In this document: positions 1-64,000 of the stretch, piece by piece
Layout of the letters: every line of letters starts with the position of its first letter
Numbering within the stretch: position 1 is the first letter of the stretch
NCBI RefSeq assembly: GCF_003002055.1
Contig: NZ_PVZF01000005.1
Coordinates: forward strand, 248,001-312,000
Length of the DNA stretch: 64,000 nucleotides
DNA from: Kineococcus rhizosphaerae
GTDB lineage: Bacteria; Actinomycetota; Actinomycetes; Actinomycetales; Kineococcaceae
Direction: 5' to 3'
The notes under the pieces: generated by a model
Seen by the model: the letters and a program-made list of their open reading frames with translations, nothing else
What the model was told of the DNA's origin: nothing
Database searches by the model: none
Position numbers and translations under genes: made by a program

Positions 1-25
1 TGTGCGGAAGTGAAGAGGTGGGCGA

Positions 26-415
26 CTACGGGTTCACCGACTGGATCTGGACCAGGTTGCCGACGGTGTCGTCGAGGACGGCCGTGGTGACCGGCCCCAG
101 CACGGTGGCCGGCTGGGTGAAGACGACCCCGAGGGCCGCCAGCCGTGCCGCCTCGGCCCGCGCGTCGGCCACGACGAAGGACGTGCACGGGATCCCGTCG
201 GCGACCAGGGCGGCGGCGAAGGCGCGGGCGGCGGGGTGCTCGTCCGGCTCGAGGACGAGCTCGGCGCCGTCCGGGTCCTCGGGCGAGACGACGGTCAGCC
301 ACCGGTGCTCCCCCAGCGGCACCTCGACCTTCTTCACGAAGCCCAGGACCCCGGTGTAGAACTCCAGCGCCCGGTCCTGGTCCTGCACGAACACGCTCGT
401 GTACGCGATCCTCAC
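26..415 (-). CDS. VOC-family (glyoxalase-fold) protein
   Basis: A 129-residue single-domain protein of the vicinal-oxygen-chelate superfamily. It opens with the typical first strand and helix ([10 protein letters not shown], then DRALEFYTGVLGF at about residues 15-27) and carries the usual paired beta-alpha-beta-beta-beta modules. Such proteins bind a metal and act as lyases, dioxygenases or antibiotic-binding proteins; the substrate cannot be read from the sequence. The GTG start at 415 overlaps the stop of the upstream arsR gene (GTGA), so the two are translationally coupled and the ArsR repressor probably controls this gene too. A longer frame upstream is only the antisense-free extension through arsR and is not needed. 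The ArsR-VOC pairing is common in actinobacteria, often for small-molecule stress responses. Confidence 0.88.
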   Translation of the reverse strand: MRIAYTSVFVQDQDRALEFYTGVLGFVKKVEVPLGEHRWLTVVSPEDPDGAELVLEPDEHPAARAFAAALVADGIPCTSFVVADARAEAARLAALGVVFTQPATVLGPVTTAVLDDTVGNLVQIQSVNP

Positions 416-693
416 GACGGCCTCCACCTCTGCTCGACGTCCCGCACGAACTCCTCCAGCGGCGAGGTGTCCAAGTTCAGGAAGGTGTAGCGGCCCTCGC
501 GGCGCGCCACGACGAGCCCGGCCTCCTGCAGGACCGCGAGGTGCTGGGAGACCGCCTGCCGGGACGACCCCGAGCCGTGGTTCTCGATCAGCCGCACCCG
601 CAGCTCGAAGAGCGTCTGCCCGCTGCGCGCGGTCAGCTCGTCGAGGATCGCGCGACGGGTCGGGTCCGCCAGCGCCCTGAACACCTCGTCCAC
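412..693 (-). CDS. ArsR-family winged-helix repressor
   Basis: A 93-residue ArsR/SmtB-type regulator. The N-terminus ([16 protein letters not shown], residues 5-20) and the recognition region ([19 protein letters not shown], about 43-61) are diagnostic of the family. There are no clustered cysteines or histidines of the metal-sensing type, so this is more likely one of the metal-independent ArsR proteins linked to VOC or SRPBCC genes. It starts at a GTG at 693; a TAACTT hexamer (702-707 on this strand) lies eight bases upstream, so the transcript would have almost no leader. It is the first gene of a two-gene operon with the VOC protein and sits beside an inverted repeat that is probably its own operator, implying autorepression. 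Confidence 0.92.
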
Positions 694-706
694 CGTTCAC
701 GAAGTT

Positions 707-726
707 AGGCAAGTACGAACTTGCCT
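707..726. promoter_or_regulatory. Inverted-repeat operator for the ArsR regulator
   Basis: The sequence AGGCAAGT-ACGA-ACTTGCCT consists of two perfect 8-base arms separated by four bases. It lies just upstream of the putative -10 (702-707) of the arsR-VOC operon, in the -10/-35 spacer of that promoter. The size and symmetry fit an ArsR dimer site. Binding by this ArsR is inferred from position only. Confidence 0.7.
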
Positions 727-757
727 GTCAAGGACGGGCTCCTGGTGCTAGCGTGGC

Positions 758-771
758 GGCAAACGCTTTCC
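758..771. promoter_or_regulatory. LacI-type operator-like palindrome before the acetyltransferase
   Basis: GGCAAACGCTTTCC is a near palindrome centred on CG (pattern GG.AA.CG.TT.CC), the layout typical of LacI-family operators. A TAGCGT hexamer at 749-754 could be a -10 element, which would place the site at the transcription start, ahead of the GTG at 795. No LacI gene is adjacent, so the regulator would act in trans. Confidence 0.4.
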
Positions 772-794
772 CGACTCCAACGGTGGAGGACCCG

Positions 795-2468
795 GTGACC
801 ATCGACCTCAGCACCCCGGACAGCACCTCCCGCAGCGGCCCACCCGCGCGCGGGGCGCACGGTCTGGACGTCGAGCCCTGGCGCTTCCGGCGCGAGGCGA
901 CCGACGCGGAACGCGCGGCCCAGCGCGAGTTCACGGCCGCGCACGCCTGGACCCTCGGTGAGGACTGCTTCGTCTCCCCGCTGGCCGCCGTCGAGACCGA
1001 AGACCTCACCCTCGGCGAGCGCACCTACGTCGCCGCCAACGCCTACGTCAGCGGGTCGGTGCGCCTCGGTGCGGACTCCACCGTCAACGTCGGCGCCGTC
1101 GTGCGCGGGAACGTCACCGGCGGCGACGGGGTCCGCATCGGAGCCCACACGTCCCTGCTCGGTTTCAACCACGGCATCGAGCCGGGCACCGAGGTGTTCC
1201 GGCAGCCGCTCAGCTCGCGCGGGATCGTCGTCGGCGACGACGTGTGGATCGGGTCGCACGTCGTCGTCCTCGACGGCGTGCACGTCGGCGACCACGCGGT
1301 GCTCGCGGCCGGGGCCGTCGTGACGAAGGACGTGCCCGCGGGCGCGATCGTCGGCGGGAACCCCGCCCGCCGGATCCGCTGGCGGGTTCCCCCCGCCGGG
1401 TCCTCCGACGACCTGGCCGCCGCGCTGACCGCGTTCGAACGGCGGGCGCGGTCCCAGGCCGGTGACGTGCTCGCGCGGTGCTGGGACCCCGCGCTGCCGG
1501 GCGGGCAGTTCGTCGACCGCCCCGGCGCGGGCCCCACCGTGCGCGCCCAGTGCGACGCCCTGGAGGTCGCGGCGTACCTGCTCGACGGCGCACCCCCGCA
1601 ACTGCCGCTGGAGGAGCAGCTGACGCGGCTGCAGGGGCTTCAGGACCCGGGGAACGGGCTCGTCGCGCTGTTCGACGCCGACGGGCACCCGGTCCCGGGC
1701 ACCCCCGACCCCGGCGACGGGAACGTGCTCTACCACCTCCTGTGCGTCGGGTACGCGCTCGACCTGCACGGCCGGGAGTTCGCGCACCCCGTGCGGTACG
1801 TCGCGCAGATGACCCCCGCCGACCTCCTGGCGCACCTGGCGGCGTTGCCGTGGACCACGCGCGCCTGGGGCGCCGGGGCCTGGGTCGACGCGATCGGGAC
1901 GGCGTTCCGCTGGAACCTCGCCCGCGACGAACCCGGGGCGCCCGGCACCCTCGAGGCGCTGTTCGGCTGGCTCGCCCTCCACGCCGACCCGCGCACGGGC
2001 GCCTGGGGCACCGCGGCCGCCGGAGAAGGGGCGCTGCAGGTCGTCAACGGTTTCTACCGCGCCTCGCGCGGGACGTTCGCGCAGTTCGGGGTGCCCCTGC
2101 CCCACCCCGAGCGCCTCGTCGACACCGTCCTGGCCCACCTGCGCGACGAGCAGGTGTTCGCCCCCGACCGCCGCAACGCCTGCAACGTCCTCGACGTCGC
2201 CCACCCGCTGTGGCTGGCCGGCAAGCAGACCGCCCACCGGCGCGCCGAGGTCGTCGAGGCGGCCCGCGGCCTGCTCGCCGAGGCGCTGCGGCACTGGCGC
2301 GACGGGCAGGGTTTCGCCTTCGCCGTCGGCCGCGGACCGGGGCTGCAGGGCACCGAGATGTGGCTGGCCATCGTGTGGTTGCTGGCCGACCTGTGCGGGT
2401 TCTCCGACGTGCTCGGGTACCGGCCCCGCGGGGTGCACCGGCCGGAGGCGGCGTTGTCTCCGACCTGA
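795..2468 (+). CDS. Hexapeptide-repeat acyltransferase fused to a helical (alpha/alpha) domain
   Basis: A 557-residue two-domain protein. Roughly residues 55-200 form a left-handed beta-helix of the maltose/galactoside O-acetyltransferase type, with imperfect [LIV]G-x4 turns, a catalytic-type histidine in GFNHGIE and the closing [10 protein letters not shown] motif. The remaining 330 or so residues are helical, with repeated aromatic and Gly/Ala motifs (for example [19 protein letters not shown]), and resemble an alpha/alpha-barrel of the terpene-cyclase or glycosidase kind; the function of this half is unknown. The GTG at 795 is preferred over an in-frame GTG at 753, because a GGAGGA ribosome site lies five bases before it and the upstream stretch holds a -10-like hexamer and a LacI-type palindrome. 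A role in acetylating a sugar or glycan is inferred. Confidence 0.75.
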
Positions 2469-2583
2469 CCCCGCCCCCACCGCGATCGAGGAACCCGCCA
2501 CGGCGATCGAGGGAGTTCAGTGCGTCGAAGGCGGTGCGGCCGTCCTCGATCGCGGTGCTGGGGTGCACCGGCCGGAGGCGGCG
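2430..2583. repeat. 24-bp direct repeats flanking a 15-bp inverted repeat
   Basis: An identical 24-base sequence, beginning GGGGTGCACC, occurs at 2430-2453 (inside the end of the acetyltransferase gene) and again at 2560-2583. Between the copies lie a perfect 15-base inverted repeat (2478-2492 and 2543-2557, CACCGCGATCGAGGA and its complement) and a third partial copy of the GCGATCGAGG core near 2503-2513. It could be a small intergenic repeat element, a local duplication or a bidirectional terminator. Confidence 0.65.
2478..2557. terminator. Long-stem hairpin between convergent genes
   Basis: The perfect 15-base inverted repeat could form a stem with a loop of about 50 bases, exactly between the stops of two convergent genes. 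That placement suggests a bidirectional transcription block. No U-tract follows, which is normal in such GC-rich genomes. Confidence 0.35.
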
Positions 2584-2611
2584 CCGTCGTTGCGGTGGAC
2601 GGGCCCCTCGC

Positions 2612-4915
2612 TCAGCCCAGGTCGGCGCGCCAGAGCGAGCGGCCGTAGGTCGTCAGGAGGATCGTCCCGCCGATGTCCGCGGGGTGCGCCGCGTAGCGCA
2701 GGTCGGCGCAGTGCGGTCGCGCCGGCAGTCCCTCACCGGCCCGCTGCCAGGTCTGCCCGTCGTCCCTGCTCACGTAGGCGGTGGAGTCCAGCGCGAGGAG
2801 GACCCCGCGCGCGAGCCGGGTGCCCGGTGCCTCGACGGTCGTGCAGCCGTAGACCGGCTCGTTGGGCAGGCCCAGACCGAGGGTCGGGCTCCACGAGGTG
2901 CCGTCGCTGGCGAGGACGTACGTCGTGGGCGGGACGGGCAGCGGGAGCGGCGGCAGGGGGCCCACCGGACCGGTGCGGGTCTCCACCGCCCCGACGAGGA
3001 CCACGAGTTGCGTCCCGTCGCTGAACCCCACGACCCGGACGACGGCGCCGCCGGCCATGACCCGGCCGGGCCCGGTCTTCGGCAGGGTCACCGTCTGCTC
3101 GGTGACGGTGCCGGCGGCGGGGTCGACGACGTACAGCTTCCCGGACTGCGTACCCACGAGGACCTGGAACCCGAGCACCGAGCCGAGCGCGGTGGCGGAC
3201 TGCCCCGCCGGCAGCGTCCCGAGCAGTTCGAGGGTGTGGACGGGAGGCGTGGCCCCGTCCCCGAACAGCCCGTACACGGCCACGCCGGTCGCGACGACCG
3301 CGAGCATGAGCGACCCGTCGGCGTTGCGGCGGGTCGGGACGAGGACGGGTTCGCCCACCGGTCCGACGACACCACCCGGATCGGGCGCGGGGCGCGTCAC
3401 CGGCACCGTTCCCGCCGCGTCGGCGACCGCCGTGCCCATGACGTTGCGCACGAGGGCCCCGTCGGCGAGCACGGCGTTCCACCCGCCGTCCCCACCGTCG
3501 ACCTTGCGCCACGGCGTGAGCGGCTGGAGCGTGCAGGTGACGTTGCCGTTGTCCTGCAGGCCGGTGGCCACGACACCGGGCAGCGCGGCCGAGGCCCCCG
3601 CGGAGCCGTAGAACTGGCGGATCAGGCCGGAGTAGCACTGCAGGGTCGGCAGGCCCCGGTTCGCGGCGCTGCTGAAGGCGTCGGGCTGCAGCCCGAGGAA
3701 GCGGTCGAGGTCCACCCGCAGCAGGCCGCCGTCGCTGCCCACGAGCAGGGAACCGATGGAGTCGGGCACGTCCTGGGTGAAGAGCAGGGCGTGCAGGTCG
3801 GAGTGGCTGTGGACCGGGTCGGTGACGAGCCGCCAGGTCGCCCCGGAGTCGAGGGTGAGGAAGGGACCGGCGCGCCAGCCGAGCGCCGCCATCCCCACGT
3901 TGCCCGGGTGCGCGGCGATCCGGTTGTTCCAGTCCCCGCCCTGGTCCCCCGCGCGCAGGTGCAGCAGGTCCAGGGGCCCGGTCGCGTCGACCATCAGGGC
4001 GTCGCAGTACGTCCAGTTCCGCCCCCCGTCGGTCGAGCGCTGGACCGAGCTGAGCCGGCCGTCCGGCCAGGCGGTGCACGACCACACGACGTTCGGGCGC
4101 CCGGCGCAGGAGGAGACCGACGACGTCCCGCAGTTCGCGAAGAAGACCGGGCCGGCGTCGGTGCCGTCGTCGTAGGCGACCTGCGCCCGCTCGAAGGCGA
4201 GTTCTCCCGCCACCCAGCGACCGGTGTAGAGGCCACCGCCGCCGGAACCGGCCGCCGAGACGAGGATGTCGTCGGGGTCCTCCAGCCGGGCGCGTTCCGT
4301 GCGCCCGCTGCGCGAGGCGACCGCGACGTCCCAGAACCCCGTGGCGCACGGGACGTCGAACGTCGCGGCGCGCCAGGTGTACGGCGCTCGCGGGGGGTCT
4401 CCCGGCGCGAGGCGCGAGGCGGGCACGACCGCCCAGAAGACGCCGCCGGTGCCGTTCGGGCTCGCGGAGCACGCGACGACGATCGTGCGGCGCGCGGGCA
4501 GCACGACGATGCGCCGGACGAGCCCCGCGTCGGGTGGGAACCCCGGGACGACGCTCCAGCTCAGCAGGGCCGCAGTGGCTCCCGGGTCGGTCTCGAGCAG
4601 GACGCCCGCGGCGCCGTCCTCGGCGCTGGAGTACCGCTTGGAGCAGCCGGCGAACAGGTGCCGGGGGCCGTCCGGCCCCACGGCCAGGGCCTCGACGTCC
4701 GGGGTGTCCCAGGTGTCGCTCAGGGGCAGCCCGTTGCCCGAACCCACGACCGCCCACACGCCGCCGGTCTCCGTGGCGATCACCACGCCGTCCGGGGTGT
4801 CGCTCAACTGCACGACGTCGCTCACGTGCCCCGAGTGCCAGGCGTCGGCCGGCTCGTCGATCGAGATGCCCGACAGCGTCGCCTGGTGCCACCGGATGGT
4901 CGGGTCGTCGGCCAC
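2612..4915 (-). CDS. Large beta-propeller (sialidase/VPS10-like repeat) protein
   Basis: A 767-residue protein made of repeated beta-sheet blades with sialidase-type Asp-box-like motifs (STDGGRNWTYCD, TLDSGATWRLV, SRDDGQTWQRAG) and a closing SLWRADLG. This is the signature of BNR/sortilin-like propellers used for binding or for glycan hydrolysis. There is no obvious signal peptide at the ATG chosen (4915), and I see no complete catalytic set of a true sialidase, so a binding or cytoplasmic scaffold role is possible. The reading frame was chosen over a parallel long frame because it has protein-like composition without arginine runs. It ends convergent with the acetyltransferase gene. The small membrane protein upstream ends six bases before it, so the two are probably co-transcribed. 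Confidence 0.8.
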   Translation of the reverse strand: MADDPTIRWHQATLSGISIDEPADAWHSGHVSDVVQLSDTPDGVVIATETGGVWAVVGSGNGLPLSDTWDTPDVEALAVGPDGPRHLFAGCSKRYSSAEDGAAGVLLETDPGATAALLSWSVVPGFPPDAGLVRRIVVLPARRTIVVACSASPNGTGGVFWAVVPASRLAPGDPPRAPYTWRAATFDVPCATGFWDVAVASRSGRTERARLEDPDDILVSAAGSGGGGLYTGRWVAGELAFERAQVAYDDGTDAGPVFFANCGTSSVSSCAGRPNVVWSCTAWPDGRLSSVQRSTDGGRNWTYCDALMVDATGPLDLLHLRAGDQGGDWNNRIAAHPGNVGMAALGWRAGPFLTLDSGATWRLVTDPVHSHSDLHALLFTQDVPDSIGSLLVGSDGGLLRVDLDRFLGLQPDAFSSAANRGLPTLQCYSGLIRQFYGSAGASAALPGVVATGLQDNGNVTCTLQPLTPWRKVDGGDGGWNAVLADGALVRNVMGTAVADAAGTVPVTRPAPDPGGVVGPVGEPVLVPTRRNADGSLMLAVVATGVAVYGLFGDGATPPVHTLELLGTLPAGQSATALGSVLGFQVLVGTQSGKLYVVDPAAGTVTEQTVTLPKTGPGRVMAGGAVVRVVGFSDGTQLVVLVGAVETRTGPVGPLPPLPLPVPPTTYVLASDGTSWSPTLGLGLPNEPVYGCTTVEAPGTRLARGVLLALDSTAYVSRDDGQTWQRAGEGLPARPHCADLRYAAHPADIGGTILLTTYGRSLWRADLG

Positions 4916-4921
4916 GGCGGG

Positions 4922-5170
4922 TCAGCGCCCCGACCGTGCCGCGCGCCGGACCCGGTGGACGAGCGGGGGTGTGAGCAGCAGCACCCCCAGCACGAGCGGC
5001 ACGAGCACCAGGAGCACCTCGAGCGCCCCGGAGCCGGCGTCCGGTGCGAACCCCAGGGTCCTCTCGATCCAGTCCTCCGGCAGCAGCGCCAGCGCCAGCC
5101 CGAGGAGGACCAGCACGACCCCCGAGGCGGTGCGTGCGGTTCGACGACGAGTCCTGCCCTGCTCGACCAT
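4922..5170 (-). CDS. Small two-helix membrane protein
   Basis: An 82-residue protein with a basic N-terminus (EQGRTRRRTAR) and two hydrophobic segments, at about residues 16-31 (SGVVLVLLGLALALL) and 50-69 (ALEVLLVLVPLVLGVLLLTP), joined by a short acidic/aromatic loop. The C-terminus is basic (VHRVRRAARSGR). The ATG at 5170 follows a purine-rich GGGGAAGAG site. I do not recognise the family. It lies six bases upstream of the propeller gene on the same strand and may anchor or regulate it; that link is only by position. Confidence 0.65.
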   Translation of the reverse strand: MVEQGRTRRRTARTASGVVLVLLGLALALLPEDWIERTLGFAPDAGSGALEVLLVLVPLVLGVLLLTPPLVHRVRRAARSGR

Positions 5171-5271
5171 CTCTTCCCCAGACCCCGGGCGCACCCGGCC
5201 GTCGCAGTGGAACCCAGTGGATGGCGGATCGTGTTCGCGTCGACGAGTGTGGGGCAGCCGCGAGGAGGGCG

Positions 5272-6858
5272 TCAACACTCCCGGCCGTGCCGCAGCGACC
5301 GCCCCGGCACGGCGTCGGTCCGCACCCCGTCGGCCACCACGGGAACCCCGCCGAGGAACACGTGCGGGATCCCCACGGCCTGCCGCCGGGGGTGCTCGAA
5401 CGTCGCGCCCGCGGCCACCGTGGACGGGTCGAACAGCACCAGGTCGGCGACGGCGCCGGGCCGCAGCACCCCCCGGTCCGTCAACCCCAGCCGGCGCGCG
5501 GGCCGCGAGGTCAGGTGCGCCACGCACTCCTCCAGCCCCAGGACCCGCTCCTCGCGCACGTAGTGGCCCAGGTAGTGCGCGAACGTCCCCCAGGCGCGGG
5601 GGTGGGGTTTCGCGCCGACGAGCAGGCCGTCGCTGCCGCCCGTGTGCCGGGGGTGCCTCATGATGGCGCGGACGTTCTCCTCGTGGCCGACGTGCTGCAG
5701 GATCGTCGTGCCCAGCCGGTCGCGGCGCAGCAGGTCGGCGAACACGTCGAACGGTTCCGCGCCCCGCTCGCGGGCGAGGCCGGCGATCGTGGACCCGACC
5801 ACGGCGTCGAGTTCGCGGTGCCGCACCCCGGAGACCTGCAGCGTGTCCCACTCGGCGACGACGCCGTGGCACCCGTCGGACCCGGTGACCTCCAGCGCGT
5901 CCCGGATCCGTTCCCGCGCCTGCGGGTCGTCCAGCCGGCGCAGGGTCTCGGACGGCCCGCCCGCCGAGGCCCAGCTCGGCAGCACGGCCGCCAGCGTCGT
6001 CGATCCCGGCAGGTAGGGGTAGGTGTCGAGGGTGACGTCGATCCCCTCGGCCAGCGCCCGGTCGACCAGGGCCAGGAACTCCGGCGCGCGCCCGGCGTTG
6101 ACCGCGAAGTTCATCGTGGCGTGCGTCAGGTGCAGCGCGGCCCCGGACCGGCGGGCCACCTCGACCACCTCCGCGTACGCCTCCAGCGCGCCCCGGCCGT
6201 AGGACCGCTGGTGCGGGGCGTAGAAACCCCCGTGCCGCGCGACGACCTCGCACAGCACCACGAGTTCGTCGGTGTCGGCGTACATCCCGGGGGTGTAGGT
6301 GAGACCGCTGGACATCCCGAAGGCCCCCTCGGCCATCCCGGCCGCCACGAGCTCCTGCATGCGCACGAGTTCCGCCGGGGTCGCCGCGCGGTCGGAGGTG
6401 CCCACGACGACCATCCGCACGGTGCCCTGCGGCACGAGGTACGCGACGTTGACGGCGGTCCCGGCGTCGACGCGGTCGAGGTACTCCCCCACGGTGCGCC
6501 AGTCCCAGTCGAGGTCGGGGACCCCGTTCCAGCCGGCGAGCTGCTCGCGCAGCACGTCCAGGGCCGCGTCGTCGACGGGGGCGTAGCTCAGCCCGTCCTG
6601 CCCGACGACCTCCGTGGTGACGCCCTGCGTCGTCTTCGCCAGGTGCTGCGGGTCGGTGAGGACGGCGAGGTCGGAGTGCGCGTGCAGGTCGATGAAACCT
6701 GGCGCCAGGACGAGCCCGGACGCGTCGAGGACCCGGGCCCCGGCCGTCTCGACCGTGCCGACCTCGGCGATGCGCCCGTCGACGACGAGCAGGTCCCCCC
6801 GGCGGGCGGGCGATCCGGTCCCGTCGACCACCGAGGCCCCGCGGACGAGGAGGTTCAC
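5272..6858 (-). CDS. N-acyl-D-amino-acid deacylase (D-aminoacylase family amidohydrolase)
   Basis: A 528-residue member of the amidohydrolase superfamily, close to D-aminoacylases, which release D-amino acids from N-acylated forms. The metal-site motif is FIDLHAHSD (His59 and His61); further ligand-like histidines follow in the barrel (for example LHLTHATM), and the family ending GVLRPGAVADLVLFD is present. At the position where many D-aminoacylases have GNCG with a metal-binding cysteine, this protein has GQDG, so its metal centre may differ. The ATG at 6858 is 11 bases after the stop of the D-serine dehydratase-like gene on the same strand, indicating an operon. Together they could release a D-amino acid and then deaminate or cleave it. 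Specificity is not visible. Confidence 0.87.
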   Translation of the reverse strand: MNLLVRGASVVDGTGSPARRGDLLVVDGRIAEVGTVETAGARVLDASGLVLAPGFIDLHAHSDLAVLTDPQHLAKTTQGVTTEVVGQDGLSYAPVDDAALDVLREQLAGWNGVPDLDWDWRTVGEYLDRVDAGTAVNVAYLVPQGTVRMVVVGTSDRAATPAELVRMQELVAAGMAEGAFGMSSGLTYTPGMYADTDELVVLCEVVARHGGFYAPHQRSYGRGALEAYAEVVEVARRSGAALHLTHATMNFAVNAGRAPEFLALVDRALAEGIDVTLDTYPYLPGSTTLAAVLPSWASAGGPSETLRRLDDPQARERIRDALEVTGSDGCHGVVAEWDTLQVSGVRHRELDAVVGSTIAGLARERGAEPFDVFADLLRRDRLGTTILQHVGHEENVRAIMRHPRHTGGSDGLLVGAKPHPRAWGTFAHYLGHYVREERVLGLEECVAHLTSRPARRLGLTDRGVLRPGAVADLVLFDPSTVAAGATFEHPRRQAVGIPHVFLGGVPVVADGVRTDAVPGRSLRHGREC

Positions 6859-6868
6859 GCGGCGCCCC

Positions 6869-8137
6869 TCACCCGAACTCCGTGCGCACCCAGTCGACGA
6901 GCACGGGCTGCGCCGCGCGGGCGTCGTCGACGACGGGCAGCAGCCCCCACTTGTCGAACGTCGTGCAGGGGTGCGACAACCCCAGCCGCAGCACGTCCCC
7001 GACGCGCAGGTCGAGCTCGGCGGGGAACCGCACGAACGCGTGCTGGTCGTTCAGGGCGCTCACCGCGAACTCCTCGACGGGAACCGTGTCGCCGGAACCG
7101 GCGCGGCGGACGGCCTGGACGACGGGCAGCCCCTCGTCGAAGGGCAGGTCCCGCTTGCCCGCGTCGGCCAGGGCGAGGCCGGGTTCGGGCCGGGAGACGA
7201 CGCGCACCCAGCCGTGCACCGCCGACCGCAGTTCCCCCGCGTCGAGCCGGCCCATCGGCGTGATGGAGCGGTAGAAACCGTCGTCGTGGGCGACGTACGC
7301 CCCCGACCGCAGCACGACCCGCACGCCGCCGGCCGGGTCGTGCAGCCCGGCGAGGACGTCGGCGACGAGGTCGAAGTACGCGCTGCCCCCGGCGGACACG
7401 ACGATCCCGCCGGGCACGGGCGGGTACAGCCCCTCGGCGAGCAGGCGGCGGTGCAGCCCGGCCAGGTCGGACAGGTACGTGCGCACCACGGTCAGGCTCG
7501 CGGGCGAGGCGTCGTGCGCGAAGGCGCCCTCGTACCCGGCCACCCCCGCCAACCGCAGCCCCGGGGTGCCGGCCACGGCGCGGGCGACCTCGACGGCGGC
7601 GGCGGTGGACCGGGCCCCGGTGCGCCCGCCGAACCCGCCGAGCTCGACGAGGACGTCGAGGGGTTGCGCGGCGCCGGCGACGTGCGGGGCCATCGCGGCG
7701 ACGACGTCGACCGAGTCCGCCCACACCAGCACGCGGGAGGAACGGGGTGAGGAGAGCCAGCGCAGCACCGCGGGGTCGAGCACCGGGTAGGCCGCCATGA
7801 CCCAGTCGAAACCCTCGCGCAGCGCCACCGTGAGCTGCCAGGGCGTCGCGACCGTCAGGCCCAGGGCCCCGGCCTCGCGCTGCGCCCGCCAGAGGGCGGG
7901 AGCCATGGTCGTCTTGCCGTGCGGGGCGAGGTCGACGCCGACCTCGCGCGTCCACCGCTGCAGGGTCTCGACGTTGGAGGTCAACGCGCCCGCGTCGAGC
8001 GTCACGAGCGGGGTCGGCAGGTCGGCCAGCCCCGGCCGGTTCGCCGCGAACTCGGCGGCGTCGCGGCCCCAGGCCGTCACGGGGACGGCTTTGAAGCGGG
8101 GGTCGAGGGCGCCCAGGACGTCCGCGTCGTACACCAT
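6869..8137 (-). CDS. D-serine dehydratase-like PLP enzyme (DSD1/alanine-racemase fold)
   Basis: A 422-residue fold-type III PLP enzyme. The PLP lysine lies in APHGKTTMAP (about Lys75), and the C-terminal domain carries HPCTTFDKW, the His-x-Cys pair that binds zinc in eukaryotic-type D-serine dehydratase. Relatives are D-serine dehydratases, D-threonine aldolases and 3-hydroxy-D-aspartate enzymes. The ATG at 8137 is preferred over a frame extending 21 codons upstream, because a GGAGGAG site lies just ahead and the upstream part carries an operator. With the deacylase downstream and RidA across the divergent promoter, a route of N-acyl-D-serine or similar, to D-amino acid, to 2-aminoacrylate-type imine, to keto acid is plausible; the exact substrate is inferred. 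Confidence 0.85.
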   Translation of the reverse strand: MVYDADVLGALDPRFKAVPVTAWGRDAAEFAANRPGLADLPTPLVTLDAGALTSNVETLQRWTREVGVDLAPHGKTTMAPALWRAQREAGALGLTVATPWQLTVALREGFDWVMAAYPVLDPAVLRWLSSPRSSRVLVWADSVDVVAAMAPHVAGAAQPLDVLVELGGFGGRTGARSTAAAVEVARAVAGTPGLRLAGVAGYEGAFAHDASPASLTVVRTYLSDLAGLHRRLLAEGLYPPVPGGIVVSAGGSAYFDLVADVLAGLHDPAGGVRVVLRSGAYVAHDDGFYRSITPMGRLDAGELRSAVHGWVRVVSRPEPGLALADAGKRDLPFDEGLPVVQAVRRAGSGDTVPVEEFAVSALNDQHAFVRFPAELDLRVGDVLRLGLSHPCTTFDKWGLLPVVDDARAAQPVLVDWVRTEFG

Positions 8138-8161
8138 CGAACTCCTCCGTTGCACGCTGCA

Positions 8162-8200
8162 CAACGCGCGTTGCGTCTCTTGGACGCCTCGTTCTAGCAT
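8162..8200 (+). promoter_or_regulatory. Divergent control region: palindrome plus leaderless promoter
   Basis: A perfect 12-base palindrome CAACGCGCGTTG (8162-8173) overlaps a possible -35 (TTGCGT, 8171-8176). The -10-like TAGCAT (8195-8200) follows after an 18-base spacer, and exactly six bases then precede the GTG of the kinase gene, so the kinase-iclR-ridA mRNA is probably leaderless. A related half-site, GTTGCAC, lies nearby on the PLP-enzyme side. The adjacent IclR protein is the obvious candidate to bind here and control both directions. Confidence 0.6.
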
Positions 8201-8206
8201 CGCCGC

Positions 8207-9133
8207 GTGTCCCGGTCAAAGGTCGTCTGCGTCGGCGAGGCGATGGTCGTCCTGACCCCCGCGCACGACGTCCCCCTCGCCGACGCGGACACCTTCGTCC
8301 GGTCCGTGGGCGGGGCCGAGCTCAACGTCGCGCTCACCCTCGGCCGCCTCGGCGTCGACGTCGCCTGGCTCTCCCGCCTCGGCGACGACGGGTTCGGCGA
8401 CCACGTCCTGGACCTCGCGCGCGAGAACTCCGTCGACGTCGGCGCCGTCGAACGCGACCCGCACCGCCCGACGGGGTTGTACGTCAAGGCCCCCGGCACC
8501 GCGCCGGACGGATCCCGACGTTCGCGCATGCACTACTACCGCAACGGCTCCGCCGCCTCGGCCCTGACCCCCGGGTTCCTCGACGGGGACGTCGTGACCG
8601 GTCTGCTCGCGGCGGCGGGAACCGTCCACGTCAGCGGGATCACCGCCGGCCTGTCCGACTCCGCCGCCCGGTTCTGCGCCGAGCTCACCCGGCGGGTCCG
8701 GGGCACGGGCGCCGTCCTGTCGGTCGACCTGAACCACCGCCCCGCGCTGTGGCGCGACCGCGACGACACCCCGCTGCGCGACCTCGCCCGGGCCGCCGAC
8801 GACCTGCTGCTCGGCGCCGACGAGGCCCGCGCCGTGTTCGGCACCGACGACCCCGCGGACCTGCGCGCCCTGTTCCCCGGCGCCCGGCGGGTCCTGCTCA
8901 AGCAGGAGGAGCACGGGGTCCTCGTCCTGGAACCGGGGACCCCCGACCGGCACGTGCCCGCCCTGGCCGTGGACGTCGTCGAACCCGTCGGCGCGGGCGA
9001 CGCCTTCGCGGCCGGCTACCTCGCGGGCCTGGTCCGCGAACTCCCCGTCGACGACGCCGTCCGCCTGGGGCACCGTTGCGCCGCAGCCGCTCTCGTCGTG
9101 CGCGGCGACCGGCCGGAACACGTCCCCCGGTGA
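8207..9133 (+). CDS. PfkB-family sugar kinase (2-keto-3-deoxygluconate kinase-like)
   Basis: A 308-residue ribokinase-family protein. The N-terminal substrate motif VGGAELNVALTLGRLG (residues about 36-51) and the catalytic signature EPVGAGDAFAAGYLAG (about 260-275, with the general base Asp in GAGD) are intact. The N-terminus (VCVGEAMVVLTP) and the tyrosines in MHYYRNGSAAS resemble 2-keto-3-deoxygluconate kinases, so phosphorylation of a keto sugar acid is the best guess. It is leaderless by its promoter geometry and overlaps the next gene by four bases (GTGA). Its place in a D-amino-acid locus is typical of actinobacterial and proteobacterial versions of this cluster, though the metabolic link is unclear. 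Confidence 0.85.
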   Translation: MSRSKVVCVGEAMVVLTPAHDVPLADADTFVRSVGGAELNVALTLGRLGVDVAWLSRLGDDGFGDHVLDLARENSVDVGAVERDPHRPTGLYVKAPGTAPDGSRRSRMHYYRNGSAASALTPGFLDGDVVTGLLAAAGTVHVSGITAGLSDSAARFCAELTRRVRGTGAVLSVDLNHRPALWRDRDDTPLRDLARAADDLLLGADEARAVFGTDDPADLRALFPGARRVLLKQEEHGVLVLEPGTPDRHVPALAVDVVEPVGAGDAFAAGYLAGLVRELPVDDAVRLGHRCAAAALVVRGDRPEHVPR

Positions 9134-9894
9134 GCCAGAGCCTGGCCCGCGCCCTGCGCCTGCTCGACCTCGTCGCCGACGGCACGTCGACGCTGACCGA
9201 CCTCGCCGAGGCCACGGGCAGCCACAAGAGCACCGTCCTGCGCCTGCTGCGCGACCTCGAGGACCACGGCCTCGTCCAGCACGGCGCGGACCACCGCTAC
9301 GTCCTGGGCCCGCACCTGTTCCGGCTCGCCGCGCAGGCCCTCGACGACCTCGACGTGCGCTCCACGGCCGCCCCGCGGCTGCGGGAACTGCGCGACACCG
9401 TGCGCCAGACCGTGCACGTCGCGGTGTTCGACGGCCGGCGCGCCACGTACGTCGACAAGCTCGAACCGCGCGAGGCCCCCGTCCGGATGGCCTCGCGCAT
9501 CGGCAACCCCGTGCTCCTGCACTGCACCGCGGTCGGCAAGGTGTTCCTCGCCGCCCTGCCGCCCGAGGAGGCCGCCGCGCTGCTGGCGGCCGTCGAACGC
9601 CCCCGGCTGACCCCGCGCACGCTCGTGGACGTCGGGGACCTGCTGCGCGAGGTGGAGACGGTGCGCGCCGACGGGTGGGCGCAGGACCACGCCGAGAACG
9701 AGACCTTCGTGAACTGCGTCGCCGCCCCGGTGCACGGTCCCGACGGCCGGGTCCTGGCCGCGGTGTCCATCTCCGTGCCGGACGTGCTGCTGCCCCACGA
9801 GGCCGTGCTGGCGCTCGTGCCCCCGCTGTTGTCCGCGACCGCGGACATCTCCCGCGCCTGCGGGTACCGACCCCCCGAGGAGAGTCCACGATGA
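9130..9894 (+). CDS. IclR-family transcriptional regulator
   Basis: A 254-residue IclR protein. The N-terminal winged helix (RALRLLDLVADG, then ATGSHKSTVLRLLRDLEDHGLV at about residues 28-50) is followed by the effector domain (VYVDKL-type strand, then IGNPVLLHCTAVGKVFLAAL at about 122-142). The ligand-binding C-terminal half includes the conserved small-residue/Cys stretch FVNCVAAPVHGPDGRVLAAVSIS. It starts at a GTG whose last two bases are part of the kinase stop, and ends in an ATGA overlap with ridA, so it is in the middle of a tightly coupled operon. It probably binds the palindrome at 8162 and responds to a D-amino acid or keto-acid intermediate. Confidence 0.92.
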   Translation: MSQSLARALRLLDLVADGTSTLTDLAEATGSHKSTVLRLLRDLEDHGLVQHGADHRYVLGPHLFRLAAQALDDLDVRSTAAPRLRELRDTVRQTVHVAVFDGRRATYVDKLEPREAPVRMASRIGNPVLLHCTAVGKVFLAALPPEEAAALLAAVERPRLTPRTLVDVGDLLREVETVRADGWAQDHAENETFVNCVAAPVHGPDGRVLAAVSISVPDVLLPHEAVLALVPPLLSATADISRACGYRPPEESPR

Positions 9895-10307
9895 GCGACC
9901 GCCCGACCGACCGCACCGCCGTCACGACCACCGACGCCCCGGCACCTGCGCACACGTTCTCCCAGGGCGTCCGCAAGGGCCCGTTCCTGCAGGTCTCGGG
10001 CCAGGGGCCCGTCGACCCCGCCACGAACGAGTACCTGCACCCCGGCGACGTGAGGGCGCAGACGCTGCGGACCCTGCGCAACGTCGACGCCGTCCTGCGC
10101 GCGGGAGGCGCCACGTTCGACGACGTGGTCATGCTGCGCGTCTACCTCACGACCCGCGACGACTTCGCGGCCATGAACGAGGCCTACGGCGAGTACGTGA
10201 CGCGCAACTGCGCCTCCGGGGTCCTGCCCGCCCGGACCACCGTCGTGACGGGTCTGCCGCGCGAGGAGATGCTCGTCGAGATCGACGCGCTCGCCGTGCT
10301 CGGCTGA
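9891..10307 (+). CDS. RidA/YjgF-family enamine/imine deaminase
   Basis: A 138-residue Rid-family protein. The catalytic-type arginine is in GVLPARTTVV near residue 110, the glycine-rich strand is FLQVSGQGPVDP, and the acidic end is LVEIDALAVLG. RidA proteins hydrolyse reactive 2-aminoacrylate and related imines released by PLP dehydratases. That matches the D-serine dehydratase-like gene across the divergent promoter, and the sequence logic of the locus strongly suggests damage protection. It is coupled to the IclR gene (ATGA at 9891) and is the last gene of that operon. Confidence 0.9.
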   Translation: MSDRPTDRTAVTTTDAPAPAHTFSQGVRKGPFLQVSGQGPVDPATNEYLHPGDVRAQTLRTLRNVDAVLRAGGATFDDVVMLRVYLTTRDDFAAMNEAYGEYVTRNCASGVLPARTTVVTGLPREEMLVEIDALAVLG

Positions 10308-10355
10308 GCCTGCCGGTCCTCGTGCGTGGGCGCCGGTGACGGTTGACTGGTTCCC

Positions 10356-11360
10356 GTGACCGGGATCTTGCAGACCCTCACCGCGCTCGCAGGCGCCGGT
10401 TGCCTCCTGGTGGCCGGCGTGTTCGCGGCGTTCACCTGGCTGGTGCTGCCGGCCCTCGCCCGCACCGGCGCGGCGGAGGCGGCCGCGACGATGCGGGCCG
10501 TCAACGTCGCCGCCGTCCGGGCGCCGTTCGTGGTGGCGCTGTTCGGCACCGGGGCCTGCTGCCTGCTGCTGGCCGTCCTGACCCTCGTCGCCGGGCGGCC
10601 GTGGCCGGCGCTCGGCTGCGCCCTCCACCTGCTCGGGTGCCTGGGGGTCACGATCGCGGGCAACGTCCCGCTCGACGACGCGCTCGCCCGGGGCCCCGTG
10701 CCGGACTTCGCGGCGTGGGCGCGGGCCTGGGGCCGGTGGAACACGGTCCGGCTGCTCGCCTGCCTGGCGGCGGCCGTCACGCTCTGGGCGACCTCGTGCG
10801 GTCAGTGGAGCTCGACGACCGCCGCGGCCAGCCCCTCGGCCCGCGCCCACGCCAGGGCCTGGGCCGGCGGCAGCGGCCGGGCGAAGAAGAACCCCTGCAG
10901 CTCGTCGCACCCCAGGGCCGACAACCGGTCGGCCGTCGCGAGCGTCTCGACGCCCTCGGCCACGACGACGAGACCGAGCCGGTGGGCCAGGGCGATGACG
11001 GAGGAGACGATGACGTCGTCCTCGGGGTGCAGGACGAGTTCGGAGACGAACTGCCGGTCGATCTTGAGCTCGTGCACGGCCAGGCCCCGCAGGTGGACCA
11101 GGCTCGTCGACCCGGCCCCGAAGTCGTCGACGGCGACCCGGACCCCGCGGGCGCGCAGGGCGGCGACCGTGGCCCGGGCCCCGGCGGGGTCGTGGATGAT
11201 CGCGGTCTCGGTGATCTCCAGCACCAGGTCCTGCGGGGCCCACCGGGTCAGGGCGAGCGCCTCCTCGACGATGCCGAGCAGCCCGGCGTCCAGGCTCACG
11301 GCCGAGACGTTCACCGCCATCGACGTGTGCAGCCCCTGGGCCCGCCACGCCGCGCCCTGA
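10356..11360 (+). CDS. DUF1772-like membrane protein with an uncertain 3' end
   Basis: The first 145 or so residues match the anthrone-oxygenase-like DUF1772 membrane family: an N-terminal hydrophobic helix with FTWLVLPAL, a central pair of helices, the NVPLDDAL loop, and a last helix after WNTVRLLACLAAAV. Family members normally end there, near position 10795. In this sequence no stop codon occurs until 11360, so the open frame continues for about 560 bases antisense to the GGDEF-EAL gene. The extension looks like non-coding read-through (SSTTAAASPSARAHARAW). Either a frameshift has removed the true stop or the protein carries an unusual tail. A TTGACT hexamer seven bases before the GTG fits a leaderless start. 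Confidence 0.55.
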   Translation: MTGILQTLTALAGAGCLLVAGVFAAFTWLVLPALARTGAAEAAATMRAVNVAAVRAPFVVALFGTGACCLLLAVLTLVAGRPWPALGCALHLLGCLGVTIAGNVPLDDALARGPVPDFAAWARAWGRWNTVRLLACLAAAVTLWATSCGQWSSTTAAASPSARAHARAWAGGSGRAKKNPCSSSHPRADNRSAVASVSTPSATTTRPSRWARAMTEETMTSSSGCRTSSETNCRSILSSCTARPRRWTRLVDPAPKSSTATRTPRARRAATVARAPAGSWMIAVSVISSTRSCGAHRVRASASSTMPSSPASRLTAETFTAIDVCSPWARHAAP

Positions 11361-12202
11361 CGCAGCGCGGTGATCATGACCCAGCGGGTGAGGGCGTGGA
11401 TGAGGTGCGTGCGCTCGACGAACGGCAGGAAGTCGGCCGGCTGCAGCAGACCCCGCGTGGGGTGCTCCCAGCGGACGAGCGCCTCGAAACCCAGCAGCCG
11501 GGCGCCGTCGCCGGACACCTTGGGCTGGTAGTGCAGGGTGAGGTGGTCCTCCTCCATGGCCGTGCGCAACTGCCCGAGGAGTTCCAGCCCGCCCGCGGAG
11601 TGCGGGTCGGTGGCGGCGTCGTAGCGCAGGACGCCGACGCGAGAACGCTTCGCGGCGTACATGGCGATGTCGGCGTGCTGCAGCAGTTCCCCGAGGGTGC
11701 GGCCGTCGGGGCCGGCCACGGCGATCCCGATGCTGCCCTGCAGGTCCAGCGGAACCACCCCGGCGTGGAAACCCCCGACCGCGAGCCCGGCCAGCAGCCG
11801 CTTGGCCACGACCTCCAGATCGGCGTCGCCGTCCGGTCCGGGGACCAGGACGGCGAACTCGTCCCCGCCCAGGCGGGTGATCGTGCCGCGGTCCCCGAGG
11901 GTTCCCGCGAGCACCCGCGAGACCTGGACGAGCACCTCGTCGCCCGCGGCGTGGCCCAGGGTGTCGTTGACGTCCTTGAACCCGTCGAGGTCGAGCAGCA
12001 GCAGGCCGAGGCCGGCGCCGCGGGCCAGCAGCGGCTCGGCGGTCTCGTGCAGGGCGCGGCGGTTGCCCAGACCCGTCAGCGGGTCGGTGCGCACGAGTTC
12101 GGCGCGGACGCGGTCGCGCTGGCGCACGACGACGGTGAGGGCGAGCGCGGACACCACGGTGACCAGGACGGCGAAGGCCCAGGCGTAGGTGGCTGCACTC
12201 AC
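10802..12202 (-). CDS. GGDEF-EAL cyclic-di-GMP protein with one membrane helix
   Basis: A 466-residue protein: one N-terminal transmembrane helix (about residues 5-27, ending VVVRQRDRVRAEL), a GGDEF domain (DPLTGLGNRR near 40, intact GGDEF near 110), and an EAL domain (FEALVRWEHP near 237, DDFGAGSTS and the ExVE motif EGVE further on). Both catalytic signatures are complete, so it could make and degrade c-di-GMP, or use one domain as a regulator of the other. The GTG at 12202 gives a natural N-terminus; the far longer open frame upstream is antisense to other genes. It is convergent with the DUF1772 gene and lies 43 bases downstream of the phosphatase gene on the same strand. Confidence 0.9.
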   Translation of the reverse strand: MSAATYAWAFAVLVTVVSALALTVVVRQRDRVRAELVRTDPLTGLGNRRALHETAEPLLARGAGLGLLLLDLDGFKDVNDTLGHAAGDEVLVQVSRVLAGTLGDRGTITRLGGDEFAVLVPGPDGDADLEVVAKRLLAGLAVGGFHAGVVPLDLQGSIGIAVAGPDGRTLGELLQHADIAMYAAKRSRVGVLRYDAATDPHSAGGLELLGQLRTAMEEDHLTLHYQPKVSGDGARLLGFEALVRWEHPTRGLLQPADFLPFVERTHLIHALTRWVMITALRQGAAWRAQGLHTSMAVNVSAVSLDAGLLGIVEEALALTRWAPQDLVLEITETAIIHDPAGARATVAALRARGVRVAVDDFGAGSTSLVHLRGLAVHELKIDRQFVSELVLHPEDDVIVSSVIALAHRLGLVVVAEGVETLATADRLSALGCDELQGFFFARPLPPAQALAWARAEGLAAAVVELH

Positions 12203-12245
12203 CCCGCTCCATCGGCACGCAGCGTCAGGAGTTGAGCCGACCGGG

Positions 12246-12833
12246 TCAGCCGACCGGGGGAACGCTCCAGCGCACCAGGACCTGCCGCTCGTGCTCGTGC
12301 CCCAGCTCCCCCCACGTCCCGGCCTCGAGGGCGAACAGCGCCCCGGCCGTGGGCGACAGGCCCAGCCAGGTCGCGAGCAGGACGCGCAGGAAGTGGCCGT
12401 GGGCGACGAGGACGACGTCGCGGTCCCCGTCCAGCGCGTTGGCGCGGCGCAGGACCGCACGGGCCCGGTTGGCGACCTCGTGGACGGTCTCACCCGGGGT
12501 GTCGCCGGGGACGACCCCGTCGTGCCACACCGACCAGGGCCGGCCGATCCCGGCCGAGATCTCCTCGGTGGTCCGGCCCTCGTAGCCGCCGTAGTCCCAC
12601 TCGACGAGGTCCTCGTCCACCCGCGCACCGGTGAGGCCGGCGAGCTCGGCGGTGCGCCGGGCGCGCTGGCGGGGGCTGACGAGGACGGCCCCGATCGAGC
12701 GGCCGGCGAAGACGGGTGCGAGGTTCCTCGCCTGCTCCTCCCCCGCGGCCGTGAGCGGGACGTCGGTGCTGCCGGTGTGCTGGCCCGACAGGCTCCAGGC
12801 GGTCTGTCCGTGGCGGACGACGAGGATCGACAC
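12246..12833 (-). CDS. Histidine phosphatase (phosphoglycerate-mutase-like)
   Basis: A 195-residue branch-2-sized histidine phosphatase. The catalytic motif LVVRHGQTAWSLSGQHTG (His8 in RHG) starts the protein, the family aromatic/acidic motif DLVEWDYGGYEG is central, and the second catalytic histidine is in VLVAHGHFLRVLL. Actinobacterial relatives dephosphorylate sugar phosphates or small acids; this one is most often annotated as an acid or phosphoglycerate phosphatase. The start is a GTG at 12833, and a TAGCCT hexamer lies exactly six bases upstream, predicting a leaderless mRNA. Its -35 region coincides with the GATCGATCGA site that also precedes the divergent DeoR/LacI-type regulator, so shared control is likely. 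Confidence 0.9.
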   Translation of the reverse strand: MSILVVRHGQTAWSLSGQHTGSTDVPLTAAGEEQARNLAPVFAGRSIGAVLVSPRQRARRTAELAGLTGARVDEDLVEWDYGGYEGRTTEEISAGIGRPWSVWHDGVVPGDTPGETVHEVANRARAVLRRANALDGDRDVVLVAHGHFLRVLLATWLGLSPTAGALFALEAGTWGELGHEHERQVLVRWSVPPVG

Positions 12834-12839
12834 GTCGTG

Positions 12840-12870
12840 AGGCTACCGTTCGTGGGGCCCGATCGATCGA
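12840..12870 (-). promoter_or_regulatory. Leaderless promoter of the phosphatase with a GATCGATCGA operator
   Basis: On the minus strand TAGCCT (12840-12845) stands six bases before the phosphatase GTG. The palindromic core GATCGATCGA (12861-12870) lies at the expected -35 distance, between the divergent phosphatase and regulator genes. The same core recurs at 13989, just downstream of the regulator gene. Confidence 0.55.
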
Positions 12871-12913
12871 CCAGTGCCGGTCGACGCCCCGCCCGACGCG
12901 CAGGAGCCCGGAG

Positions 12914-13990
12914 ATGACCGAGACGACCGGACCGGCCCCCGACGGTCCGCTGGCCCGGCGGGAACGGATCGCGGCGCTGGTCGCCGCGCGCGGGACCGCC
13001 CGGGTCTCCGACCTGGCCGCCGAGCTGGGCGCCGCGCCCGTCACGGTGCGCCGCGACGTCGAGGCGCTGGCCCTGGCCGGGCGCCTGCACCGCCGGCACG
13101 GGGTCGTCAGCGCGGCCCGGCCGGACGCCACCGCGCTGGGGCGGGTCGTGGCGATCGGCGAACCCAGCGGGTACCTCGGCGAGATCCTGCGGGGCGCCGA
13201 CGCGGCCGTGGCGGCGCACGGCGGGCGGTACGTGCTCGAGGTGGCCCGCGACGAGGCCTCCACCCGGGCCGCGGTCGAGCGCGCGGCCGGGGCGCCGGAC
13301 GTGTCGGGGATCCTGTACGCCCCGCGCTGGCGCACCCCCGACGAGCTCGCCGCCGACGTCGTCGCCCGCACGTGCCCCCCGCACGTCCCGCTGGTCCTGG
13401 TGGAGCGCTTCGCCCCGCGCGGATCGCTGCTGGCGCAACGCGACGCGGTGCGCAGCGACCACGCGACGGGCGTGCACCAGGCCCTGTCGCACCTGCGCGC
13501 CAACGGCCACCGGCGCATCGTCGCGTTCTGCCGGGACGACTCCCCCACGGCCCGCACGCTGCGCGGGTGCTTCCCCGAGGCGCTGCGCTCGCTGGGGTTG
13601 CCGGTGCTGTCCGAGCCGCTGCTCAGCTCCGACGGCGCCGACCCCGCCCACCGCGCGCAGGCCCCCGACCCGGCCGAGGCCGTGCGGCGGCTGGGGGCGA
13701 CGGCGTTGCTGGTCCACTCCGACACCGACGCGCTGTCCCTGGTGCCCCGGCTGGTGGGCGCGGGCCTGCGGGTGCCCGACGACGTGAGCGTCGTCGCCTA
13801 CGACGACGTCGTGGCCGGGCTGGGGGACGTGCGGCTGTCGGCCGTGGCCCCGCCCAAGCGGGAGGTCGGGCGGGCCGCGGTGGACCTGCTCGCCTGGCGG
13901 GCCTCGGCCCCCGACGCCCCGTGCCGGCACCTGGAGATCGCCCCGCACCTCGTGGAGCGGCACAGCGTCCGACCGGTCGAGCAGCGGTGA
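12914..13990 (+). CDS. Transcriptional regulator: DeoR-type helix-turn-helix with LacI-type sensor
   Basis: A 358-residue hybrid regulator. Residues about 14-60 are a DeoR/GntR-like winged helix (RRERIAALVAARGTARVSDLA, then TVRRDVEALALAGRLHRRHG), while the rest is a periplasmic-binding-protein-like LacI sensor (HLRANGHRRIVAF, VPDDVSVVAYDDVVAG, closing PPKREVGRAAVDLL). LacI/GalR-type sensors of this kind respond to sugars or sugar acids. The ATG at 12914 follows an AGGAG/GGAG region. Two copies of GATCGATCGA flank the gene, one before it and one at its stop codon ahead of the dehydrogenase promoter, so it probably represses itself, the divergent phosphatase and the downstream operon. Confidence 0.88.
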   Translation: MTETTGPAPDGPLARRERIAALVAARGTARVSDLAAELGAAPVTVRRDVEALALAGRLHRRHGVVSAARPDATALGRVVAIGEPSGYLGEILRGADAAVAAHGGRYVLEVARDEASTRAAVERAAGAPDVSGILYAPRWRTPDELAADVVARTCPPHVPLVLVERFAPRGSLLAQRDAVRSDHATGVHQALSHLRANGHRRIVAFCRDDSPTARTLRGCFPEALRSLGLPVLSEPLLSSDGADPAHRAQAPDPAEAVRRLGATALLVHSDTDALSLVPRLVGAGLRVPDDVSVVAYDDVVAGLGDVRLSAVAPPKREVGRAAVDLLAWRASAPDAPCRHLEIAPHLVERHSVRPVEQR

Positions 13991-14030
13991 TCGATCGATC
14001 TTGACCCTGCGGTCGCGGCGCCGGGAACCT
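13989..14030 (+). promoter_or_regulatory. Operator and leaderless promoter of the dehydrogenase operon
   Basis: GATCGATCGATC (13989-14000) overlaps the end of the regulator gene and directly abuts a -35-like TTGACC (14001-14006). After an 18-base spacer comes GAACCT (14025-14030), then exactly six bases to the ATG at 14037. This would be a leaderless transcript controlled by the adjacent DeoR/LacI-type regulator. Confidence 0.6.
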
Positions 14031-14036
14031 GTCCGC

Positions 14037-15032
14037 ATGATCCGCGCCGCGCTCGCGATGAGCCGCACGAGCCACGACCGGGTCGTGGACGCCGACTTCC
14101 TGGACCGGCTGCGCCGCACGGTCGAGCTCGCCCCGGGAGTGCTCACCGAGTTCTCCAGCCCCGCCGCCCGCGCCGTCCTGGCCGACGTCGAGGTGCTCGT
14201 CACCAGCTGGGGGTGCCCGCGGCTGGACGCCGCCGTCCTGGCCGCCGCACCCCGGTTGCGGGCCGTCGTCCACGCCGCCGGGTCGGTGCGCGCCCACGTC
14301 GGGGAGGCCGCCTGGGACCGGGGCGTCGCCGTGTCCTCGGCCGCGGCCGCGAACGCCGTCCCCGTCGCGGAGTACACCCTCGCCGTCGTCCTGCTGGCCG
14401 GCAAGAGGGTGCTGGCCGCCGCGGACGAGTACCGGCGGCTGCGCAGCCGCGCCGCGACCGCCGTCGCCGAACGCGGCGGCAACCACGGCGCCACCGTCGG
14501 GGTCCTGTCGGCCTCCCTCGTGGGCCGGCGGGTCCTGGACCTGCTGCGGCCCTTCGACCTCGAGGTCCTCGTCCACGACCCCCACGTCCCCGACCGCGAA
14601 CTGCGCGCGCTCGGCGCCGAACCCGTCGGCCTGCTCGAGCTCGCCGCGCGCAGCGACGTGTTCAGCATCCACACCCCCCTGCTGCCGGAGACCCGGGGCC
14701 TGGTCGACGCGCGCGTCCTGGCCGCGCTGCGCGACGGGGCGACGGTCGTCAACACCGCCCGCGGGGCCGTCGTCGACGCCGGCGCCCTGACCGCCGAACT
14801 GCTCTCGGGCCGGTTGTCGGCGGTCCTGGACGTCACCGACCCCGAACCCCTGCCGGCCGACTCACCGCTGTGGGAGTGCCGGAACGTCCTGCTGACCCCG
14901 CACGTGGCCGGCTCCCTCGGCAACGAGCTGCGCCGCCTGACGGACTGCGCCGCCGAAGAGGTCGAACGGTTCGCCGCCGGGCGGCCCTTCGCCCACCCCG
15001 TGACCCGGACCGCCCTGTCCCGCACCGCCTGA
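14037..15032 (+). CDS. D-isomer-specific 2-hydroxyacid dehydrogenase
   Basis: A 331-residue NAD(P)-dependent dehydrogenase of the D-2-hydroxyacid family. The catalytic residues are all visible: Arg in VVNTARGAVVD, Glu in VTDPEPLP and His in LLTPHVAGS. The nucleotide-binding loop reads VGVLSASLVGRRV, where the usual GxGxxG glycines are partly replaced by serine and alanine; a few actinobacterial relatives show the same. The ATG at 14037 is chosen for its leaderless promoter and because it gives a normal family length. The gene probably oxidises or reduces a sugar-acid-derived hydroxyacid (glyoxylate/hydroxypyruvate reductase-like). It is the first gene of an operon with the DUF2264 gene, under the regulator next door. 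Confidence 0.85.
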   Translation: MIRAALAMSRTSHDRVVDADFLDRLRRTVELAPGVLTEFSSPAARAVLADVEVLVTSWGCPRLDAAVLAAAPRLRAVVHAAGSVRAHVGEAAWDRGVAVSSAAAANAVPVAEYTLAVVLLAGKRVLAAADEYRRLRSRAATAVAERGGNHGATVGVLSASLVGRRVLDLLRPFDLEVLVHDPHVPDRELRALGAEPVGLLELAARSDVFSIHTPLLPETRGLVDARVLAALRDGATVVNTARGAVVDAGALTAELLSGRLSAVLDVTDPEPLPADSPLWECRNVLLTPHVAGSLGNELRRLTDCAAEEVERFAAGRPFAHPVTRTALSRTA

Positions 15033-15075
15033 CCCGCACCGCCCGACCCGCACCACCTGACCCGCACCGCCCGAC
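15020..15075 (+). repeat. Four tandem 14-bp repeats
   Basis: Units at 15020, 15034, 15048 and 15062 read CCGCACCGCCTGAC with one or two substitutions in some copies (CCCGAC and CACCTGAC variants). The first unit overlaps the last codons and stop of the dehydrogenase gene; the array ends 15 bases before the DUF2264 start. Copy number could vary by slippage. Confidence 0.85.
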
Positions 15076-15090
15076 CCTGGAGGACCACCC

Positions 15091-16983
15091 GTGCCACCGC
15101 TGTCCGCAGTCCCCGAGGACCGGGAACTGTCCCCCGTCACCGGCTGGACCCGCGAGCACTGGGTCGCCGCTGCCGACGACCTGCTGCTGGCCGTCCGGCC
15201 GTGGGCGACGCCGGGGTTCGCCCGCATCGACCTGCCCGGGGAACCGGCCCGGGCCGGGTGGGTCTCCGACGGTCTGGAGGGTTTCGCCCGCACGTTCCTG
15301 ACGGCCGCGTTCCGGGTCGCCGGGTCCGGCGGCGACGACCCGCACGGGCACCTGGAGAACTACCGCCGCGGCCTGGTCGCCGGCACCCGGACGCCCGGCG
15401 CGGACGACGCCGAGAGCTGGCCCGTGATCCGGTCGATCCACGAGGGCGGGCAGCCCATCGTCGAGTCCGCCTCGATCGCCCTGGCCCTGGACTTCACGCG
15501 CGAGTGGTTGTGGGACAGGCTGTCTGAGGACGAGCAGGACCAGGTGGAGAACTGGCTGCGCGAGGCCCTGCGCCACGAACCCGCACCCAACAACTGGTAC
15601 CTGTTCCCCCTGTCGGTCGCCTCGTTCCTCACCGGCGTCGGGCGCGGGGACGCCGAGACCGCACGGGCGGTCGAGCGGGCCCTGGAACTGCTGGAGGGCT
15701 GGTACCGCGGCGACGGCTGGTACTCCGACGGCGACGGGCGGATGTTCGACCACTACGTCGGCTGGGCCATGCACCTGTACCCGGTGCTGTACGCGCACCT
15801 GCGGGCCGAGGACGACCTCGCGAAGCGGTTCGGGGCGCGGTTGCAGGAGTTCCTGGCGACGTTCGTCCTGACGTTCGACGGCGACGGCTCACCCCTGCAC
15901 CAGGGGCGGTCGCTCACCTACCGGTACGCGGCCGTCGGTTCCGTCGCGGTGGGGGCCCTGACCGGGGCGACCCCGTGGTCGCCGGGGGTGAGCCGGGCGG
16001 TCCTGTCGGGAGCCCTGAAGCACTTCACCGGGCGCAGCACCACCCCCGACGGCGTCCAGACCCGCGGCTGGTACGGACCGCACGCGGCGACCGTCCAGCC
16101 CTACTCCGGGCCCGCGTCGCCGTACTGGTCGTCCAAGGCGTTCACGGCGCTGCTCGCCGGCCCCGACCACCCGTTGTGGACCGCGACCGAGGAACCCGTG
16201 CCCGCCGCCGGTCCGGCGGCCACGACCCCGGTCCCGCCCGCCGGGTGGCTCGTGCAGTCCACGCCCGACGGCCTGGTCCGCGTGCACAACCACGGGTCGG
16301 ACCACCACCGCCCCAGTCACCTCGCGGCCGTCGACCCGCTCTACGCGCGGCTGGCGTACTCCACACGGACGGGCCCGACGTCGGCGGGCAACGTCGCGGA
16401 GAACTCCGTGACCGTCACCGACCGCGGCCGGACCGGCGTTCGGAACTCCTTCGAGCCGCTGGGCACCGGGCCGGGGTGGGCGGCCAGCCGGCACCGGCCC
16501 GAGTTCACCGGCGGCGAGCTGCCCCAGGCCGCGGTCCTGTCGCTGGTCCTGGCCCACGACGCGTGGGAGGTCCGGGTCTTCCGCTTCGACGCCGTCCCGG
16601 CGGGTACGCCGGTCGCGGTCACGGGGTGGGCGCTGGCCGCCCGCGGGCCCGCCGACCTGCCCTCGACGGTCGAGGGGACCGCGGTCGTCCTGGGCGACGG
16701 CGCGCTCACCTCCCGGCTGGCCGCGGTGACCGGCTTCGACCGGGCCGACCTCGTGCGGGCCCCGGCGGGCACCGCCTACGGCGACTGGGCCCTCGTGCCC
16801 CGGCTGCGCGGCACCCTCGGGGCTCCGGGCGCTCTCGGCGTCGTCGTGGCCGCCCTGTCGGCGGCCGGCCCCGGCCCCGCGCCCGCCGTCGCGGTCGACG
16901 GCCAGACCGTCACCGCCGTCTTCGCCGACGGGCGCCGGGGGCGGGTGACCCTGGGCTCGGACGTCCCCCGCGTGGAGTGGTGA
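15091..16983 (+). CDS. DUF2264 protein (alpha/alpha-toroid, putative carbohydrate-related)
   Basis: A 630-residue DUF2264 protein. The first 380 or so residues are rich in helices with aromatic/acidic motifs typical of alpha/alpha-toroid carbohydrate enzymes (RGDGWYSDGDGRMFDHYVGW near residues 208-227, HQGRSLTYRY near 270), and the rest is a beta-rich domain. DUF2264 genes are often found beside polysaccharide or uronate catabolic genes; the enzymatic activity is not established. The GTG at 15091 has a CTGGAGG site seven bases before it. It follows the dehydrogenase across the tandem repeats and leads, one base after its stop, into the carbonic anhydrase gene. Confidence 0.85.
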   Translation: MPPLSAVPEDRELSPVTGWTREHWVAAADDLLLAVRPWATPGFARIDLPGEPARAGWVSDGLEGFARTFLTAAFRVAGSGGDDPHGHLENYRRGLVAGTRTPGADDAESWPVIRSIHEGGQPIVESASIALALDFTREWLWDRLSEDEQDQVENWLREALRHEPAPNNWYLFPLSVASFLTGVGRGDAETARAVERALELLEGWYRGDGWYSDGDGRMFDHYVGWAMHLYPVLYAHLRAEDDLAKRFGARLQEFLATFVLTFDGDGSPLHQGRSLTYRYAAVGSVAVGALTGATPWSPGVSRAVLSGALKHFTGRSTTPDGVQTRGWYGPHAATVQPYSGPASPYWSSKAFTALLAGPDHPLWTATEEPVPAAGPAATTPVPPAGWLVQSTPDGLVRVHNHGSDHHRPSHLAAVDPLYARLAYSTRTGPTSAGNVAENSVTVTDRGRTGVRNSFEPLGTGPGWAASRHRPEFTGGELPQAAVLSLVLAHDAWEVRVFRFDAVPAGTPVAVTGWALAARGPADLPSTVEGTAVVLGDGALTSRLAAVTGFDRADLVRAPAGTAYGDWALVPRLRGTLGAPGALGVVVAALSAAGPGPAPAVAVDGQTVTAVFADGRRGRVTLGSDVPRVEW

Positions 16984-16984
16984 G

Positions 16985-17521
16985 ATGTCCCCCGTGGATC
17001 CCTTCGCCGACGTCCTGACCGCCAACGCCGAGTACGCCGAGACCTTCGTCGACGACGGACGCCCCGGGGTCGCCGGGGTCGGGCTCGCCGTCATCACCTG
17101 CATGGACTCGCGCATCTCCCCGCTGGAGATGCTGGGCCTGAGCCCGGGTGACGCCAAGATCCTGCGCAACGCGGGCGCGCGCGTCACCGGGGACACCCTG
17201 CGCACGCTCGTCCTGGCCCACTACCTGCTGGGCGTGGAGCGCGTCCTGCTGCTGGCGCACACCGACTGCGGCATGACGAAGAACACCGACGCCGCCGTGC
17301 ACGCCAAGGTGCTGGCCGCGGGCGTGGACACCCGCAGCATCGACTTCCGGACGATCTCCGACCAGCGCGCGACCCTCGTCCACGACGTGCAGCGCATCCG
17401 GTCCTGGCCGTTCCTGCCGCCGAAGATGCCCGTCGCGGGCGGGATCTACGACGTGCGGACGGGGAGGGTCGAGATCGTCGTCGACGCCGACGCGACGGCC
17501 GAGGACCTGCCGACGGCCTGA
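16985..17521 (+). CDS. Beta-class carbonic anhydrase-like protein
   Basis: A 178-residue beta-carbonic anhydrase. The zinc ligands are Cys39 (ITCMDSR, with the Asp41-Arg43 dyad) and His92/Cys95 (AHTDCGM). Its length and motif spacing match the small Rv1284-type actinobacterial enzymes, which are active CO2 hydratases. It starts one base after the DUF2264 stop, so it is co-translated with that operon; the metabolic reason is not obvious. The downstream hairpin at 17543 closes the transcript. Confidence 0.88.
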   Translation: MSPVDPFADVLTANAEYAETFVDDGRPGVAGVGLAVITCMDSRISPLEMLGLSPGDAKILRNAGARVTGDTLRTLVLAHYLLGVERVLLLAHTDCGMTKNTDAAVHAKVLAAGVDTRSIDFRTISDQRATLVHDVQRIRSWPFLPPKMPVAGGIYDVRTGRVEIVVDADATAEDLPTA

Positions 17522-17542
17522 GCCGGCTCCGCCCGCACCCCA

Positions 17543-17577
17543 CCCCGGCGGCCCGCTGAGGGGCGCGGTCGCCGGGG
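17543..17577. terminator. Hairpin between convergent genes
   Basis: Perfect 8-base arms CCCCGGCG (17543-17550) and CGCCGGGG (17570-17577) enclose a 19-base loop between the convergent carbonic anhydrase and amidohydrolase genes. It is a probable bidirectional terminator. Confidence 0.55.
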
Positions 17578-17640
17578 CGACGCCTTCGGGGGCACGATGC
17601 GGGAGAGCCCGTTCTGCACCCCGCCCGGAAGGCCCCGGGT

Positions 17641-19299
17641 TCACAGCCGCCAGTGGACGACCTCACCCCCCAGGAGCGTGCCCTCGACGCTCAGCGCACC
17701 GATGTCGGGGCTGTTCAGCGGGTCACCGGACAGGATCACGGCGTCCGCGAGCTTGCCGGGCGTCAGGCTGCCCTTGTGGCGACCGGCTCCCGTCGCGGCG
17801 GCCGCCCCGGAGGTGTAGGCGGCCAAGGCCTGGAACGGGGTGAGGCGCTCCGCCGGGGCACCGAACACGGTCCCGCGGGACGTCCTCCGATCGACGAAGG
17901 CCTGCATGCCGCGCAGAGGGTCACCGTCGGCCACCGGCCTGTCGGAGCTTCCCGCCACCGTGATCCCGGCGGCGAGGAAGGAGGCTGCCCGGTAGGCCCA
18001 GCGCACCCGCTCGGGACCCAGGGAGGCGCTCATCGCCTCCCCGCTGTCGCGGAAGAAACTGGCTTGGGGCGTGACGGCGACACCGGCCGCGGCGAGCCGG
18101 CCGAGGTGTTCGGGCCGGGTGAGCGTCGCGTGCTCGACGCGGTTCGGGCACACCCGCCGTCCCCAGCGGCGCTGGAGGTCCTCCAGGACGTCGAGGGCCA
18201 GGTCGACGGCTCGGTCCCCGATGGCGTGAGCCGCGACGGCCCACCCCGACCGGTAGGCGTCCTCGATCGCGGACCGCAGTCGCTCGGGGTCCTCCTGGAA
18301 GTAGCCGGTCCCGGACCCGGGTGCGTCCCCGTGCGCGCAGTACGGATCGTGGACGGCGGCGGTTCGTGCCAGCAGGGAGCCGTCGAGGAAGACCTTCACC
18401 GGCCCGAAGGAGAGCATCTCCGACCCGAACCCGGTGCGTACCCCCAGCCCCAGTCCACGACCGAAACCGTCGGCAGGGTGCGCGTCCAGGGGGGTGAGCG
18501 CGTCCAGGGTGGGCATCAACTGAGCCCGGGAGAGCAGTGCGCCGTCGTCGGCGGCCTGCTGGAAGGCGGCGACCTCCACCGGGCTCTGGGAGATCCAGCC
18601 GGCGCCGACACCGGCGTCGGTGAAACTCGTGATGCCCTGCTGCGCGTAGACACCGGTCGCTGCCCGCACGGCCGGACCCAGCAGGGACAGGGGCCGCGGC
18701 TGGAAGGCGCCCTGGAACAGGTTCTGCGCGGTTTCCTCCACCACGCCGGTCAAGGCTCCCGTCCGGTCCTTCGCGAGACGACCTCCCACGGGGACCGCGA
18801 CGCTGCCGCTCAGCACGCCCGTCCGACGCAGAGCCGCGGTGTTGACGACGGCGAGGTGTCCCGAGACGTGCCGCATGAACAACGGGTGGTCGCCGGTGGC
18901 GTCGTCGAGGTCGCTCAGCGGTGGGAACCGCCCTCCGAAGCGGTCGTGGTCGAAACCCGAGACGACGAGCCAGCCGCGCGACGACGAGCCGGTCTCGACC
19001 TCGGCGAGGTCGTCGGCCGCGACGCGCAGGACGTGGACGACCTCGGCCAGGGAGGTGCAGGAGTTCACCGTCGGTTCGACGAGACCCAGGCCGAACCAGG
19101 CGGTGTGGCAGTGCGCGTCGATGAAACCCGGGACGACGTGGCGTCCACCGACGTCGAGGTAGGAGCGCGCACGCACACCGGCGAGGTCCTGGTCCAGGCC
19201 CACGACGCGGCCGTTGAGGAATCCGATGGTGCGGGCCCGGGGGTGGCGGGGGTCCATGGTGGTGATGCGACCACCGCCCAGGATGGTGTCGAGCAGCAT
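17641..19299 (-). CDS. Amidohydrolase, YtcJ-like
   Basis: A 552-residue metal-dependent amidohydrolase of the YtcJ/Amidohydro_3 type. The metal motif FIDAHCHTAW (His63, His65) is followed by VAAHAIGDRAVDLAL, VEHATLT and the late SSDRPV aspartate, all as in the family. These enzymes hydrolyse amides, formamides or cyclic ureides. The ATG at 19299 is chosen over a frame beginning 48 codons earlier, because the earlier part is arginine-rich and holds a hairpin, and the protein then begins with the normal LLDTILGGGRI strand. The gene lies downstream of the symporter on the same strand, and the nitrilase further upstream suggests a shared pathway for uptake and hydrolysis of an organic nitrogen compound. 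Confidence 0.87.
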   Translation of the reverse strand: MLLDTILGGGRITTMDPRHPRARTIGFLNGRVVGLDQDLAGVRARSYLDVGGRHVVPGFIDAHCHTAWFGLGLVEPTVNSCTSLAEVVHVLRVAADDLAEVETGSSSRGWLVVSGFDHDRFGGRFPPLSDLDDATGDHPLFMRHVSGHLAVVNTAALRRTGVLSGSVAVPVGGRLAKDRTGALTGVVEETAQNLFQGAFQPRPLSLLGPAVRAATGVYAQQGITSFTDAGVGAGWISQSPVEVAAFQQAADDGALLSRAQLMPTLDALTPLDAHPADGFGRGLGLGVRTGFGSEMLSFGPVKVFLDGSLLARTAAVHDPYCAHGDAPGSGTGYFQEDPERLRSAIEDAYRSGWAVAAHAIGDRAVDLALDVLEDLQRRWGRRVCPNRVEHATLTRPEHLGRLAAAGVAVTPQASFFRDSGEAMSASLGPERVRWAYRAASFLAAGITVAGSSDRPVADGDPLRGMQAFVDRRTSRGTVFGAPAERLTPFQALAAYTSGAAAATGAGRHKGSLTPGKLADAVILSGDPLNSPDIGALSVEGTLLGGEVVHWRL

Positions 19300-19363
19300 G
19301 TCCGTCTCCGAATCGGGTGACGCGAGGGGTGTCCGGGTGCCGGTGTTGGGGGGAAGTCGCCGC

Positions 19364-19385
19364 CGCCACCCATCGGTGGGTGGCG
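19364..19385 (-). terminator. Nine-pair hairpin after the symporter gene
   Basis: CGCCACCCA-TCGG-TGGGTGGCG forms a perfect 9-base stem with a tetraloop, 65 bases downstream of the symporter stop and 65 bases upstream of the amidohydrolase start. It could end or attenuate the nitrilase-symporter transcript before the amidohydrolase gene. Confidence 0.6.
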
Positions 19386-19449
19386 CCGTCGACCGAGCGT
19401 TCGAGCGGTGACGACGTGGATCGTCAGCGCGGCCCGTCAGCACGGGCCG

Positions 19450-20958
19450 TCACGCGCTCACGTCGTGGACCGCCGGGGCACCGTCGCCCGCGCTCGCGGC
19501 ACCCTCGGACCACAGGCGGTCGACGTGCTCCCGCTGGCTGCGGCTGGGCAGGGCGTAGGCGCAGGTGACGTAGACCGCGGTGTTGACCACCAGGGCGACG
19601 ACGCCGGAGGTCAGCCCGCCGGCCCAGGGGACGGACACCGGGTGGAGGACCTGCAGGACCGCGGCCGTGACGAAACCGCTGACCATGCCGGCGGTGGCTC
19701 CGACCGCGTTGCCGCGCTTCCACAAGACCCCGAGCAGCAGCGTGGGGGCCAGTTGCACGATGCCCTGGTAGGAGACCAGCGCCAGCACCACCAGGCCCGA
19801 GGTGGTGCCGACCGTGAAGAAGGCTCCCACCGCGGAGACGAGCGTGACGAGCGCGACGGCCACCTTCCCCGCCCGCGCGCTGCGCACGCGCGTCCCGGCG
19901 ATGACGCCGACCACGTCGTTCGCGGCCTGGGTGCCCACCGCCTGCAGGTTGGCTCCGACGTTGCCCATGGTGGCGGCGACCACGCAGACGGCGGCGACGG
20001 TCAGCAACAGGACGCCGCCGACCTCGGCGGTGGTGAACCAGACCCGGTCGGGTGCCTCGGCCACGCCCGGGAGGCTGGAGGCGAGGTAGGCGACCAGGAG
20101 CACGGCGGTGCTGAAGACCAGCAGGACGGGCGCTGCCTGCAGCGCCGTGCGCTGGACGGTGCGCACGCTGCGCGCCGTGAACAGCCGCATGAAGATGTCC
20201 GGCCAGCACCACGTTCCCAGCGCTCCGGTCAGGGTGAGCGACAGTGCGTACAGCGGCCCCAGGTCGCTGCCGGGACCCGGCAGGGAGGTGAAGCCGTCCG
20301 GCACCTGCGCGAACCCGTGGCCGTGGGTCAGCAGCCACACGAGCAGGCCGACGGCCACCAGCGTCCCGATGCCGTAGGCGAACAGGCCTTGGACCAGGTC
20401 GCTGATGATGATGCCGCGCATGCCGAAGCGGACCGTCCAGACCTGACGCACCGCGATCACCGCGATGCTGACCAGCACGGCGCCCAGCGGGGCCAGCGCG
20501 CCGAAGGAGAGCACGTCGAAGACCAGGGCCAGCGACTGCATCCCCAGCACGATCCACGGGATCGTCGCCACGATCCCGATGACCGCGGAGACGACCTGCA
20601 CGACCTTGGACCGGTACCGCAGGCCCAGCAGGTCCGACTGGGTCCGCAGGTCGTAGCGGGCGCCCCAGGTGTGGACGTTGCGCGCCAGGACGTGCATCAG
20701 GACCATGCCGGCCACGGCGTAGACGACGAGGTAGAAGCCGATCAGGCCCGAGGCGGCCGCCAGACCCGCGAAGGAGATGAAGACGGTCCCGGGCAGGAAG
20801 GTGTTCAGGTAGGCGGCGGTCCCGTAGAAGGAACCGAAGGAGCGTCCTGCGGTGGCGTACTCGCTGAAGTCGGCGTCGGTGCGGCGGGTCCTCTCCATGA
20901 CGACGGTGACCAGGATCAGGAAGAGCGCTACTCCGGTGTAGCCGATGAGCATGTCCAT
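19450..20958 (-). CDS. Sodium:solute symporter (SSS family)
   Basis: A 502-residue membrane protein with about 13 hydrophobic segments, typical of the SSS/SLC5 family. The N-terminal region has the family sequence ADFSEYATAGRSFGSFYGTAAYLN and TFLPGTVFISFAGLAA (helix 2), followed by GTWCWPDIFMRLFTA in the middle of the chain. Substrate is unknown; relatives carry proline, pantothenate, urea or other organic acids and amides. The ATG at 20958 is the first of two close starts, with weak ribosome site. Sandwiched between a nitrilase and an amidohydrolase and facing a LacI regulator, it probably imports the compound that those enzymes degrade. Confidence 0.88.
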   Translation of the reverse strand: MDMLIGYTGVALFLILVTVVMERTRRTDADFSEYATAGRSFGSFYGTAAYLNTFLPGTVFISFAGLAAASGLIGFYLVVYAVAGMVLMHVLARNVHTWGARYDLRTQSDLLGLRYRSKVVQVVSAVIGIVATIPWIVLGMQSLALVFDVLSFGALAPLGAVLVSIAVIAVRQVWTVRFGMRGIIISDLVQGLFAYGIGTLVAVGLLVWLLTHGHGFAQVPDGFTSLPGPGSDLGPLYALSLTLTGALGTWCWPDIFMRLFTARSVRTVQRTALQAAPVLLVFSTAVLLVAYLASSLPGVAEAPDRVWFTTAEVGGVLLLTVAAVCVVAATMGNVGANLQAVGTQAANDVVGVIAGTRVRSARAGKVAVALVTLVSAVGAFFTVGTTSGLVVLALVSYQGIVQLAPTLLLGVLWKRGNAVGATAGMVSGFVTAAVLQVLHPVSVPWAGGLTSGVVALVVNTAVYVTCAYALPSRSQREHVDRLWSEGAASAGDGAPAVHDVSA

Positions 20959-20976
20959 GACTCACGTCCGATCGGT

Positions 20977-21021
20977 GGGGTCGAGGTGGTGACGCGGGGG
21001 TGCCTCGGGGGTCGAGGTGGT
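20977..21021. repeat. Short direct repeat between symporter and nitrilase genes
   Basis: GGGGTCGAGGTGGTG occurs at 20977-20991 and again at 21007-21021, 30 bases apart in the 113-base gap. It may be a local duplication; no function is evident. Confidence 0.45.
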
Positions 21022-21071
21022 GCGGAGGGTCCGGGAGCGGCCGTGACCGGGTCGTCGGTCCGGGAACCGGG

Positions 21072-21866
21072 TCAGGTGAGCAGGGGGCTCGCCCGCCGGA
21101 CGCGGTCGAGGTAGTCGACGGCCTCACGAGCTGCCGTCAGGACGTCCTCGCTGATGTCGGCGACGAGCAGTTCAGCGTCGCGGCCCGCGGTGACGAGACG
21201 GCGGCCGAGGGGATCGGCGATGGTCGAGCGCCCGCAGAAGGCGCTGCCGCACTGGTTGGCGTAGGCGATGTAGAGCTGGCTCTCGAAGGCGCGGGTGGGT
21301 ACGACGGTCAGGGGGACGACGCTGGTGTCCAGCAGCGGCGGCTGCCCGTCGAGCCACGGACGCACCGGTACGGCGGTGGGCACCAGCAGGAGTTCTGCAC
21401 CCCCGAGGGCGGCTGCGCGGACGAACTCGGGGAACTCCACGTCGAAGCACAGCCCGAGCGCGGTGGGCCAGCCGTCGACGTCGACGATCTCGGGCAGGTC
21501 CTCGCCGGTGGAGAACAGCGCTCTCTCGCCCTCCCCGAACAGGTTCCGCTTGCGGTAACGGGTGACCTCGACGCCGGCCGGGTCGAACAACGACGCGCTG
21601 ATGAAGCGACGACCCGCCTCGTGCTCGACGGTGGACGCCGCGAGCCACAGCGCGCTCTCGCGGGCGACGGCGGCCACGGCGTCGCGGGCCGGTTGCCCGT
21701 CGACGTCGTGCACGCCGACCGGGTCGTAGGAGCTGAGGAACAGCTCCGGGGTCACCAGCACCGCTGCACCGCGACGTCCGGCCGTCGTGGCGGCGGCCCG
21801 CAGGGTCTCGAGGTTGCGCGCGGGTTGCCCGGACTGTCCCGTCGCCTGGAGCAGAGCGATTTTCAC
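21072..21866 (-). CDS. Carbon-nitrogen hydrolase (nitrilase superfamily)
   Basis: A 264-residue CN-hydrolase. The catalytic triad is complete: Glu41 (VTPELFLS), Lys106 (YRKRNLFGEGE) and Cys140 (LGLCFDVEFPE). The superfamily covers nitrilases, amidases and carbamoylases; the compact single-domain form here looks most like an aliphatic amidase or ureidopropionase-type enzyme, and no more precise substrate can be read. The start is a GTG at 21866 behind a GAGG purine run. It leads a minus-strand set with the symporter and amidohydrolase, and its promoter region shares the 18-base palindrome with the divergent LacI gene. Confidence 0.88.
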   Translation of the reverse strand: MKIALLQATGQSGQPARNLETLRAAATTAGRRGAAVLVTPELFLSSYDPVGVHDVDGQPARDAVAAVARESALWLAASTVEHEAGRRFISASLFDPAGVEVTRYRKRNLFGEGERALFSTGEDLPEIVDVDGWPTALGLCFDVEFPEFVRAAALGGAELLLVPTAVPVRPWLDGQPPLLDTSVVPLTVVPTRAFESQLYIAYANQCGSAFCGRSTIADPLGRRLVTAGRDAELLVADISEDVLTAAREAVDYLDRVRRASPLLT

Positions 21867-21908
21867 CTGGTGCCACCTCGGGGTCAGGGACTCGGATGGA
21901 GCGATGCC

Positions 21909-21936
21909 TTGCCGGAACGTTCCGGCACACTATGGT
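21909..21936 (+). promoter_or_regulatory. Promoter with perfect 18-bp LacI operator
   Basis: TGCCGGAACGTTCCGGCA (21910-21927) is a perfect palindrome centred on CG, the classic LacI-family form. It fills the spacer of a possible plus-strand promoter, TTGCCG (21909-21914), 16 bases, TATGGT (21931-21936). Because it lies between the divergent nitrilase and regulator genes, it would control both. Confidence 0.75.
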
Positions 21937-22000
21937 GCGTACCCGCGGGGACGTCAAGGGTGAGACGCGCAGGGCTTCGCACCCTCGCGGAGGGAGATTC

Positions 22001-23011
22001 GTGGGCAAGGCTTCGGCACCGACGATCGTGGACCTCGCGCGTCAGCTCGGGATGTCCAAGACCACCGTGGCGGACGCCCTGAACGGCACCGGCCGCACCT
22101 CCGAGGGCACGCGGGAACGGGTGCGTGCAGCAGCCGCGGCCTCCGGGTACCGGGCCAACACCTCCGCGCGACGCCTGCGTTCCCGCACCTCCAGCACCGT
22201 GAGCCTCTACATCGGGGCCGACGTGCGCAGCATGCCCTTCTACATGCCCTTCGCGTTCGGCGCGATGGAGGAGGCAGCGGCCCACGGTCGGGACGTCACC
22301 CTGATCACGCACGCCGACGGCGTGCGGGAGGGGCAGTCGGCGGGCGCCATCGTCATCGACGCCTTGCCGGACGACCCCATCCTGAGCGCGCTGTTCGACG
22401 TGTCGACGCCGCTGGTCTCCGCTGGACGGCTGGCGAACCCGCGACGTGAGAGCGCAGGCCGGGTCGAGATCGACTACCCCTCCACCGTCTCAGCCGCTCT
22501 CGACCTGCTCGCGGGCACGGGGAGCCGGCGTCCCGCCCTCCTGGTGCCGACGCCGCGCGACCCGTCGGCCTGGTCGGAGCTGATCGTCACCGCCTACTCC
22601 ACGTGGTGCCGGGACCAGGGGGTGGTTCCCCTGGTCGAACGGCTGCCCGCGCACGCGACCAACGACGAACTGGAGGCCGTCCTGGCCTCCGCCGTGGCTC
22701 CGCCGGAGACGGACGGCCTGTTCTTCGCCTGGCAGGACATCGCCGATCGAGCCCAAGTCATGCTGCGTCGGGAGTCGACGAAGGACCTGAGGGTCGCCAC
22801 GCTCGTCGACACCTACCTGCAAGCAGCCGCGTACCCCCACGACGTCCTGGTCGACCTGAACGCTCACCGGTTCGGGCGAGCTGCGGTCCGCACGTTGCTG
22901 CGCGTGCTCACCGACGGCGCCGCAACTCCGGTGACCGACGAACACGTGGCCACGCTCTACCGCAGGGACGGGCAGACGTTCACCGCGTCCGACGCGCACC
23001 ACCGTCCGTGA
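22001..23011 (+). CDS. LacI-family transcriptional repressor
   Basis: A 336-residue LacI/GalR regulator. Its helix-turn-helix (APTIVDLARQLGMSKTTVAD, residues about 5-24) and hinge helix (NTSARRLRSRTS) are intact, and the C-terminal sensor continues with VSLYIGADVRSMPFYMPFAF. The sensor lacks the common GHRRIGF signature and looks divergent, so its ligand is probably not an ordinary sugar. The GTG at 22001 follows a GGAGGGAG site; a 35-codon in-frame extension contains the operator and is rejected. It very likely binds the palindrome at 21910 and governs the nitrilase-symporter-amidohydrolase set. Confidence 0.92.
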   Translation: MGKASAPTIVDLARQLGMSKTTVADALNGTGRTSEGTRERVRAAAAASGYRANTSARRLRSRTSSTVSLYIGADVRSMPFYMPFAFGAMEEAAAHGRDVTLITHADGVREGQSAGAIVIDALPDDPILSALFDVSTPLVSAGRLANPRRESAGRVEIDYPSTVSAALDLLAGTGSRRPALLVPTPRDPSAWSELIVTAYSTWCRDQGVVPLVERLPAHATNDELEAVLASAVAPPETDGLFFAWQDIADRAQVMLRRESTKDLRVATLVDTYLQAAAYPHDVLVDLNAHRFGRAAVRTLLRVLTDGAATPVTDEHVATLYRRDGQTFTASDAHHRP

Positions 23012-23069
23012 CGGCGTGGCGCCGGACGTCTCGTGAGCGGCCTCGTCGGACGACGGCCGCGGTCGGGAC

Positions 23070-23891
23070 TCAGCCCTGCGACTCCTGCGACAGCCGGTTC
23101 CAGGCGTTCCACTCGGCCAGCCGCGACTCGTAGTCCTTCGTCGCGATCCCCAGCGGCGCGGTGCCGAAGAACACCCGCAGCGGCGGGTTCTCGGCGTCGA
23201 CGAGTTCCAGGACCGGTCCCCGGGTGGCGGCCGGGTTCCCCGGCGAGGCGACCCGGGCCTTGCGCGCCTCGGCGGCCTTGGCGCGGAACTCCTCGTACGC
23301 CGGCAGCGGCGTCGCGTGCTTGGCCGAGGACCCGCCCCAGTCGGTGTCGAAACCGCCGGGTTCGATGAGCGTCACCTTGATGCCGAAGTCGGCGACCTCG
23401 GCGGCCAGCGCCTGGCTGAAACCCTCCAGCGCCCACTTGGAGGCGTTGTAGATGCCGATGTTCGGGAACGCCGAGACGCCGCCGATCGAGGACACCTGCA
23501 GGACGTGCCCGGACCCCTGGGCCCGCATGACGGGCAGCACGGCCTGGGTGACCCACAGGGCGCCGAAGACGTTCGTCTCGAACTGCGCGCGCGCCTCGGC
23601 CTCGCTGATCTCCTCGATCATGCCGAACTGGCCGTACCCGGCGTTGTTCACGGCGACGTCGATGCGGCCGAAGCGTTCGACGGCCTCGGCGACGGCGCGC
23701 TCCACGGCGGCCTTGTCGTCGACGTCGAGCGCGAGGGCCAGGACGTCCTCGCCGTGGGCGGCCACGACGTCGGCGAGGCTGTCGGTGTTGCGGGCCGTCG
23801 CCACGACGCGGTCCCCGCGTTCGAGGGCGGCCAGGGCCCACTCGCGGCCGAAACCGCGGGAGGTGCCGGTGATGAACCAGGTCTTGCTCAC
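23070..23891 (-). CDS. Short-chain dehydrogenase/reductase (classical SDR)
   Basis: A 273-residue classical SDR. The cofactor motif TGTSRGFGREWA (residues 9-20) and acidic ALDVDD suggest NAD(P) binding, NNAGYGQFG is present, and the catalytic residues are Ser in QVSSIGG and Tyr/Lys in IYNASKWALEG. Substrate is not identifiable. Its ATG overlaps the stop of the MFS transporter gene upstream (ATGA), so the two are coupled, and it is convergent with the LacI gene. Confidence 0.92.
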   Translation of the reverse strand: MSKTWFITGTSRGFGREWALAALERGDRVVATARNTDSLADVVAAHGEDVLALALDVDDKAAVERAVAEAVERFGRIDVAVNNAGYGQFGMIEEISEAEARAQFETNVFGALWVTQAVLPVMRAQGSGHVLQVSSIGGVSAFPNIGIYNASKWALEGFSQALAAEVADFGIKVTLIEPGGFDTDWGGSSAKHATPLPAYEEFRAKAAEARKARVASPGNPAATRGPVLELVDAENPPLRVFFGTAPLGIATKDYESRLAEWNAWNRLSQESQG

Positions 23892-25108
23892 GGGACGGTT
23901 CTCCTCACGTCAGGACTGCGGACCCCGGTAGCGTGCGCCTGCCCGCCCCCGCCCGCGCGCGCAGCCCCCGTGAGCAGCAGCCCGAGCAGGACGAGCCCGC
24001 CCGCGACGGCGGCCTGCCCGGCGGGCCCGGCCTCGAGGAGGGCGCCGCCGAGCACGGCGCCACCGCCGATGCCGACGTTGAAGGTCGCGTTGACGACGGC
24101 GGGGGCGGCGTCGCTGCCGTCGGTGACGCGCAGGGCGACGGTCTGGACGAGCGTGGGCAGCGCGCCGAACGCCGCGCCCCACACGGCGACCACCGCGACC
24201 GTCGGGGCGGCGGCCCCGACGAGCAGGACGGCCACGACGCAGGCCAGCAGGACCGCGACGGTGGCCCGCAGCCCGGCGACGGGGTGCCGGTCGGCGACGA
24301 GACCGGCCACCAGGACACCCGCGAAACCGGCTGCGCCGTAGCCGAAGAGCACGAGGCTGACGTGCTCGAGGCGGACGCCGGAGGCGAGGACCACGGGGGT
24401 CACGTAGGTGAACACGGTGTACTGCCCGAGGGTGATGGCGGTGGTGGCCAGGGCCACGGCCGGCAGGCCGGGGCGACGCAGGGCGGGCAGCACGGCCGGC
24501 GCGTGCCCACCCGCGGCGAGGTCGCCGGGGACCAGGCGCAGCGCGCCGGCGGCCAGGACGAGCAGCAGCACGGAGGTCCCGCCGAACGCCCACCGCCAAC
24601 CGGCGGCCTCACCCACGGCCGTCCCCAGCGGGACGCCGAGGGTCAGGGCCAGGGCGACGCCGCCGTTGACGACGGCGAGCGCCCGGCCGCGCCGCTGCAC
24701 CGGGACGAGCGCGACGGCGGTGGCGACGGCGGCGCTGAAGATCCCGGCGTGGGCGAGGCCGCCGATGAGCCGGGCGACGAGCGCGACGGCGTAGCCGGGG
24801 GCGAGGACGATCACGGCGTTGCTCAGGGCGTAGGCGAGCAGCAGCAGGACCAGGCCGGTGCGGCGGCGCAGCCGGGTGAGGGCGGAGGTGAGCGGCACGG
24901 CACCGAGGGCGACGACGACGGCGTACGCGGTGACCCACCAGCCGATGCCGGCCTCGTCGACCCCGAAGGCGTCGGCCAGCTGCGGCAGCAGGCCCACGGG
25001 GAGCAGTTCGGTGGTGACCGCGGCGAAGAGCGCGGCGGACAGGAGGGCGATGGCGGGCAGGGACCTGCGAGACGGAGACCTGAGGGACGGGGACCTGCGG
25101 GGCGGCAC
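23888..25108 (-). CDS. MFS transporter (AraJ-like drug:H+ antiporter, 12 TM)
   Basis: A 406-residue major facilitator with about 12 hydrophobic segments. Family features include the helix 1 motif TTELLPVGLLPQLADAFGV, motif-A-like loops (TRLRRRTGLVLLL) and the ARLIGGLAHAGIFSA helix 4 motif of the DHA1/AraJ group, which exports sugars or drugs. The N-terminal 14 residues are Arg/Ser/Pro-rich and repeat-like (RSPS twice). The GTG start at 25108 is set by a TAATGT hexamer exactly six bases upstream, predicting a leaderless mRNA that overlaps the divergent ROK promoter. It is translationally coupled to the SDR gene. Confidence 0.9.
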   Translation of the reverse strand: MPPRRSPSLRSPSRRSLPAIALLSAALFAAVTTELLPVGLLPQLADAFGVDEAGIGWWVTAYAVVVALGAVPLTSALTRLRRRTGLVLLLLAYALSNAVIVLAPGYAVALVARLIGGLAHAGIFSAAVATAVALVPVQRRGRALAVVNGGVALALTLGVPLGTAVGEAAGWRWAFGGTSVLLLVLAAGALRLVPGDLAAGGHAPAVLPALRRPGLPAVALATTAITLGQYTVFTYVTPVVLASGVRLEHVSLVLFGYGAAGFAGVLVAGLVADRHPVAGLRATVAVLLACVVAVLLVGAAAPTVAVVAVWGAAFGALPTLVQTVALRVTDGSDAAPAVVNATFNVGIGGGAVLGGALLEAGPAGQAAVAGGLVLLGLLLTGAARAGGGGQAHATGVRSPDVRRTVP

Positions 25109-25114
25109 CGTCCC

Positions 25115-25124
25115 ACATTATCCT
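25115..25124. promoter_or_regulatory. Overlapping divergent leaderless promoters
   Basis: The MFS gene (minus) and the ROK gene (plus) start codons are only 22 bases apart. TAATGT on the minus strand (25115-25120) and TATCCT on the plus strand (25119-25124) each stand exactly six bases from their GTG, and the hexamers overlap by two bases. Both -35 regions would lie inside the opposite gene. Confidence 0.6.
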
Positions 25125-25130
25125 CGCACT

Positions 25131-26153
25131 GTGAGCAAAACCAGGGCCGACCTCCTGCGGCTCGTCCACCGCACCCCCGGTCTCACCCGCGCCCAGGCCG
25201 CCCGCGACCTCGGGACCGGGTCGGGTGCGGCGACCGACGCGGTGGCGACCCTCGTCGCCGAGCACCGGCTGCTGGAGGGCGAACCGCGCTCAGAGGGCCG
25301 TCGGGGCCGGCCCACCCGTCCCCTGCTGCCGCACCCCGACGGACCGCTGGTGCTCGCCGGGCAGGTCGACCACCGCGACTGGCGGGTGCGGGTCACCGAA
25401 CTCGGTGGCGGGACCGTCGCCGAGGAGAGCGGCACCCACGACGGGGCCGACCCCGCGCCCGTGCTGGCGGCCGTGCGAGCCGCGGCCCGCCGGGCCTCCC
25501 GCCGGTTCGGCGACCGGCTGCGGGGGGCGGGGCTGGCCGTGCCCGGGCCCGTGCGCGAGGGGTTCCTGCTCGACGCACCCGTGCTCGGCTGGCGCGACGT
25601 CGACCTGCGCGCCGCGTGGCCGGGCCGGCTCGCCACCCGCGTCGTGCGGCACGCCAACGACGCCCGGTGCGCCGGGCTGGCCGAGGCCGTGCGCGGCCAG
25701 GCCGCTGCGACCGGGCAGCGCACGGGGCTGCACGTCCACCTGCACCTCGCCGAGGGTCTGGGCGGGGCCGTCGTGCGCGACGGCTCGCTGCTGGACGGCC
25801 GGCACACCGCGACGGGCGAGTTCGGTCACCTGCCCTTCGGCGATCCCGCCGTCCGCTGCGGGTGCGGGGCCGCCGGCTGCTGGGGGACGGCGCTGGCCGG
25901 GCAGGACGAGGCGGCGGTGGCGGCCCTGGCGCGCGGGACGGCGGGGATCGTGAACGCCCTCGACCCCGACCTGGTGACCCTGGGCGGGCGGGCCACCGAC
26001 CTCGTGGGCGCGCCCGGTTTCGCGGCGGGGTTCGCGCGCGGTCTCATGGACGTCCGGCGCGCCGACCCGCCGCCCGTGCGGCCCTCGGCCCTGGGGGCGC
26101 AGGGTCCGGTCGTGGGCGCGGCCGAACTGGTCTGGGACGTCGTCCTGGGCTGA
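25131..26153 (+). CDS. ROK-family transcriptional regulator
   Basis: A 340-residue ROK protein with an N-terminal winged helix (RADLLRLVHRTPGLTRAQAARDLG, about residues 5-28 in two blocks) and a C-terminal sugar-kinase-like fold. The ROK zinc motif is present: TATGEFGHLPFG followed by RCGCGAAGCW, giving the His plus three Cys. The ATP-binding motifs of a functional sugar kinase are weak, so regulation and not catalysis is expected. It starts at a GTG six bases after TATCCT and faces the MFS-SDR pair, which it probably represses in response to a sugar or metabolite. Confidence 0.9.
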   Translation: MSKTRADLLRLVHRTPGLTRAQAARDLGTGSGAATDAVATLVAEHRLLEGEPRSEGRRGRPTRPLLPHPDGPLVLAGQVDHRDWRVRVTELGGGTVAEESGTHDGADPAPVLAAVRAAARRASRRFGDRLRGAGLAVPGPVREGFLLDAPVLGWRDVDLRAAWPGRLATRVVRHANDARCAGLAEAVRGQAAATGQRTGLHVHLHLAEGLGGAVVRDGSLLDGRHTATGEFGHLPFGDPAVRCGCGAAGCWGTALAGQDEAAVAALARGTAGIVNALDPDLVTLGGRATDLVGAPGFAAGFARGLMDVRRADPPPVRPSALGAQGPVVGAAELVWDVVLG

Positions 26154-26156
26154 GGG

Positions 26157-26858
26157 TCAGGACATCTCACCGGGCAGCCGTGGGCGGCGCTTGCCGGTCT
26201 CGATGAGCTGCAGGAGGTCGTCGGTGAACGGGATGGCGTGCAGCGCAGCGGCTCGACGCACCTGCAGACGGCCCCAGCGGCGAGCCGGCACCCCGACGAG
26301 GACCACGGTGGCCAGTTGGGCGGGCGAGGCCGGGCCCGGGGTGGCGTAGACGCTGCCCCGCACGCGGGCGACCGGCCCGGCCCCCAGACGGGGCCAGCCC
26401 AGCGGTGCCCAGGACAGCTCCAGCACGTCCTGCCACGGGTACCGCTGTTCGCCCCCGCGGGGGTGGCGGACGACGAGGGCGTCGGCGGTGAAGTCGACCT
26501 CGTCGCCCCCGGTGCGCAGCATCCAGGCCATGAGGGCGGCGATGACCAGCGCGTAGGCGGGGAGGATGCTCGGGGCCCGGCTCAGCCCGAGGACCCCGAC
26601 GACCACGAGCAGGACGATGGGCAGGACCCAGCCGCGGCGCCCCCGGGCCCGCAGGTCCTCCGGCGCGCCCTCGACTGGGCCGGCGTCCTCCGGCTCCCGG
26701 CGGTGGCGCAGCCACGACACGAACGGCCACCAGAAGAACCCCGCGGTGATGCCGTTGCCGAAGAACGCCACGGCGTCGCCCCTGGACAGGGCCAGGAGGG
26801 CGTACACGGTGTTCCCGAGCGCGGCGACGACGCAGACGACGCGGAACCAGCGGGGCAC
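26157..26858 (-). CDS. Membrane protein with a PH-like C-terminal domain
   Basis: A 233-residue protein with an N-terminal helix (RVVCVVAALGNTVYALLAL), an amphipathic segment with WWPFVSWLRHR, and two further hydrophobic helices (WVLPIVLLVVVGVLGL and ILPAYALVIAALMAWML). The C-terminal part (TADALVVRHPRGGEQRYPWQDV, EL) is the bacterial PH-domain strand pattern. The function is unknown; PH-domain membrane proteins of this type are abundant in actinobacteria. The GTG at 26858 is chosen with a CAGAGT hexamer seven bases ahead. A long open frame upstream is antisense to the IclR gene and is not used. It is divergent from the IclR gene and convergent with the ROK gene, with three bases between stops. 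Confidence 0.75.
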   Translation of the reverse strand: MPRWFRVVCVVAALGNTVYALLALSRGDAVAFFGNGITAGFFWWPFVSWLRHRREPEDAGPVEGAPEDLRARGRRGWVLPIVLLVVVGVLGLSRAPSILPAYALVIAALMAWMLRTGGDEVDFTADALVVRHPRGGEQRYPWQDVLELSWAPLGWPRLGAGPVARVRGSVYATPGPASPAQLATVVLVGVPARRWGRLQVRRAAALHAIPFTDDLLQLIETGKRRPRLPGEMS

Positions 26859-26906
26859 CCGGCGAACTCTGCCAGCCGCGGGTCCCGGGTGCGCGAGGAT
26901 GGCGCG

Positions 26907-27659
26907 GTGCCCGGACCCATCCAGTCCATCGAGCGCGCGGCCGCGGTGCTGCGGCTGCTCGCCGGTGCGGGTCAGGCGCTCGGCGTCGTCGACATCGGCA
27001 ACGCCCTCGGGCTGGCCAAGACGACGGCGCACGGGATCGTCCGCACCCTGGTCGACGTGGGTTTCGTCGTCCAGGACGAGTCCGGGGACTACCGGGCGGC
27101 CCCCGACCTCGCCGACCTCGGCCGCCCGCGCATCGGGGTCGACGACCTGCGGGCCCGGGCGGTGAACTGGGCCGACTCCCTGGCCAGCCGGACCGGGGAG
27201 TCGGTGCTGCTCGCGGCCCTCGTGGAGGGGCGGGCGCTGGTCGTGCACCACGTGTTCCGGCCCGACGACAGCGCCCAGGAGCTGCGGACCGGGACGTCGT
27301 TGCCGGCCCACGCGTGCGCGCTGGGCAAGGTGCTGCTGGCGTCGGCCCCGGTCCGTCCCCGCGGGCGGCTGGTCGCCATGACGGCGCGCACGGTCGTCGA
27401 GGCGGCCGTCCTGCGCCAGAGCCTGGCGGCCGTGCGCGAGCAGGGCTGGGCCCTGGACGTCGAGGAGCTCGAACCGGGGGTGGCGGGCATCGCGGCCCCC
27501 GTGCGCGACCTCGGGGGGCTCGTGGTCGGGGCCGTCGGGATCGAGGGCGAGACCGAGCGGATCGTCGACGGCCGCGGCCGGCCCCGCGCCGGGCTCGTCC
27601 CCGCCGTGCGGCAGGCCGCGCGCTCCATCTCGCGCGGGCTCGGCGCGCGGGACGGGTGA
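26907..27659 (+). CDS. IclR-family transcriptional regulator (glycerol-type)
   Basis: A 250-residue IclR protein with the winged helix at about residues 4-60 ([17 protein letters not shown], then [20 protein letters not shown]) and an effector domain with the family strand [17 protein letters not shown]. Members of this subgroup next to glycerol kinase genes are GylR-like and regulate glycerol catabolism. The GTG at 26907 is placed by a GAGGAT hexamer exactly six bases before it. It lies 163 bases upstream of glpK on the same strand. Control of glpK and of the distant glpFKD operon is a reasonable inference. Confidence 0.9.
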
Positions 27660-27700
27660 GGGAGCCTGGACGCCCGCCGGTCGTGGGGCAGGATGGCGCC

Positions 27701-27826
27701 GTGAGCGACGCAGCGGTGCGACGGCGGCCGGCGCGCGGGAACGCGCCGGCGCAGTCGCCGCGCGGGACCGCGCGGCTGTCGTCGTCGACGGAGTCGCTGC
27801 GCGGGAACGGGAGGGCGCGAGGGTGA
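27701..27826 (+). CDS. Short leaderless ORF coupled to glpK
   Basis: A 41-codon ORF starting at a GTG that stands exactly six bases after CAGGAT, the pattern seen at several leaderless genes here. Its stop TGA overlaps the glpK GTG (GTGA at 27823), so ribosomes finishing this ORF could restart on glpK. The product would be basic and low-complexity ([27 protein letters not shown]), so the act of translation, and not the peptide, may matter. It could also be an artefact of a poorly defined glpK start; proof needs ribosome profiling. Confidence 0.4.
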
Positions 27827-29343
27827 GCGACCAGCGCCCCGAGCACCGCGGCTACGTCGTCGCGATCGACCAGGGCACCACCTCCACGCGCTGCATCCTC
27901 TTCGACCACGCGGGCCGTCTCGTGGCCGTCGCCCAGCGCGAGCACCGGCAGCACTACCCCCGGCCCGGGTGGGTGGAGCACGACGCCGCGGAGATCTGGC
28001 GCAACGTCGCCCGGCTGGTGCCGCAGGCCATGGCGCAGGTCGAGGCGACCCCGGCGGACGTGGTGGCCGTCGGCATCGCCAACCAGCGCGAGACGGTCGT
28101 CGCCTGGGACCGGCGCACGGGTGACCCGGTGGGTCCCGCGGTCGTGTGGCAGGACACCCGCACGGCCGATCTCGTGGAGGCGCTGGCCGCCGACGGCGGG
28201 GCGGACCGCTTCACGGAACTGTGCGGGCTGCCGTTGACGACGTACTTCGCGGGGCCGCGGATCGCGTGGCTGCTCGGGCAGGACGCGGGGCTGCGGCGGC
28301 GGGCCGAGAACGGCGACGTGCTGTTCGGGACGATCGACTCGTGGCTGGTGTGGAACCTCACGGGCGGACCGGACGGCGGCCGGCACGTCACCGACGTGAC
28401 GAACGCCAGCCGCACGATGCTGATGGACCTGCGGACCCTGGACTACTCCCCCGCGATGCTGGAGGTGTTCGGGATCCCGCGGCGGGCGCTGCCGGAGATC
28501 GTCGCGAGTTCCCAGGTGTACGGGCAGGCGCGGGCGGTGGTGCCGGGGGCGCGGATCGGGGCCGCCCTCGGCGACCAGCAGGCGGCGCTGTTCGGGCAGA
28601 CGTGCTTCTCCCCCGGGGAGGCGAAGTGCACGTACGGGACGGGCAGCTTCCTGCTGATGAACACCGGTTCGGAGATCACCCGGTCCTCGCACGGGCTGCT
28701 CACGACGGTCGCGCACCGGATCGGGGACGAACCTCCCGCGTACGCGCTCGAGGGGTCCATCGCGGTGACGGGTGCGCTCGTGCAGTGGCTGCGGGACAAC
28801 CTGGGGCTCATCTCCACCGCCCCGGAGGTCGAGACGCTGGCCCGGACGGTGCCGGACAACGGGGGGTGCTACTTCGTCCCGGCGTTCTCGGGGTTGTTCG
28901 CCCCGCACTGGCGCGCCGAGGCCCGGGGGCTGCTCATCGGGTTGACGTCGTACGTCACCAAGGGGCACATCGCGCGGGCCGCGCTGGAGTCCACGGCCTG
29001 GCAGACGCGCGAGGTCGTCGAGGCCATGGACGCCGACGCGGGGCTGCGGCTGACGTCCTTGCGCGTCGACGGCGGGATGACGTCGAACAACCTGCTCATG
29101 CAGACCGTCGCCGACGTGCTGGACGCTCCCGTGGTGCGCCCCATGGTGAGCGAGACGGTGTCCCTGGGCGCGGCGTACGCGGCGGGTCTGGCGGTGGGTT
29201 TCTGGCCGGACTTCGACGCGCTGCGGCGGCGCTGGCACCGGGCCGGGCAGTGGCGCCCGGCGATGGAACCGGAGGTGCGCGACCGCGGCTGGGAGGACTG
29301 GCAGCAGGCCGTGCAGCGCACGTTCGGCTGGATCCGGCACTGA
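27823..29343 (+). CDS. glpK: Glycerol kinase (first of two copies)
   Basis: A 506-residue FGGY kinase that matches glycerol kinase throughout: [15 protein letters not shown] (residues 14-28), [18 protein letters not shown], the FGGY signatures around [14 protein letters not shown] and [15 protein letters not shown], and [11 protein letters not shown]. It converts glycerol and ATP to glycerol-3-phosphate in the cytoplasm. This copy is not next to glpF or glpD; those lie with a second kinase at 57085. It is preceded by an IclR-type regulator and a very short coupled ORF. The start GTG at 27823 has a poor ribosome site, consistent with coupling. The two kinases are clearly paralogous but not identical, so they may differ in regulation or substrate. 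Confidence 0.92.
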
Positions 29344-29376
29344 ACCCCGCGCCGGGCGGGACCCCCGGCCCGCACC

Positions 29377-31350
29377 TCAGCCGGCGTGGACGCGCGGGCG
29401 CGTCGCCGGGTCCGGGTCGGCGCGGCGCAGCACCTCCCGGGTGACGGGGGCGACCTCCCCGACGCCGAGGAACAGGAACCGGACGATGTTCACGAGCGGG
29501 TTGCCCTCCGACCACTCGAACCACACGTCGGGCAGGACCCCCGTCTCGTCGCGCACGGCGAGCGCCACGGCGGCCACGGAGTTCGCGACGGCCGAGCTGC
29601 GGACGGTCAGGACGTGGTGGCCGAACCGCTCCTCGCCGTGGACGACCAGGTCGGTCTCGAAGTCGGACGCGTCGGCGACGGTCACCTCCAGGAACACGGC
29701 GGGTTCGTCGGCGGGGATGTGCTGGTCGCGGCGTTCGTCGTACATCTTCTCGTCGTACTCGGCCTCGTCGCGCGCGTCGGGCTCGTTGGCGATGACGTTC
29801 AGCGCTCCGCGGGCGGCGGCCTCGTCGAGGAACCGGCGTGCCGTGTCGTCGAACCGGACGCCGCTGGCGCGCAGCTCGAACGCCCGCAACGCCCGCGAGA
29901 CCAGCGACACGACCACGATCGCGGCGATGAAGCACGCCGCGATCTGCACCCCCTCGGGACGTTCGACGACGTTCGCGACGGTCGTGTAGACGAACACGAC
30001 CGTGACGACGGCGAAGAACGCGCGCGCCCCCTTCTGCCCGTGCCGGTGCGCCGACAACGTCACCGCGACGGTCGCGGACGTGATGAGAACCAGCACCCCG
30101 GTGGCGTAGGCCCCGCCCTGCTTGTCGACGTCGGCGTCGAACAGCCAGGTCACGAGGAACGCGACGGCCGTGAACACCAGCACCAGCGGGCGCACGGCCC
30201 GCGTCCACTGCGGCGCCATGCCGTACCGGGGCAGGTAGCGGGGCACGATGTTCAGCAGGCCCGCCATGGCCGACGCACCGGCGAACCACAGGATCGCGAT
30301 GGTCGACACGTCGTACGCCGTCCCGAACCCGTTGCCGAGGTACTCGTGCGCCAGGTACGCCAGCGCCCGGCCGTTGGCCGACCCGCCGGGCTGGAACTCC
30401 TTCGCGGGGATGAGGACGCTCGTCGCGAAGCTGGAGGCGAGCAGGAACGCGCTCATGACCAGGGCCGCGACGGTCAGCAGCGTCCGCGCGCCGGCGATCC
30501 GCTGCACCAGCCCCGGCCCCGACGAACTCCCCCGGATCTGCGGCATGACGAGCACGCCCGTCTCGAACCCCGACAGCCCCAGCGCCAGCTGCGGGAAGAC
30601 GATGAGCGCGGCCCCCACGATCGCGAACGGTGAACTGCCCTGCGCCAGCACGGCCTCCCACCAGCGGTGCACCGAGACGGGCTGGCCGACCACGTGGAGC
30701 ACGGCGTCGACGACCACGACGGCGTTGAGGGTCAGGAACGCCACGACGAGGACGACGGCGACGCCGATGGCCTCGGAGAAACCCCGCAGGAACACCGCGC
30801 CGAGCAGGGCCAGCAGGAACAGCGTGATGCCCAGCTGGTGGCCCTCGAGGAACTGCGGGACGTACGGGTTCTCCAGGGCGTGCTTGGTGGCGTCGGCCGC
30901 CGACAGGGTCATGGTGATGAGGAAGTCGGTCGCGGCGAACCCCAGCAGGGCCAGCACGAACAGCTTGCCGCCCCACCACGGCAGGACCTTCTCCAGCATG
31001 GCGATGGACCCCTCGCCGTGCGGGCTCTCCCGGGCCACGCGGCGGTAGACGGGCAGCGCGCCGAACAGGGTCACGAGGACGAGGACGAGCGTGGCGATGG
31101 GCGAGATGACGCCGGCGGCGAGGAAGGCGATGGCGGGCTGGTAGCCCAGGGTCGAGAAGTAGTCGACCCCCGTGAGGCACACGACCTTCCACCACGGGTG
31201 GCCCGCGTGCTCGCGACCCTGCTCGCCCTCGGGTTCCTCCGGCGGTCGACGGTGGGGGCCGGGGTGCTGGGCCCCGCCGCCGGCCGGGCGCTCGTCGAGG
31301 CCCTCCAGCAACCAGGAACGGGCCGACTCACGGGGTGTCACGCTCGTCAT
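29377..31350 (-). CDS. APC-superfamily permease with cytosolic C-terminal domain (possible potassium link)
   Basis: A 657-residue permease with about 12 transmembrane segments. The N-terminal motif [20 protein letters not shown] and the [12 protein letters not shown] loop define a large, uncharacterised actinobacterial and proteobacterial subgroup of amino-acid-permease-like proteins. After the last helix comes a soluble tail of about 220 residues. Substrate is unknown; the APC superfamily also contains K+ carriers such as KimA and KUP. Two copies of the repeat that precedes the kdp operon occur upstream (31394-31411), which points to KdpE control and hence to potassium; this is an inference. 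The ATG at 31350 has a weak GGTGG site. The longer open frame upstream is antisense to the next gene. Confidence 0.82.
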
Positions 31351-31393
31351 GGACCCACCGCCGCCGCGATCCGGCAACTCGACCCGCCGGGTC

Positions 31394-31411
31394 TTGACGC
31401 CTCCTTGACGC
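31394..31411 (-). promoter_or_regulatory. Two KdpE-box-like direct repeats before the APC permease
   Basis: On the plus strand TTGACGC occurs at 31394-31400 and again at 31405-31411, so the TGAC cores are 11 bases apart, one helical turn. The unit (GCGTCAAG on the gene's strand) and the spacing match the array before kdp. The sites lie about 45-60 bases upstream of the permease start. Confidence 0.6.
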
Positions 31412-31485
31412 GGTGTCACCCGTCCGCCGAAACTTTCCAGCGGCAACCACCGCACGACGGACCACCTCGACGGACCAGGACGACG

Positions 31486-32697
31486 ATGACCTCCGGCACC
31501 ACCACCCTCGACCGGCACGCCCTCAACCGCTGGCGAGGTGCCGTCACCGCCTGCTTCGCCATCGGCGGCGTCGCCCTGTCGACGTGGGGACCGCGACTGC
31601 CCGCGCTGCGCGCCGACCTCGACCTCGACACCGGCGGCCTCGGCGTCCTGCTCGCCGGGGTCACCGTCGGCTCCGTCGCCGGGCTGCTGGCCGCCGCCCC
31701 CGCCATCGCCCGCTTCGGCGCCCGCCGCGCGATCCCGGGCGTCGTCGTGCTCGTGGCGCTGGCCATCGCCGCGGTCGGGGTCGGCTCCGGGGTGTTCCAC
31801 TCCGTGCCGGCGGTGGCCGTCGCGTTCGTCGTCGCCGGGTTCTCCATCGGCTGCCTCGACGTGATGATCAACATCGACGGGGCCGCCGTCGAGGCCGCCG
31901 CCGGCCGGACGCTCATGCCGATGATGCACGCGGCCTGGTCCGGGGGTGCGGCCCTCGGGTCCGGCATCGGCGCGGCGTGCGCGGGGCTGGGGGTCTCCCC
32001 CACCGGCCAGTTCACCGGCGAGGCCGTCCTCCTGGTGCTGGTCGCCGGGTTCGTCGCGCGCTCCGTCCCGGTGGGCGCCCGCGCCGGCGAGGTCGCCCCG
32101 GAGGGGTCCCCGGGCCGGCGGGTGCTGACGTGGTTGCGCGGCTGGGCCGACCTGAAGCTGCTCCTCATCGGACTGGTCATGCTGGGCGCCGAACTCGGCG
32201 AGGGGTCGGCGAACAACTGGCTGACGCTGGCCGCCAAGGACGGGCACGGCCTGGCCGCCGCCACCGCCGCGCTGTTCTTCACGGCCTTCGCCGTCGCCGA
32301 GATGACCGCGCGCCTGCTCGGGGGCCCGCTCGTCGACCGGTTCGGGCGGGTCGCCACCGTGCGGGCCACGACGGCCCTCGGGATCGTCGGCGTCGCGCTG
32401 TTCGTCCTCGGCCGGCACCCGGCCCTCGTCCTGGTCGGGGTCCTGCTGTGGGCCGTGGGGGTGTCGATGGGTTTCCCCCTGGGCATGTCGGCGGCCGCGG
32501 CGAGCGGGTCGAACCCCGCGGCCCGCGTCAGCGTCGTGGCCTCCATCGGCTACTTCGCCAACCTCGCCGGCCCGCCCACCGTCGGGTTCGTGGCGCAGGG
32601 CACGGGGCTGCTGCCGGCGCTGTGGCTCATCGCGGTCGTCATGGTCGCGGGGTTCGCGGCCGCGGGCTCGATGCGCGTGACCACCCCGGCACGCTGA
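31486..32697 (+). CDS. MFS transporter (FucP/YbjJ-like)
   Basis: A 403-residue major facilitator with about 12 hydrophobic segments. Helix 1 reads [22 protein letters not shown], the GARRAIPG loop resembles motif A, and [19 protein letters not shown] is the helix 4-5 motif of the YbjJ/FucP-like group of sugar or unknown carriers; [13 protein letters not shown] follows. The substrate cannot be assigned. The ATG at 31486 has an AGGA site. It is divergent from the APC permease and is followed by the SWIM gene after 78 bases. Confidence 0.88.
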
Positions 32698-32775
32698 CGG
32701 AAGCACGCTGGGCCGTCCGGGTCGTCCCACCCGCGCCCACCCCCTCGTGTCCGACCCGGCCCCTACGGTCGCGCC

Positions 32776-34170
32776 GTGCCGAACGCGCTCACCTCCGCCG
32801 ACCCCACCCGCTCCGGGACCCGCCGGGTCTCCACGCTGACGCCCGACGGGTTGCTGCTGGCGACCGGACCCGGCACCGGCCCGACCGGCCCGGTGGCCGA
32901 CCCGTGGTTCTTCGAGGGGTCCGTCCGGCACCCGGCGGTCGCCGCCCGCGGGCTGCTCGCGGTCGCCGCGGTGGCCCGTACCCGTTGTGGGACACCGCGG
33001 ACGCGGACCTTCCACGACCCGGTCGTGACGGCCGACGGGACCGCGTTGCGGTTCGAGTCGTTCTCCGCCTGCGGCGGCGTCCACGCCCGGCTCGACCTGC
33101 TGCCCGACGGGCTGGACGCCGGTCTCGACGGTCCGACCGCCCAGCGCGGGACCACGAACGTCGACGTGAACGACCCCCTGCGCCGGGCGCTGGCCCTCGT
33201 CGGGGACGGGGACAGGATGCGTTTCGCCGTCGGGCCGCAGGAACTGCGGGTCACCACGGACGACGCCTCGATCGTCGAGCCGAAGGTCACCCTCCCGGCG
33301 CGCTGGGTCCGGGGTTTCGCCGAGGCCGCGATCTCGCTGGCCGGGATGGACCTGCGGGCCGAGCTGGCGCCGGCAGAGGCCCGCCGGTTCCTGCGCGATC
33401 TGCCGCGCGGGACGGGCCAGGACGTCCGCTGGCTGGAACCGGCCGGCCGCGGGCTGCGGGTGACCACGCGACCCGGCGCCGGCGCGGTGTGCCTGGCCGG
33501 TCCCCGGCGGCTCGAGACCCTGGAACCGCTGCTGCGGTGGGCGAGCGCCGTGCGCGTGCACTCGGCCCCCGTGACGGGCCGCGCCACCGCGAGCGCCTGG
33601 GAGGTCGACCTGCCCGGCGCCCGGTACACCCTGGTCCTGTCCCCCGAACCCTCACGGGGCTTCTCCGGCGAGGGAGGGGTCCTGGAGGCGCTCGCGGACG
33701 GCGGTGAGGACGCCGACGGAGACGCGCAGCGGGTCCTGGACCTGCTGTCGTGGGCGCCCGGGCTGCCCGCCGAGGACGTCGCCGACGCGCTGGGCCTGAC
33801 CGGCGCCCGGGTCCGCGCGGCCCTGGTCCGGCTGGGGACGTCGGGCCGGGTGGGCTACGACCTGGCGGCGAGCGCCTGGTTCCACCGGGAACTGCCCTAC
33901 GACTCCGGCCGCGCCGAGGCCGACAACCCCCGGCTGCGGGCCGCCCGCGCCCTGCTGGCCGAGGGCGCCGTGTCCGATCCGGTGGACGGTGTCGTGGTGG
34001 TCCACCGCCCCGACGGCGACCGGCACGTGCGCCGCACGGCCGACGGGTTCTCCTGCACCTGCCCGTGGTGGACGGCGTACGCGGGGAGTCGGGGACCGTG
34101 CAAGCACGTGCTGGCCGTGCAGGTCCGGGACCGCGCCGCGGTCGCGGCGGACCGGGCGGTCCAGGCGTGA
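32776..34170 (+). CDS. SWIM zinc-finger protein
   Basis: A 464-residue protein whose only recognisable domain is a SWIM zinc finger near residues 425-447 (FSCTCPWW, then [10 protein letters not shown], giving the CxC...CxH ligands). SWIM fingers bind DNA or partner proteins. The first 380 residues are unassigned, partly helical. The start GTG at 32776 stands exactly six bases after TACGGT, so the mRNA is leaderless. The stop overlaps the GTG of the DUF6493 gene (GTGA), so the two proteins are made together and probably act in one complex. This gene pair recurs in actinobacteria; its role is unknown. Confidence 0.82.
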
Positions 34171-36818
34171 GCGACCTCGCCGACGCCCTGCGGGAGGCCA
34201 TCGCCGGGCAGAGCCCGCGACGGGTGGCCGAACTGCTCGACGGGGTGCCCGAACGCGAGCGCCCGGCCCTGCGCGTCGTGCTGAAGGTGGACCGCGAGGG
34301 CCTGGGACGCCCGGCGTGGGCGGTCGCCGCCGCCGGCCTGGAGGGCGGGGCCGCGGCGGTGGCCCGCCGGTTGCGGACGGCGTGGATGCCCGGGGGGCAT
34401 CAGCCTGTCGAGGGTTCGACGAGTTCGTTCTCGTGGTGGGCCCCGGGGTGGGTCGTCGTCGCCCGTGTCCTGCTGCAGCGGCAGGTCGACTGGTTGCCGG
34501 ACCTCGTCGTCCGGCTCGCCGACGCGGAGGTGCGCGGCTGGGGGGACAGCCGCCACGTGCTGACCGAGCGGTTGCGGCGGGAGCTGTCGCTGCCCCGGCC
34601 GACGGGTGCCGGGTACCTGCGGTGGGCCGTGGGCCAGTGGTTCGGCGTGCCCTGGCAGGAGGACGGGCTCGACCGGGCCGAACGGCTGCGCCGCGAACCG
34701 GACCCGACCGCGCTGGTGGTGGCCGTCCTGGCCGTGCCCGAGATCGGTGTCGAACTGCAGATCACCCGTGCGGCTCCCACCGAGGAGTGGTGGTCCCCCG
34801 GGTGGCGCGAGGCCCTGCTCGACCTCGTCGCGGACGGCACCCTGGCCCGTGACCCGCTGCTGGACGCCCTGACCGCGGCGCTCGCGCTCGGGGGGTCCGG
34901 TCGGCACCAGAACTCCTTGGCGCACCTGCTCGGTGCCCTCGACCCCACACCGGAGGAGACAGCCGCGCGGTTCCGCGATCTGTGCGCGCTGCTGCCCGAG
35001 GCGGCGGGAACGGTCGCCGACGTCGTGCTGAGGCTGGGCCGGGCGGCGGTGGGCGCCGGTGCGGTCTCGGTCGCCGAAGCCGTCGAGACGACCGCGGAGG
35101 CGCTGCGCCGCCGGGAGAAGGGGGTGGTGCGGGCGCACCTGCGGTGGCTGGCGGGGCTGCCCGCGCAGGACCCCGCGCTGCGCGACGTCGTGCTGCCCGC
35201 CCTCTCTGAGGCCTTCGGCCACGAGCACCACGACCTGGCACAGCTGGCGTGGGCGGCGGTGGAGCGGCTGCTGCCCGGTGCCGCCGAGACCGTGCGGGCC
35301 GACCTGCTGGACCGGGCAGCGGAACTGCCGCGCGACCTGCAGGACGAGGCGGTGCGCGTCCTGGGTGGGAGCCCCGGCGTGACCGTCCCGGGCGAGCCGG
35401 TCGCCGCCGCACCTCCGGGCGAACCTGCCACCGCCCCACCGGCGGCCCCGCACCCGCCCCGGGTGCAGGACCTGGCCGACCTGGTCGTGGCGATCACCGA
35501 GCACACGCGACGCGGGCGCCCGGCCGACGCCGAACGGGTGCTGGACGGTCTGGCGCGGTTCGGGGCCCAGCACCTCCAGGCGCTGGCCGCGGCGCTGGCC
35601 CCGGCCGCCGAGAGCTTCAGCCTGGGGTGGGAGCGGGACGCGCACTTCGCGCCGTACCCGTTCCTGGCCGCGGCCACCCGGCGGCCGGGGTCGCCGCGCT
35701 GGCGCGGGGAGAAGCCGGGGCGCCCAGGTCCGGTCCCGCCGGGCGGGACCGGGATCCTCGCCCTGCGGGCCCGGGAGGTGGTGGAGCGGGTGCGGGCCGG
35801 GGTCGCCGCCCCGCTGCTCGCCTTCCCCGACACGGCCCTCGGTCACGTCGACCCGGGGCGGGTGCTGGCGGACCTGCGCCGCGCGGCCGCCACCGGCGTC
35901 GACCCCGGCCCGCTGGACCTGGAGCAGACCTGGCTGCGCTACCCCAGGGACGTGGCCGACGACGAGCACCTCGCCCGGCTGCGCGCGGTCGGCACCCCGG
36001 CCGCGGACCGGCTCGCGCAGCACCTGTCGCCCGGCGGCCTGCCGGAGGCGGTGGTCCAGCCCGTCCCCGTCGCCCTGCAGGGCAGGCGGTACGGCTACCA
36101 GGACACCTCCGAGCACCAGGACTGGCCGCTGGTGTCCCTGACGGGTTCGGTCGTGGACACCCCGCTGGTCGAGCGGGGCTTCGACGGGGCGGACCTGCCC
36201 GAGCGCGTCGTCCGGGAGCGGTGGTCGGGCGGGCTGGCCGCGCTCACCACGCTGGCCGTGCTGCCCTCCCACCGCGAGGTCGCCGCCGGCGAACTCCTCC
36301 CGCCCCTCGTCGACCTCGAGCACCGGCACGACGCTGCGACCACCACCACGCTCGCGCTGCTGCCGGAGGCCGGCGGTCCGACTGGCCGCGCCACCCACCT
36401 GGCCCTGGCCTACGGACTGCTCAGCGCCGACGAACGGGTCCGGCTCGGCGCGGTCGACGCCGTGCACGGCTTCGCCGTCCGCGGCGGACTCGACGCCACC
36501 GCGGCAGGCGCGGCGCTGGGTGCGGTGCTGACGCTGGACGAGGCCAAGCTCGTCCGGCTCACCCGGGCGCTGGCGCCACTGGCCCACGACGACCGGCGCG
36601 GGGTCCGGGAGTTCACCGCCCGGTACCTGCTGGCCGCCCTCGCCCCCGTGGTCCCGTTGCGGCGCAACGGGTTGTCCGACCTGCTGGCCCTTGCCGCCGA
36701 CGCCGCGCACGGCACCGGACCACACCGGCCGGTCCCCGGCCTAGCCGACCTCGCCACCTCCGGCGGGCGCAGCCGGAACGTCACCGAGGCCCGGCGGGTC
36801 CTGGCCGGACTGGCGTGA
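34167..36818 (+). CDS. DUF6493-like large helical-repeat protein
   Basis: An 883-residue, Ala/Leu/Arg-rich protein of repeated helices of the HEAT/ARM style, for example DLADALREAIAGQSPRRVAELL at the N-terminus and LVRLTRALAPLAHDD, FTARYLLAALAP near the end. A proline/alanine-rich linker near residue 415 divides it into two lobes. No catalytic motif is visible. It matches the type of proteins that accompany SWIM zinc-finger proteins in actinobacteria (DUF6493), assigned on size, composition and position. It starts in a GTGA overlap with the SWIM gene, arguing for a stable two-protein assembly, possibly nucleic-acid-associated. Confidence 0.75.
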   Translation: MSDLADALREAIAGQSPRRVAELLDGVPERERPALRVVLKVDREGLGRPAWAVAAAGLEGGAAAVARRLRTAWMPGGHQPVEGSTSSFSWWAPGWVVVARVLLQRQVDWLPDLVVRLADAEVRGWGDSRHVLTERLRRELSLPRPTGAGYLRWAVGQWFGVPWQEDGLDRAERLRREPDPTALVVAVLAVPEIGVELQITRAAPTEEWWSPGWREALLDLVADGTLARDPLLDALTAALALGGSGRHQNSLAHLLGALDPTPEETAARFRDLCALLPEAAGTVADVVLRLGRAAVGAGAVSVAEAVETTAEALRRREKGVVRAHLRWLAGLPAQDPALRDVVLPALSEAFGHEHHDLAQLAWAAVERLLPGAAETVRADLLDRAAELPRDLQDEAVRVLGGSPGVTVPGEPVAAAPPGEPATAPPAAPHPPRVQDLADLVVAITEHTRRGRPADAERVLDGLARFGAQHLQALAAALAPAAESFSLGWERDAHFAPYPFLAAATRRPGSPRWRGEKPGRPGPVPPGGTGILALRAREVVERVRAGVAAPLLAFPDTALGHVDPGRVLADLRRAAATGVDPGPLDLEQTWLRYPRDVADDEHLARLRAVGTPAADRLAQHLSPGGLPEAVVQPVPVALQGRRYGYQDTSEHQDWPLVSLTGSVVDTPLVERGFDGADLPERVVRERWSGGLAALTTLAVLPSHREVAAGELLPPLVDLEHRHDAATTTTLALLPEAGGPTGRATHLALAYGLLSADERVRLGAVDAVHGFAVRGGLDATAAGAALGAVLTLDEAKLVRLTRALAPLAHDDRRGVREFTARYLLAALAPVVPLRRNGLSDLLALAADAAHGTGPHRPVPGLADLATSGGRSRNVTEARRVLAGLA

Positions 36819-36843
36819 ACGGCCGGGCGAGCGGTCGGGTCGC

Positions 36844-37308
36844 TCAGGGACGGGGCGCCCGGACCAGGAACACGTCGACGGGGTCCTCGTGGTCGAGCAC
36901 GAACCCGTGCCGCTCGTACAGGCGCCGGGCGTCGCTGCGCTGCAGGACGTCGAGGCGCACCGTGGTCCCGCTCGCGTCGGCGGCGCGCGTCACCGCGCTC
37001 AGCGCGGCCGTCCCCACGCCCCGGCCCTGCACCGGGACGTCCAGGTAGAAGTGCTCGAGCCACACGCCGTCGGGGGCCGGGCGCAGGGCCAGGGACCCGA
37101 CGGGGCCGGCGGGCCCGCGCAGGACCTGCGTGCGCTCGGGCGCGAACCCCGACAGGAACCGTTCGCGCACCCGCACGTCGTCGTAGCGGCCGAGCCGTTC
37201 CAGGCTCGGCCGCAGGACGGTGGCCCGCAGCTCGGCGAGGGCGGGCCCGTCCTCCGGCCGGGCCGGTGACCACGTGAGCGGAGGTGACGGCGGCAGCGTG
37301 ACGAGCAC
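36844..37308 (-). CDS. GNAT-family N-acetyltransferase
   Basis: A roughly 154-residue GNAT protein with the family core: motif D/A strand VWLEHFYLDVPVQGRGVGTA (acetyl-CoA binding QGRGVG), helix ALSAVTRAAD and motif B region RLYERHGFVLDHED. It should acetylate a small molecule or protein amine using acetyl-CoA; the acceptor is unknown. The start is uncertain: a GTG at 37308 has TTGCCT exactly six bases before it, while another GTG at 37338 would add ten residues without a ribosome site. It is convergent with the DUF6493 gene. Confidence 0.85.
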   Translation of the reverse strand: MLVTLPPSPPLTWSPARPEDGPALAELRATVLRPSLERLGRYDDVRVRERFLSGFAPERTQVLRGPAGPVGSLALRPAPDGVWLEHFYLDVPVQGRGVGTAALSAVTRAADASGTTVRLDVLQRSDARRLYERHGFVLDHEDPVDVFLVRAPRP

Positions 37309-37417
37309 GGACCCAGGCAACCAGACACCCGTGCCCACGACCCGACCGGGTACGTGTCACGCCTCGAGGCACCGGTGACGCCCCGGCTCCCACCAGCGGC
37401 GGCCCTGCGCCCGCCCG

Positions 37418-38122
37418 CTAGCTGTACTGCCCCCGGACCCGGCCGGCAGCCCGCGTCCCGCTCGTCGTCGACCGGGTGCGGTGCCGGTACCAGCCGTGCG
37501 CGAGGAGGGCGCAGCCGAGCCCGATGACCATGGCGGCCCCGACGTCGCTGACGTGGTGCATCCCGCGGTACAGGCGCGCGAACGCGACCAGCAGGGGCAC
37601 GAGGAGGCACGCGATGACCGTCAGCCGCCGCAGCCAGGTCCGGTGGACCTGCAGGGCGACGAGCGCGAACGCGACGTAGAGGGCGGTGGACGCACCGGTG
37701 TGCCCGCTGGGGTAGCTCGTGGTCGGGGGTGAGACGTCGAGCTTGGCCACGGACGGCCGGTCCCGGCCGACGAGGCTGGAGACGGTGGCGAAGATGACCG
37801 CCTGCAACGCGATCGCGATCGCGGGGACGGCGGCGAGGCGCCAGTCCCTGGTCCGCCAGAGCAGCAGCCCCGCCACGACCAGGCAGACGCCGATGACGGT
37901 CTCGGTGTTGCCCAGGTGCGACCAGACGAGCGTGACGGTGTTCCAGCCGGGGGTCCGGTCCGCGGCCAGTTCGTCGTTCACGGCCTCCTCGGCGTGGGAG
38001 AGCCCGGCCAGCGGTCCGGTCAGGGCGAGGCCGAAGCCCGCGATCAGCCCCCAGAGGACGACGCCGGGGGCGACGGCTCGGACGAGGAGGTCACGGCCGT
38101 CGGCCGGACGAATGCGGTCCAC
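37418..38122 (-). CDS. PAP2-family membrane phosphatase (copy 1)
   Basis: A 234-residue type-2 phosphatidic-acid phosphatase. The three catalytic motifs are present: KLDVSP-preceding VGRDRPSVAK (KxxxxxxRP-like), PSGHTGAS and RLYRGMHHVSDV. Six hydrophobic helices place it in the membrane; it may act on lipid or polyprenyl phosphates. The GTG start at 38122 is supported by TACGCT exactly six bases upstream (38129-38134), even though this puts the start 79 bases inside the preceding PAP2 gene. The two neighbours are both 234 residues long and are probably an old tandem duplication. Confidence 0.85.
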   Translation of the reverse strand: MDRIRPADGRDLLVRAVAPGVVLWGLIAGFGLALTGPLAGLSHAEEAVNDELAADRTPGWNTVTLVWSHLGNTETVIGVCLVVAGLLLWRTRDWRLAAVPAIAIALQAVIFATVSSLVGRDRPSVAKLDVSPPTTSYPSGHTGASTALYVAFALVALQVHRTWLRRLTVIACLLVPLLVAFARLYRGMHHVSDVGAAMVIGLGCALLAHGWYRHRTRSTTSGTRAAGRVRGQYS

Positions 38123-38748
38123 GACGCGAGCGTAAGACCCAGCCCGATCAGGTGTCCGGCGATCACGTCGGACGGGAAGTGCGCCCCGAGGAGCACCCGG
38201 TCGAGGTCGACCAGGAGCACCGCGAGCACCGCGGCGGCCACCGCGATCCGGCGTCGGGCCGGCGACATCAGCGGCCACGCGAGGACGAGCAGGACGGCGG
38301 CGGCGGTGGTGGCGTTGAGGGCGTGGCCGGAGGGGAAGGAGTACCCGTGCGGGTGCGCCAGCGGGGAGTCCAGGACGGGCCGGGCCCGTTTCACGACGAG
38401 CTTGGCGAGAGCCCCCAGACCCCAGCCGGCCATCATGGTCACGAAGGCCCAGGTCGCGCGCCTGCGGGCCCCGGTCGCCACGGCGACCCGCACCACGACC
38501 AGCGTCGAGGCCGCGTAGACCACCACCGGTTGGGTCACCTCCTGGACGACGACCAGGGGCGCGACCAGGTGAGCAGCCCGCGCGACGTCCGTCGCCGCTC
38601 TGATCACGCCGTCGTCGAGGGCCACCACGGCGTCCGACCGCTGGCGCACCGCGAACGTCAGCAGGACCAGCGGTGTCCCGAACAGCGTCATCGCGACGAG
38701 GGAGCGCGCCGCGCGCCGGGCCAGGCGCCCCGCTGCGGCGGAGTTCAC
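38044..38748 (-). CDS. PAP2-family membrane phosphatase (copy 2)
   Basis: A 234-residue PAP2 enzyme. Motifs KLVVKRARPVLDSP, FPSGHALNAT and RVLLGAHFPSDVIAGH are all present, with six predicted helices. The C-terminal tail is Ser/Pro-rich (SSSEPSPPASSSGG). Its GTG at 38748 overlaps the stop of a 24-codon leaderless ORF upstream, so translation is probably coupled to it. Its 3' end overlaps the start of the next PAP2 gene by 79 bases. Physiological substrates could be undecaprenyl-pyrophosphate or phosphatidate; this cannot be settled from sequence. Confidence 0.85.
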   Translation of the reverse strand: MNSAAAGRLARRAARSLVAMTLFGTPLVLLTFAVRQRSDAVVALDDGVIRAATDVARAAHLVAPLVVVQEVTQPVVVYAASTLVVVRVAVATGARRRATWAFVTMMAGWGLGALAKLVVKRARPVLDSPLAHPHGYSFPSGHALNATTAAAVLLVLAWPLMSPARRRIAVAAAVLAVLLVDLDRVLLGAHFPSDVIAGHLIGLGLTLASWTAFVRPTAVTSSSEPSPPASSSGG

Positions 38749-38819
38749 CGTCCCGGCCGGGAGGACGTCGGCGGGGCCGGGTCGAGCCCGCAGAGGCGAG
38801 GCACCTCGGGAAGGGGCAC
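38745..38819 (-). CDS. Short leaderless ORF coupled to the PAP2 gene
   Basis: A 24-codon ORF (VPLPEVPRLCGLDPAPP...) beginning at a GTG that lies exactly six bases after TACGTT (38826-38831 on this strand), the leaderless pattern seen elsewhere in the window. Its TGA overlaps the GTG of the PAP2 gene (GTGA at 38745-38748). The arrangement mirrors the short ORF before glpK. The peptide is proline/arginine-rich, with no recognisable family; it may serve to load ribosomes onto the phosphatase gene. Confidence 0.45.
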   Translation of the reverse strand: MPLPEVPRLCGLDPAPPTSSRPGR

Positions 38820-38887
38820 GCCCGGAACGTAACACGCCGGTGCGCGGAGCCTCGGTCCCGCGGCGTCGACGGCCGCGGTCCCGCCCC

Positions 38888-38903
38888 CACCGCTGTCGCG
38901 GTG
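38888..38903 (-). terminator. Hairpin downstream of kdpE
   Basis: CACCGC-TGTC-GCGGTG forms a perfect 6-base stem with a tetraloop, 28 bases after the kdpE stop. It is a candidate end of the kdp transcript. Confidence 0.4.
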
Positions 38904-38930
38904 CGGAACGGTCACGCCCGTCCGGACGCG

Positions 38931-39608
38931 TCACATCTCGAACCGGTACCCCATCCCGGGTTCGGTGATGAGGTGCACGGGCGCGCCGGGGACCTTCTCC
39001 AGCTTGCGCCGCAACTGCCCGACGTAGACGCGCAGGTAGTTCGTCTCCCGCCCGTAGTTCGGGCCCCAGACCTCCTGCAGCAGCTGGGTCTGGCTCACGA
39101 GCCGGCCCGCGTTGGTCACGAGGACCTGCAGCAGGTGCCACTCGGTCGGGGTGAGCTTCACGGGCTCGCCGTCGCGGGTGACGGTGCGGCGGGCGAGGTC
39201 GATGTGCAGGTCGCCCACGTCGACGACGTCGGGGGCGGCGTCGCTCACCGCGCCCCGGCGCACCGCGGCGCGCAACCGCGCCAGCAGCACGTCCATCGCG
39301 AAGGGTTTCGTGACGTAGTCGTCGGCGCCGGCGTCGAGGGCCTCGACGGCGTCGGTCGAGGCGGTGCGGGCCGTCAGCACGATGATCGGCACGGGGCTCC
39401 AGCCGCGGATCCCGGCGATGACCTCCAGCCCGTCGAGGTCGGGCAGGCCCAGGTCGAGCAGGACGACGTCGGGGTGGGTCGCGGCGGCCGCCTCCAGCGC
39501 CGAGGCCCCGTCGGCGGCGACGGTGACGTCCCACCCGCGCGCGCTGAGGTTGATCGACAACGCCCGCCGCAGGCCCGGCTCGTCGTCGACCACGAGCACT
39601 CGGCTCAT
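38931..39608 (-). CDS. kdpE: KdpE response regulator
   Basis: A 225-residue OmpR/PhoB-type regulator. The receiver domain has the acidic pair DD (residues 8-9), phosphoacceptor Asp52 (VVLLDLGLPD), Thr in VLTAR and Lys in YVTKPF; the C-terminal winged helix contains LTPTEWHLLQVLVTNAGRLV and the ending ITEPGMGYRFEM. Phosphorylated KdpE activates kdp transcription at low potassium or high osmolarity. The ATG overlaps the kdpD stop (ATGA), so it is the last gene of a coupled operon. The regularly spaced repeats at 46783 are its probable target. Confidence 0.95.
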   Translation of the reverse strand: MSRVLVVDDEPGLRRALSINLSARGWDVTVAADGASALEAAAATHPDVVLLDLGLPDLDGLEVIAGIRGWSPVPIIVLTARTASTDAVEALDAGADDYVTKPFAMDVLLARLRAAVRRGAVSDAAPDVVDVGDLHIDLARRTVTRDGEPVKLTPTEWHLLQVLVTNAGRLVSQTQLLQEVWGPNYGRETNYLRVYVGQLRRKLEKVPGAPVHLITEPGMGYRFEM

Positions 39609-42166
39609 GCCGGCCGGACCTCCGCGAGTTCGTGGGTGTGACCGGCCAACGGTAGGTCCAGCACCATCGTCAGGCCGCCACCGGGGGTGTCCTCGGCCTG
39701 CAGGCGGCCCCCGACGGCCTCGGCGAGCCCGCGGGCGACGGCCAGGCCCAGCCCGAGCCCGGCCGTCGAGCGGTCGCCGAGGCGCTGGAACGGGGTGAAG
39801 GCGCGTTCCTTGGCGGCGCCGGGCAGGCCGGGGCCGTGGTCGACGACGAGCAGCCGCACGCTCTGGTGGCCGTCCTCGGTGGCGACGACCGCCTCGACCT
39901 GCACGCCCGTCCCGCCGTGCCGGACGGCGTTCTGCACGAGGTTGGCCACGACCCGCTGCAGCAGGCCCGGGTCGGTGGAGACCGGCGGCAGGTCCACCGG
40001 GACGAGCGAGCGCACCCCGGGCAGGTCGCGCACCGCGGCGTGCACGACCTCGTCGAGGTCGACGACGACGAGGTGGGGTTCGACGACGCCGCTGCGCACG
40101 CGGGTCAGGTCGAGCAGGTCGTCGATGAGGCCCTGCAGGCGGTCGGCGGAGTTGCCCACCTCGGCCAGCAGTTCGTCGCGCACCTCCTCGGGCAGTTCGA
40201 TGTCCTTGGCCCGCAGGCTGTCCAACGAGGCCTTGAGGGTCGCCAGCGGGGTCCGCAGGTCGTGGGAGACGGCCGTCAGCAGCGCCCCGCGGACGGCGTC
40301 GCCCTCCTCGAGCCGGCGCACCTGCGCGGCCTCGGCGCGCAGCCGCTGCTTCTGCCGGATCGCGGCGACCTGCGCGGCGAACGCCTCCAGGACCCGCCGG
40401 TCGTCGGCGACGAGGAGGCGGCCGCGCAGGACCAGGCACGTCAGCTCGTCGACGACCACCTCGGCGTCGGCGTCGGTGGGCTGGGTGCACACCGGGTCGC
40501 CCGTGGCGGCGGCCACCGTCCACGGCGAGCGGACGTCGGTGCGCTCGAGCAGCGTGACGGAGTCGACGGCGAACGTCTCGCGGGTGTGCCGCAGCGCCTC
40601 GGTCAGCGGGTCGGCGGCCAGCAGCGCCGTGCGGGTCAGCACGGACAGGGCCTCGGACTCGGCCCGGGACCGGTGCGCGTCCCGCGTGCGCCGGGCCGCG
40701 GTGTCGACGGTGCTGGACACCGCCAGGGCCACGAGCAGGAACACCGCGAGGGCGACGGCGTTGGCGGGCTGGGCGATCGTGAACTGGTGGACGGGCTGGG
40801 TGAAGAACCAGTTCACGGCCAGGCCCGCGACCAGGGCCGCGGCCAGCGCGGGCAGCACCCCGCCGACGAGGGCGGCCGCGACGACGACCACGAGGAAGGC
40901 CATGAGGTCGGTCGACAGGTCCTGGTGCGGCAGCGCGGCGAGGAGGCCGGTGACCGCCAGGGGCCCGGCCAGGGCCACGACCCACCCCAGCAGCCGCCGG
41001 GAACCGGGCAGCGCCGCGCCCGCGCGCCGGGGCAGCGCGAAGGGGCGGGCCTGCTGGTCGTGGGTGACGACGAGGACGTCGATCGCGCCCGCCCCGCGCA
41101 CGACGCCGTCCCCGACGCTGCGCCGGAACAGCGACGCGAGGGGCCGGTGCCGGCTGGCGCCGACGACGATCTGGGAGGCGTTGACGCCGCGGGCGAACTC
41201 CAGCAGGGACGTCGCGACGTCCTCGCCGACCACCTGGTGGTAGGTGCCGCCGAGGGTCTCGACGAGTGCGCGCTGCTCGGCCAGCCGGGCGGGGGAACTG
41301 CGGACGAGCCCGTCGCCGCGCGCGACGTGGACGGCGTGCAGTTCCCCACCGGCGCCCCGGCCGGCCAGCCGGGCGGCGCGGCGCACCAGCGTCGAGCCCT
41401 CCGCTCCCCCGGTCAGCGCGACGACGACGCGTTCGCGCGCGGGCCACGTCGCCTCGATGCCCTGCTGGGCGCGGTAGCGCTCCAGGCCCTCGTCGACGCG
41501 GTCGGCCAGCCACAGCAGCGCCAGTTCGCGCAGCGCCGTGAGGTTGCCGGTGCGGAAGTAGTTCGACAGGGCGGCGTCGACGCGTTCGGGGGCGTAGACG
41601 TTGCCGTGAGACAGCCTGCGCTGCAGCGCCTCGGGGGTCATGTCGACGAGCTGCACCTGGTCGGCCGAGCGCAGCACGGCGTCCGGGATCGTCTCGCGCT
41701 GTTCGATGCCGGTGATGTGCTCGACGACGTCGTTGAGGGACTCCAGGTGCTGGATGTTCACCGTCGAGACGACGTCGACGCCGGCGTCCAGGAGGTGCTG
41801 GACGTCCTGCCACCGCTTGGGCCGTTCCGAGCCCGGCGCGTTCGTGTGGGCCAGCTCGTCGACGACCACGATCTCCGGCCGCCGGCGCAGGACCGCGTCC
41901 ACGTCGAGCTCACCGACCTCCAGCCCGCGGTGCTCGACGATCCGCCGCGGCAGGACCTCCAGCCCCGCCAGCAGCGCCTCGGTCCGTTCCCGGTGGTGGC
42001 ACTCGACGAGCCCGACGACGACGTCCGTGCCGCGCGCGAGGCGGCGGTGGGCCTCGTCGAGCGCGGCGAAGGTCTTGCCGACGCCGGGGGCGGCTCCGAG
42101 GAACACCCGCAGCCGCCCCCGCCGCACGAGGTCCGGCGCAGGGCTCACCTCCCCAGTGTGCGGCAC
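39605..42166 (-). CDS. kdpD: KdpD osmosensitive potassium sensor kinase
   Basis: An 853-residue sensor with the full KdpD layout: N-terminal KdpD domain with Walker A GAAPGVGKT (residues 24-32) and DELAHTNAPG, a Usp-like domain (VVALTGGAEGSTLVRRAARLA, about 250-360), four clustered transmembrane helices around 400-500 (starting LLGWVVALAGPLAVTGLLA), a GAF-like region, and a histidine kinase core with SHDLRTPLATL (His near 632), an N-box NLVQNAVRHG and G-box GLGLGLAVARGLAEA. It senses intracellular potassium and phosphorylates KdpE. The GTG at 42166 begins two bases after the kdpC stop; a second in-frame GTG six codons later is possible. Confidence 0.94.
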   Translation of the reverse strand: MPHTGEVSPAPDLVRRGRLRVFLGAAPGVGKTFAALDEAHRRLARGTDVVVGLVECHHRERTEALLAGLEVLPRRIVEHRGLEVGELDVDAVLRRRPEIVVVDELAHTNAPGSERPKRWQDVQHLLDAGVDVVSTVNIQHLESLNDVVEHITGIEQRETIPDAVLRSADQVQLVDMTPEALQRRLSHGNVYAPERVDAALSNYFRTGNLTALRELALLWLADRVDEGLERYRAQQGIEATWPARERVVVALTGGAEGSTLVRRAARLAGRGAGGELHAVHVARGDGLVRSSPARLAEQRALVETLGGTYHQVVGEDVATSLLEFARGVNASQIVVGASRHRPLASLFRRSVGDGVVRGAGAIDVLVVTHDQQARPFALPRRAGAALPGSRRLLGWVVALAGPLAVTGLLAALPHQDLSTDLMAFLVVVVAAALVGGVLPALAAALVAGLAVNWFFTQPVHQFTIAQPANAVALAVFLLVALAVSSTVDTAARRTRDAHRSRAESEALSVLTRTALLAADPLTEALRHTRETFAVDSVTLLERTDVRSPWTVAAATGDPVCTQPTDADAEVVVDELTCLVLRGRLLVADDRRVLEAFAAQVAAIRQKQRLRAEAAQVRRLEEGDAVRGALLTAVSHDLRTPLATLKASLDSLRAKDIELPEEVRDELLAEVGNSADRLQGLIDDLLDLTRVRSGVVEPHLVVVDLDEVVHAAVRDLPGVRSLVPVDLPPVSTDPGLLQRVVANLVQNAVRHGGTGVQVEAVVATEDGHQSVRLLVVDHGPGLPGAAKERAFTPFQRLGDRSTAGLGLGLAVARGLAEAVGGRLQAEDTPGGGLTMVLDLPLAGHTHELAEVRPA

Positions 42167-42168
42167 GT

Positions 42169-42762
42169 TCAGGACGCCAGGGCCTGCAGCGCGAGGTTGA
42201 GCTCCAGGACGTTCACGGTGGGCTCGCCCAGGAACCCGAGCTGGCGGCCCGCGGTGTGCTGCGCGACGAGGTCGGCCACCTGCTGCTCGCTCAGCCCGCG
42301 GGCCCCCGCGACCCGGGCGACCTGCTGGCGGGCGTACTCCGGGGAGATGTCGGGGTCGAGCCCGGAACCGGAGGCGGTCAGGGCGTCGGGGGCCACGTCG
42401 GCGGGGTTCGTCCCGTCGGCCGCGGCGACGGCGGCGCGCCGCTCCTCGACGGCCTTCAGCAGGTCCGGGTTGTTCGGGCCCAGGTTCGAGGCACCCGAGG
42501 AGGTCGGGTCGTAGCCGTCCTTCCCGGCCGCCGACGGGCGCGGCCAGAACCACTGGTCGCCGGTGAAGGCCTGGCCGATGATCCGGGACCCGACCGCGGT
42601 CCCGCCGGAGCTGACGATCTGGCCGTCGGCGCGGCCGGGGGTGAGCCGGCCGATGCCGAAGACCGCCAGCGGGTACAGGACCCCGAGGACGACGGTGGCG
42701 GCGATCAGCAGGAGCAGACCGGTGCGGGCCTGCCGCACGAGGTTGGCGAAGGTGAGGGACAT
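42169..42762 (-). CDS. kdpC: Potassium-transporting ATPase subunit C
   Basis: A 197-residue KdpC. A single N-terminal membrane helix (LLLLIAATVVLGVLYPLAVFG) is followed by the family motifs QAFTGDQWFWPRPSAAG, SGASNLGPNNPDLL, SGLDPDISPEYA and ELNLAL near the end. KdpC assembles with KdpA/B and tunes ATP affinity. Length is normal. The ATG at 42762 lies five bases after the kdpB stop, and the stop is two bases before kdpD. Confidence 0.95.
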   Translation of the reverse strand: MSLTFANLVRQARTGLLLLIAATVVLGVLYPLAVFGIGRLTPGRADGQIVSSGGTAVGSRIIGQAFTGDQWFWPRPSAAGKDGYDPTSSGASNLGPNNPDLLKAVEERRAAVAAADGTNPADVAPDALTASGSGLDPDISPEYARQQVARVAGARGLSEQQVADLVAQHTAGRQLGFLGEPTVNVLELNLALQALAS

Positions 42763-42767
42763 TCTGA

Positions 42768-44873
42768 TCAGCCGATTCCGGGGATCTGGGAGACGAGCAG
42801 GTCGATGAGCTTGATGCCGATGAAGGGCACGACGACGCCCCCGAGGCCGTAGACCCACAGGTTGCGCCGCAGCAGGGCCGCGGCGCTGGAGGGCCGGTAC
42901 CGCACCCCGCGCAGGGCCAGCGGGATGAGGGCGACGATGACGAGGGCGTTGAACACGACGGCCGAGACGATGGCGCTCTCGGGGGTCGCCAGCCGCATGA
43001 CGTTCAGGGCGTCGAGGCCGGGGAACGTCGTGACGAACATCGCCGGGATGATGGCGAAGTACTTGGCGATGTCGTTGGCGATGGAGAACGTCGTCAGCGC
43101 CCCGCGGGTGATGAGCAGCTGCTTGCCGATCTCGACGATCTCGATGAGCTTGGTCGGGTTGGAGTCCAGGTCGACCATGTTCCCGGCCTCCTTGGCCGCG
43201 GTCGTCCCGGTGTTCATCGCGACCCCGACGTCGGCCTGGGCCAGGGCCGGGGCGTCGTTCGTGCCGTCGCCCATCATCGCGACCAGCCGGCCGCCGGACT
43301 GCTCGCGCCGGATGAGTTCCAGCTTGTCCTCGGGGGTGGCCTCGGCGAGCACGTCGTCGACCCCGGCCTCCACGGCGATGGCGCGTGCGGTCCGCTCGTT
43401 GTCGCCGGTCACCATGACGGTGCGGATCCCCATGGCGCGCAGCTGCTCGAACCGTTCGCGCATGCCCTCCTTGACGACGTCCTTGAGGTGGATGACGCCC
43501 AGCACCCGGGCGTGGTCCCTGCCGTTCGCCGTGACGTTCTCGGCGACGACCAGCGGGGTCCCGCCCGCGGTGGAGATGTCCTCCACGACCTGACCGACCT
43601 CGGCGGGCACCTCACCCCCGAGGGTGCGCACCCAGTGCGTCGCGGCGGCCGCGGCGCCCTTGCGGATCTCGCGGCTGCCCTGACCGGTCGACAGGTCCAC
43701 CCCCGACATCCGGGTCTGGGCGGTGAACGGCACGAACACGGCCCCGGGCAGTTCACCCTCGGAGCGGGCCCGCAGCCCGAACTGCTCCTTGACGAGGACG
43801 ACCACGGACCGCCCCTCGGGGGTGGCGTCGGCCAGGCTCGACAGCTGCGCGGCGTCGGCCAGGACCGACAGCGTCACGCCGGGGGCGGCGACGAGCTCGT
43901 GCGCCTGCCGGTTCCCGAGGGTGATGGTCCCGGTCTTGTCCAGCAGCAGGGTCCCGACGTCCCCGGCGGCCTCGACGGCCCGGCCGGACATCGCCAGGAC
44001 GTTGCGCTGGACGAGCCGGTCCATGCCGGCGATGCCGATGGCGGACAGCAGCGCGCCGATGGTGGTGGGGATGAGGCAGACCAGCAGCGCGACGAGGACG
44101 ACGAGGCTCTGGGGCTTGCCCGAGTAGATCGCCATGGGCTGCAGCGTGACCACGGCCAGCAGGAACACCAGGGTCAGGCTGGCGAGCAGGATGTTCAGCG
44201 CGATCTCGTTGGGGGTGCGCTGGCGGGCGGACCCCTCGACGAGCGCGATCATCCGGTCGACGAAGCTCTCGCCGGGTTTGGCGGAGATGCGGACCACGAT
44301 GCGGTCGGACAGGACGGTCGTGCCGCCGGTGACGGCGCTGCGGTCGCCGCCGGACTCCCGGATGACGGGGGCGGACTCGCCGGTGATGGCCGACTCGTCG
44401 ACGCTGGCGACGCCCTCGACGACGTCCCCGTCGCCGGGGACGGTCTCCCCCGCCTCGACGACGACGAGGTCACCGACGCGCAGCTGCGCCGAGGAGACCC
44501 GCACCTCGTCGCGGCCGTGGTCCAGGCGGCGGGCGACGGTCTCGGTGCTGACCTTGCGCAGCGAGGCGGCCTGCGCCCGGCCGCGCCCCTCGGCGACGGC
44601 CTCGGCGAGGTTGGCGAACAGGACGGTGATCCACAGCCAGGCGACGATGACCCAGGCGAACACGGACGGGTCGGTGACGGCCAGGACCGTGGTGAGGACG
44701 GCGCCGAGACCGACGACGAACATGACGGGGGTCTTGACCAGGTGCCGCGGGTCGAGCTTGCGGAACGCGTCCGGCAGGGACTGGACGAGCTGGCGGGGGC
44801 TGAACGCACCGCTGGCGACGCGGCGCGGGGCCGCCGGTTCCTGCGTGTCGGGGATCGGGGTGAGGGTGGTCAC
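42768..44873 (-). CDS. kdpB: Potassium-transporting P-type ATPase subunit B
   Basis: A 701-residue P-type ATPase with all KdpB hallmarks: the actuator TGES in [10 protein letters not shown], phosphorylation site [13 protein letters not shown] (Asp near 311), nucleotide-binding [14 protein letters not shown], hinge [12 protein letters not shown] and [18 protein letters not shown]. It hydrolyses ATP to power potassium uptake by KdpA. The GTG start at 44873 overlaps the kdpA stop (GTGA). The N-terminal 20 residues are basic/proline-rich as usual for the family. Confidence 0.96.
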
Positions 44874-46543
44874 GACTGGGCTCCAGAGACGGCCTCGGCG
44901 ATCGGGCCGAGGGCCAGGGCGGGGAAGAACGTCAGGGCCGTCACGACCACCACGACGGCCAGGTGCATCCCGGCGAACGTCGGGGTGCGCGTCGGCAGGG
45001 TCCCGGCGGTGGCGGCCGCGGGTTTCTGCGCCGCGAACGCGCCGGCCAGGGCGAGGACGAACACCATCGGCAGGAAGCGGCCGAGGTAGATCGCCAGCCC
45101 GAGGGCGGTGTTGTAGAACGGGGTGTTCGCGCTGAGCCCGGCGAAGGCGGAGCCGTTGTTGTTGGCGGCCGAGGCGAACGCGTAGAGCATCTCCGTCAGA
45201 CCGTGCGGGCCGGAGTTCAGCAGCGCAGAGCGGGTGTCGGCGTCCGACAGCGCGATGGCCGACCCGGTGAGCAGGACGCCGGGGGTGACGAGGATGTACA
45301 GCGCGGCGTAGGTGATCTCCTTCTGCCGGATGCTCTTGCCCAGGTACTCCGGCGTGCGCCCGACCATCAGCCCGGCGACGAACACCGTGATGATCGCCAG
45401 CACGAGCATCCCGTACAGACCCGAGCCGACACCGCCGGGGGTGACCTCGCCCATCATCATGTTGAGCATGACCGTGCCGCCGCCGAGCGGGGTGTAGCTG
45501 TCGTGGAACGAGTTCACCGCACCGGTCGAGGTGGACGTCGTCGCCGTGGCGAACAACGTCGAGGCCCACTCGCCGAACCGGGTCTCCTTGCCCTCCATCG
45601 CCGAGCCGACGGCCTGCGGGACGGCGCCGTAGCCGCGCGTCTCCGACCACGTCGTGACGGCCAGGGAGACGGTGAAGACGGCGCCCATCACCGCCAGGAT
45701 CGCGTTGCCCTGGCGGCGGTCGCCCACCATGGTCCCGTACGTGCGGGGCAGGCTGAACGGGATGACGAGGATGAGCAGGATCTCGAAGAGGTTCGAGAAG
45801 GGGGTCGGGTTCTCGAAGGGGTGCGCGGAGTTCGCGTTGAAGAACCCGCCGCCGTTGGTCCCCAGCTCCTTGATGACCTCCTGGGAGGCGATCGGACCGC
45901 CGACGATCGTCTGCGTGCCGCCCGCCAGCGTCGTGTACGTGGTGCCGCCGGAGAAGTTCTGCACCACGCCCGTCAGCAGCAGCGCGACCGCGCCGAGCAC
46001 CGAGAGCGGCAGCAGGATGCGCAGCGTGGCGCGGGTCAGGTCGACCCAGAAGTTGCCGATGGTTCCGCCGGCCCGGGAGACGAGGCCGCGCACCAGGGCC
46101 ACCGCGACGGCGAGGCCCACCGCGGCGGACAGGAAGTTCTGCACGGCCAGGCCGGCCATCTGGACCAGGTGCCCGACGGCGGACTCCCCGGAGTAGGACT
46201 GCCAGTTCGTGTTGCCCACGAAGGAGACGGCCGTGTTCCACGCCTGGGTGGGTTCCATGCCCGCCATGCCCAGCGACAGCGGCAGGAAGTGCTGCAGGCG
46301 CAGGAACGCGTACAGGAACAGGATCGAGACGGTCGAGAAACCCAGCACCCCGAGGGCGTAGGTGGGCCAGCGGACCTCGGCGTCCCCGTCGACCCGCAGC
46401 ACCCGGTACAGGCCGCGCTCGACGCGCAGGTGGCGGGCACCGGTGAAGGTGCGGGCCATGAAGTCGCCCAGCGGGACGTGCACCGCCGCCAGGACGACGA
46501 CGAGCAGCCCGATCTGCAGGAGCCCTGCGGTCGCGTCGCTCAT
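44870..46543 (-). CDS. kdpA: Potassium-transporting ATPase subunit A
   Basis: A 557-residue channel-like subunit with ten transmembrane segments and the four selectivity-loop regions of Kdp[54 protein letters not shown] and [20 protein letters not shown]. It forms the potassium-selective path of the KdpFABC pump. The ATG at 46543 overlaps the kdpF stop (ATGA). The protein is normal in length and intact. Confidence 0.96.
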
Positions 46544-46632
46544 CAGAACTTCTCCGGACGCAGCAGGGCGTACAGCAGGTAGCCGGCGGTCACGACGGCG
46601 AGCACGAGGCCCACCGCCGCCGTGGCGCTCAC
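46543..46632 (-). CDS. kdpF: KdpF small stabilising subunit
   Basis: A 29-residue single-helix peptide, [17 protein letters not shown] and then [12 protein letters not shown], with the typical ending RPEKF/PERF. KdpF stabilises the KdpABC complex in the membrane. It starts at a GTG at 46632 preceded by GGAGCG, and overlaps both the upstream small ORF (GTGA) and kdpA (ATGA). Confidence 0.9.
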
Positions 46633-46712
46633 CGGCGCTCCAGCGCGCGGACCAGCAGGCCGCCGAGCGCTGCGAGGGCGAGGGTCAGGGCGATCAGCCC
46701 GACGTCGAGCAC
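46629..46712 (-). CDS. 27-residue membrane peptide at the head of the kdp operon
   Basis: A short ORF on the minus strand, encoding [18 protein letters not shown] and then LLVRALERR, that is one membrane helix with a basic C-terminus. Its TGA overlaps the kdpF start (GTGA), and a GGAG site lies just upstream of its GTG. Similar tiny membrane ORFs are commonly found before kdpF in actinobacteria, so it is probably genuine. It may be an additional accessory subunit of the pump, or a coupling leader. It is too short for most gene finders. Confidence 0.65.
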
Positions 46713-46782
46713 GAGGACTCCAGGGGGAGGTGGATCGGTGAACGTCTCCACCACACCACCGGACCGCAGGTCCACCGGCCGT

Positions 46783-46832
46783 CCTGACGCGTCCTTGACG
46801 CCGTCCTGACGCGCCTTGACGGGAGCCTGACG
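46783..46832 (-). promoter_or_regulatory. Array of five KdpE-box-like direct repeats
   Basis: CCTGACGCG/CCTTGACG units recur with TGAC cores at 46785, 46796, 46807, 46817 and 46828, that is spacings of 11, 11, 10 and 11 bases. Helically phased direct repeats are the usual binding layout of OmpR/PhoB-type regulators. The array lies about 70-120 bases upstream of the first ORF of the kdp operon, an activator position, and KdpE is the obvious protein to bind. The region 46713-46782 holds the core promoter, but I cannot assign -35/-10 with confidence. Confidence 0.75.
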
Positions 46833-46898
46833 CGGGTTCGGCGCCGTTCACCGCGCGGCGTCGGCCCCGCGGCCCCACAGTTCGCGCCCGAGGTGCGC

Positions 46899-46938
46899 GG
46901 ACCCGGCGGGCGGTCGACGTGCACCGCCCGCCGGGTCC
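46899..46938 (-). terminator. Perfect 16-base-pair hairpin
   Basis: GGACCCGGCGGGCGGT (46899-46914) pairs fully with ACCGCCCGCCGGGTCC (46923-46938) around an 8-base loop. It begins 14 bases after the stop of the 20-codon ORF on the minus strand and would be a very strong intrinsic terminator or mRNA-stabilising structure. It also separates that transcript from the kdp promoter. Confidence 0.8.
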
Positions 46939-46951
46939 GGTGATCAGGCCC

Positions 46952-47014
46952 TCAGGCCTTGCGCAGCGCCGTCAGCAGCACGGCACCGTAGATGACCAGC
47001 AACTTGCGAGACAT
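46952..47014 (-). CDS. 20-residue membrane-type peptide
   Basis: A 20-codon ORF (MSRKLLVIYG then AVLLTALRKA) with a strong ribosome site AGGGGGAAG seven bases before the ATG, and a powerful hairpin 14 bases after the stop. The peptide is a short hydrophobic helix with basic ends, the composition of membrane-active micropeptides or type-I-toxin-like peptides. Nothing overlaps it on the same strand. It lies 126 bases downstream of the aldo-keto reductase gene and could be transcribed with it or alone. I do not recognise a family; the strength of the flanking signals is the argument for reality. Confidence 0.55.
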   Translation of the reverse strand: MSRKLLVIYGAVLLTALRKA

Positions 47015-47140
47015 CGGCTTCCCCCTCGGACCGATCCATCCCTGGGCACGCCCCCCTTGGATGCCCGGTACCAGGGTGCCAGAGTCGTTGCTCCGAACGG
47101 GTGACAACCGCCGAAGTCGTCCGGGAGGTCGCAGCCGGGC

Positions 47141-48097
<957 letters not shown>

Positions 48098-48113
48098 GGC
48101 GCCACCCTGCGCC

Positions 48114-48163
48114 CGCTCCCCCGGCCGCGGGAGCGGAGCACCTGTCGTGGGAGCGGCGCTCCC
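48114..48163. promoter_or_regulatory. Two inverted repeats of GGGAGCG between divergent genes
   Basis: CGCTCCC-N8-GGGAGCG (48114-48135) and GGGAGCG-G-CGCTCCC (48149-48163) give four identical 7-base half-sites in the 102-base gap between the reductase and the regulator. Leaderless -10-like hexamers CAGGGT (minus, 48104-48109) and CAGGAT (plus, 48188-48193) flank them. They are the likely operators of the regulator at 48200. Confidence 0.75.
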
Positions 48164-48199
48164 TGGCTCGGCGTCCCGGGCGGCGCGCAGGATGGCGGG

Positions 48200-49027
48200 G
48201 TGGACCGTGACGCGCTCGCCGACTTCCTGCGCCGCCGCCGCGAGGCGGTGTCCCCGGCCGAGGTGGGCCTGGCCGACGGCCCGCGACGGCGGACGGCGGG
48301 ACTGCGGCGCGAGGAGGTCGCGCTGCTGGCCGGGATGTCCGTCGACTACGTCGTGCGCCTGGAGCAGGGACGCAGTTCCCAGCCCTCGCCGCAGCTGCTG
48401 ACCGCGCTGGCCCGCGCGCTGCGCCTGAGCGACGACGAGCGGGCCCACGTCTTCCACCTCGCCGGCCACCAGCCCCCGCCCGTGGACGCCCTGGCGCGCG
48501 CCGGGATGCTGCGGGTCCTGGACCTGCTGGACCGCGTCCCGGCGATGGTGCTGTCCGACCTCGGCGAGGTGCTGGCGCAGAACCGGGCGTCCCGGCTCCT
48601 CGTCGGTGACCAGCGCGCCGAGGGCGACGACCGCTACCTGGTCCACCGCTGGTTCGCCCACCCCGGGCGGTGGGACGCGCACGACCCGGCCGAGCGGGAC
48701 CGGCACACCCGCGAACTCGTCGCCGACCTGCGCGCGGCGCACGGCCGGCGACGCGGGGACCCCGAGGTGACCCGGCTGGTCGCCCGGCTGGAGTCGACGA
48801 GCCCCGAGTTCGCCGCGCTGTGGGCCGAGCACGAGGTCGCGGTCCGCCGGGCGGACCGCAAGACGGTCCTGCACCCCCGGGTCGGCCCGCTGGTGCTGGA
48901 CTGCGAGACCCTCCTGAGCGCCGACCAGCGGCAGCGGCTGGTCGTCCTGACGCCCGCCGACACGGCCTCGCGGGAGGCGCTGGACCTGCTGCAGGTCCTG
49001 GGCACGGAGGTCTTCGAGCCGTCGTAG
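48200..49027 (+). CDS. XRE-family regulator of the MmyB-like type
   Basis: A 275-residue regulator. The N-terminal HTH (GLRREEVALLAGMSVDYVVR, residues about 34-53, followed by LEQGR) is joined to a C-terminal PAS-like MmyB ligand domain (LDRVPAMVLSDLGEVLAQN, WFAHPGRWD). MmyB-like regulators typically sit back-to-back with an oxidoreductase gene that they control, binding fatty-acid-like ligands. The GTG at 48200 stands exactly six bases after CAGGAT. The four GGGAGCG half-sites in the divergent gap are its expected targets, and the divergent reductase its expected client. Confidence 0.92.
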   Translation: MDRDALADFLRRRREAVSPAEVGLADGPRRRTAGLRREEVALLAGMSVDYVVRLEQGRSSQPSPQLLTALARALRLSDDERAHVFHLAGHQPPPVDALARAGMLRVLDLLDRVPAMVLSDLGEVLAQNRASRLLVGDQRAEGDDRYLVHRWFAHPGRWDAHDPAERDRHTRELVADLRAAHGRRRGDPEVTRLVARLESTSPEFAALWAEHEVAVRRADRKTVLHPRVGPLVLDCETLLSADQRQRLVVLTPADTASREALDLLQVLGTEVFEPS

Positions 49028-49036
49028 TCTTCCGGG

Positions 49037-52092
<3,056 letters not shown>

Positions 52093-52093
<1 letters not shown>

Positions 52094-52890
52094 TGACGTT
52101 CGAGCGGTACGGGAAGCGCCGGCCCGGCGGGGGCGCCCGGTTGCGGTCCCGACGGGGCCGGATCGGGCAGCACTGGTGGTCCCAGCGGTTCGTCGACGCC
52201 CTGGAACGCACGGGGGACGCGGGCCGGTTGCAGCGCGGGCGCACGTACGCGCGCGCCGGGCAGGTCGTGGAACTGCGCGTGCGCCCCGGGGCGGTCGGCG
52301 CCCGGGTCCAGGGGTCGCGGCCGCGGCCGTACCTCGTCGAGGTCAGCGTGCGGCGGTGGACGGCCTCGGAGGTCGAGGCCGTCGTCGCGACCGTCGTGGA
52401 GAACCCGCTGCTGCTCGCCCCGCTGTTCGAGGGCGACGTGCCCCCGGGGCTGGTGGACCTGCTGGCCGGTGTCGGGGTCGACCTGCTCCCCGTCGACCAC
52501 GAGGTCGCCTTCGACTGCAGCTGCCCCGACGACGGCGAACCCTGCAAGCACGCCGCGGCCGTCGTCTACGCCCTCGCCGAGCAGCTCGACGCCGAACCGG
52601 CCACGACCCTCACGCTGCGCGGGGTGGAGCTGGCGGACCTGCTGCGGCGCATCACCGACGCCGCCTCGGGACCCTCGGACCCGCTCGAGGACCTCGGGGC
52701 GCACGTCGTGACGTTCCACCGCGCCGCCGGGCCGCTGCCCGACCTCGGGGTCCGCGACCGCGTGCCGGGCCGGACCGTCGCGGACGACCTCGACGAACTC
52801 GTCCTGGGGCCGGGTGCGGCGGGGACCGCCGACAGCCTGCGGCCGTACTACGTGGCGCTGCAGGCGCGTCCGGGTCAGTCCCGCGCGTAG
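52093..52890 (+). CDS. SWIM zinc-finger protein paired with SNF2
   Basis: A 265-residue SWIM-domain protein. The zinc motif lies at about residues 140-153 (FDCSCPDDGEPCKH, CxC...CxH). The basic N-terminus (RLRSRRGRIGQHWWSQRFVDAL) may bind nucleic acid. SWIM proteins next to SNF2 helicases are widespread in bacteria and presumably target the helicase. The ATG overlaps the SNF2 stop (TGATG); an alternative GTG one codon earlier is possible. Its last 16 bases overlap the convergent glutamine amidotransferase gene. Confidence 0.9.
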
Positions 52891-53609
52891 CGCTGCACGA
52901 AGCGCCGCCACACCAGCGGCGCGAACGGCGCCGACGTCGTCCGCAACCGCGCGGCGAGGTCGTCGAACTCGGCGGGGTCGAAGTAGCCCTCGTCGCGGTA
53001 CACCGCGCACCGCTCGACGAAACCCCCGGCGTCGAGCTCGGGGTGGAACTGGGTGGCGTAGACGTTGTGGCCCACCCGGAACGCCTGGACCGGGCAGGGC
53101 GCGGACCCGGCGAGCAGCACCGCCCCCGGCGGCACGCCGTGCAGCGCCTCCTTGTGCCCGACGTACGCGTCGAACGTCGCCGGCAGGGCGGCGAACACCG
53201 GGTCGTCGCGGCCGGCGGCGGTGAGGGTCACCGGCACGGTGCCGACGGGTTCGCCGTACGTCCGGTCGACCGTCCCGCCCTGGTGGACCCCGAGCGTGCC
53301 GATGCCGTAGCAGGCGCCGAGGAAGGGCAGGTCACGCCCGACGACGACCTCGAGCAACCCGTGGAGCTCGACCTCGACGCGCCGCTGGGCGTCCGACTTC
53401 TCCTCCTCGGGGTCCGACGTGCAGTACGGGCTGCCCCCCAGGACGATCCCCGAGTACGCGTCGAGGTCGAGGTCGGGCAGCGGGTCCCGTTCCAGCCGAA
53501 CGCGTTCCAGCTCGCCGGGACCGAGGCCGCCGGACCGCGCGAACGCGGCGAACTCCGCCTCGGCCACCGTGTCGTCGACGCGGGTGGCGAGCAGGAGGAA
53601 GGGTTTCAC
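52875..53609 (-). CDS. Class-I glutamine amidotransferase-like protein
   Basis: A 244-residue class-I glutaminase domain. The triad is Cys100 (LGACYGIG), His189 and Glu191 (QFHPEL). The family includes stand-alone GMP-synthase-like amidotransferases of unknown acceptor and gamma-glutamyl hydrolases. The GTG at 53609 has TAGGGT exactly six bases upstream, so it is leaderless. It is convergent with the SNF2-linked SWIM gene, overlapping by 16 bases. Confidence 0.9.
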   Translation of the reverse strand: MKPFLLLATRVDDTVAEAEFAAFARSGGLGPGELERVRLERDPLPDLDLDAYSGIVLGGSPYCTSDPEEEKSDAQRRVEVELHGLLEVVVGRDLPFLGACYGIGTLGVHQGGTVDRTYGEPVGTVPVTLTAAGRDDPVFAALPATFDAYVGHKEALHGVPPGAVLLAGSAPCPVQAFRVGHNVYATQFHPELDAGGFVERCAVYRDEGYFDPAEFDDLAARLRTTSAPFAPLVWRRFVQRYARD

Positions 53610-53721
53610 CCGCGCACCCTAGTTCTCGTCCGGGTCGTGAGCCCGCCGGGACGACCCGCGGGGTGGCGGTGCGGCGGGACCGGCACCCGCCGGGACCACC
53701 GGACGGGCCGGTGCGTACGCC

Positions 53722-54087
53722 TCAGCCCGTGCGGGTCAGTTCCCCGCCCAGCACGGCCGCCAGGGTGAGCAGCGCCCCCGCGCAGCGCACGGCGTCGGCC
53801 CGCAGCAGCCTGCGCAGCAGCGGTGGACGCGGGCCGTCGCGGCCCAGCCGCGCGTGGGTCGGGGCGGCGACGAGCGCCGTCGACCCGAGCGCACCGGCCG
53901 AACCCACCAGCGCCGCGAGCAACCACGGCGTCAGCGGCGCCGAGACCAGCACCCACCCCCACGCCGCCAGCAACGCGCCGTACACCCCCGCGACGACGGG
54001 CGTGATGCGCCGCGAGTGCGCGGTGTGCACCCGGACGAAGTCGGCTCCGGGGGTCGCGGCCAGCGCCGGATAGACCACCGCGGTCAC
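53722..54087 (-). CDS. Conserved-type membrane protein (start uncertain)
   Basis: A 121-residue hydrophobic protein with about three membrane segments (ITPVVAGVYGALLAAWGWVL, PWLLAALVGSAGALGS and AGALLTLAAVL) and the motif VHTAHSRRITP. Function is unknown. The GTG at 54087 is the first usable start, but the frame stays open upstream with plausible protein sequence (for example ATGHAAFQAV) and no ATG or GTG, so the true N-terminus may use a rare start codon or be lost. It lies downstream of the CARDB gene on the same strand. Confidence 0.55.
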   Translation of the reverse strand: MTAVVYPALAATPGADFVRVHTAHSRRITPVVAGVYGALLAAWGWVLVSAPLTPWLLAALVGSAGALGSTALVAAPTHARLGRDGPRPPLLRRLLRADAVRCAGALLTLAAVLGGELTRTG

Positions 54088-54210
54088 GACGGCCTGGAAG
54101 GCGGCGTGCCCGGTGGCCGCGGCGAGCAGCGCGTCGGTGGGGTCGATGCCCCGATCGTGGACCGTCCGCGGGGCGGGCGCACCCGGACCGGGTGGGCCCG
54201 CCGGGGTCCG

Positions 54211-55116
54211 TCAGGGCTGGACGTCGAAGTCCGTGTCGACGGCTGTGGTGACGGACGCGATCTGAGCACCGACGGTGGTGGCGAACGAGCCCTCGAAGCG
54301 GTTGGTCTTCACGCTGGCCGCCTGAAAGCGGGAGAAGCGCGGTGTGCTGCCGGGGGCGCACTCGAAGGGGTAGTGCCCCTGGTAGGACCACAGGAGTTCC
54401 GAGAAGGGCACCGGCGTCTGTGCGCGGACGGCGTTCGCCGGGATCTGGACCACCCCTTCGGTGCCCCACTTGGACCCGAGCGCCGGCCGCTCGTTGCCCA
54501 CCGTGTGACGGCTGACCGCGCGTTCGGTCCCGTCGAGCAGGAAGCCGTCCGCGGTGAAGCAGCCGCCGAACAGCGTCCCGGTCACCGTCGTCGAGATGAC
54601 GGTGGGCCGGTTCAGCGGCCTCAGGGACGTGGTGGTGCTGCGGTCCTGCGTACGGGTGGCCAGCCCGGAAGAGACCGGCAGGGTCACGTCCCGGGTGTTG
54701 TTGGCCTCGTTCGATTCCTTGATGCGACCGGCGTCGTCGACGAAGGCACGCAGGGTGTGGTCGCCGGCCGTGGCCGTCCACGTCGCCGACCCCTGGGGGC
54801 CGCCCACCGCGCTGATCGTCACGCTGTCGCCCGGCCGCAGGGAGTACGTCACCTGGTCGGCCCAGGAGACGAGCTTGCCATCGACCTGGAACCCGATACC
54901 GGCGATCGTGCCCGCCGGGGTGGGTGCGGTGCCCCGGTTCTCGATGGTGGCGGTGAAACGGACCTGCTGGCCCGCGACGGCCCCCGCTGTTCGGTCGACA
55001 GCCACCACCACCAGGTCTGGGGCGGCCGTGGCCGCGCTGACCGCACCGGCCCCGGCGATCGACCCCACCACGACACCTGCTGCTGCCAGCGCGCGGACAG
55101 CCTTGACGTGCTTCAT
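54211..55116 (-). CDS. Secreted protein with a CARDB-like domain
   Basis: A 301-residue exported protein. A Sec-type signal peptide (MKHVKAVRALAAAGVVVGSI, then AGAGAVSAATAA) ends near residue 32. Next comes a CARDB-like beta-sandwich (LVVVAVDRTAGAVAGQQV, TIENRGTAPTPAG, and the typical IKESNEANNTR near the end of the domain), then an unassigned C-terminal domain with two cysteines. CARDB modules are adhesion or cell-surface binding domains. The ATG at 55116 has a GGGGGGAC site. The function of the second half is unknown. Confidence 0.8.
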   Translation of the reverse strand: MKHVKAVRALAAAGVVVGSIAGAGAVSAATAAPDLVVVAVDRTAGAVAGQQVRFTATIENRGTAPTPAGTIAGIGFQVDGKLVSWADQVTYSLRPGDSVTISAVGGPQGSATWTATAGDHTLRAFVDDAGRIKESNEANNTRDVTLPVSSGLATRTQDRSTTTSLRPLNRPTVISTTVTGTLFGGCFTADGFLLDGTERAVSRHTVGNERPALGSKWGTEGVVQIPANAVRAQTPVPFSELLWSYQGHYPFECAPGSTPRFSRFQAASVKTNRFEGSFATTVGAQIASVTTAVDTDFDVQP

Positions 55117-55265
55117 CTCGTCCCCCCAGGACGTCGTCGCCCGCCCGAGTGGTTCGGCCGGTGCTGTGCGCGACCCCCATCGCGCACAGCACACCGTAGT
55201 CCGCGGCTGGTCCGAACGGGTGAGTTTCCACCCGATCTGCGGGGACGCGTCCCGGATCTCCTGGA

Positions 55266-56978
55266 TCAGCCGCCGATGGGGACGATCTCCGGGGCCTGCA
55301 GGCGCACCGCGTCGGCCGCGGCGTCCGTCGGCTGCTCCTGGGAGGCGCGTTCGGCGGCGACCCGCTGCAGGTACGTCGCGACCTCCTTGGCCTTGCGGTC
55401 GGCGTCCCAGCCCAACGGCCCGGCGACCAGGTCGGCGGCGAGTTCGGCCGACTCCGTCCCGCGGTCGTACGTCTCGATCGAGATGCGGGTGCGGCGGGCC
55501 AGGACGTCGTCGAGGTGCAGAGCACCCTCGTGGGTCGCCGCGTAGACGAACTCCGCCTTGAGGTAGTCGTCGGCGTGCGGGACGACTTCACCGAGGGTGG
55601 GGTCCTCGGCGATGAGCGCCAGGACCTCGTCGATCGCCGAGCCGTAGCGGTTCAGCAGGTGCTCGACGTGGTCGACGTGGATGCCCGCCTTCGCCGCCAG
55701 CGCGTGCCGCTGGTTCCACAGGGCGTGGTACCCCTCGGCTCCCACCATGGGGACGTTCTCGGTGGTCGAGGCGGGGACCTTGCCGTCCAGGCCGTCGACC
55801 GCGACGTCGACGGCGTCCTTGGCCATCACGCGGTACGTCGTGTACTTGCCGCCGGCGACGACGACCAGACCCGGGACGGGGTGGCCGACGACGTGCTCGC
55901 GGGACAGCTTCGAGGTCGACTCGCTCTCCCCCGACAGCAGCGGCCGCAGGCCCGCGTAGACGCCTTCGACGTCCTCGCGGGTCAGCGGGGACTTCAGCAC
56001 GGAGTTGGCGTGCTCGAGCACGTAGTCGATGTCGGCGCTGGTGGCCGCCGGGTGCGCCTTGTCCATCGTCCAGTCGGTGTCGGTGGTCCCGATGATCCAG
56101 TGCCGGCCCCACGGGATGATGAACAGGACGGACTTCTCCGTGCGCAGGATGAGCCCGGTCCTGGACTGGATCCGGTCGCGCGGCACGACGAGGTGGATGC
56201 CCTTGGACGCGCGGACCTTGAACTGCCCACGGGCCTTGACGAGCTCCTGGGTCTCGTCGGTCCACACGCCCGTGGCGTTGATGACCTGCTTGGCCTTGAC
56301 GCGGATCTCGGTGCCGGACTCCAGGTCCACCAGGACCGCGCCGACGACGCGCTCGCCCTCGCGGACGAACTCCTTCACGCGCGTGCGGTTGGCGATCAGC
56401 GCGCCGTAGGTGGCCGCGGTGCGGGCGATCGTCATGGTGTGCCGGGCGTCGTCGACCTGCCCGTCGTAGTACTGGATGGCCCCGACCATGGCGTCCTTGC
56501 GGATGCCGGGGGCCTCCTTGGCGACCCCGCGACGGGTCAGGTGGCGGTGCAGCGGGAACCCCTTGTTGTTGCCGCTGGACAGCGCCATGCCGTCGTACAG
56601 GGCGATGCCGGAACCGACGTAGGGGCGCTCGGCGAACCGCTTGGACAGCGGGTAGAGGAACGGCACCGGCTTGACCAGGTGCGGGGCCAGCTTGTTGCGC
56701 AGCAGGCCGCGCTCGGACAGCGCCTCGTGGACGAGGGCGAAGTCGAGCATCTCCAGGTAGCGCAGACCGCCGTGGACGAGCTTGCTCGACCGGCTCGAGG
56801 TTCCCGAGGCCCAGTCGCGCGCCTCGACCATGGCCGTGCGCAACCCGCGGGTCACCGCGTCCAGCGCCGCTCCCGTCCCGACGACCCCGCCACCGATGAC
56901 GAGGACGTCGAGCTCACCTTCTGCCATCTCCCGCAACGCGTCCGCGCGTGCCTGCGGCGACAGTGCCTTGATCTCCAC
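55266..56978 (-). CDS. glpD: Glycerol-3-phosphate dehydrogenase (FAD)
   Basis: A 570-residue FAD-dependent GlpD. The Rossmann motif VLVIGGGVVGTG (residues 25-36) begins the enzyme; SGTSSRSSKLVHGGLRYLE, PHLVKPVPFLYP and the late GGKYTTYRVMAKDAVD are characteristic. It oxidises glycerol-3-phosphate to dihydroxyacetone phosphate at the membrane. The GTG at 56978 is chosen for its GGAG ribosome site; an ATG at 57029 would add 17 residues but lies immediately after a 15-base-pair hairpin without a ribosome site. It is the last gene of the glpF-glpK-glpD set, and the hairpin before it may lower its expression relative to glpK. Confidence 0.92.
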   Translation of the reverse strand: MEIKALSPQARADALREMAEGELDVLVIGGGVVGTGAALDAVTRGLRTAMVEARDWASGTSSRSSKLVHGGLRYLEMLDFALVHEALSERGLLRNKLAPHLVKPVPFLYPLSKRFAERPYVGSGIALYDGMALSSGNNKGFPLHRHLTRRGVAKEAPGIRKDAMVGAIQYYDGQVDDARHTMTIARTAATYGALIANRTRVKEFVREGERVVGAVLVDLESGTEIRVKAKQVINATGVWTDETQELVKARGQFKVRASKGIHLVVPRDRIQSRTGLILRTEKSVLFIIPWGRHWIIGTTDTDWTMDKAHPAATSADIDYVLEHANSVLKSPLTREDVEGVYAGLRPLLSGESESTSKLSREHVVGHPVPGLVVVAGGKYTTYRVMAKDAVDVAVDGLDGKVPASTTENVPMVGAEGYHALWNQRHALAAKAGIHVDHVEHLLNRYGSAIDEVLALIAEDPTLGEVVPHADDYLKAEFVYAATHEGALHLDDVLARRTRISIETYDRGTESAELAADLVAGPLGWDADRKAKEVATYLQRVAAERASQEQPTDAAADAVRLQAPEIVPIGG

Positions 56979-57033
56979 GTCCTGCTCCTCAGCCTTTTCC
57001 CAACGGTCCTGCGCTTGGTCCTGCTCCATGGTG

Positions 57034-57066
57034 GGTGCCGGGCGCGCGTCCCGCGCGCCCGGCACC
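57034..57066 (-). terminator. 15-base-pair hairpin between glpK and glpD
   Basis: GGTGCCGGGCGCGCG (57034-57048) pairs perfectly with CGCGCGCCCGGCACC (57052-57066), with a three-base loop, 18 bases after the glpK stop. It could terminate most transcripts after glpK, protect the glpFK message or be an attenuator for glpD. Its position argues that glpD translation starts downstream of it. Confidence 0.75.
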
Positions 57067-57084
57067 GTCACAGGGGGTGCGACG

Positions 57085-58614
57085 TCAGTCGACGTCCACC
57101 CAGTTCAACGTCCGCTCGACGGCTTTCTTCCAGCCCTTGTAGCCGTCGGCGCGCTGCTCGTCGTTCCACGTGGGTTCCCAGCGGGCGCCCTCGTTCCAGT
57201 TCTCGCGCAGCTCGTCGAGGTTCTTCCAGAACCCGACGGCCAGGCCGGCCGCGTACGCCGCGCCCAGCGCCGTCGTCTCGGCCACGACGGGCTTGGAGAC
57301 GGGGACGCCGAGGATGTCGGCCTGCAGCTGCATGCAGAGCTGGTTGGCGGTGATGCCGCCGTCGACCTTGAGCACCTCGACCTCGACGCCGGAGTCGGCG
57401 GTCATGGCCTCGGTGACGTCGCGGCTCTGGTAGCAGATGGACTCCAGGGTCGCGCGGGCGATGTGCGCGTTGGTGTTGTAGCGCGAGAGCCCGACGATGG
57501 CGCCGCGGGCGTCCGAGCGCCAGTACGGGGCGAACAGCCCCGAGAACGCCGGCACGAAGTAGCAGCCGCCGGAGTCCTGCACCTGGCGGGCCAGGGACTC
57601 GGACTCCCCGGCCCCGGAGATGATGCCGAGCTGGTCGCGCAGCCACTGCACGGCCGAACCGGTCACGGCGATGGAACCCTCGAGGGCGTAGACGGGCTTC
57701 TCGTCGTTGAACTGGTAGCAGACCGTGGTCAGCAGCCCGGCCTTGGAGCGGACGAGCTCCTCGCCGGTGTTCAGCAGCATGAAGTTGCCGGTGCCGTAGG
57801 TGTTCTTGGCCATGCCGGGGTCGAAGCAGACCTGGCCGACCATGGCGGCCTGCTGGTCGCCGAGGATGCCCGTCAGCTTGACCTTCCCGCCCAGCGGACC
57901 GGTCTCCAGGGTCTCGCCGTAGCCCTCGGTGTACGAGCTCGGCTTGATCTCGGGGAGCATGGCGCGGGGGATGCCGAAGATCTCCAGGAGCTCGTCGTCC
58001 CAGTCGAGGGTCTCGAGGTCCATGAGCATCGTGCGGCTGGCGTTGGTCACGTCGGTGACGTGGGCCCCGCCGCGCGGGCCGCCGGTGAGGTTCCAGATCA
58101 GCCAGGAGTCGGTGTTGCCGAAGACGGCCTCGCCGGCCTCGGCGGCCTCGCGCACCCCGTCGACGTTCTCGAGGATCCACTGGATCTTGCCGCCGGAGAA
58201 GTACGTGGCGGGGGGCAGGCCGGTCTTCTGGCGGATCTTCTGGCCGCGCTCGTCGCGGTCCAGCGCCGAGGCGATCCGGTCGGTGCGGGTGTCCTGCCAG
58301 ACGATCGCGTTGTAGTACGGCCGGCCGGTGTTCTTGTTCCACACGACGGCGGTCTCGCGCTGGTTGGTGATGCCCAGCGCCGCGAGGTCCCGGTACGTCA
58401 GGTTCGCCTGACGCAGCCCGCTCTGGATGACCGAGCTGGTGCGCTCCCAGATCTCGATCGGGTCGTGCTCGACCCAGCCCGGCTTGGTCATGATCTGGGT
58501 GTGCTCGAGCTGGTACTTGGCGACCTCGTTGCCGCCGTGGTCGAAGACCATGAACCGGGTGGAGGTGGTGCCCTGGTCGACCGCGCCGACGTACTGGGGA
58601 GTGCTGTCAGTCAT
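57085..58614 (-). CDS. glpK: Glycerol kinase (second copy, in the glpFKD operon)
   Basis: A 509-residue glycerol kinase. [20 protein letters not shown] (residues 8-27), [32 protein letters not shown], the FGGY signature [17 protein letters not shown] and [14 protein letters not shown] are all intact. It sits between glpF and glpD, so it is the housekeeping glycerol kinase, phosphorylating glycerol that enters through GlpF. The ATG at 58614 is taken because the longer frame upstream runs into the glpF gene. A related kinase lies at 27823; this one has family-typical operon context. Confidence 0.95.
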
Positions 58615-58648
58615 GGGTTTCGTCCCGTTCTCTTCGGTGAGTTGTCGG

Positions 58649-59485
58649 TCAGTCGGTGAGGACGCGGCCCTCGGGCTCGGCGGCCTCGGGTTCGGGCAGA
58701 TGGCGTTCGACGAGCACCTTGTACAGGCCGCCGCCGAGCAGACCACCGAGGATCGGGGCCACGATCGGCACCCAGAAGTACAGCGTGCCGTCGCCGGTCT
58801 TCAGCGCGTCGCTGTAACCGGTGAGCAGCTCGGCCACGCGGGGGCCGAAGTCGCGGGCCGGGTTGATGGCGTAGCCGGCGTTCGAACCCCAGGCCATGCC
58901 GATGCCGACGACGACGAGGCCGACGATGAACGGGGCGAGGTTCGCGGCCGGCGGCATGGCCTTGGCCTGGGAGATCGCGAAGATGAGGAACACCAGGATG
59001 GCGGTGCCGACGACCTGGTCGAGGAACGCGGTGCCGACGCTGACGCCGGTGCCGGGCAGGGTCGCGAAGATGCCCTGCGTCTTGATGGTCGTCCCGGGGT
59101 CGACCGTCATGATCGCGTCGTTGTAGACCCAGCGGACGATGAGCGCGGCGACGAACGCCCCGAGGAACTGCGCCACCGAGTAGGGCAGCACCTTCTTCCA
59201 GGAGAAGCCCTGGAAGACCGCGAGCGCGATGGTGACGGCCGGGTTGAGGTGGGCGCCGGTGGTGCGGCCGGCGACGTAGATGCCGAAGGTGACCCCCAGG
59301 CCCCAGGCCCAGTGGATCGAGTCCGCGCCGCCGTTCTGGCCTGCGACGACCTGGGCGACGACACCGACGCCGAACAGGATGAGGATGGCGGTCCCGGCGA
59401 ACTCGGCGAGGAGTTCTCCGGTGAGGGTGGGGGTCCGGGGTGCGACCCGTGCAGGAGGGGCGGCCGCGGAACTGCTGTGGGACAT
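58649..59485 (-). CDS. glpF: Glycerol uptake facilitator (aquaglyceroporin)
   Basis: A 278-residue MIP-family channel with six membrane helices. Both NPA boxes are present (GAHLNPAVT near 81, and [11 protein letters not shown] near 208, whose following Asp is typical of glycerol-conducting members). The N-terminus adds about 20 Ser/Ala/Pro residues and the C-terminus an acidic tail ([11 protein letters not shown]). It lets glycerol enter the cell for the downstream glpK. The ATG at 59485 has a GTGGAG site. It is the first gene of glpF-glpK-glpD, and a well-formed promoter lies upstream. Confidence 0.94.
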
Positions 59486-59557
59486 GGGAACTCCACGTTG
59501 AGTCGGTGGTGGTGCGCGTTCACGGCTGGTCGGGCGGCGATCGGTGCCGCCGTCGTG

Positions 59558-59611
59558 AAGGTAGGAGGGTGCGAGGACGGCGTCAACGACTGGAGTTCGA
59601 CGATGTCGAAC
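59558..59611 (-). promoter_or_regulatory. glpF promoter with upstream inverted repeat
   Basis: On the minus strand TTGACG (59581-59586), a 17-base spacer and TACCTT (59558-59563) form a good promoter, which predicts a 5' leader of about 65 bases before glpF. Ten bases before the -35 lies GTTCGAC-GAT-GTCGAAC (59595-59611), a perfect 7-base inverted repeat with similarity to TTCG...CGAA sites of glycerol regulators. The position fits an activator; the IclR protein at 26907 is a candidate. The rest of the 273-base gap shows nothing more that I can support. Confidence 0.65.
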
Positions 59612-59758
59612 GATCCGTACCGGTGCCGGTGGGGGCCCGGGTCCGCAGCACCTCGGGAGGGCCCGTGAGCGTTCCCGGCCACCCCGGCGGTGGTGACCGT
59701 CCGTGGTCGTTCACCCGGACGGCTCAAGGCGTCCGGGTGACGTGCCGATGACGTGCCC

Positions 59759-61408
59759 ATGACGACTCCGGGCTCGACGCTGCCCTCGACCGTGCGCGCC
59801 GCCACCGCACCCGGGCCGGGCGCCGCCGACGCCGGGGGCCCGGCCCCCGTCTGGGACGTCGACCGGGTGCTGGACGAGGGCGCGGTGCGCACGGTCTTCC
59901 AGTGCGTCCACGACGCGCGCACGGGCCGGCCGGTGGCGGTGGAGGCCTTCGTGCGGGGGCCGCAGGACTCCGCCCTGGCGTCGCCCGCGCAGCTGCTGCG
60001 CGCCGCAGCGGGGCGGGGCCGGCTCGCCGACCTGGACCGCAGCGCGCACGAGCACGCCCTGGCGGCCGTCGCCGCGCTGCCCGCGCCGTGGACGGTGTTC
60101 CTGAACTCCTCCGTGGAGGGTGTCGCCCCCGACCTGCCCGAGGTGGCGGCCCACGTCATCGTCGACGTCGACGCCCGGACGCTGCTGGCCCAGCCCGGCC
60201 GGGCGCTGCGGCTGGCCCGCCGCAGCCGGGCGCGCGGCTGGGGGGTGGCGCTGGACGGGGCCGGTGCGGACCTGGACGTCCTGGCCCTGCTGCCGGTGCT
60301 GGAGCCGGACGTCGTCAAGCTGGACCTGCGGGCGCTGGCCCGCCGCACGCGCGACGAGGTCGCCGGCTTCGCCGCCCTCGTCGGGGCCTACGCCGCGGCG
60401 ACCGGCGCGCTGGTGCTGGCCGAGGCGGTCGAGAGCGCCGACGACCTCGAACGGGCCCAGTCCTTCGGGGCCGACCTGCTGCAGGGCTGGGACGTGGCCC
60501 CCACCGGCCCCCTGCCCTCCGGCGCCCCCGAGGCGCTGCCCCGCCCGGACGCGCCGCGTCCCCCGGTCCCCGGGGCGAGCCCCGACGCGCTGGCCCGGTT
60601 GTCCGCGCTGGCCCGTCCCGCGAACGCCGACGTCGTCGAACGGTCCCTGGAGCACCTGCGGCTGCGCGCCCGGCGCGAGCCGGACCCGTCGGTCGTCGTC
60701 TCGCTCGGGGGTGCCGCGGCGCGCCGGGCGGCGGCCGACCTGGGGCACGTCGCGGTCCGCGCGCACGCCGACCTCGACGGGCACGGTCTGGCGGTGCTGG
60801 CGCCGCACGTCGCGACGGTCGTCGTGACGCGGCCGGCCGGGGGGCCGGCGGGCGGGCGCGAGCTCGCCGTCAGCCACGACCGCGCCCTCGTGACCGCCCT
60901 GGTGGCGGAGGCGCTGAGCAGCGACCGGGCGCCGGCGCCGGCCGACCCGGTCGTCGCCGTGCGGCCGCCGTCGCCGGCCCCGCCGCTGGCCGAGGTGGTC
61001 TCGCAGGCCCTGGAGGCCGACCGGCGCACGGGCACCGGCACGGGTCTGCTGCTCGTCGGGGTCGACGGCACGAGCCGGCGCGGGGGGCGTGAGGACGTCG
61101 TGCGCAGGATGCGGCGCGCGGTGCGCTCGGTGGACCGGTGGATCCCGCTGGGCGCCGACCAGTTCGCCGTGCTGCTGACCGGGCTGCCGCGCGCGGGCAG
61201 CGAGGGGGTCGTGGAGCGGGTCGCGGACGCGCTGCTGATGGCCGTCGAGCTCGCCGTCGACGACCACCCGTCGCTGTCGGTGAGCATCGGGGCGAGCCTG
61301 GCGCCGGACCGGGCCGCGACGGGCGTCGAGGCGCACCGCCAGGCGGTCGCCGCCCTGGAATCGGCACGCGGTGCCGGAGGTCACTGCGCGCGGATCTGGC
61401 CCGTCTGA
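59759..61408 (+). CDS. Degenerate EAL-DICT-GGDEF sensory protein
   Basis: A 549-residue protein with three domains in unusual order. About 35-260 is an EAL-like barrel whose signature is changed (EAFVRGP where EAL is expected) and several metal ligands are missing. About 280-400 is a DICT-like sensory domain (VVVSLGG and HVAVRAHADLDGHGLAVLAP). About 410-540 is a GGDEF-like domain whose active loop reads GADQF (near 464) instead of GGDEF. Neither domain should be catalytic, so it probably binds c-di-GMP or another ligand, or acts through protein contacts. The start is uncertain between ATG 59759 and GTG 59753. Confidence 0.8.
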   Translation: MTTPGSTLPSTVRAATAPGPGAADAGGPAPVWDVDRVLDEGAVRTVFQCVHDARTGRPVAVEAFVRGPQDSALASPAQLLRAAAGRGRLADLDRSAHEHALAAVAALPAPWTVFLNSSVEGVAPDLPEVAAHVIVDVDARTLLAQPGRALRLARRSRARGWGVALDGAGADLDVLALLPVLEPDVVKLDLRALARRTRDEVAGFAALVGAYAAATGALVLAEAVESADDLERAQSFGADLLQGWDVAPTGPLPSGAPEALPRPDAPRPPVPGASPDALARLSALARPANADVVERSLEHLRLRARREPDPSVVVSLGGAAARRAAADLGHVAVRAHADLDGHGLAVLAPHVATVVVTRPAGGPAGGRELAVSHDRALVTALVAEALSSDRAPAPADPVVAVRPPSPAPPLAEVVSQALEADRRTGTGTGLLLVGVDGTSRRGGREDVVRRMRRAVRSVDRWIPLGADQFAVLLTGLPRAGSEGVVERVADALLMAVELAVDDHPSLSVSIGASLAPDRAATGVEAHRQAVAALESARGAGGHCARIWPV

Positions 61409-61466
61409 CAAGCTGCAGGCCAGGGCTGGGAACGATCGCACGGACGCGGTCGCGAACGAGGAACTG

Positions 61467-62702
61467 GTGGAGATGTCGGGGTACTTCGCGCTGCTGCGCG
61501 ATCCGGTCGTGGCACGTCCCTTCGTCTCGTCCGTGGTGGCCCGCATCCCCATCGCGACGGCCCCGCTGGGGCTGGTCCTGCTGGTGCGCTCGGCCCGGGA
61601 CAACTACACGCTGGCCGGGATCGTCACCGGGCTGTTCGCGGTGGGCCTGGCCGTGGGCTCGCCCCTGTGGGGACGCGCGATGGACCGCCTGGGCCAGCCC
61701 CGGGTCCTCGTCCCGGCCGCGAGCGTGAGCGGGCTGCTGCTCCTGCTGCTGACGGGCGCGACGGTGTGGACGGCCGTGCCCGGCGTCGTCCTGCCCGTCC
61801 TGGCCCTGCTGGCCGGGGCCGCGTTCCCGCCGCTGTCGCCGGCGATGCGCTCGACGTGGCGGGTGGTCGTCACCGAGGAACGGCGGCGGCGGCGCGGGTA
61901 CGCGCTGGACGCCGCGGCCGTCGAGACGATCTTCGTCGGGGGCCCGCTGCTGCTGAGCGTGCTGCTCCTGCTGGGTGTCGCGCCCCTGCCGCTGCTGGTG
62001 ACGGTCGTCCTGCTGGTGGGCGGGACGCTGGCCTACTGCCGCTCCGAGGGGGCCCGCCGGGTCGTGCCCCACCCCGTGCCCGAGCACGCCCACGCCGGGG
62101 CGGCCCTGCTGCGCAGCGGCGGTTTCGTGCTCCTGATGGCGGTGATGGCCGTCATGAGCGTCGGGTTCGGGATCCTCGACGTGTCGATGGCCGGGCTCGC
62201 CGAGCACCTGCTGGGGTCGGCCGACCGGCTGGGGCTGCTGTTCGCCCCGATCGCGGGCGGGTCGGCGCTGGGGGGCCTGCTCTACGGCAGCCGCGACTGG
62301 CGCAGCCCCGACCGGCGCCGGCTGCTCGTGACGCTGACGGTCTTCGGGCTGCTGCTGTTCGCCGTGGCCGCCGGCGCCGGCGAGGGGGTGCCGCTGCCGG
62401 TGCTGCTCGTCGTCCTGTTCGCCACCGGCCTGTTCATCTCCCCCAACCTCATCGCCGCGCAGGGGCTCGTGGACCTGCTGGCCCCCGACCACCGCCTCGG
62501 CGAGGCCCAGGCGTGGCTGTCGACGGCCATCACGGCGGGGGCGGCCGTCGGCAACGCGGTGGCCGGCGTCCTGCTGGACGTGGCCGGGGCGCGCACGGCG
62601 CTGACGGTCGCGGCCTCGGCGGTGCTGGCGGCGGCGGTGGTCTGCGCGGTCGCCCAGCGCTCGTGGGCGGCACGACACCGCCCGGCGCTCGCCGTTCACT
62701 AG
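61467..62702 (+). CDS. MFS transporter
   Basis: A 411-residue major facilitator with about 12 hydrophobic segments. Features include a basic/aromatic N-terminus (GYFALLRDPVVARPFVSSVV), PLWGRAMDRLGQPRVL (motif A-like GxxxDRxGxxR) and SPAMRSTWRVVVTEERRRRR before the central helices. The group (often annotated as simple MFS or YcaD-like) has no known substrate. A GTG at 61467, behind a GAGGA site, is preferred; an ATG two codons later is also possible. It follows the EAL-DICT-GGDEF gene after 58 bases and precedes the SDR gene by 11 bases. Confidence 0.85.
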   Translation: MEMSGYFALLRDPVVARPFVSSVVARIPIATAPLGLVLLVRSARDNYTLAGIVTGLFAVGLAVGSPLWGRAMDRLGQPRVLVPAASVSGLLLLLLTGATVWTAVPGVVLPVLALLAGAAFPPLSPAMRSTWRVVVTEERRRRRGYALDAAAVETIFVGGPLLLSVLLLLGVAPLPLLVTVVLLVGGTLAYCRSEGARRVVPHPVPEHAHAGAALLRSGGFVLLMAVMAVMSVGFGILDVSMAGLAEHLLGSADRLGLLFAPIAGGSALGGLLYGSRDWRSPDRRRLLVTLTVFGLLLFAVAAGAGEGVPLPVLLVVLFATGLFISPNLIAAQGLVDLLAPDHRLGEAQAWLSTAITAGAAVGNAVAGVLLDVAGARTALTVAASAVLAAAVVCAVAQRSWAARHRPALAVH

Positions 62703-62713
62703 GCTCGCCCCTC

Positions 62714-63538
62714 GTGAGCAGCGCACCCTCGTCCCGCCCGACCGCCCTCGTCACGGGCGCCACCGCCGGTCTGGGGGCCGCGTACGCGCGCTCGCTGGCC
62801 GGCCGCGGGTTCGACCTGGTGGTCGTGGCCCGCGACGTCGCCCGGCTGGAGACGACGGCGGCGACCCTGCGCTCGGAGTTCGGCGTGGAGGTCGAGGTCC
62901 TCGCCGCCGACCTGTCCGACCGGGCGGCGCTGGAGCGGGTCGCGGAGCGGGTCGCCAGCACGCGGGCGCCGGTGGACGTGCTGGTCAACAACGCCGGTTT
63001 CGGCCTGCGCCAGCGGTTCTACGACGGCGTCCCGGCCGACCACGAGCGCATGTTCGACGTGCTGTGCCGGGCGGTGATGGTCCTGTCGCGCGCCGCGACG
63101 GGCGCCATGGTCCCGCGCGGGCGCGGCTGGGTCCTCAACGTCGGTTCGGTGGCCGGTCTGGTGCCCGGCGGGGGGCACTACTCGGCGGCCAAGGCCTACG
63201 TCATCGTGCTGACCGAGACGCTGGCCGGGGAGCTGCGCGGGACGGGCGTGAAGGCGACGGTCGTCGAACCGGGGTACGTCCGCACCGAGTTCCACGCGCG
63301 CTCGGGCATGACCTCCGGGGGCAGCTCGTCGCTGTCGAGCCGGATCTGGCTGGACATCGACGACGTCGTGGACGCCTCGCTGGACGACCTGTTCGCCGGA
63401 CGCCCGGTGAGCGTGCCGACCAAGCGCTGGAAGGCCGTCTCGACGGTGCTGGACGTGCTGCCGCGCGGACTCGTGAGCCGGGTCTGGAACGGCATGCCCT
63501 CGGGGGCCCGGCGCCGCCACCCCACGTCCGGGCAGTGA
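62714..63538 (+). CDS. Short-chain dehydrogenase/reductase
   Basis: A 274-residue classical SDR. TGATAGLGAAYA (residues about 16-27) binds the cofactor, VNNAGFGLRQ follows, and the catalytic Ser and Tyr/Lys are in NVGSVAG and HYSAAKAYV. The arginine in VVARDVARLE suggests NADPH. The C-terminal extension (VPTKRWKAVSTVLDVLPRGL) resembles fatty-acyl or steroid-type SDRs (DltE/YqjQ-like). A TAGGCT hexamer lies eight bases before the GTG at 62714. Confidence 0.9.
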   Translation: MSSAPSSRPTALVTGATAGLGAAYARSLAGRGFDLVVVARDVARLETTAATLRSEFGVEVEVLAADLSDRAALERVAERVASTRAPVDVLVNNAGFGLRQRFYDGVPADHERMFDVLCRAVMVLSRAATGAMVPRGRGWVLNVGSVAGLVPGGGHYSAAKAYVIVLTETLAGELRGTGVKATVVEPGYVRTEFHARSGMTSGGSSSLSSRIWLDIDDVVDASLDDLFAGRPVSVPTKRWKAVSTVLDVLPRGLVSRVWNGMPSGARRRHPTSGQ

Positions 63539-63589
63539 GAACGCCCGTATCTAGAACACGGAGGGTAGTCAGGGCGTAACGTAGAGCAC

Positions 63590-64000
63590 GTGACTGCTGC
63601 CGCCTCGGCCCAGGACCCCGGGGCCGGACTCGACGACCGGGACGACCCGGCCCGCCTCGCCGCCCTGCACGACTACGTCGACGTCTCGGGCCCGCCCCCG
63701 GTCGAGCTGCAGGCCGTCGTGCGCCTCGCCACCCGCCTGACCGGACTGCCGAACGCGGTCGTCAACATCATCGACGAGCAGTACCAGCGGCAGCTGGCCG
63801 CCGAGGGCTTCGACCGCGGGATCAGCGCCCGCAGCGACTCCATGTGCTACTACGCCCTGGGGTTCGGCGGCCTCGTGCACGCCCCCGACGCCCGGCGGGA
63901 CGTCCGGTGGGCCGCTCACCCGTGGGTCGACGGGACCCTCGGCACCGTGCGCAGCTACGCGGCCGCCCCGCTGCTGACCCCCGACCACCTGGCCCTGGGC
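63590..64000 (+). CDS. GAF-domain sensor protein (cut by the window end)
   Basis: The first 137 codons of a larger protein. After a disordered start (AAASAQDPGAGLDDRDDPAR), residues 30-137 form a GAF domain (LQAVVRLATRLTGLPNAVVNI, DEQYQRQLAAEGFD, SDSMCYYALG, YAAAPLL). Such GAF domains precede GGDEF, histidine-kinase or phosphatase domains; what follows is outside the window. The GTG at 63590 has TAACGT seven bases upstream. Confidence 0.82.
   Translation, partial: MTAAASAQDPGAGLDDRDDPARLAALHDYVDVSGPPPVELQAVVRLATRLTGLPNAVVNIIDEQYQRQLAAEGFDRGISARSDSMCYYALGFGGLVHAPDARRDVRWAAHPWVDGTLGTVRSYAAAPLLTPDHLALG

Follow-up and report, generated by a model that had tools for sequence, protein, structure and literature searches.

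The permease P0001 of Kineococcus rhizosphaerae is, in our assessment, probably a potassium/proton symporter of a distant KimA/KUP type and a member of the KdpDE regulon. Its gene lies at positions 29377..31350 on the minus strand of the window, as we call the whole 64-kb stretch of DNA analysed here, and its translation, a protein of 657 aa, is a predicted KimA-like potassium/proton symporter. The computed basis of this reading is a box common to the permease and the kdp operon, the conservation of this box, gene linkage, the nearest fold, and conserved ion-site residues; KdpE binding at the permease, the direction of regulation, the potassium substrate, and proton coupling are what these sequence-level observations would predict.

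The kdp locus of the window is encoded on the minus strand and comprises kdpF (46543..46632; 29 aa, read directly from the sequence), kdpA (44870..46543; TIGR00680, E 1.2e-201; PF03814, E 9.2e-227), kdpB (42768..44873, start inferred; TIGR01497, E 3.4e-300), kdpD (39605..42166, start inferred; PF02702 at contig positions 289495-290124, corresponding to 41495-42124 of the window), and kdpE (38931..39608), with the place of kdpC expected between kdpB and kdpD. The kdpE product is an OmpR-type response regulator carrying Response_reg and Trans_reg_C domains, and among NCBIfam models KdpE fits it best (E 2.8e-72), at a score of 242.8 bits for a curated cut-off of 325. An earlier note had reported similar repeat units before the permease and before kdp, and we located both sets: five candidate KdpE-type units with 10-11 base spacing upstream of kdp (46780..46833, minus strand), and a candidate KdpE-type box pair of two 11-base repeats, GCGTCAAGGAGGCGTCAAGACC, which precedes the permease start by 39 bases (31390-31411, minus or coding strand). 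Both have the layout of the minimal Mycobacterium smegmatis KdpE site, CCGTAAAGAAACCATCAAGGCC, which was defined by footprinting and gel shift according to the accessible part of the source (PMC5401905).

Allowing at most one mismatch, the pattern CGTCARG-N4-CGTCARG matches the window four times, each time exactly and always at the permease or kdp (expected 0.33; 0/100 shuffles reached four). Genome-wide (5.61 Mb), the exact pattern occurs seven times at four places: three times at kdp, twice at a small ORF that precedes an Orn/DAP/Arg decarboxylase gene, and once each at the permease and at a PrsW-type ORF; its backward-read form has no occurrence in the 5.61-Mb genome. The PrsW place overlaps a coding end and is probably a chance match; the decarboxylase-side place is a tandem of four units like those at kdp and the permease and looks real. 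A matrix whose training set consisted of kdp promoters and the footprinted M. smegmatis site exceeded a score of 14 in the 64 kb only at the permease site and at three overlapping kdp sites, and the permease site, which lies outside the training set, had the highest score (31.5). Rfam gave no match in the window or in 20 of the upstream regions, so that a c-di-AMP riboswitch, considered as the alternative mode of control, was not found there.

Box conservation was scored with the same matrix, for which 37 regions served as training material (7 from Kineococcus and 30 class-wide kdp regions hand-picked from permease-bearing genomes), box calls inside these regions being circular. From nine Kineococcus kdpA loci, L067 (not readable at the right place) and L068 (no box) were left out, giving the seven in the matrix. 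Natural 640-base windows exceeded the 99% level in 19/639 cases, eight of which were left after removing permease, kdp, and pattern-picked ones. KimA upstreams (18 of 20 loci) proved unfit as a negative control, as 4/18 exceeded the 99% null and one of these is near-identical to the M. smegmatis site; amino-acid permease upstreams were taken instead, and 0/20 lay above the 99% null. Upstreams of the permease surpassed this null in 27/70 cases class-wide, in 5/7 cases in Kineococcus, and in 6/16 further relatives. The class-wide set derives from 71 permeases of 64 of 66 genomes (five fragment places excluded: two in G152, two in G259, and one at G091:C3) minus K. rhizosphaerae itself (G000), and three of its upstreams are short (202, 164, and 101 bases); the Kineococcus set excludes L035 (contig edge) and L036 (fragment), and the further relatives come from 19 loci without L010 (same genome as G006), L027, and L028 (both with short upstream). 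The class-wide count becomes 23/66 without the four upstreams that are common to a divergent kdp region, and 22/65 when G067, whose upstream faces a KimA-like gene that precedes kdpA, is dropped as well. One of the six boxed further relatives, L026, likewise has an upstream common to a divergent kdp region.

The earlier note had made its proposal depend on the repeats being conserved before orthologous permeases, and this expectation was borne out in part. Boxes are conserved in Kineococcus, where the repeat precedes all five kdp-type permease orthologues, and in seven other families, whereas 43/70 class-wide upstreams are below the 99% threshold, including all 11 of genus g47 (one of only 202 bases). 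The permease upstreams of three named Streptomyces loci (L012-L014) stayed under even the 95% level, and the box was found in 0/2 readable upstreams of the 55-58% Kineococcus permease paralogues. A stricter unit pair, scanned on the forward strand at spacings of 7 to 25, occurred only at a spacing of 11 (4/70 permease upstreams). The impression of few boxes gained from this forward-only scan was dropped, since the reverse strand added 15/70 at spacing 11, with at most two at any other spacing. Given that the pair is reversed in these 15 upstreams, 11 of which belong to family f26, activation is not a given there. The strict pair is found in only 11/30 class-wide kdp upstreams (the looser core in 22/30), indicating that the box drifts.

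For the protein itself, no family match was obtained in Pfam or NCBIfam at 0.001, phmmer against PDB returned zero matches, and a 17-sequence profile of the permease family retrieved only thioredoxins from PDB (E 0.43 or worse) and did not find KimA. Given that detection of KimA failed at the sequence level, fold and profile-profile comparisons were used instead. Foldseek with the weak AlphaFold model of P0001 (pLDDT 70.5; below 50 for residues 1-82 and 251-280, the stretches containing D63, Y70, and E263) placed KimA in all top three positions (E 5.4e-12 to 3.3e-10; TM-score 0.50, rmsd 15-16). KimA of Bacillus subtilis is a potassium/proton symporter of the KUP family (PDB 6S3K, 8B70, 8B71), and the P0001 model likewise predicts a helical, LeuT-type membrane domain followed by a C-terminal soluble domain. 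At ~14-20% identity, the two proteins are within reach of profile or fold comparison only. The permease profile matches KimA with 95.9-97.8% probability and amino-acid permeases with 0.1-0.2%, all values being single comparisons of thin alignments: hhalign against a single KimA gave 44% (25.6% global) with E263 misplaced, with four homologues the values were 96.5% (local) and 98.2% (global), and with nineteen 95.9% and 97.8%. KimA itself also matches amino-acid permeases (89.9-92.9%) and Kup (92.5-94.9%), so that these form one broad superfamily.

Positions equivalent to KimA D36, Y43, T121, S125, E233, and Y377 are kept in 17/17 permeases and D117 in 16/17; D36, Y43, Y377, and E233, whose roles at the potassium and proton sites are taken from the accessible part of PMC6994465, are identical in 17/17 permeases and 20/20 KimA sequences. 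This invariance lends in silico support to the suggestion of the earlier note that the unassigned APC-type subgroup may have a role in potassium transport. Different from KimA, the permease has a KdpE-type box and is without an Rfam match in the regions scanned, and the K. rhizosphaerae genome carries a separate KimA with 40% identity to that of B. subtilis. With the Kup/HAK/KT family (PF02705), the permease has in common a D-x6-Y in TM1 and a G-E-G motif (HGEGSIAML, encoded at 30994-31020, versus DGEGGIMAL), but PF02705 (K_trans) was detected in 0/17 members at E 10 and the profile comparison with three Kup sequences (0.1-0.5%) was not significant; the permease was therefore not filed under this family. 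The sole Pfam matches of the 17 members were at chance level (E 0.13 or worse). APC amino-acid permeases (PF00324, ApcT, AdiC) display the same broad fold, but their TM1 differs: in the six compared it is Gly-rich (GGAIGTGLF type), unlike in P0001. An identity as amino-acid permease was rejected because P0001 shows neither the Pfam match nor this TM1, and because of the profile result.

Members of the permease group were found in Actinomycetota, Deinococcota, Acidobacteriota, and Planctomycetota. A TrkH gene lies 5 bases from the permease gene in Deinococcus deserti. Of the six plasmid neighbourhoods that were opened, five showed no potassium transporter. It is conceivable, if rather unlikely, that the permease belongs to the KdpE regulon and yet moves other cargo, for example an anion or an osmolyte, or exports potassium: amino-acid transporters and cation-chloride cotransporters are the next Foldseek matches after KimA, the box is reversed in 15/70 upstreams, and annotated plasmid records mostly name the group amino acid transporter (also APC family permease or hypothetical protein). 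The retained potassium- and proton-site residues of KimA, a profile that matches KimA and not PF00324 permeases, and the TM1 of P0001 argue against this reading.

Genomic context ties the permease to kdp. At least 20/71 permeases have kdpA or kdpD no more than 20 kb away, and kdpE is directly upstream of the permease in G001, G002, G006 (K. rubinsiae), Sinomonas humi, and G269. A kdpA gene was counted in at least 53/64 permease-bearing genomes versus at least 89/232, and 11/64 permease-bearing genomes are without kdpA among the matches listed; G191 has a kdpA match, and G269, G028, G047, and G065 have a KdpD match. KdpE is encoded in 17/18 genomes queried (E 1e-55 or better), the exception being G004, where the permease is present only as a fragment with stops. 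The Kineococcus congener G008 gave no match for kdpA or the permease; its KdpE has 83% identity, and the box stands before a TrkH potassium transporter. Together with the footprinted-site layout, the box before orthologues, and adjacency to kdp, this TrkH box supports, in silico, the KdpE control of the permease put forward in the earlier note.

OmpR-type regulators have half-site styles in common, and the boxes could in principle be bound by a family member other than KdpE, which we regard as improbable. Such a regulator might account for the four-unit tandem before the small ORF and the decarboxylase gene, which have no known potassium link, and for the boxes in G012, G291, and G229, in which no PF02702 KdpD match is among the matches listed; each of these three genomes nevertheless encodes a KdpE relative at 57-60% identity. 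Some unit variants also turn up in the two promoters of one genome, as judged by eye (e.g. GTCAAC in G110 and G142), and the site layout is that of a footprinted KdpE site. Promoter repeats and neighbourhoods are common to the permease and the KdpDE-KdpFABC regulon; the KdpE target named in the accessible part of the M. smegmatis study is kdpFABC (PMC5401905), whereas here the permease carries the box too. A proton-coupled transporter as KdpE target was not found in the literature searched.

As the box is located within the 135-base gap that the permease shares with a divergent MFS gene (start at 31486), it might serve the latter in K. rhizosphaerae; this is very unlikely, for G001, G002, and G006 keep the pair with kdpE upstream in place of an MFS gene. 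That the pair is a functionless leftover of a former kdpE-permease operon, a thought invited by the permease standing directly after kdpE in several relatives, is hardly credible, as G000 and G009 retain the pair with intervening genes between the permease and kdpE, and so do genomes where the permease was not found within 20 kb of kdp among the matches listed.

In Kdp systems, scarce potassium leads KdpD to phosphorylate KdpE. On our preferred reading of a KimA/KUP-type symporter under KdpDE control, KdpE would bind the 11-base direct repeats before kdpFABC and before the permease, and this binding would switch on both alike. With both switched on, we propose, the cell would acquire a proton-driven importer alongside an ATP-driven pump. 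Given that the control switch of the pump stands before the permease and that the key residues of a potassium carrier are kept, the permease is probably a second potassium importer that is turned on at low potassium.

A published inventory of potassium transporters in Streptomyces venezuelae, based on TransportDB and BLAST, comprises Kdp, two close KimA homologues, two antiporters, and four channels; no group like P0001 is listed in the accessible part of this work (PMC10117811), and the species itself may lack the gene. We consider it fairly likely that the permease represents an entire unrecognised branch of KimA/KUP-type potassium/proton symporters, many actinobacterial members of which are controlled by KdpE. 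The proposal supplies a testable function for a widespread transporter group that sequence searches left unplaced. If it is true, a proton-coupled importer would join the pump in the KdpE regulon, and the potassium-limitation regulon would become a two-engine system that is both ATP-driven and proton-driven. Even without kdpFABC, KdpDE could then operate a KUP-like carrier or TrkH, which could help to explain growth at low potassium in the absence of the pump genes.

The earlier note had placed repeat units of one type before both the permease (P0001, 657 aa, 29377-31350, minus strand) and the kdp operon, and these positions were confirmed exactly. The permease carries the pair GCGTCAAGGAGGCGTCAAGACC (coding strand; 31390-31411, minus strand) 39 bases upstream of its ATG at 31350, and kdp is preceded by a site of five units (46780-46833, minus strand). 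With up to one mismatch, the pair pattern (CGTCARG-N4-CGTCARG) has 4 matches in the window vs. 0.33 expected; the whole 5.61 Mb genome contains the exact pattern 7 times, distributed over 4 places, and the backwards-read pattern not once. Elsewhere in this genome, a four-unit tandem of the 11-base type (L006 1490-1533; G000:C7 near 62874) stands before a small ORF, after which comes an Orn/DAP/Arg decarboxylase gene; a tandem and ORF that look similar by eye occur in the Kineococcus genome G001 (L045 near 1501). A 27-aa hydrophobic ORF (46629-46712, minus strand) overlaps the kdpF start and is, by eye, apparently kept across Kineococcus kdp regions.

A kdp-type orthologue of the permease (at least 79% identity) is found in five of 11 Kineococcus genomes: the host (G000), G001, G002, G006 (Kineococcus rubinsiae), and G009. 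The gene for KdpE, the regulator of the KdpDE pair, lies immediately upstream of the permease in G001, G002, and G006; in G000 and G009 the permease does not directly follow kdpE, and the pair is nevertheless kept. In the host, the box lies in the gap that the permease shares with a divergently oriented MFS gene (PF07690, E 2.1e-13). Where the MFS gene does not adjoin the permease, the box is retained before the permease, a distribution that favours assigning it to the permease and not to the MFS gene. The box is present in seven of eight readable Kineococcus kdp upstreams and absent from both readable upstreams of the 55-58% Kineococcus paralogues. In K. rubinsiae, kdpDE-permease and kdpA lie on separate contigs (C112 and C1), and contig C1 of G009 encodes a KdpE at 90% identity near the permease and one at 64% near kdpA.

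Another Kineococcus genome, G008, has neither a kdpA nor a permease match and encodes KdpE at 83% identity. Here, CGTCAAGGACGCGTCAAG precedes a TrkH-family potassium transporter gene (L043 near 1501; G008:C51:138726; PF02386, E 2.7e-58; TIGR00933, E 3.4e-88, 296.4 bits, below the cut-off of 331.15). Genes for transporters of three kinds thus have the same box upstream, and two of these kinds are established potassium systems.

KdpE of Mycobacterium smegmatis has been footprinted, and CCGTAAAGAAACCATCAAGGCC is reported as its minimal site (PMC5401905); this has the same layout as the boxes described here, i.e. two [GA]T[CA]AAG cores 11 bases apart. A 22-base matrix trained on 37 kdp upstream regions and the M. 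smegmatis site, with a threshold at 99% of a Markov null (1% expected), flagged five of seven Kineococcus permease upstreams, six of 16 from further relatives, and none of 20 amino-acid permease upstreams. The earlier note had tied its reading in part to conservation of the repeat before orthologues, which holds for all five kdp-type Kineococcus genes and for the 27 of 70 class-wide upstreams (host excluded) that the matrix flagged at the 99% level, and not for three named Streptomyces relatives (L012-L014), where no box exceeds the 95% level of the matrix. Excluding four upstreams with a shared divergent kdp region leaves 23 of 66, spanning seven families in addition to Kineococcus, and further exclusion of G067, where the region before the permease faces a KimA-like gene ahead of kdpA, leaves 22 of 65. 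Among 639 natural windows, 19 passed the 99% threshold. Six of them are permease upstreams and two are the permease and kdp sites of the window itself; a further one lies before Sinomonas humi kdpA, and two had been chosen for their pattern match. The remaining eight are near the nominal rate.

The 11-base spacing of the strict pair is specific: when spacings from 7 to 25 were scanned in the 70 upstreams, the forward pair occurred at 11 only (4/70), and the reversed pair in 15 at 11 and in at most two at each other spacing. Eleven of these 15 come from one taxonomic family (f26), and reversed pairs mostly lie ~120-160 bases upstream of the match start; there, KdpE may activate or repress. The box varies between clades, since just 11 of 30 class-wide kdp upstreams contain the strict pair (22 the looser core). 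Among upstreams of KimA, the potassium/proton symporter of Bacillus subtilis, and its homologues, 4 of 18 exceed the 99% null, and a near-exact M. smegmatis site, reversed, lies ~102 bases upstream of one homologue match (L199).

In 296 class-wide genomes, the permease was found in 66, kdpA in 142, and KdpD in 161. At least 20 of 71 permease genes have kdpA or kdpD within 20 kb (~0.8 expected as a rough estimate, 0.0112 per gene). In varying arrangements, the permease gene immediately follows kdpE, immediately precedes kdpD, lies ahead of kdpA, or is oriented divergently from kdp. kdpA occurs in 53 of 64 permease genomes vs. 89 of 232 others, an odds ratio of 7.7 that ignores shared ancestry, and a KdpE relative adjoins the permease in two genomes without kdpA (G269, G229). 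On Deinococcus deserti plasmid 3 (L189 8887-12197), 5 bases separate the permease gene from a TrkH-family gene downstream, and a histidine kinase/response regulator pair is encoded divergently from both; the five other plasmid neighbourhoods examined contain no annotated potassium transporter. In G067 (C1:7975224-7981467), the permease and kdpA are divergent and have a KimA-like gene (38% identity) located between them, bringing three potassium-type transporters together.

P0001 has no Pfam or NCBIfam match at E 0.001; 17 aligned family members gave chance-level Pfam matches only (best E 0.13), three relatives gave nothing in NCBIfam at E 10, and plasmid records name relatives amino acid transporter, APC family permease, or hypothetical protein. 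An AlphaFold model built from 17 sequences has moderate quality (pLDDT 70.5), with the surroundings of D63, Y70, and E263 poorly modelled; its predicted fold has KimA as all three best PDB matches (E 5.4e-12 to 3.3e-10), with ApcT ranking behind (E 1.0e-7). The permease profile matched that of KimA plus 19 actinobacterial homologues at a probability of 95.9% (local) to 97.8% (global), vs. 0.1-0.5% for Kup and 0.1-0.2% for PF00324 permeases. In the control, the KimA profile matched Kup (92.5-94.9%) and PF00324 permeases (89.9-92.9%), making KimA a bridge. The permease motif HGEGSIAML (30994-31020, minus strand) aligns with Kup DGEGGIMAL, hinting at a common KUP signature, although the full alignment is not significant.

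In the profile alignment, KimA D36, Y43, D117, T121, S125, T230, E233, and Y377 correspond to permease D63, Y70, D142, T146, S150, S260, E263, and Y415. These positions are constant in the 17 family members, except D142 (16/17), with T230 replaced by serine in all; the KimA tunnel positions N237, S320, and Q324 are not conserved in the family. For KimA, it is reported that D36A/N, Y43A, and E233A/Q abolish uptake, Y377A strongly lowers affinity, T230A is harmless, and E233 is assigned to proton coupling (PMC6994465).

Among the open-licence papers listed by searches on KdpE or kdp, titles and abstracts report neither a KUP-type transporter under KdpE nor this family as a potassium carrier. The response of KdpD/KdpE to potassium limitation is known for Kdp systems. 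We infer that KdpE binds the permease box, that it acts there as an activator, and that the permease substrate is potassium. Low potassium would lead KdpD/KdpE to activate the ATP-driven pump KdpFABC and also the permease, in the latter case via the pair in front of the permease gene.
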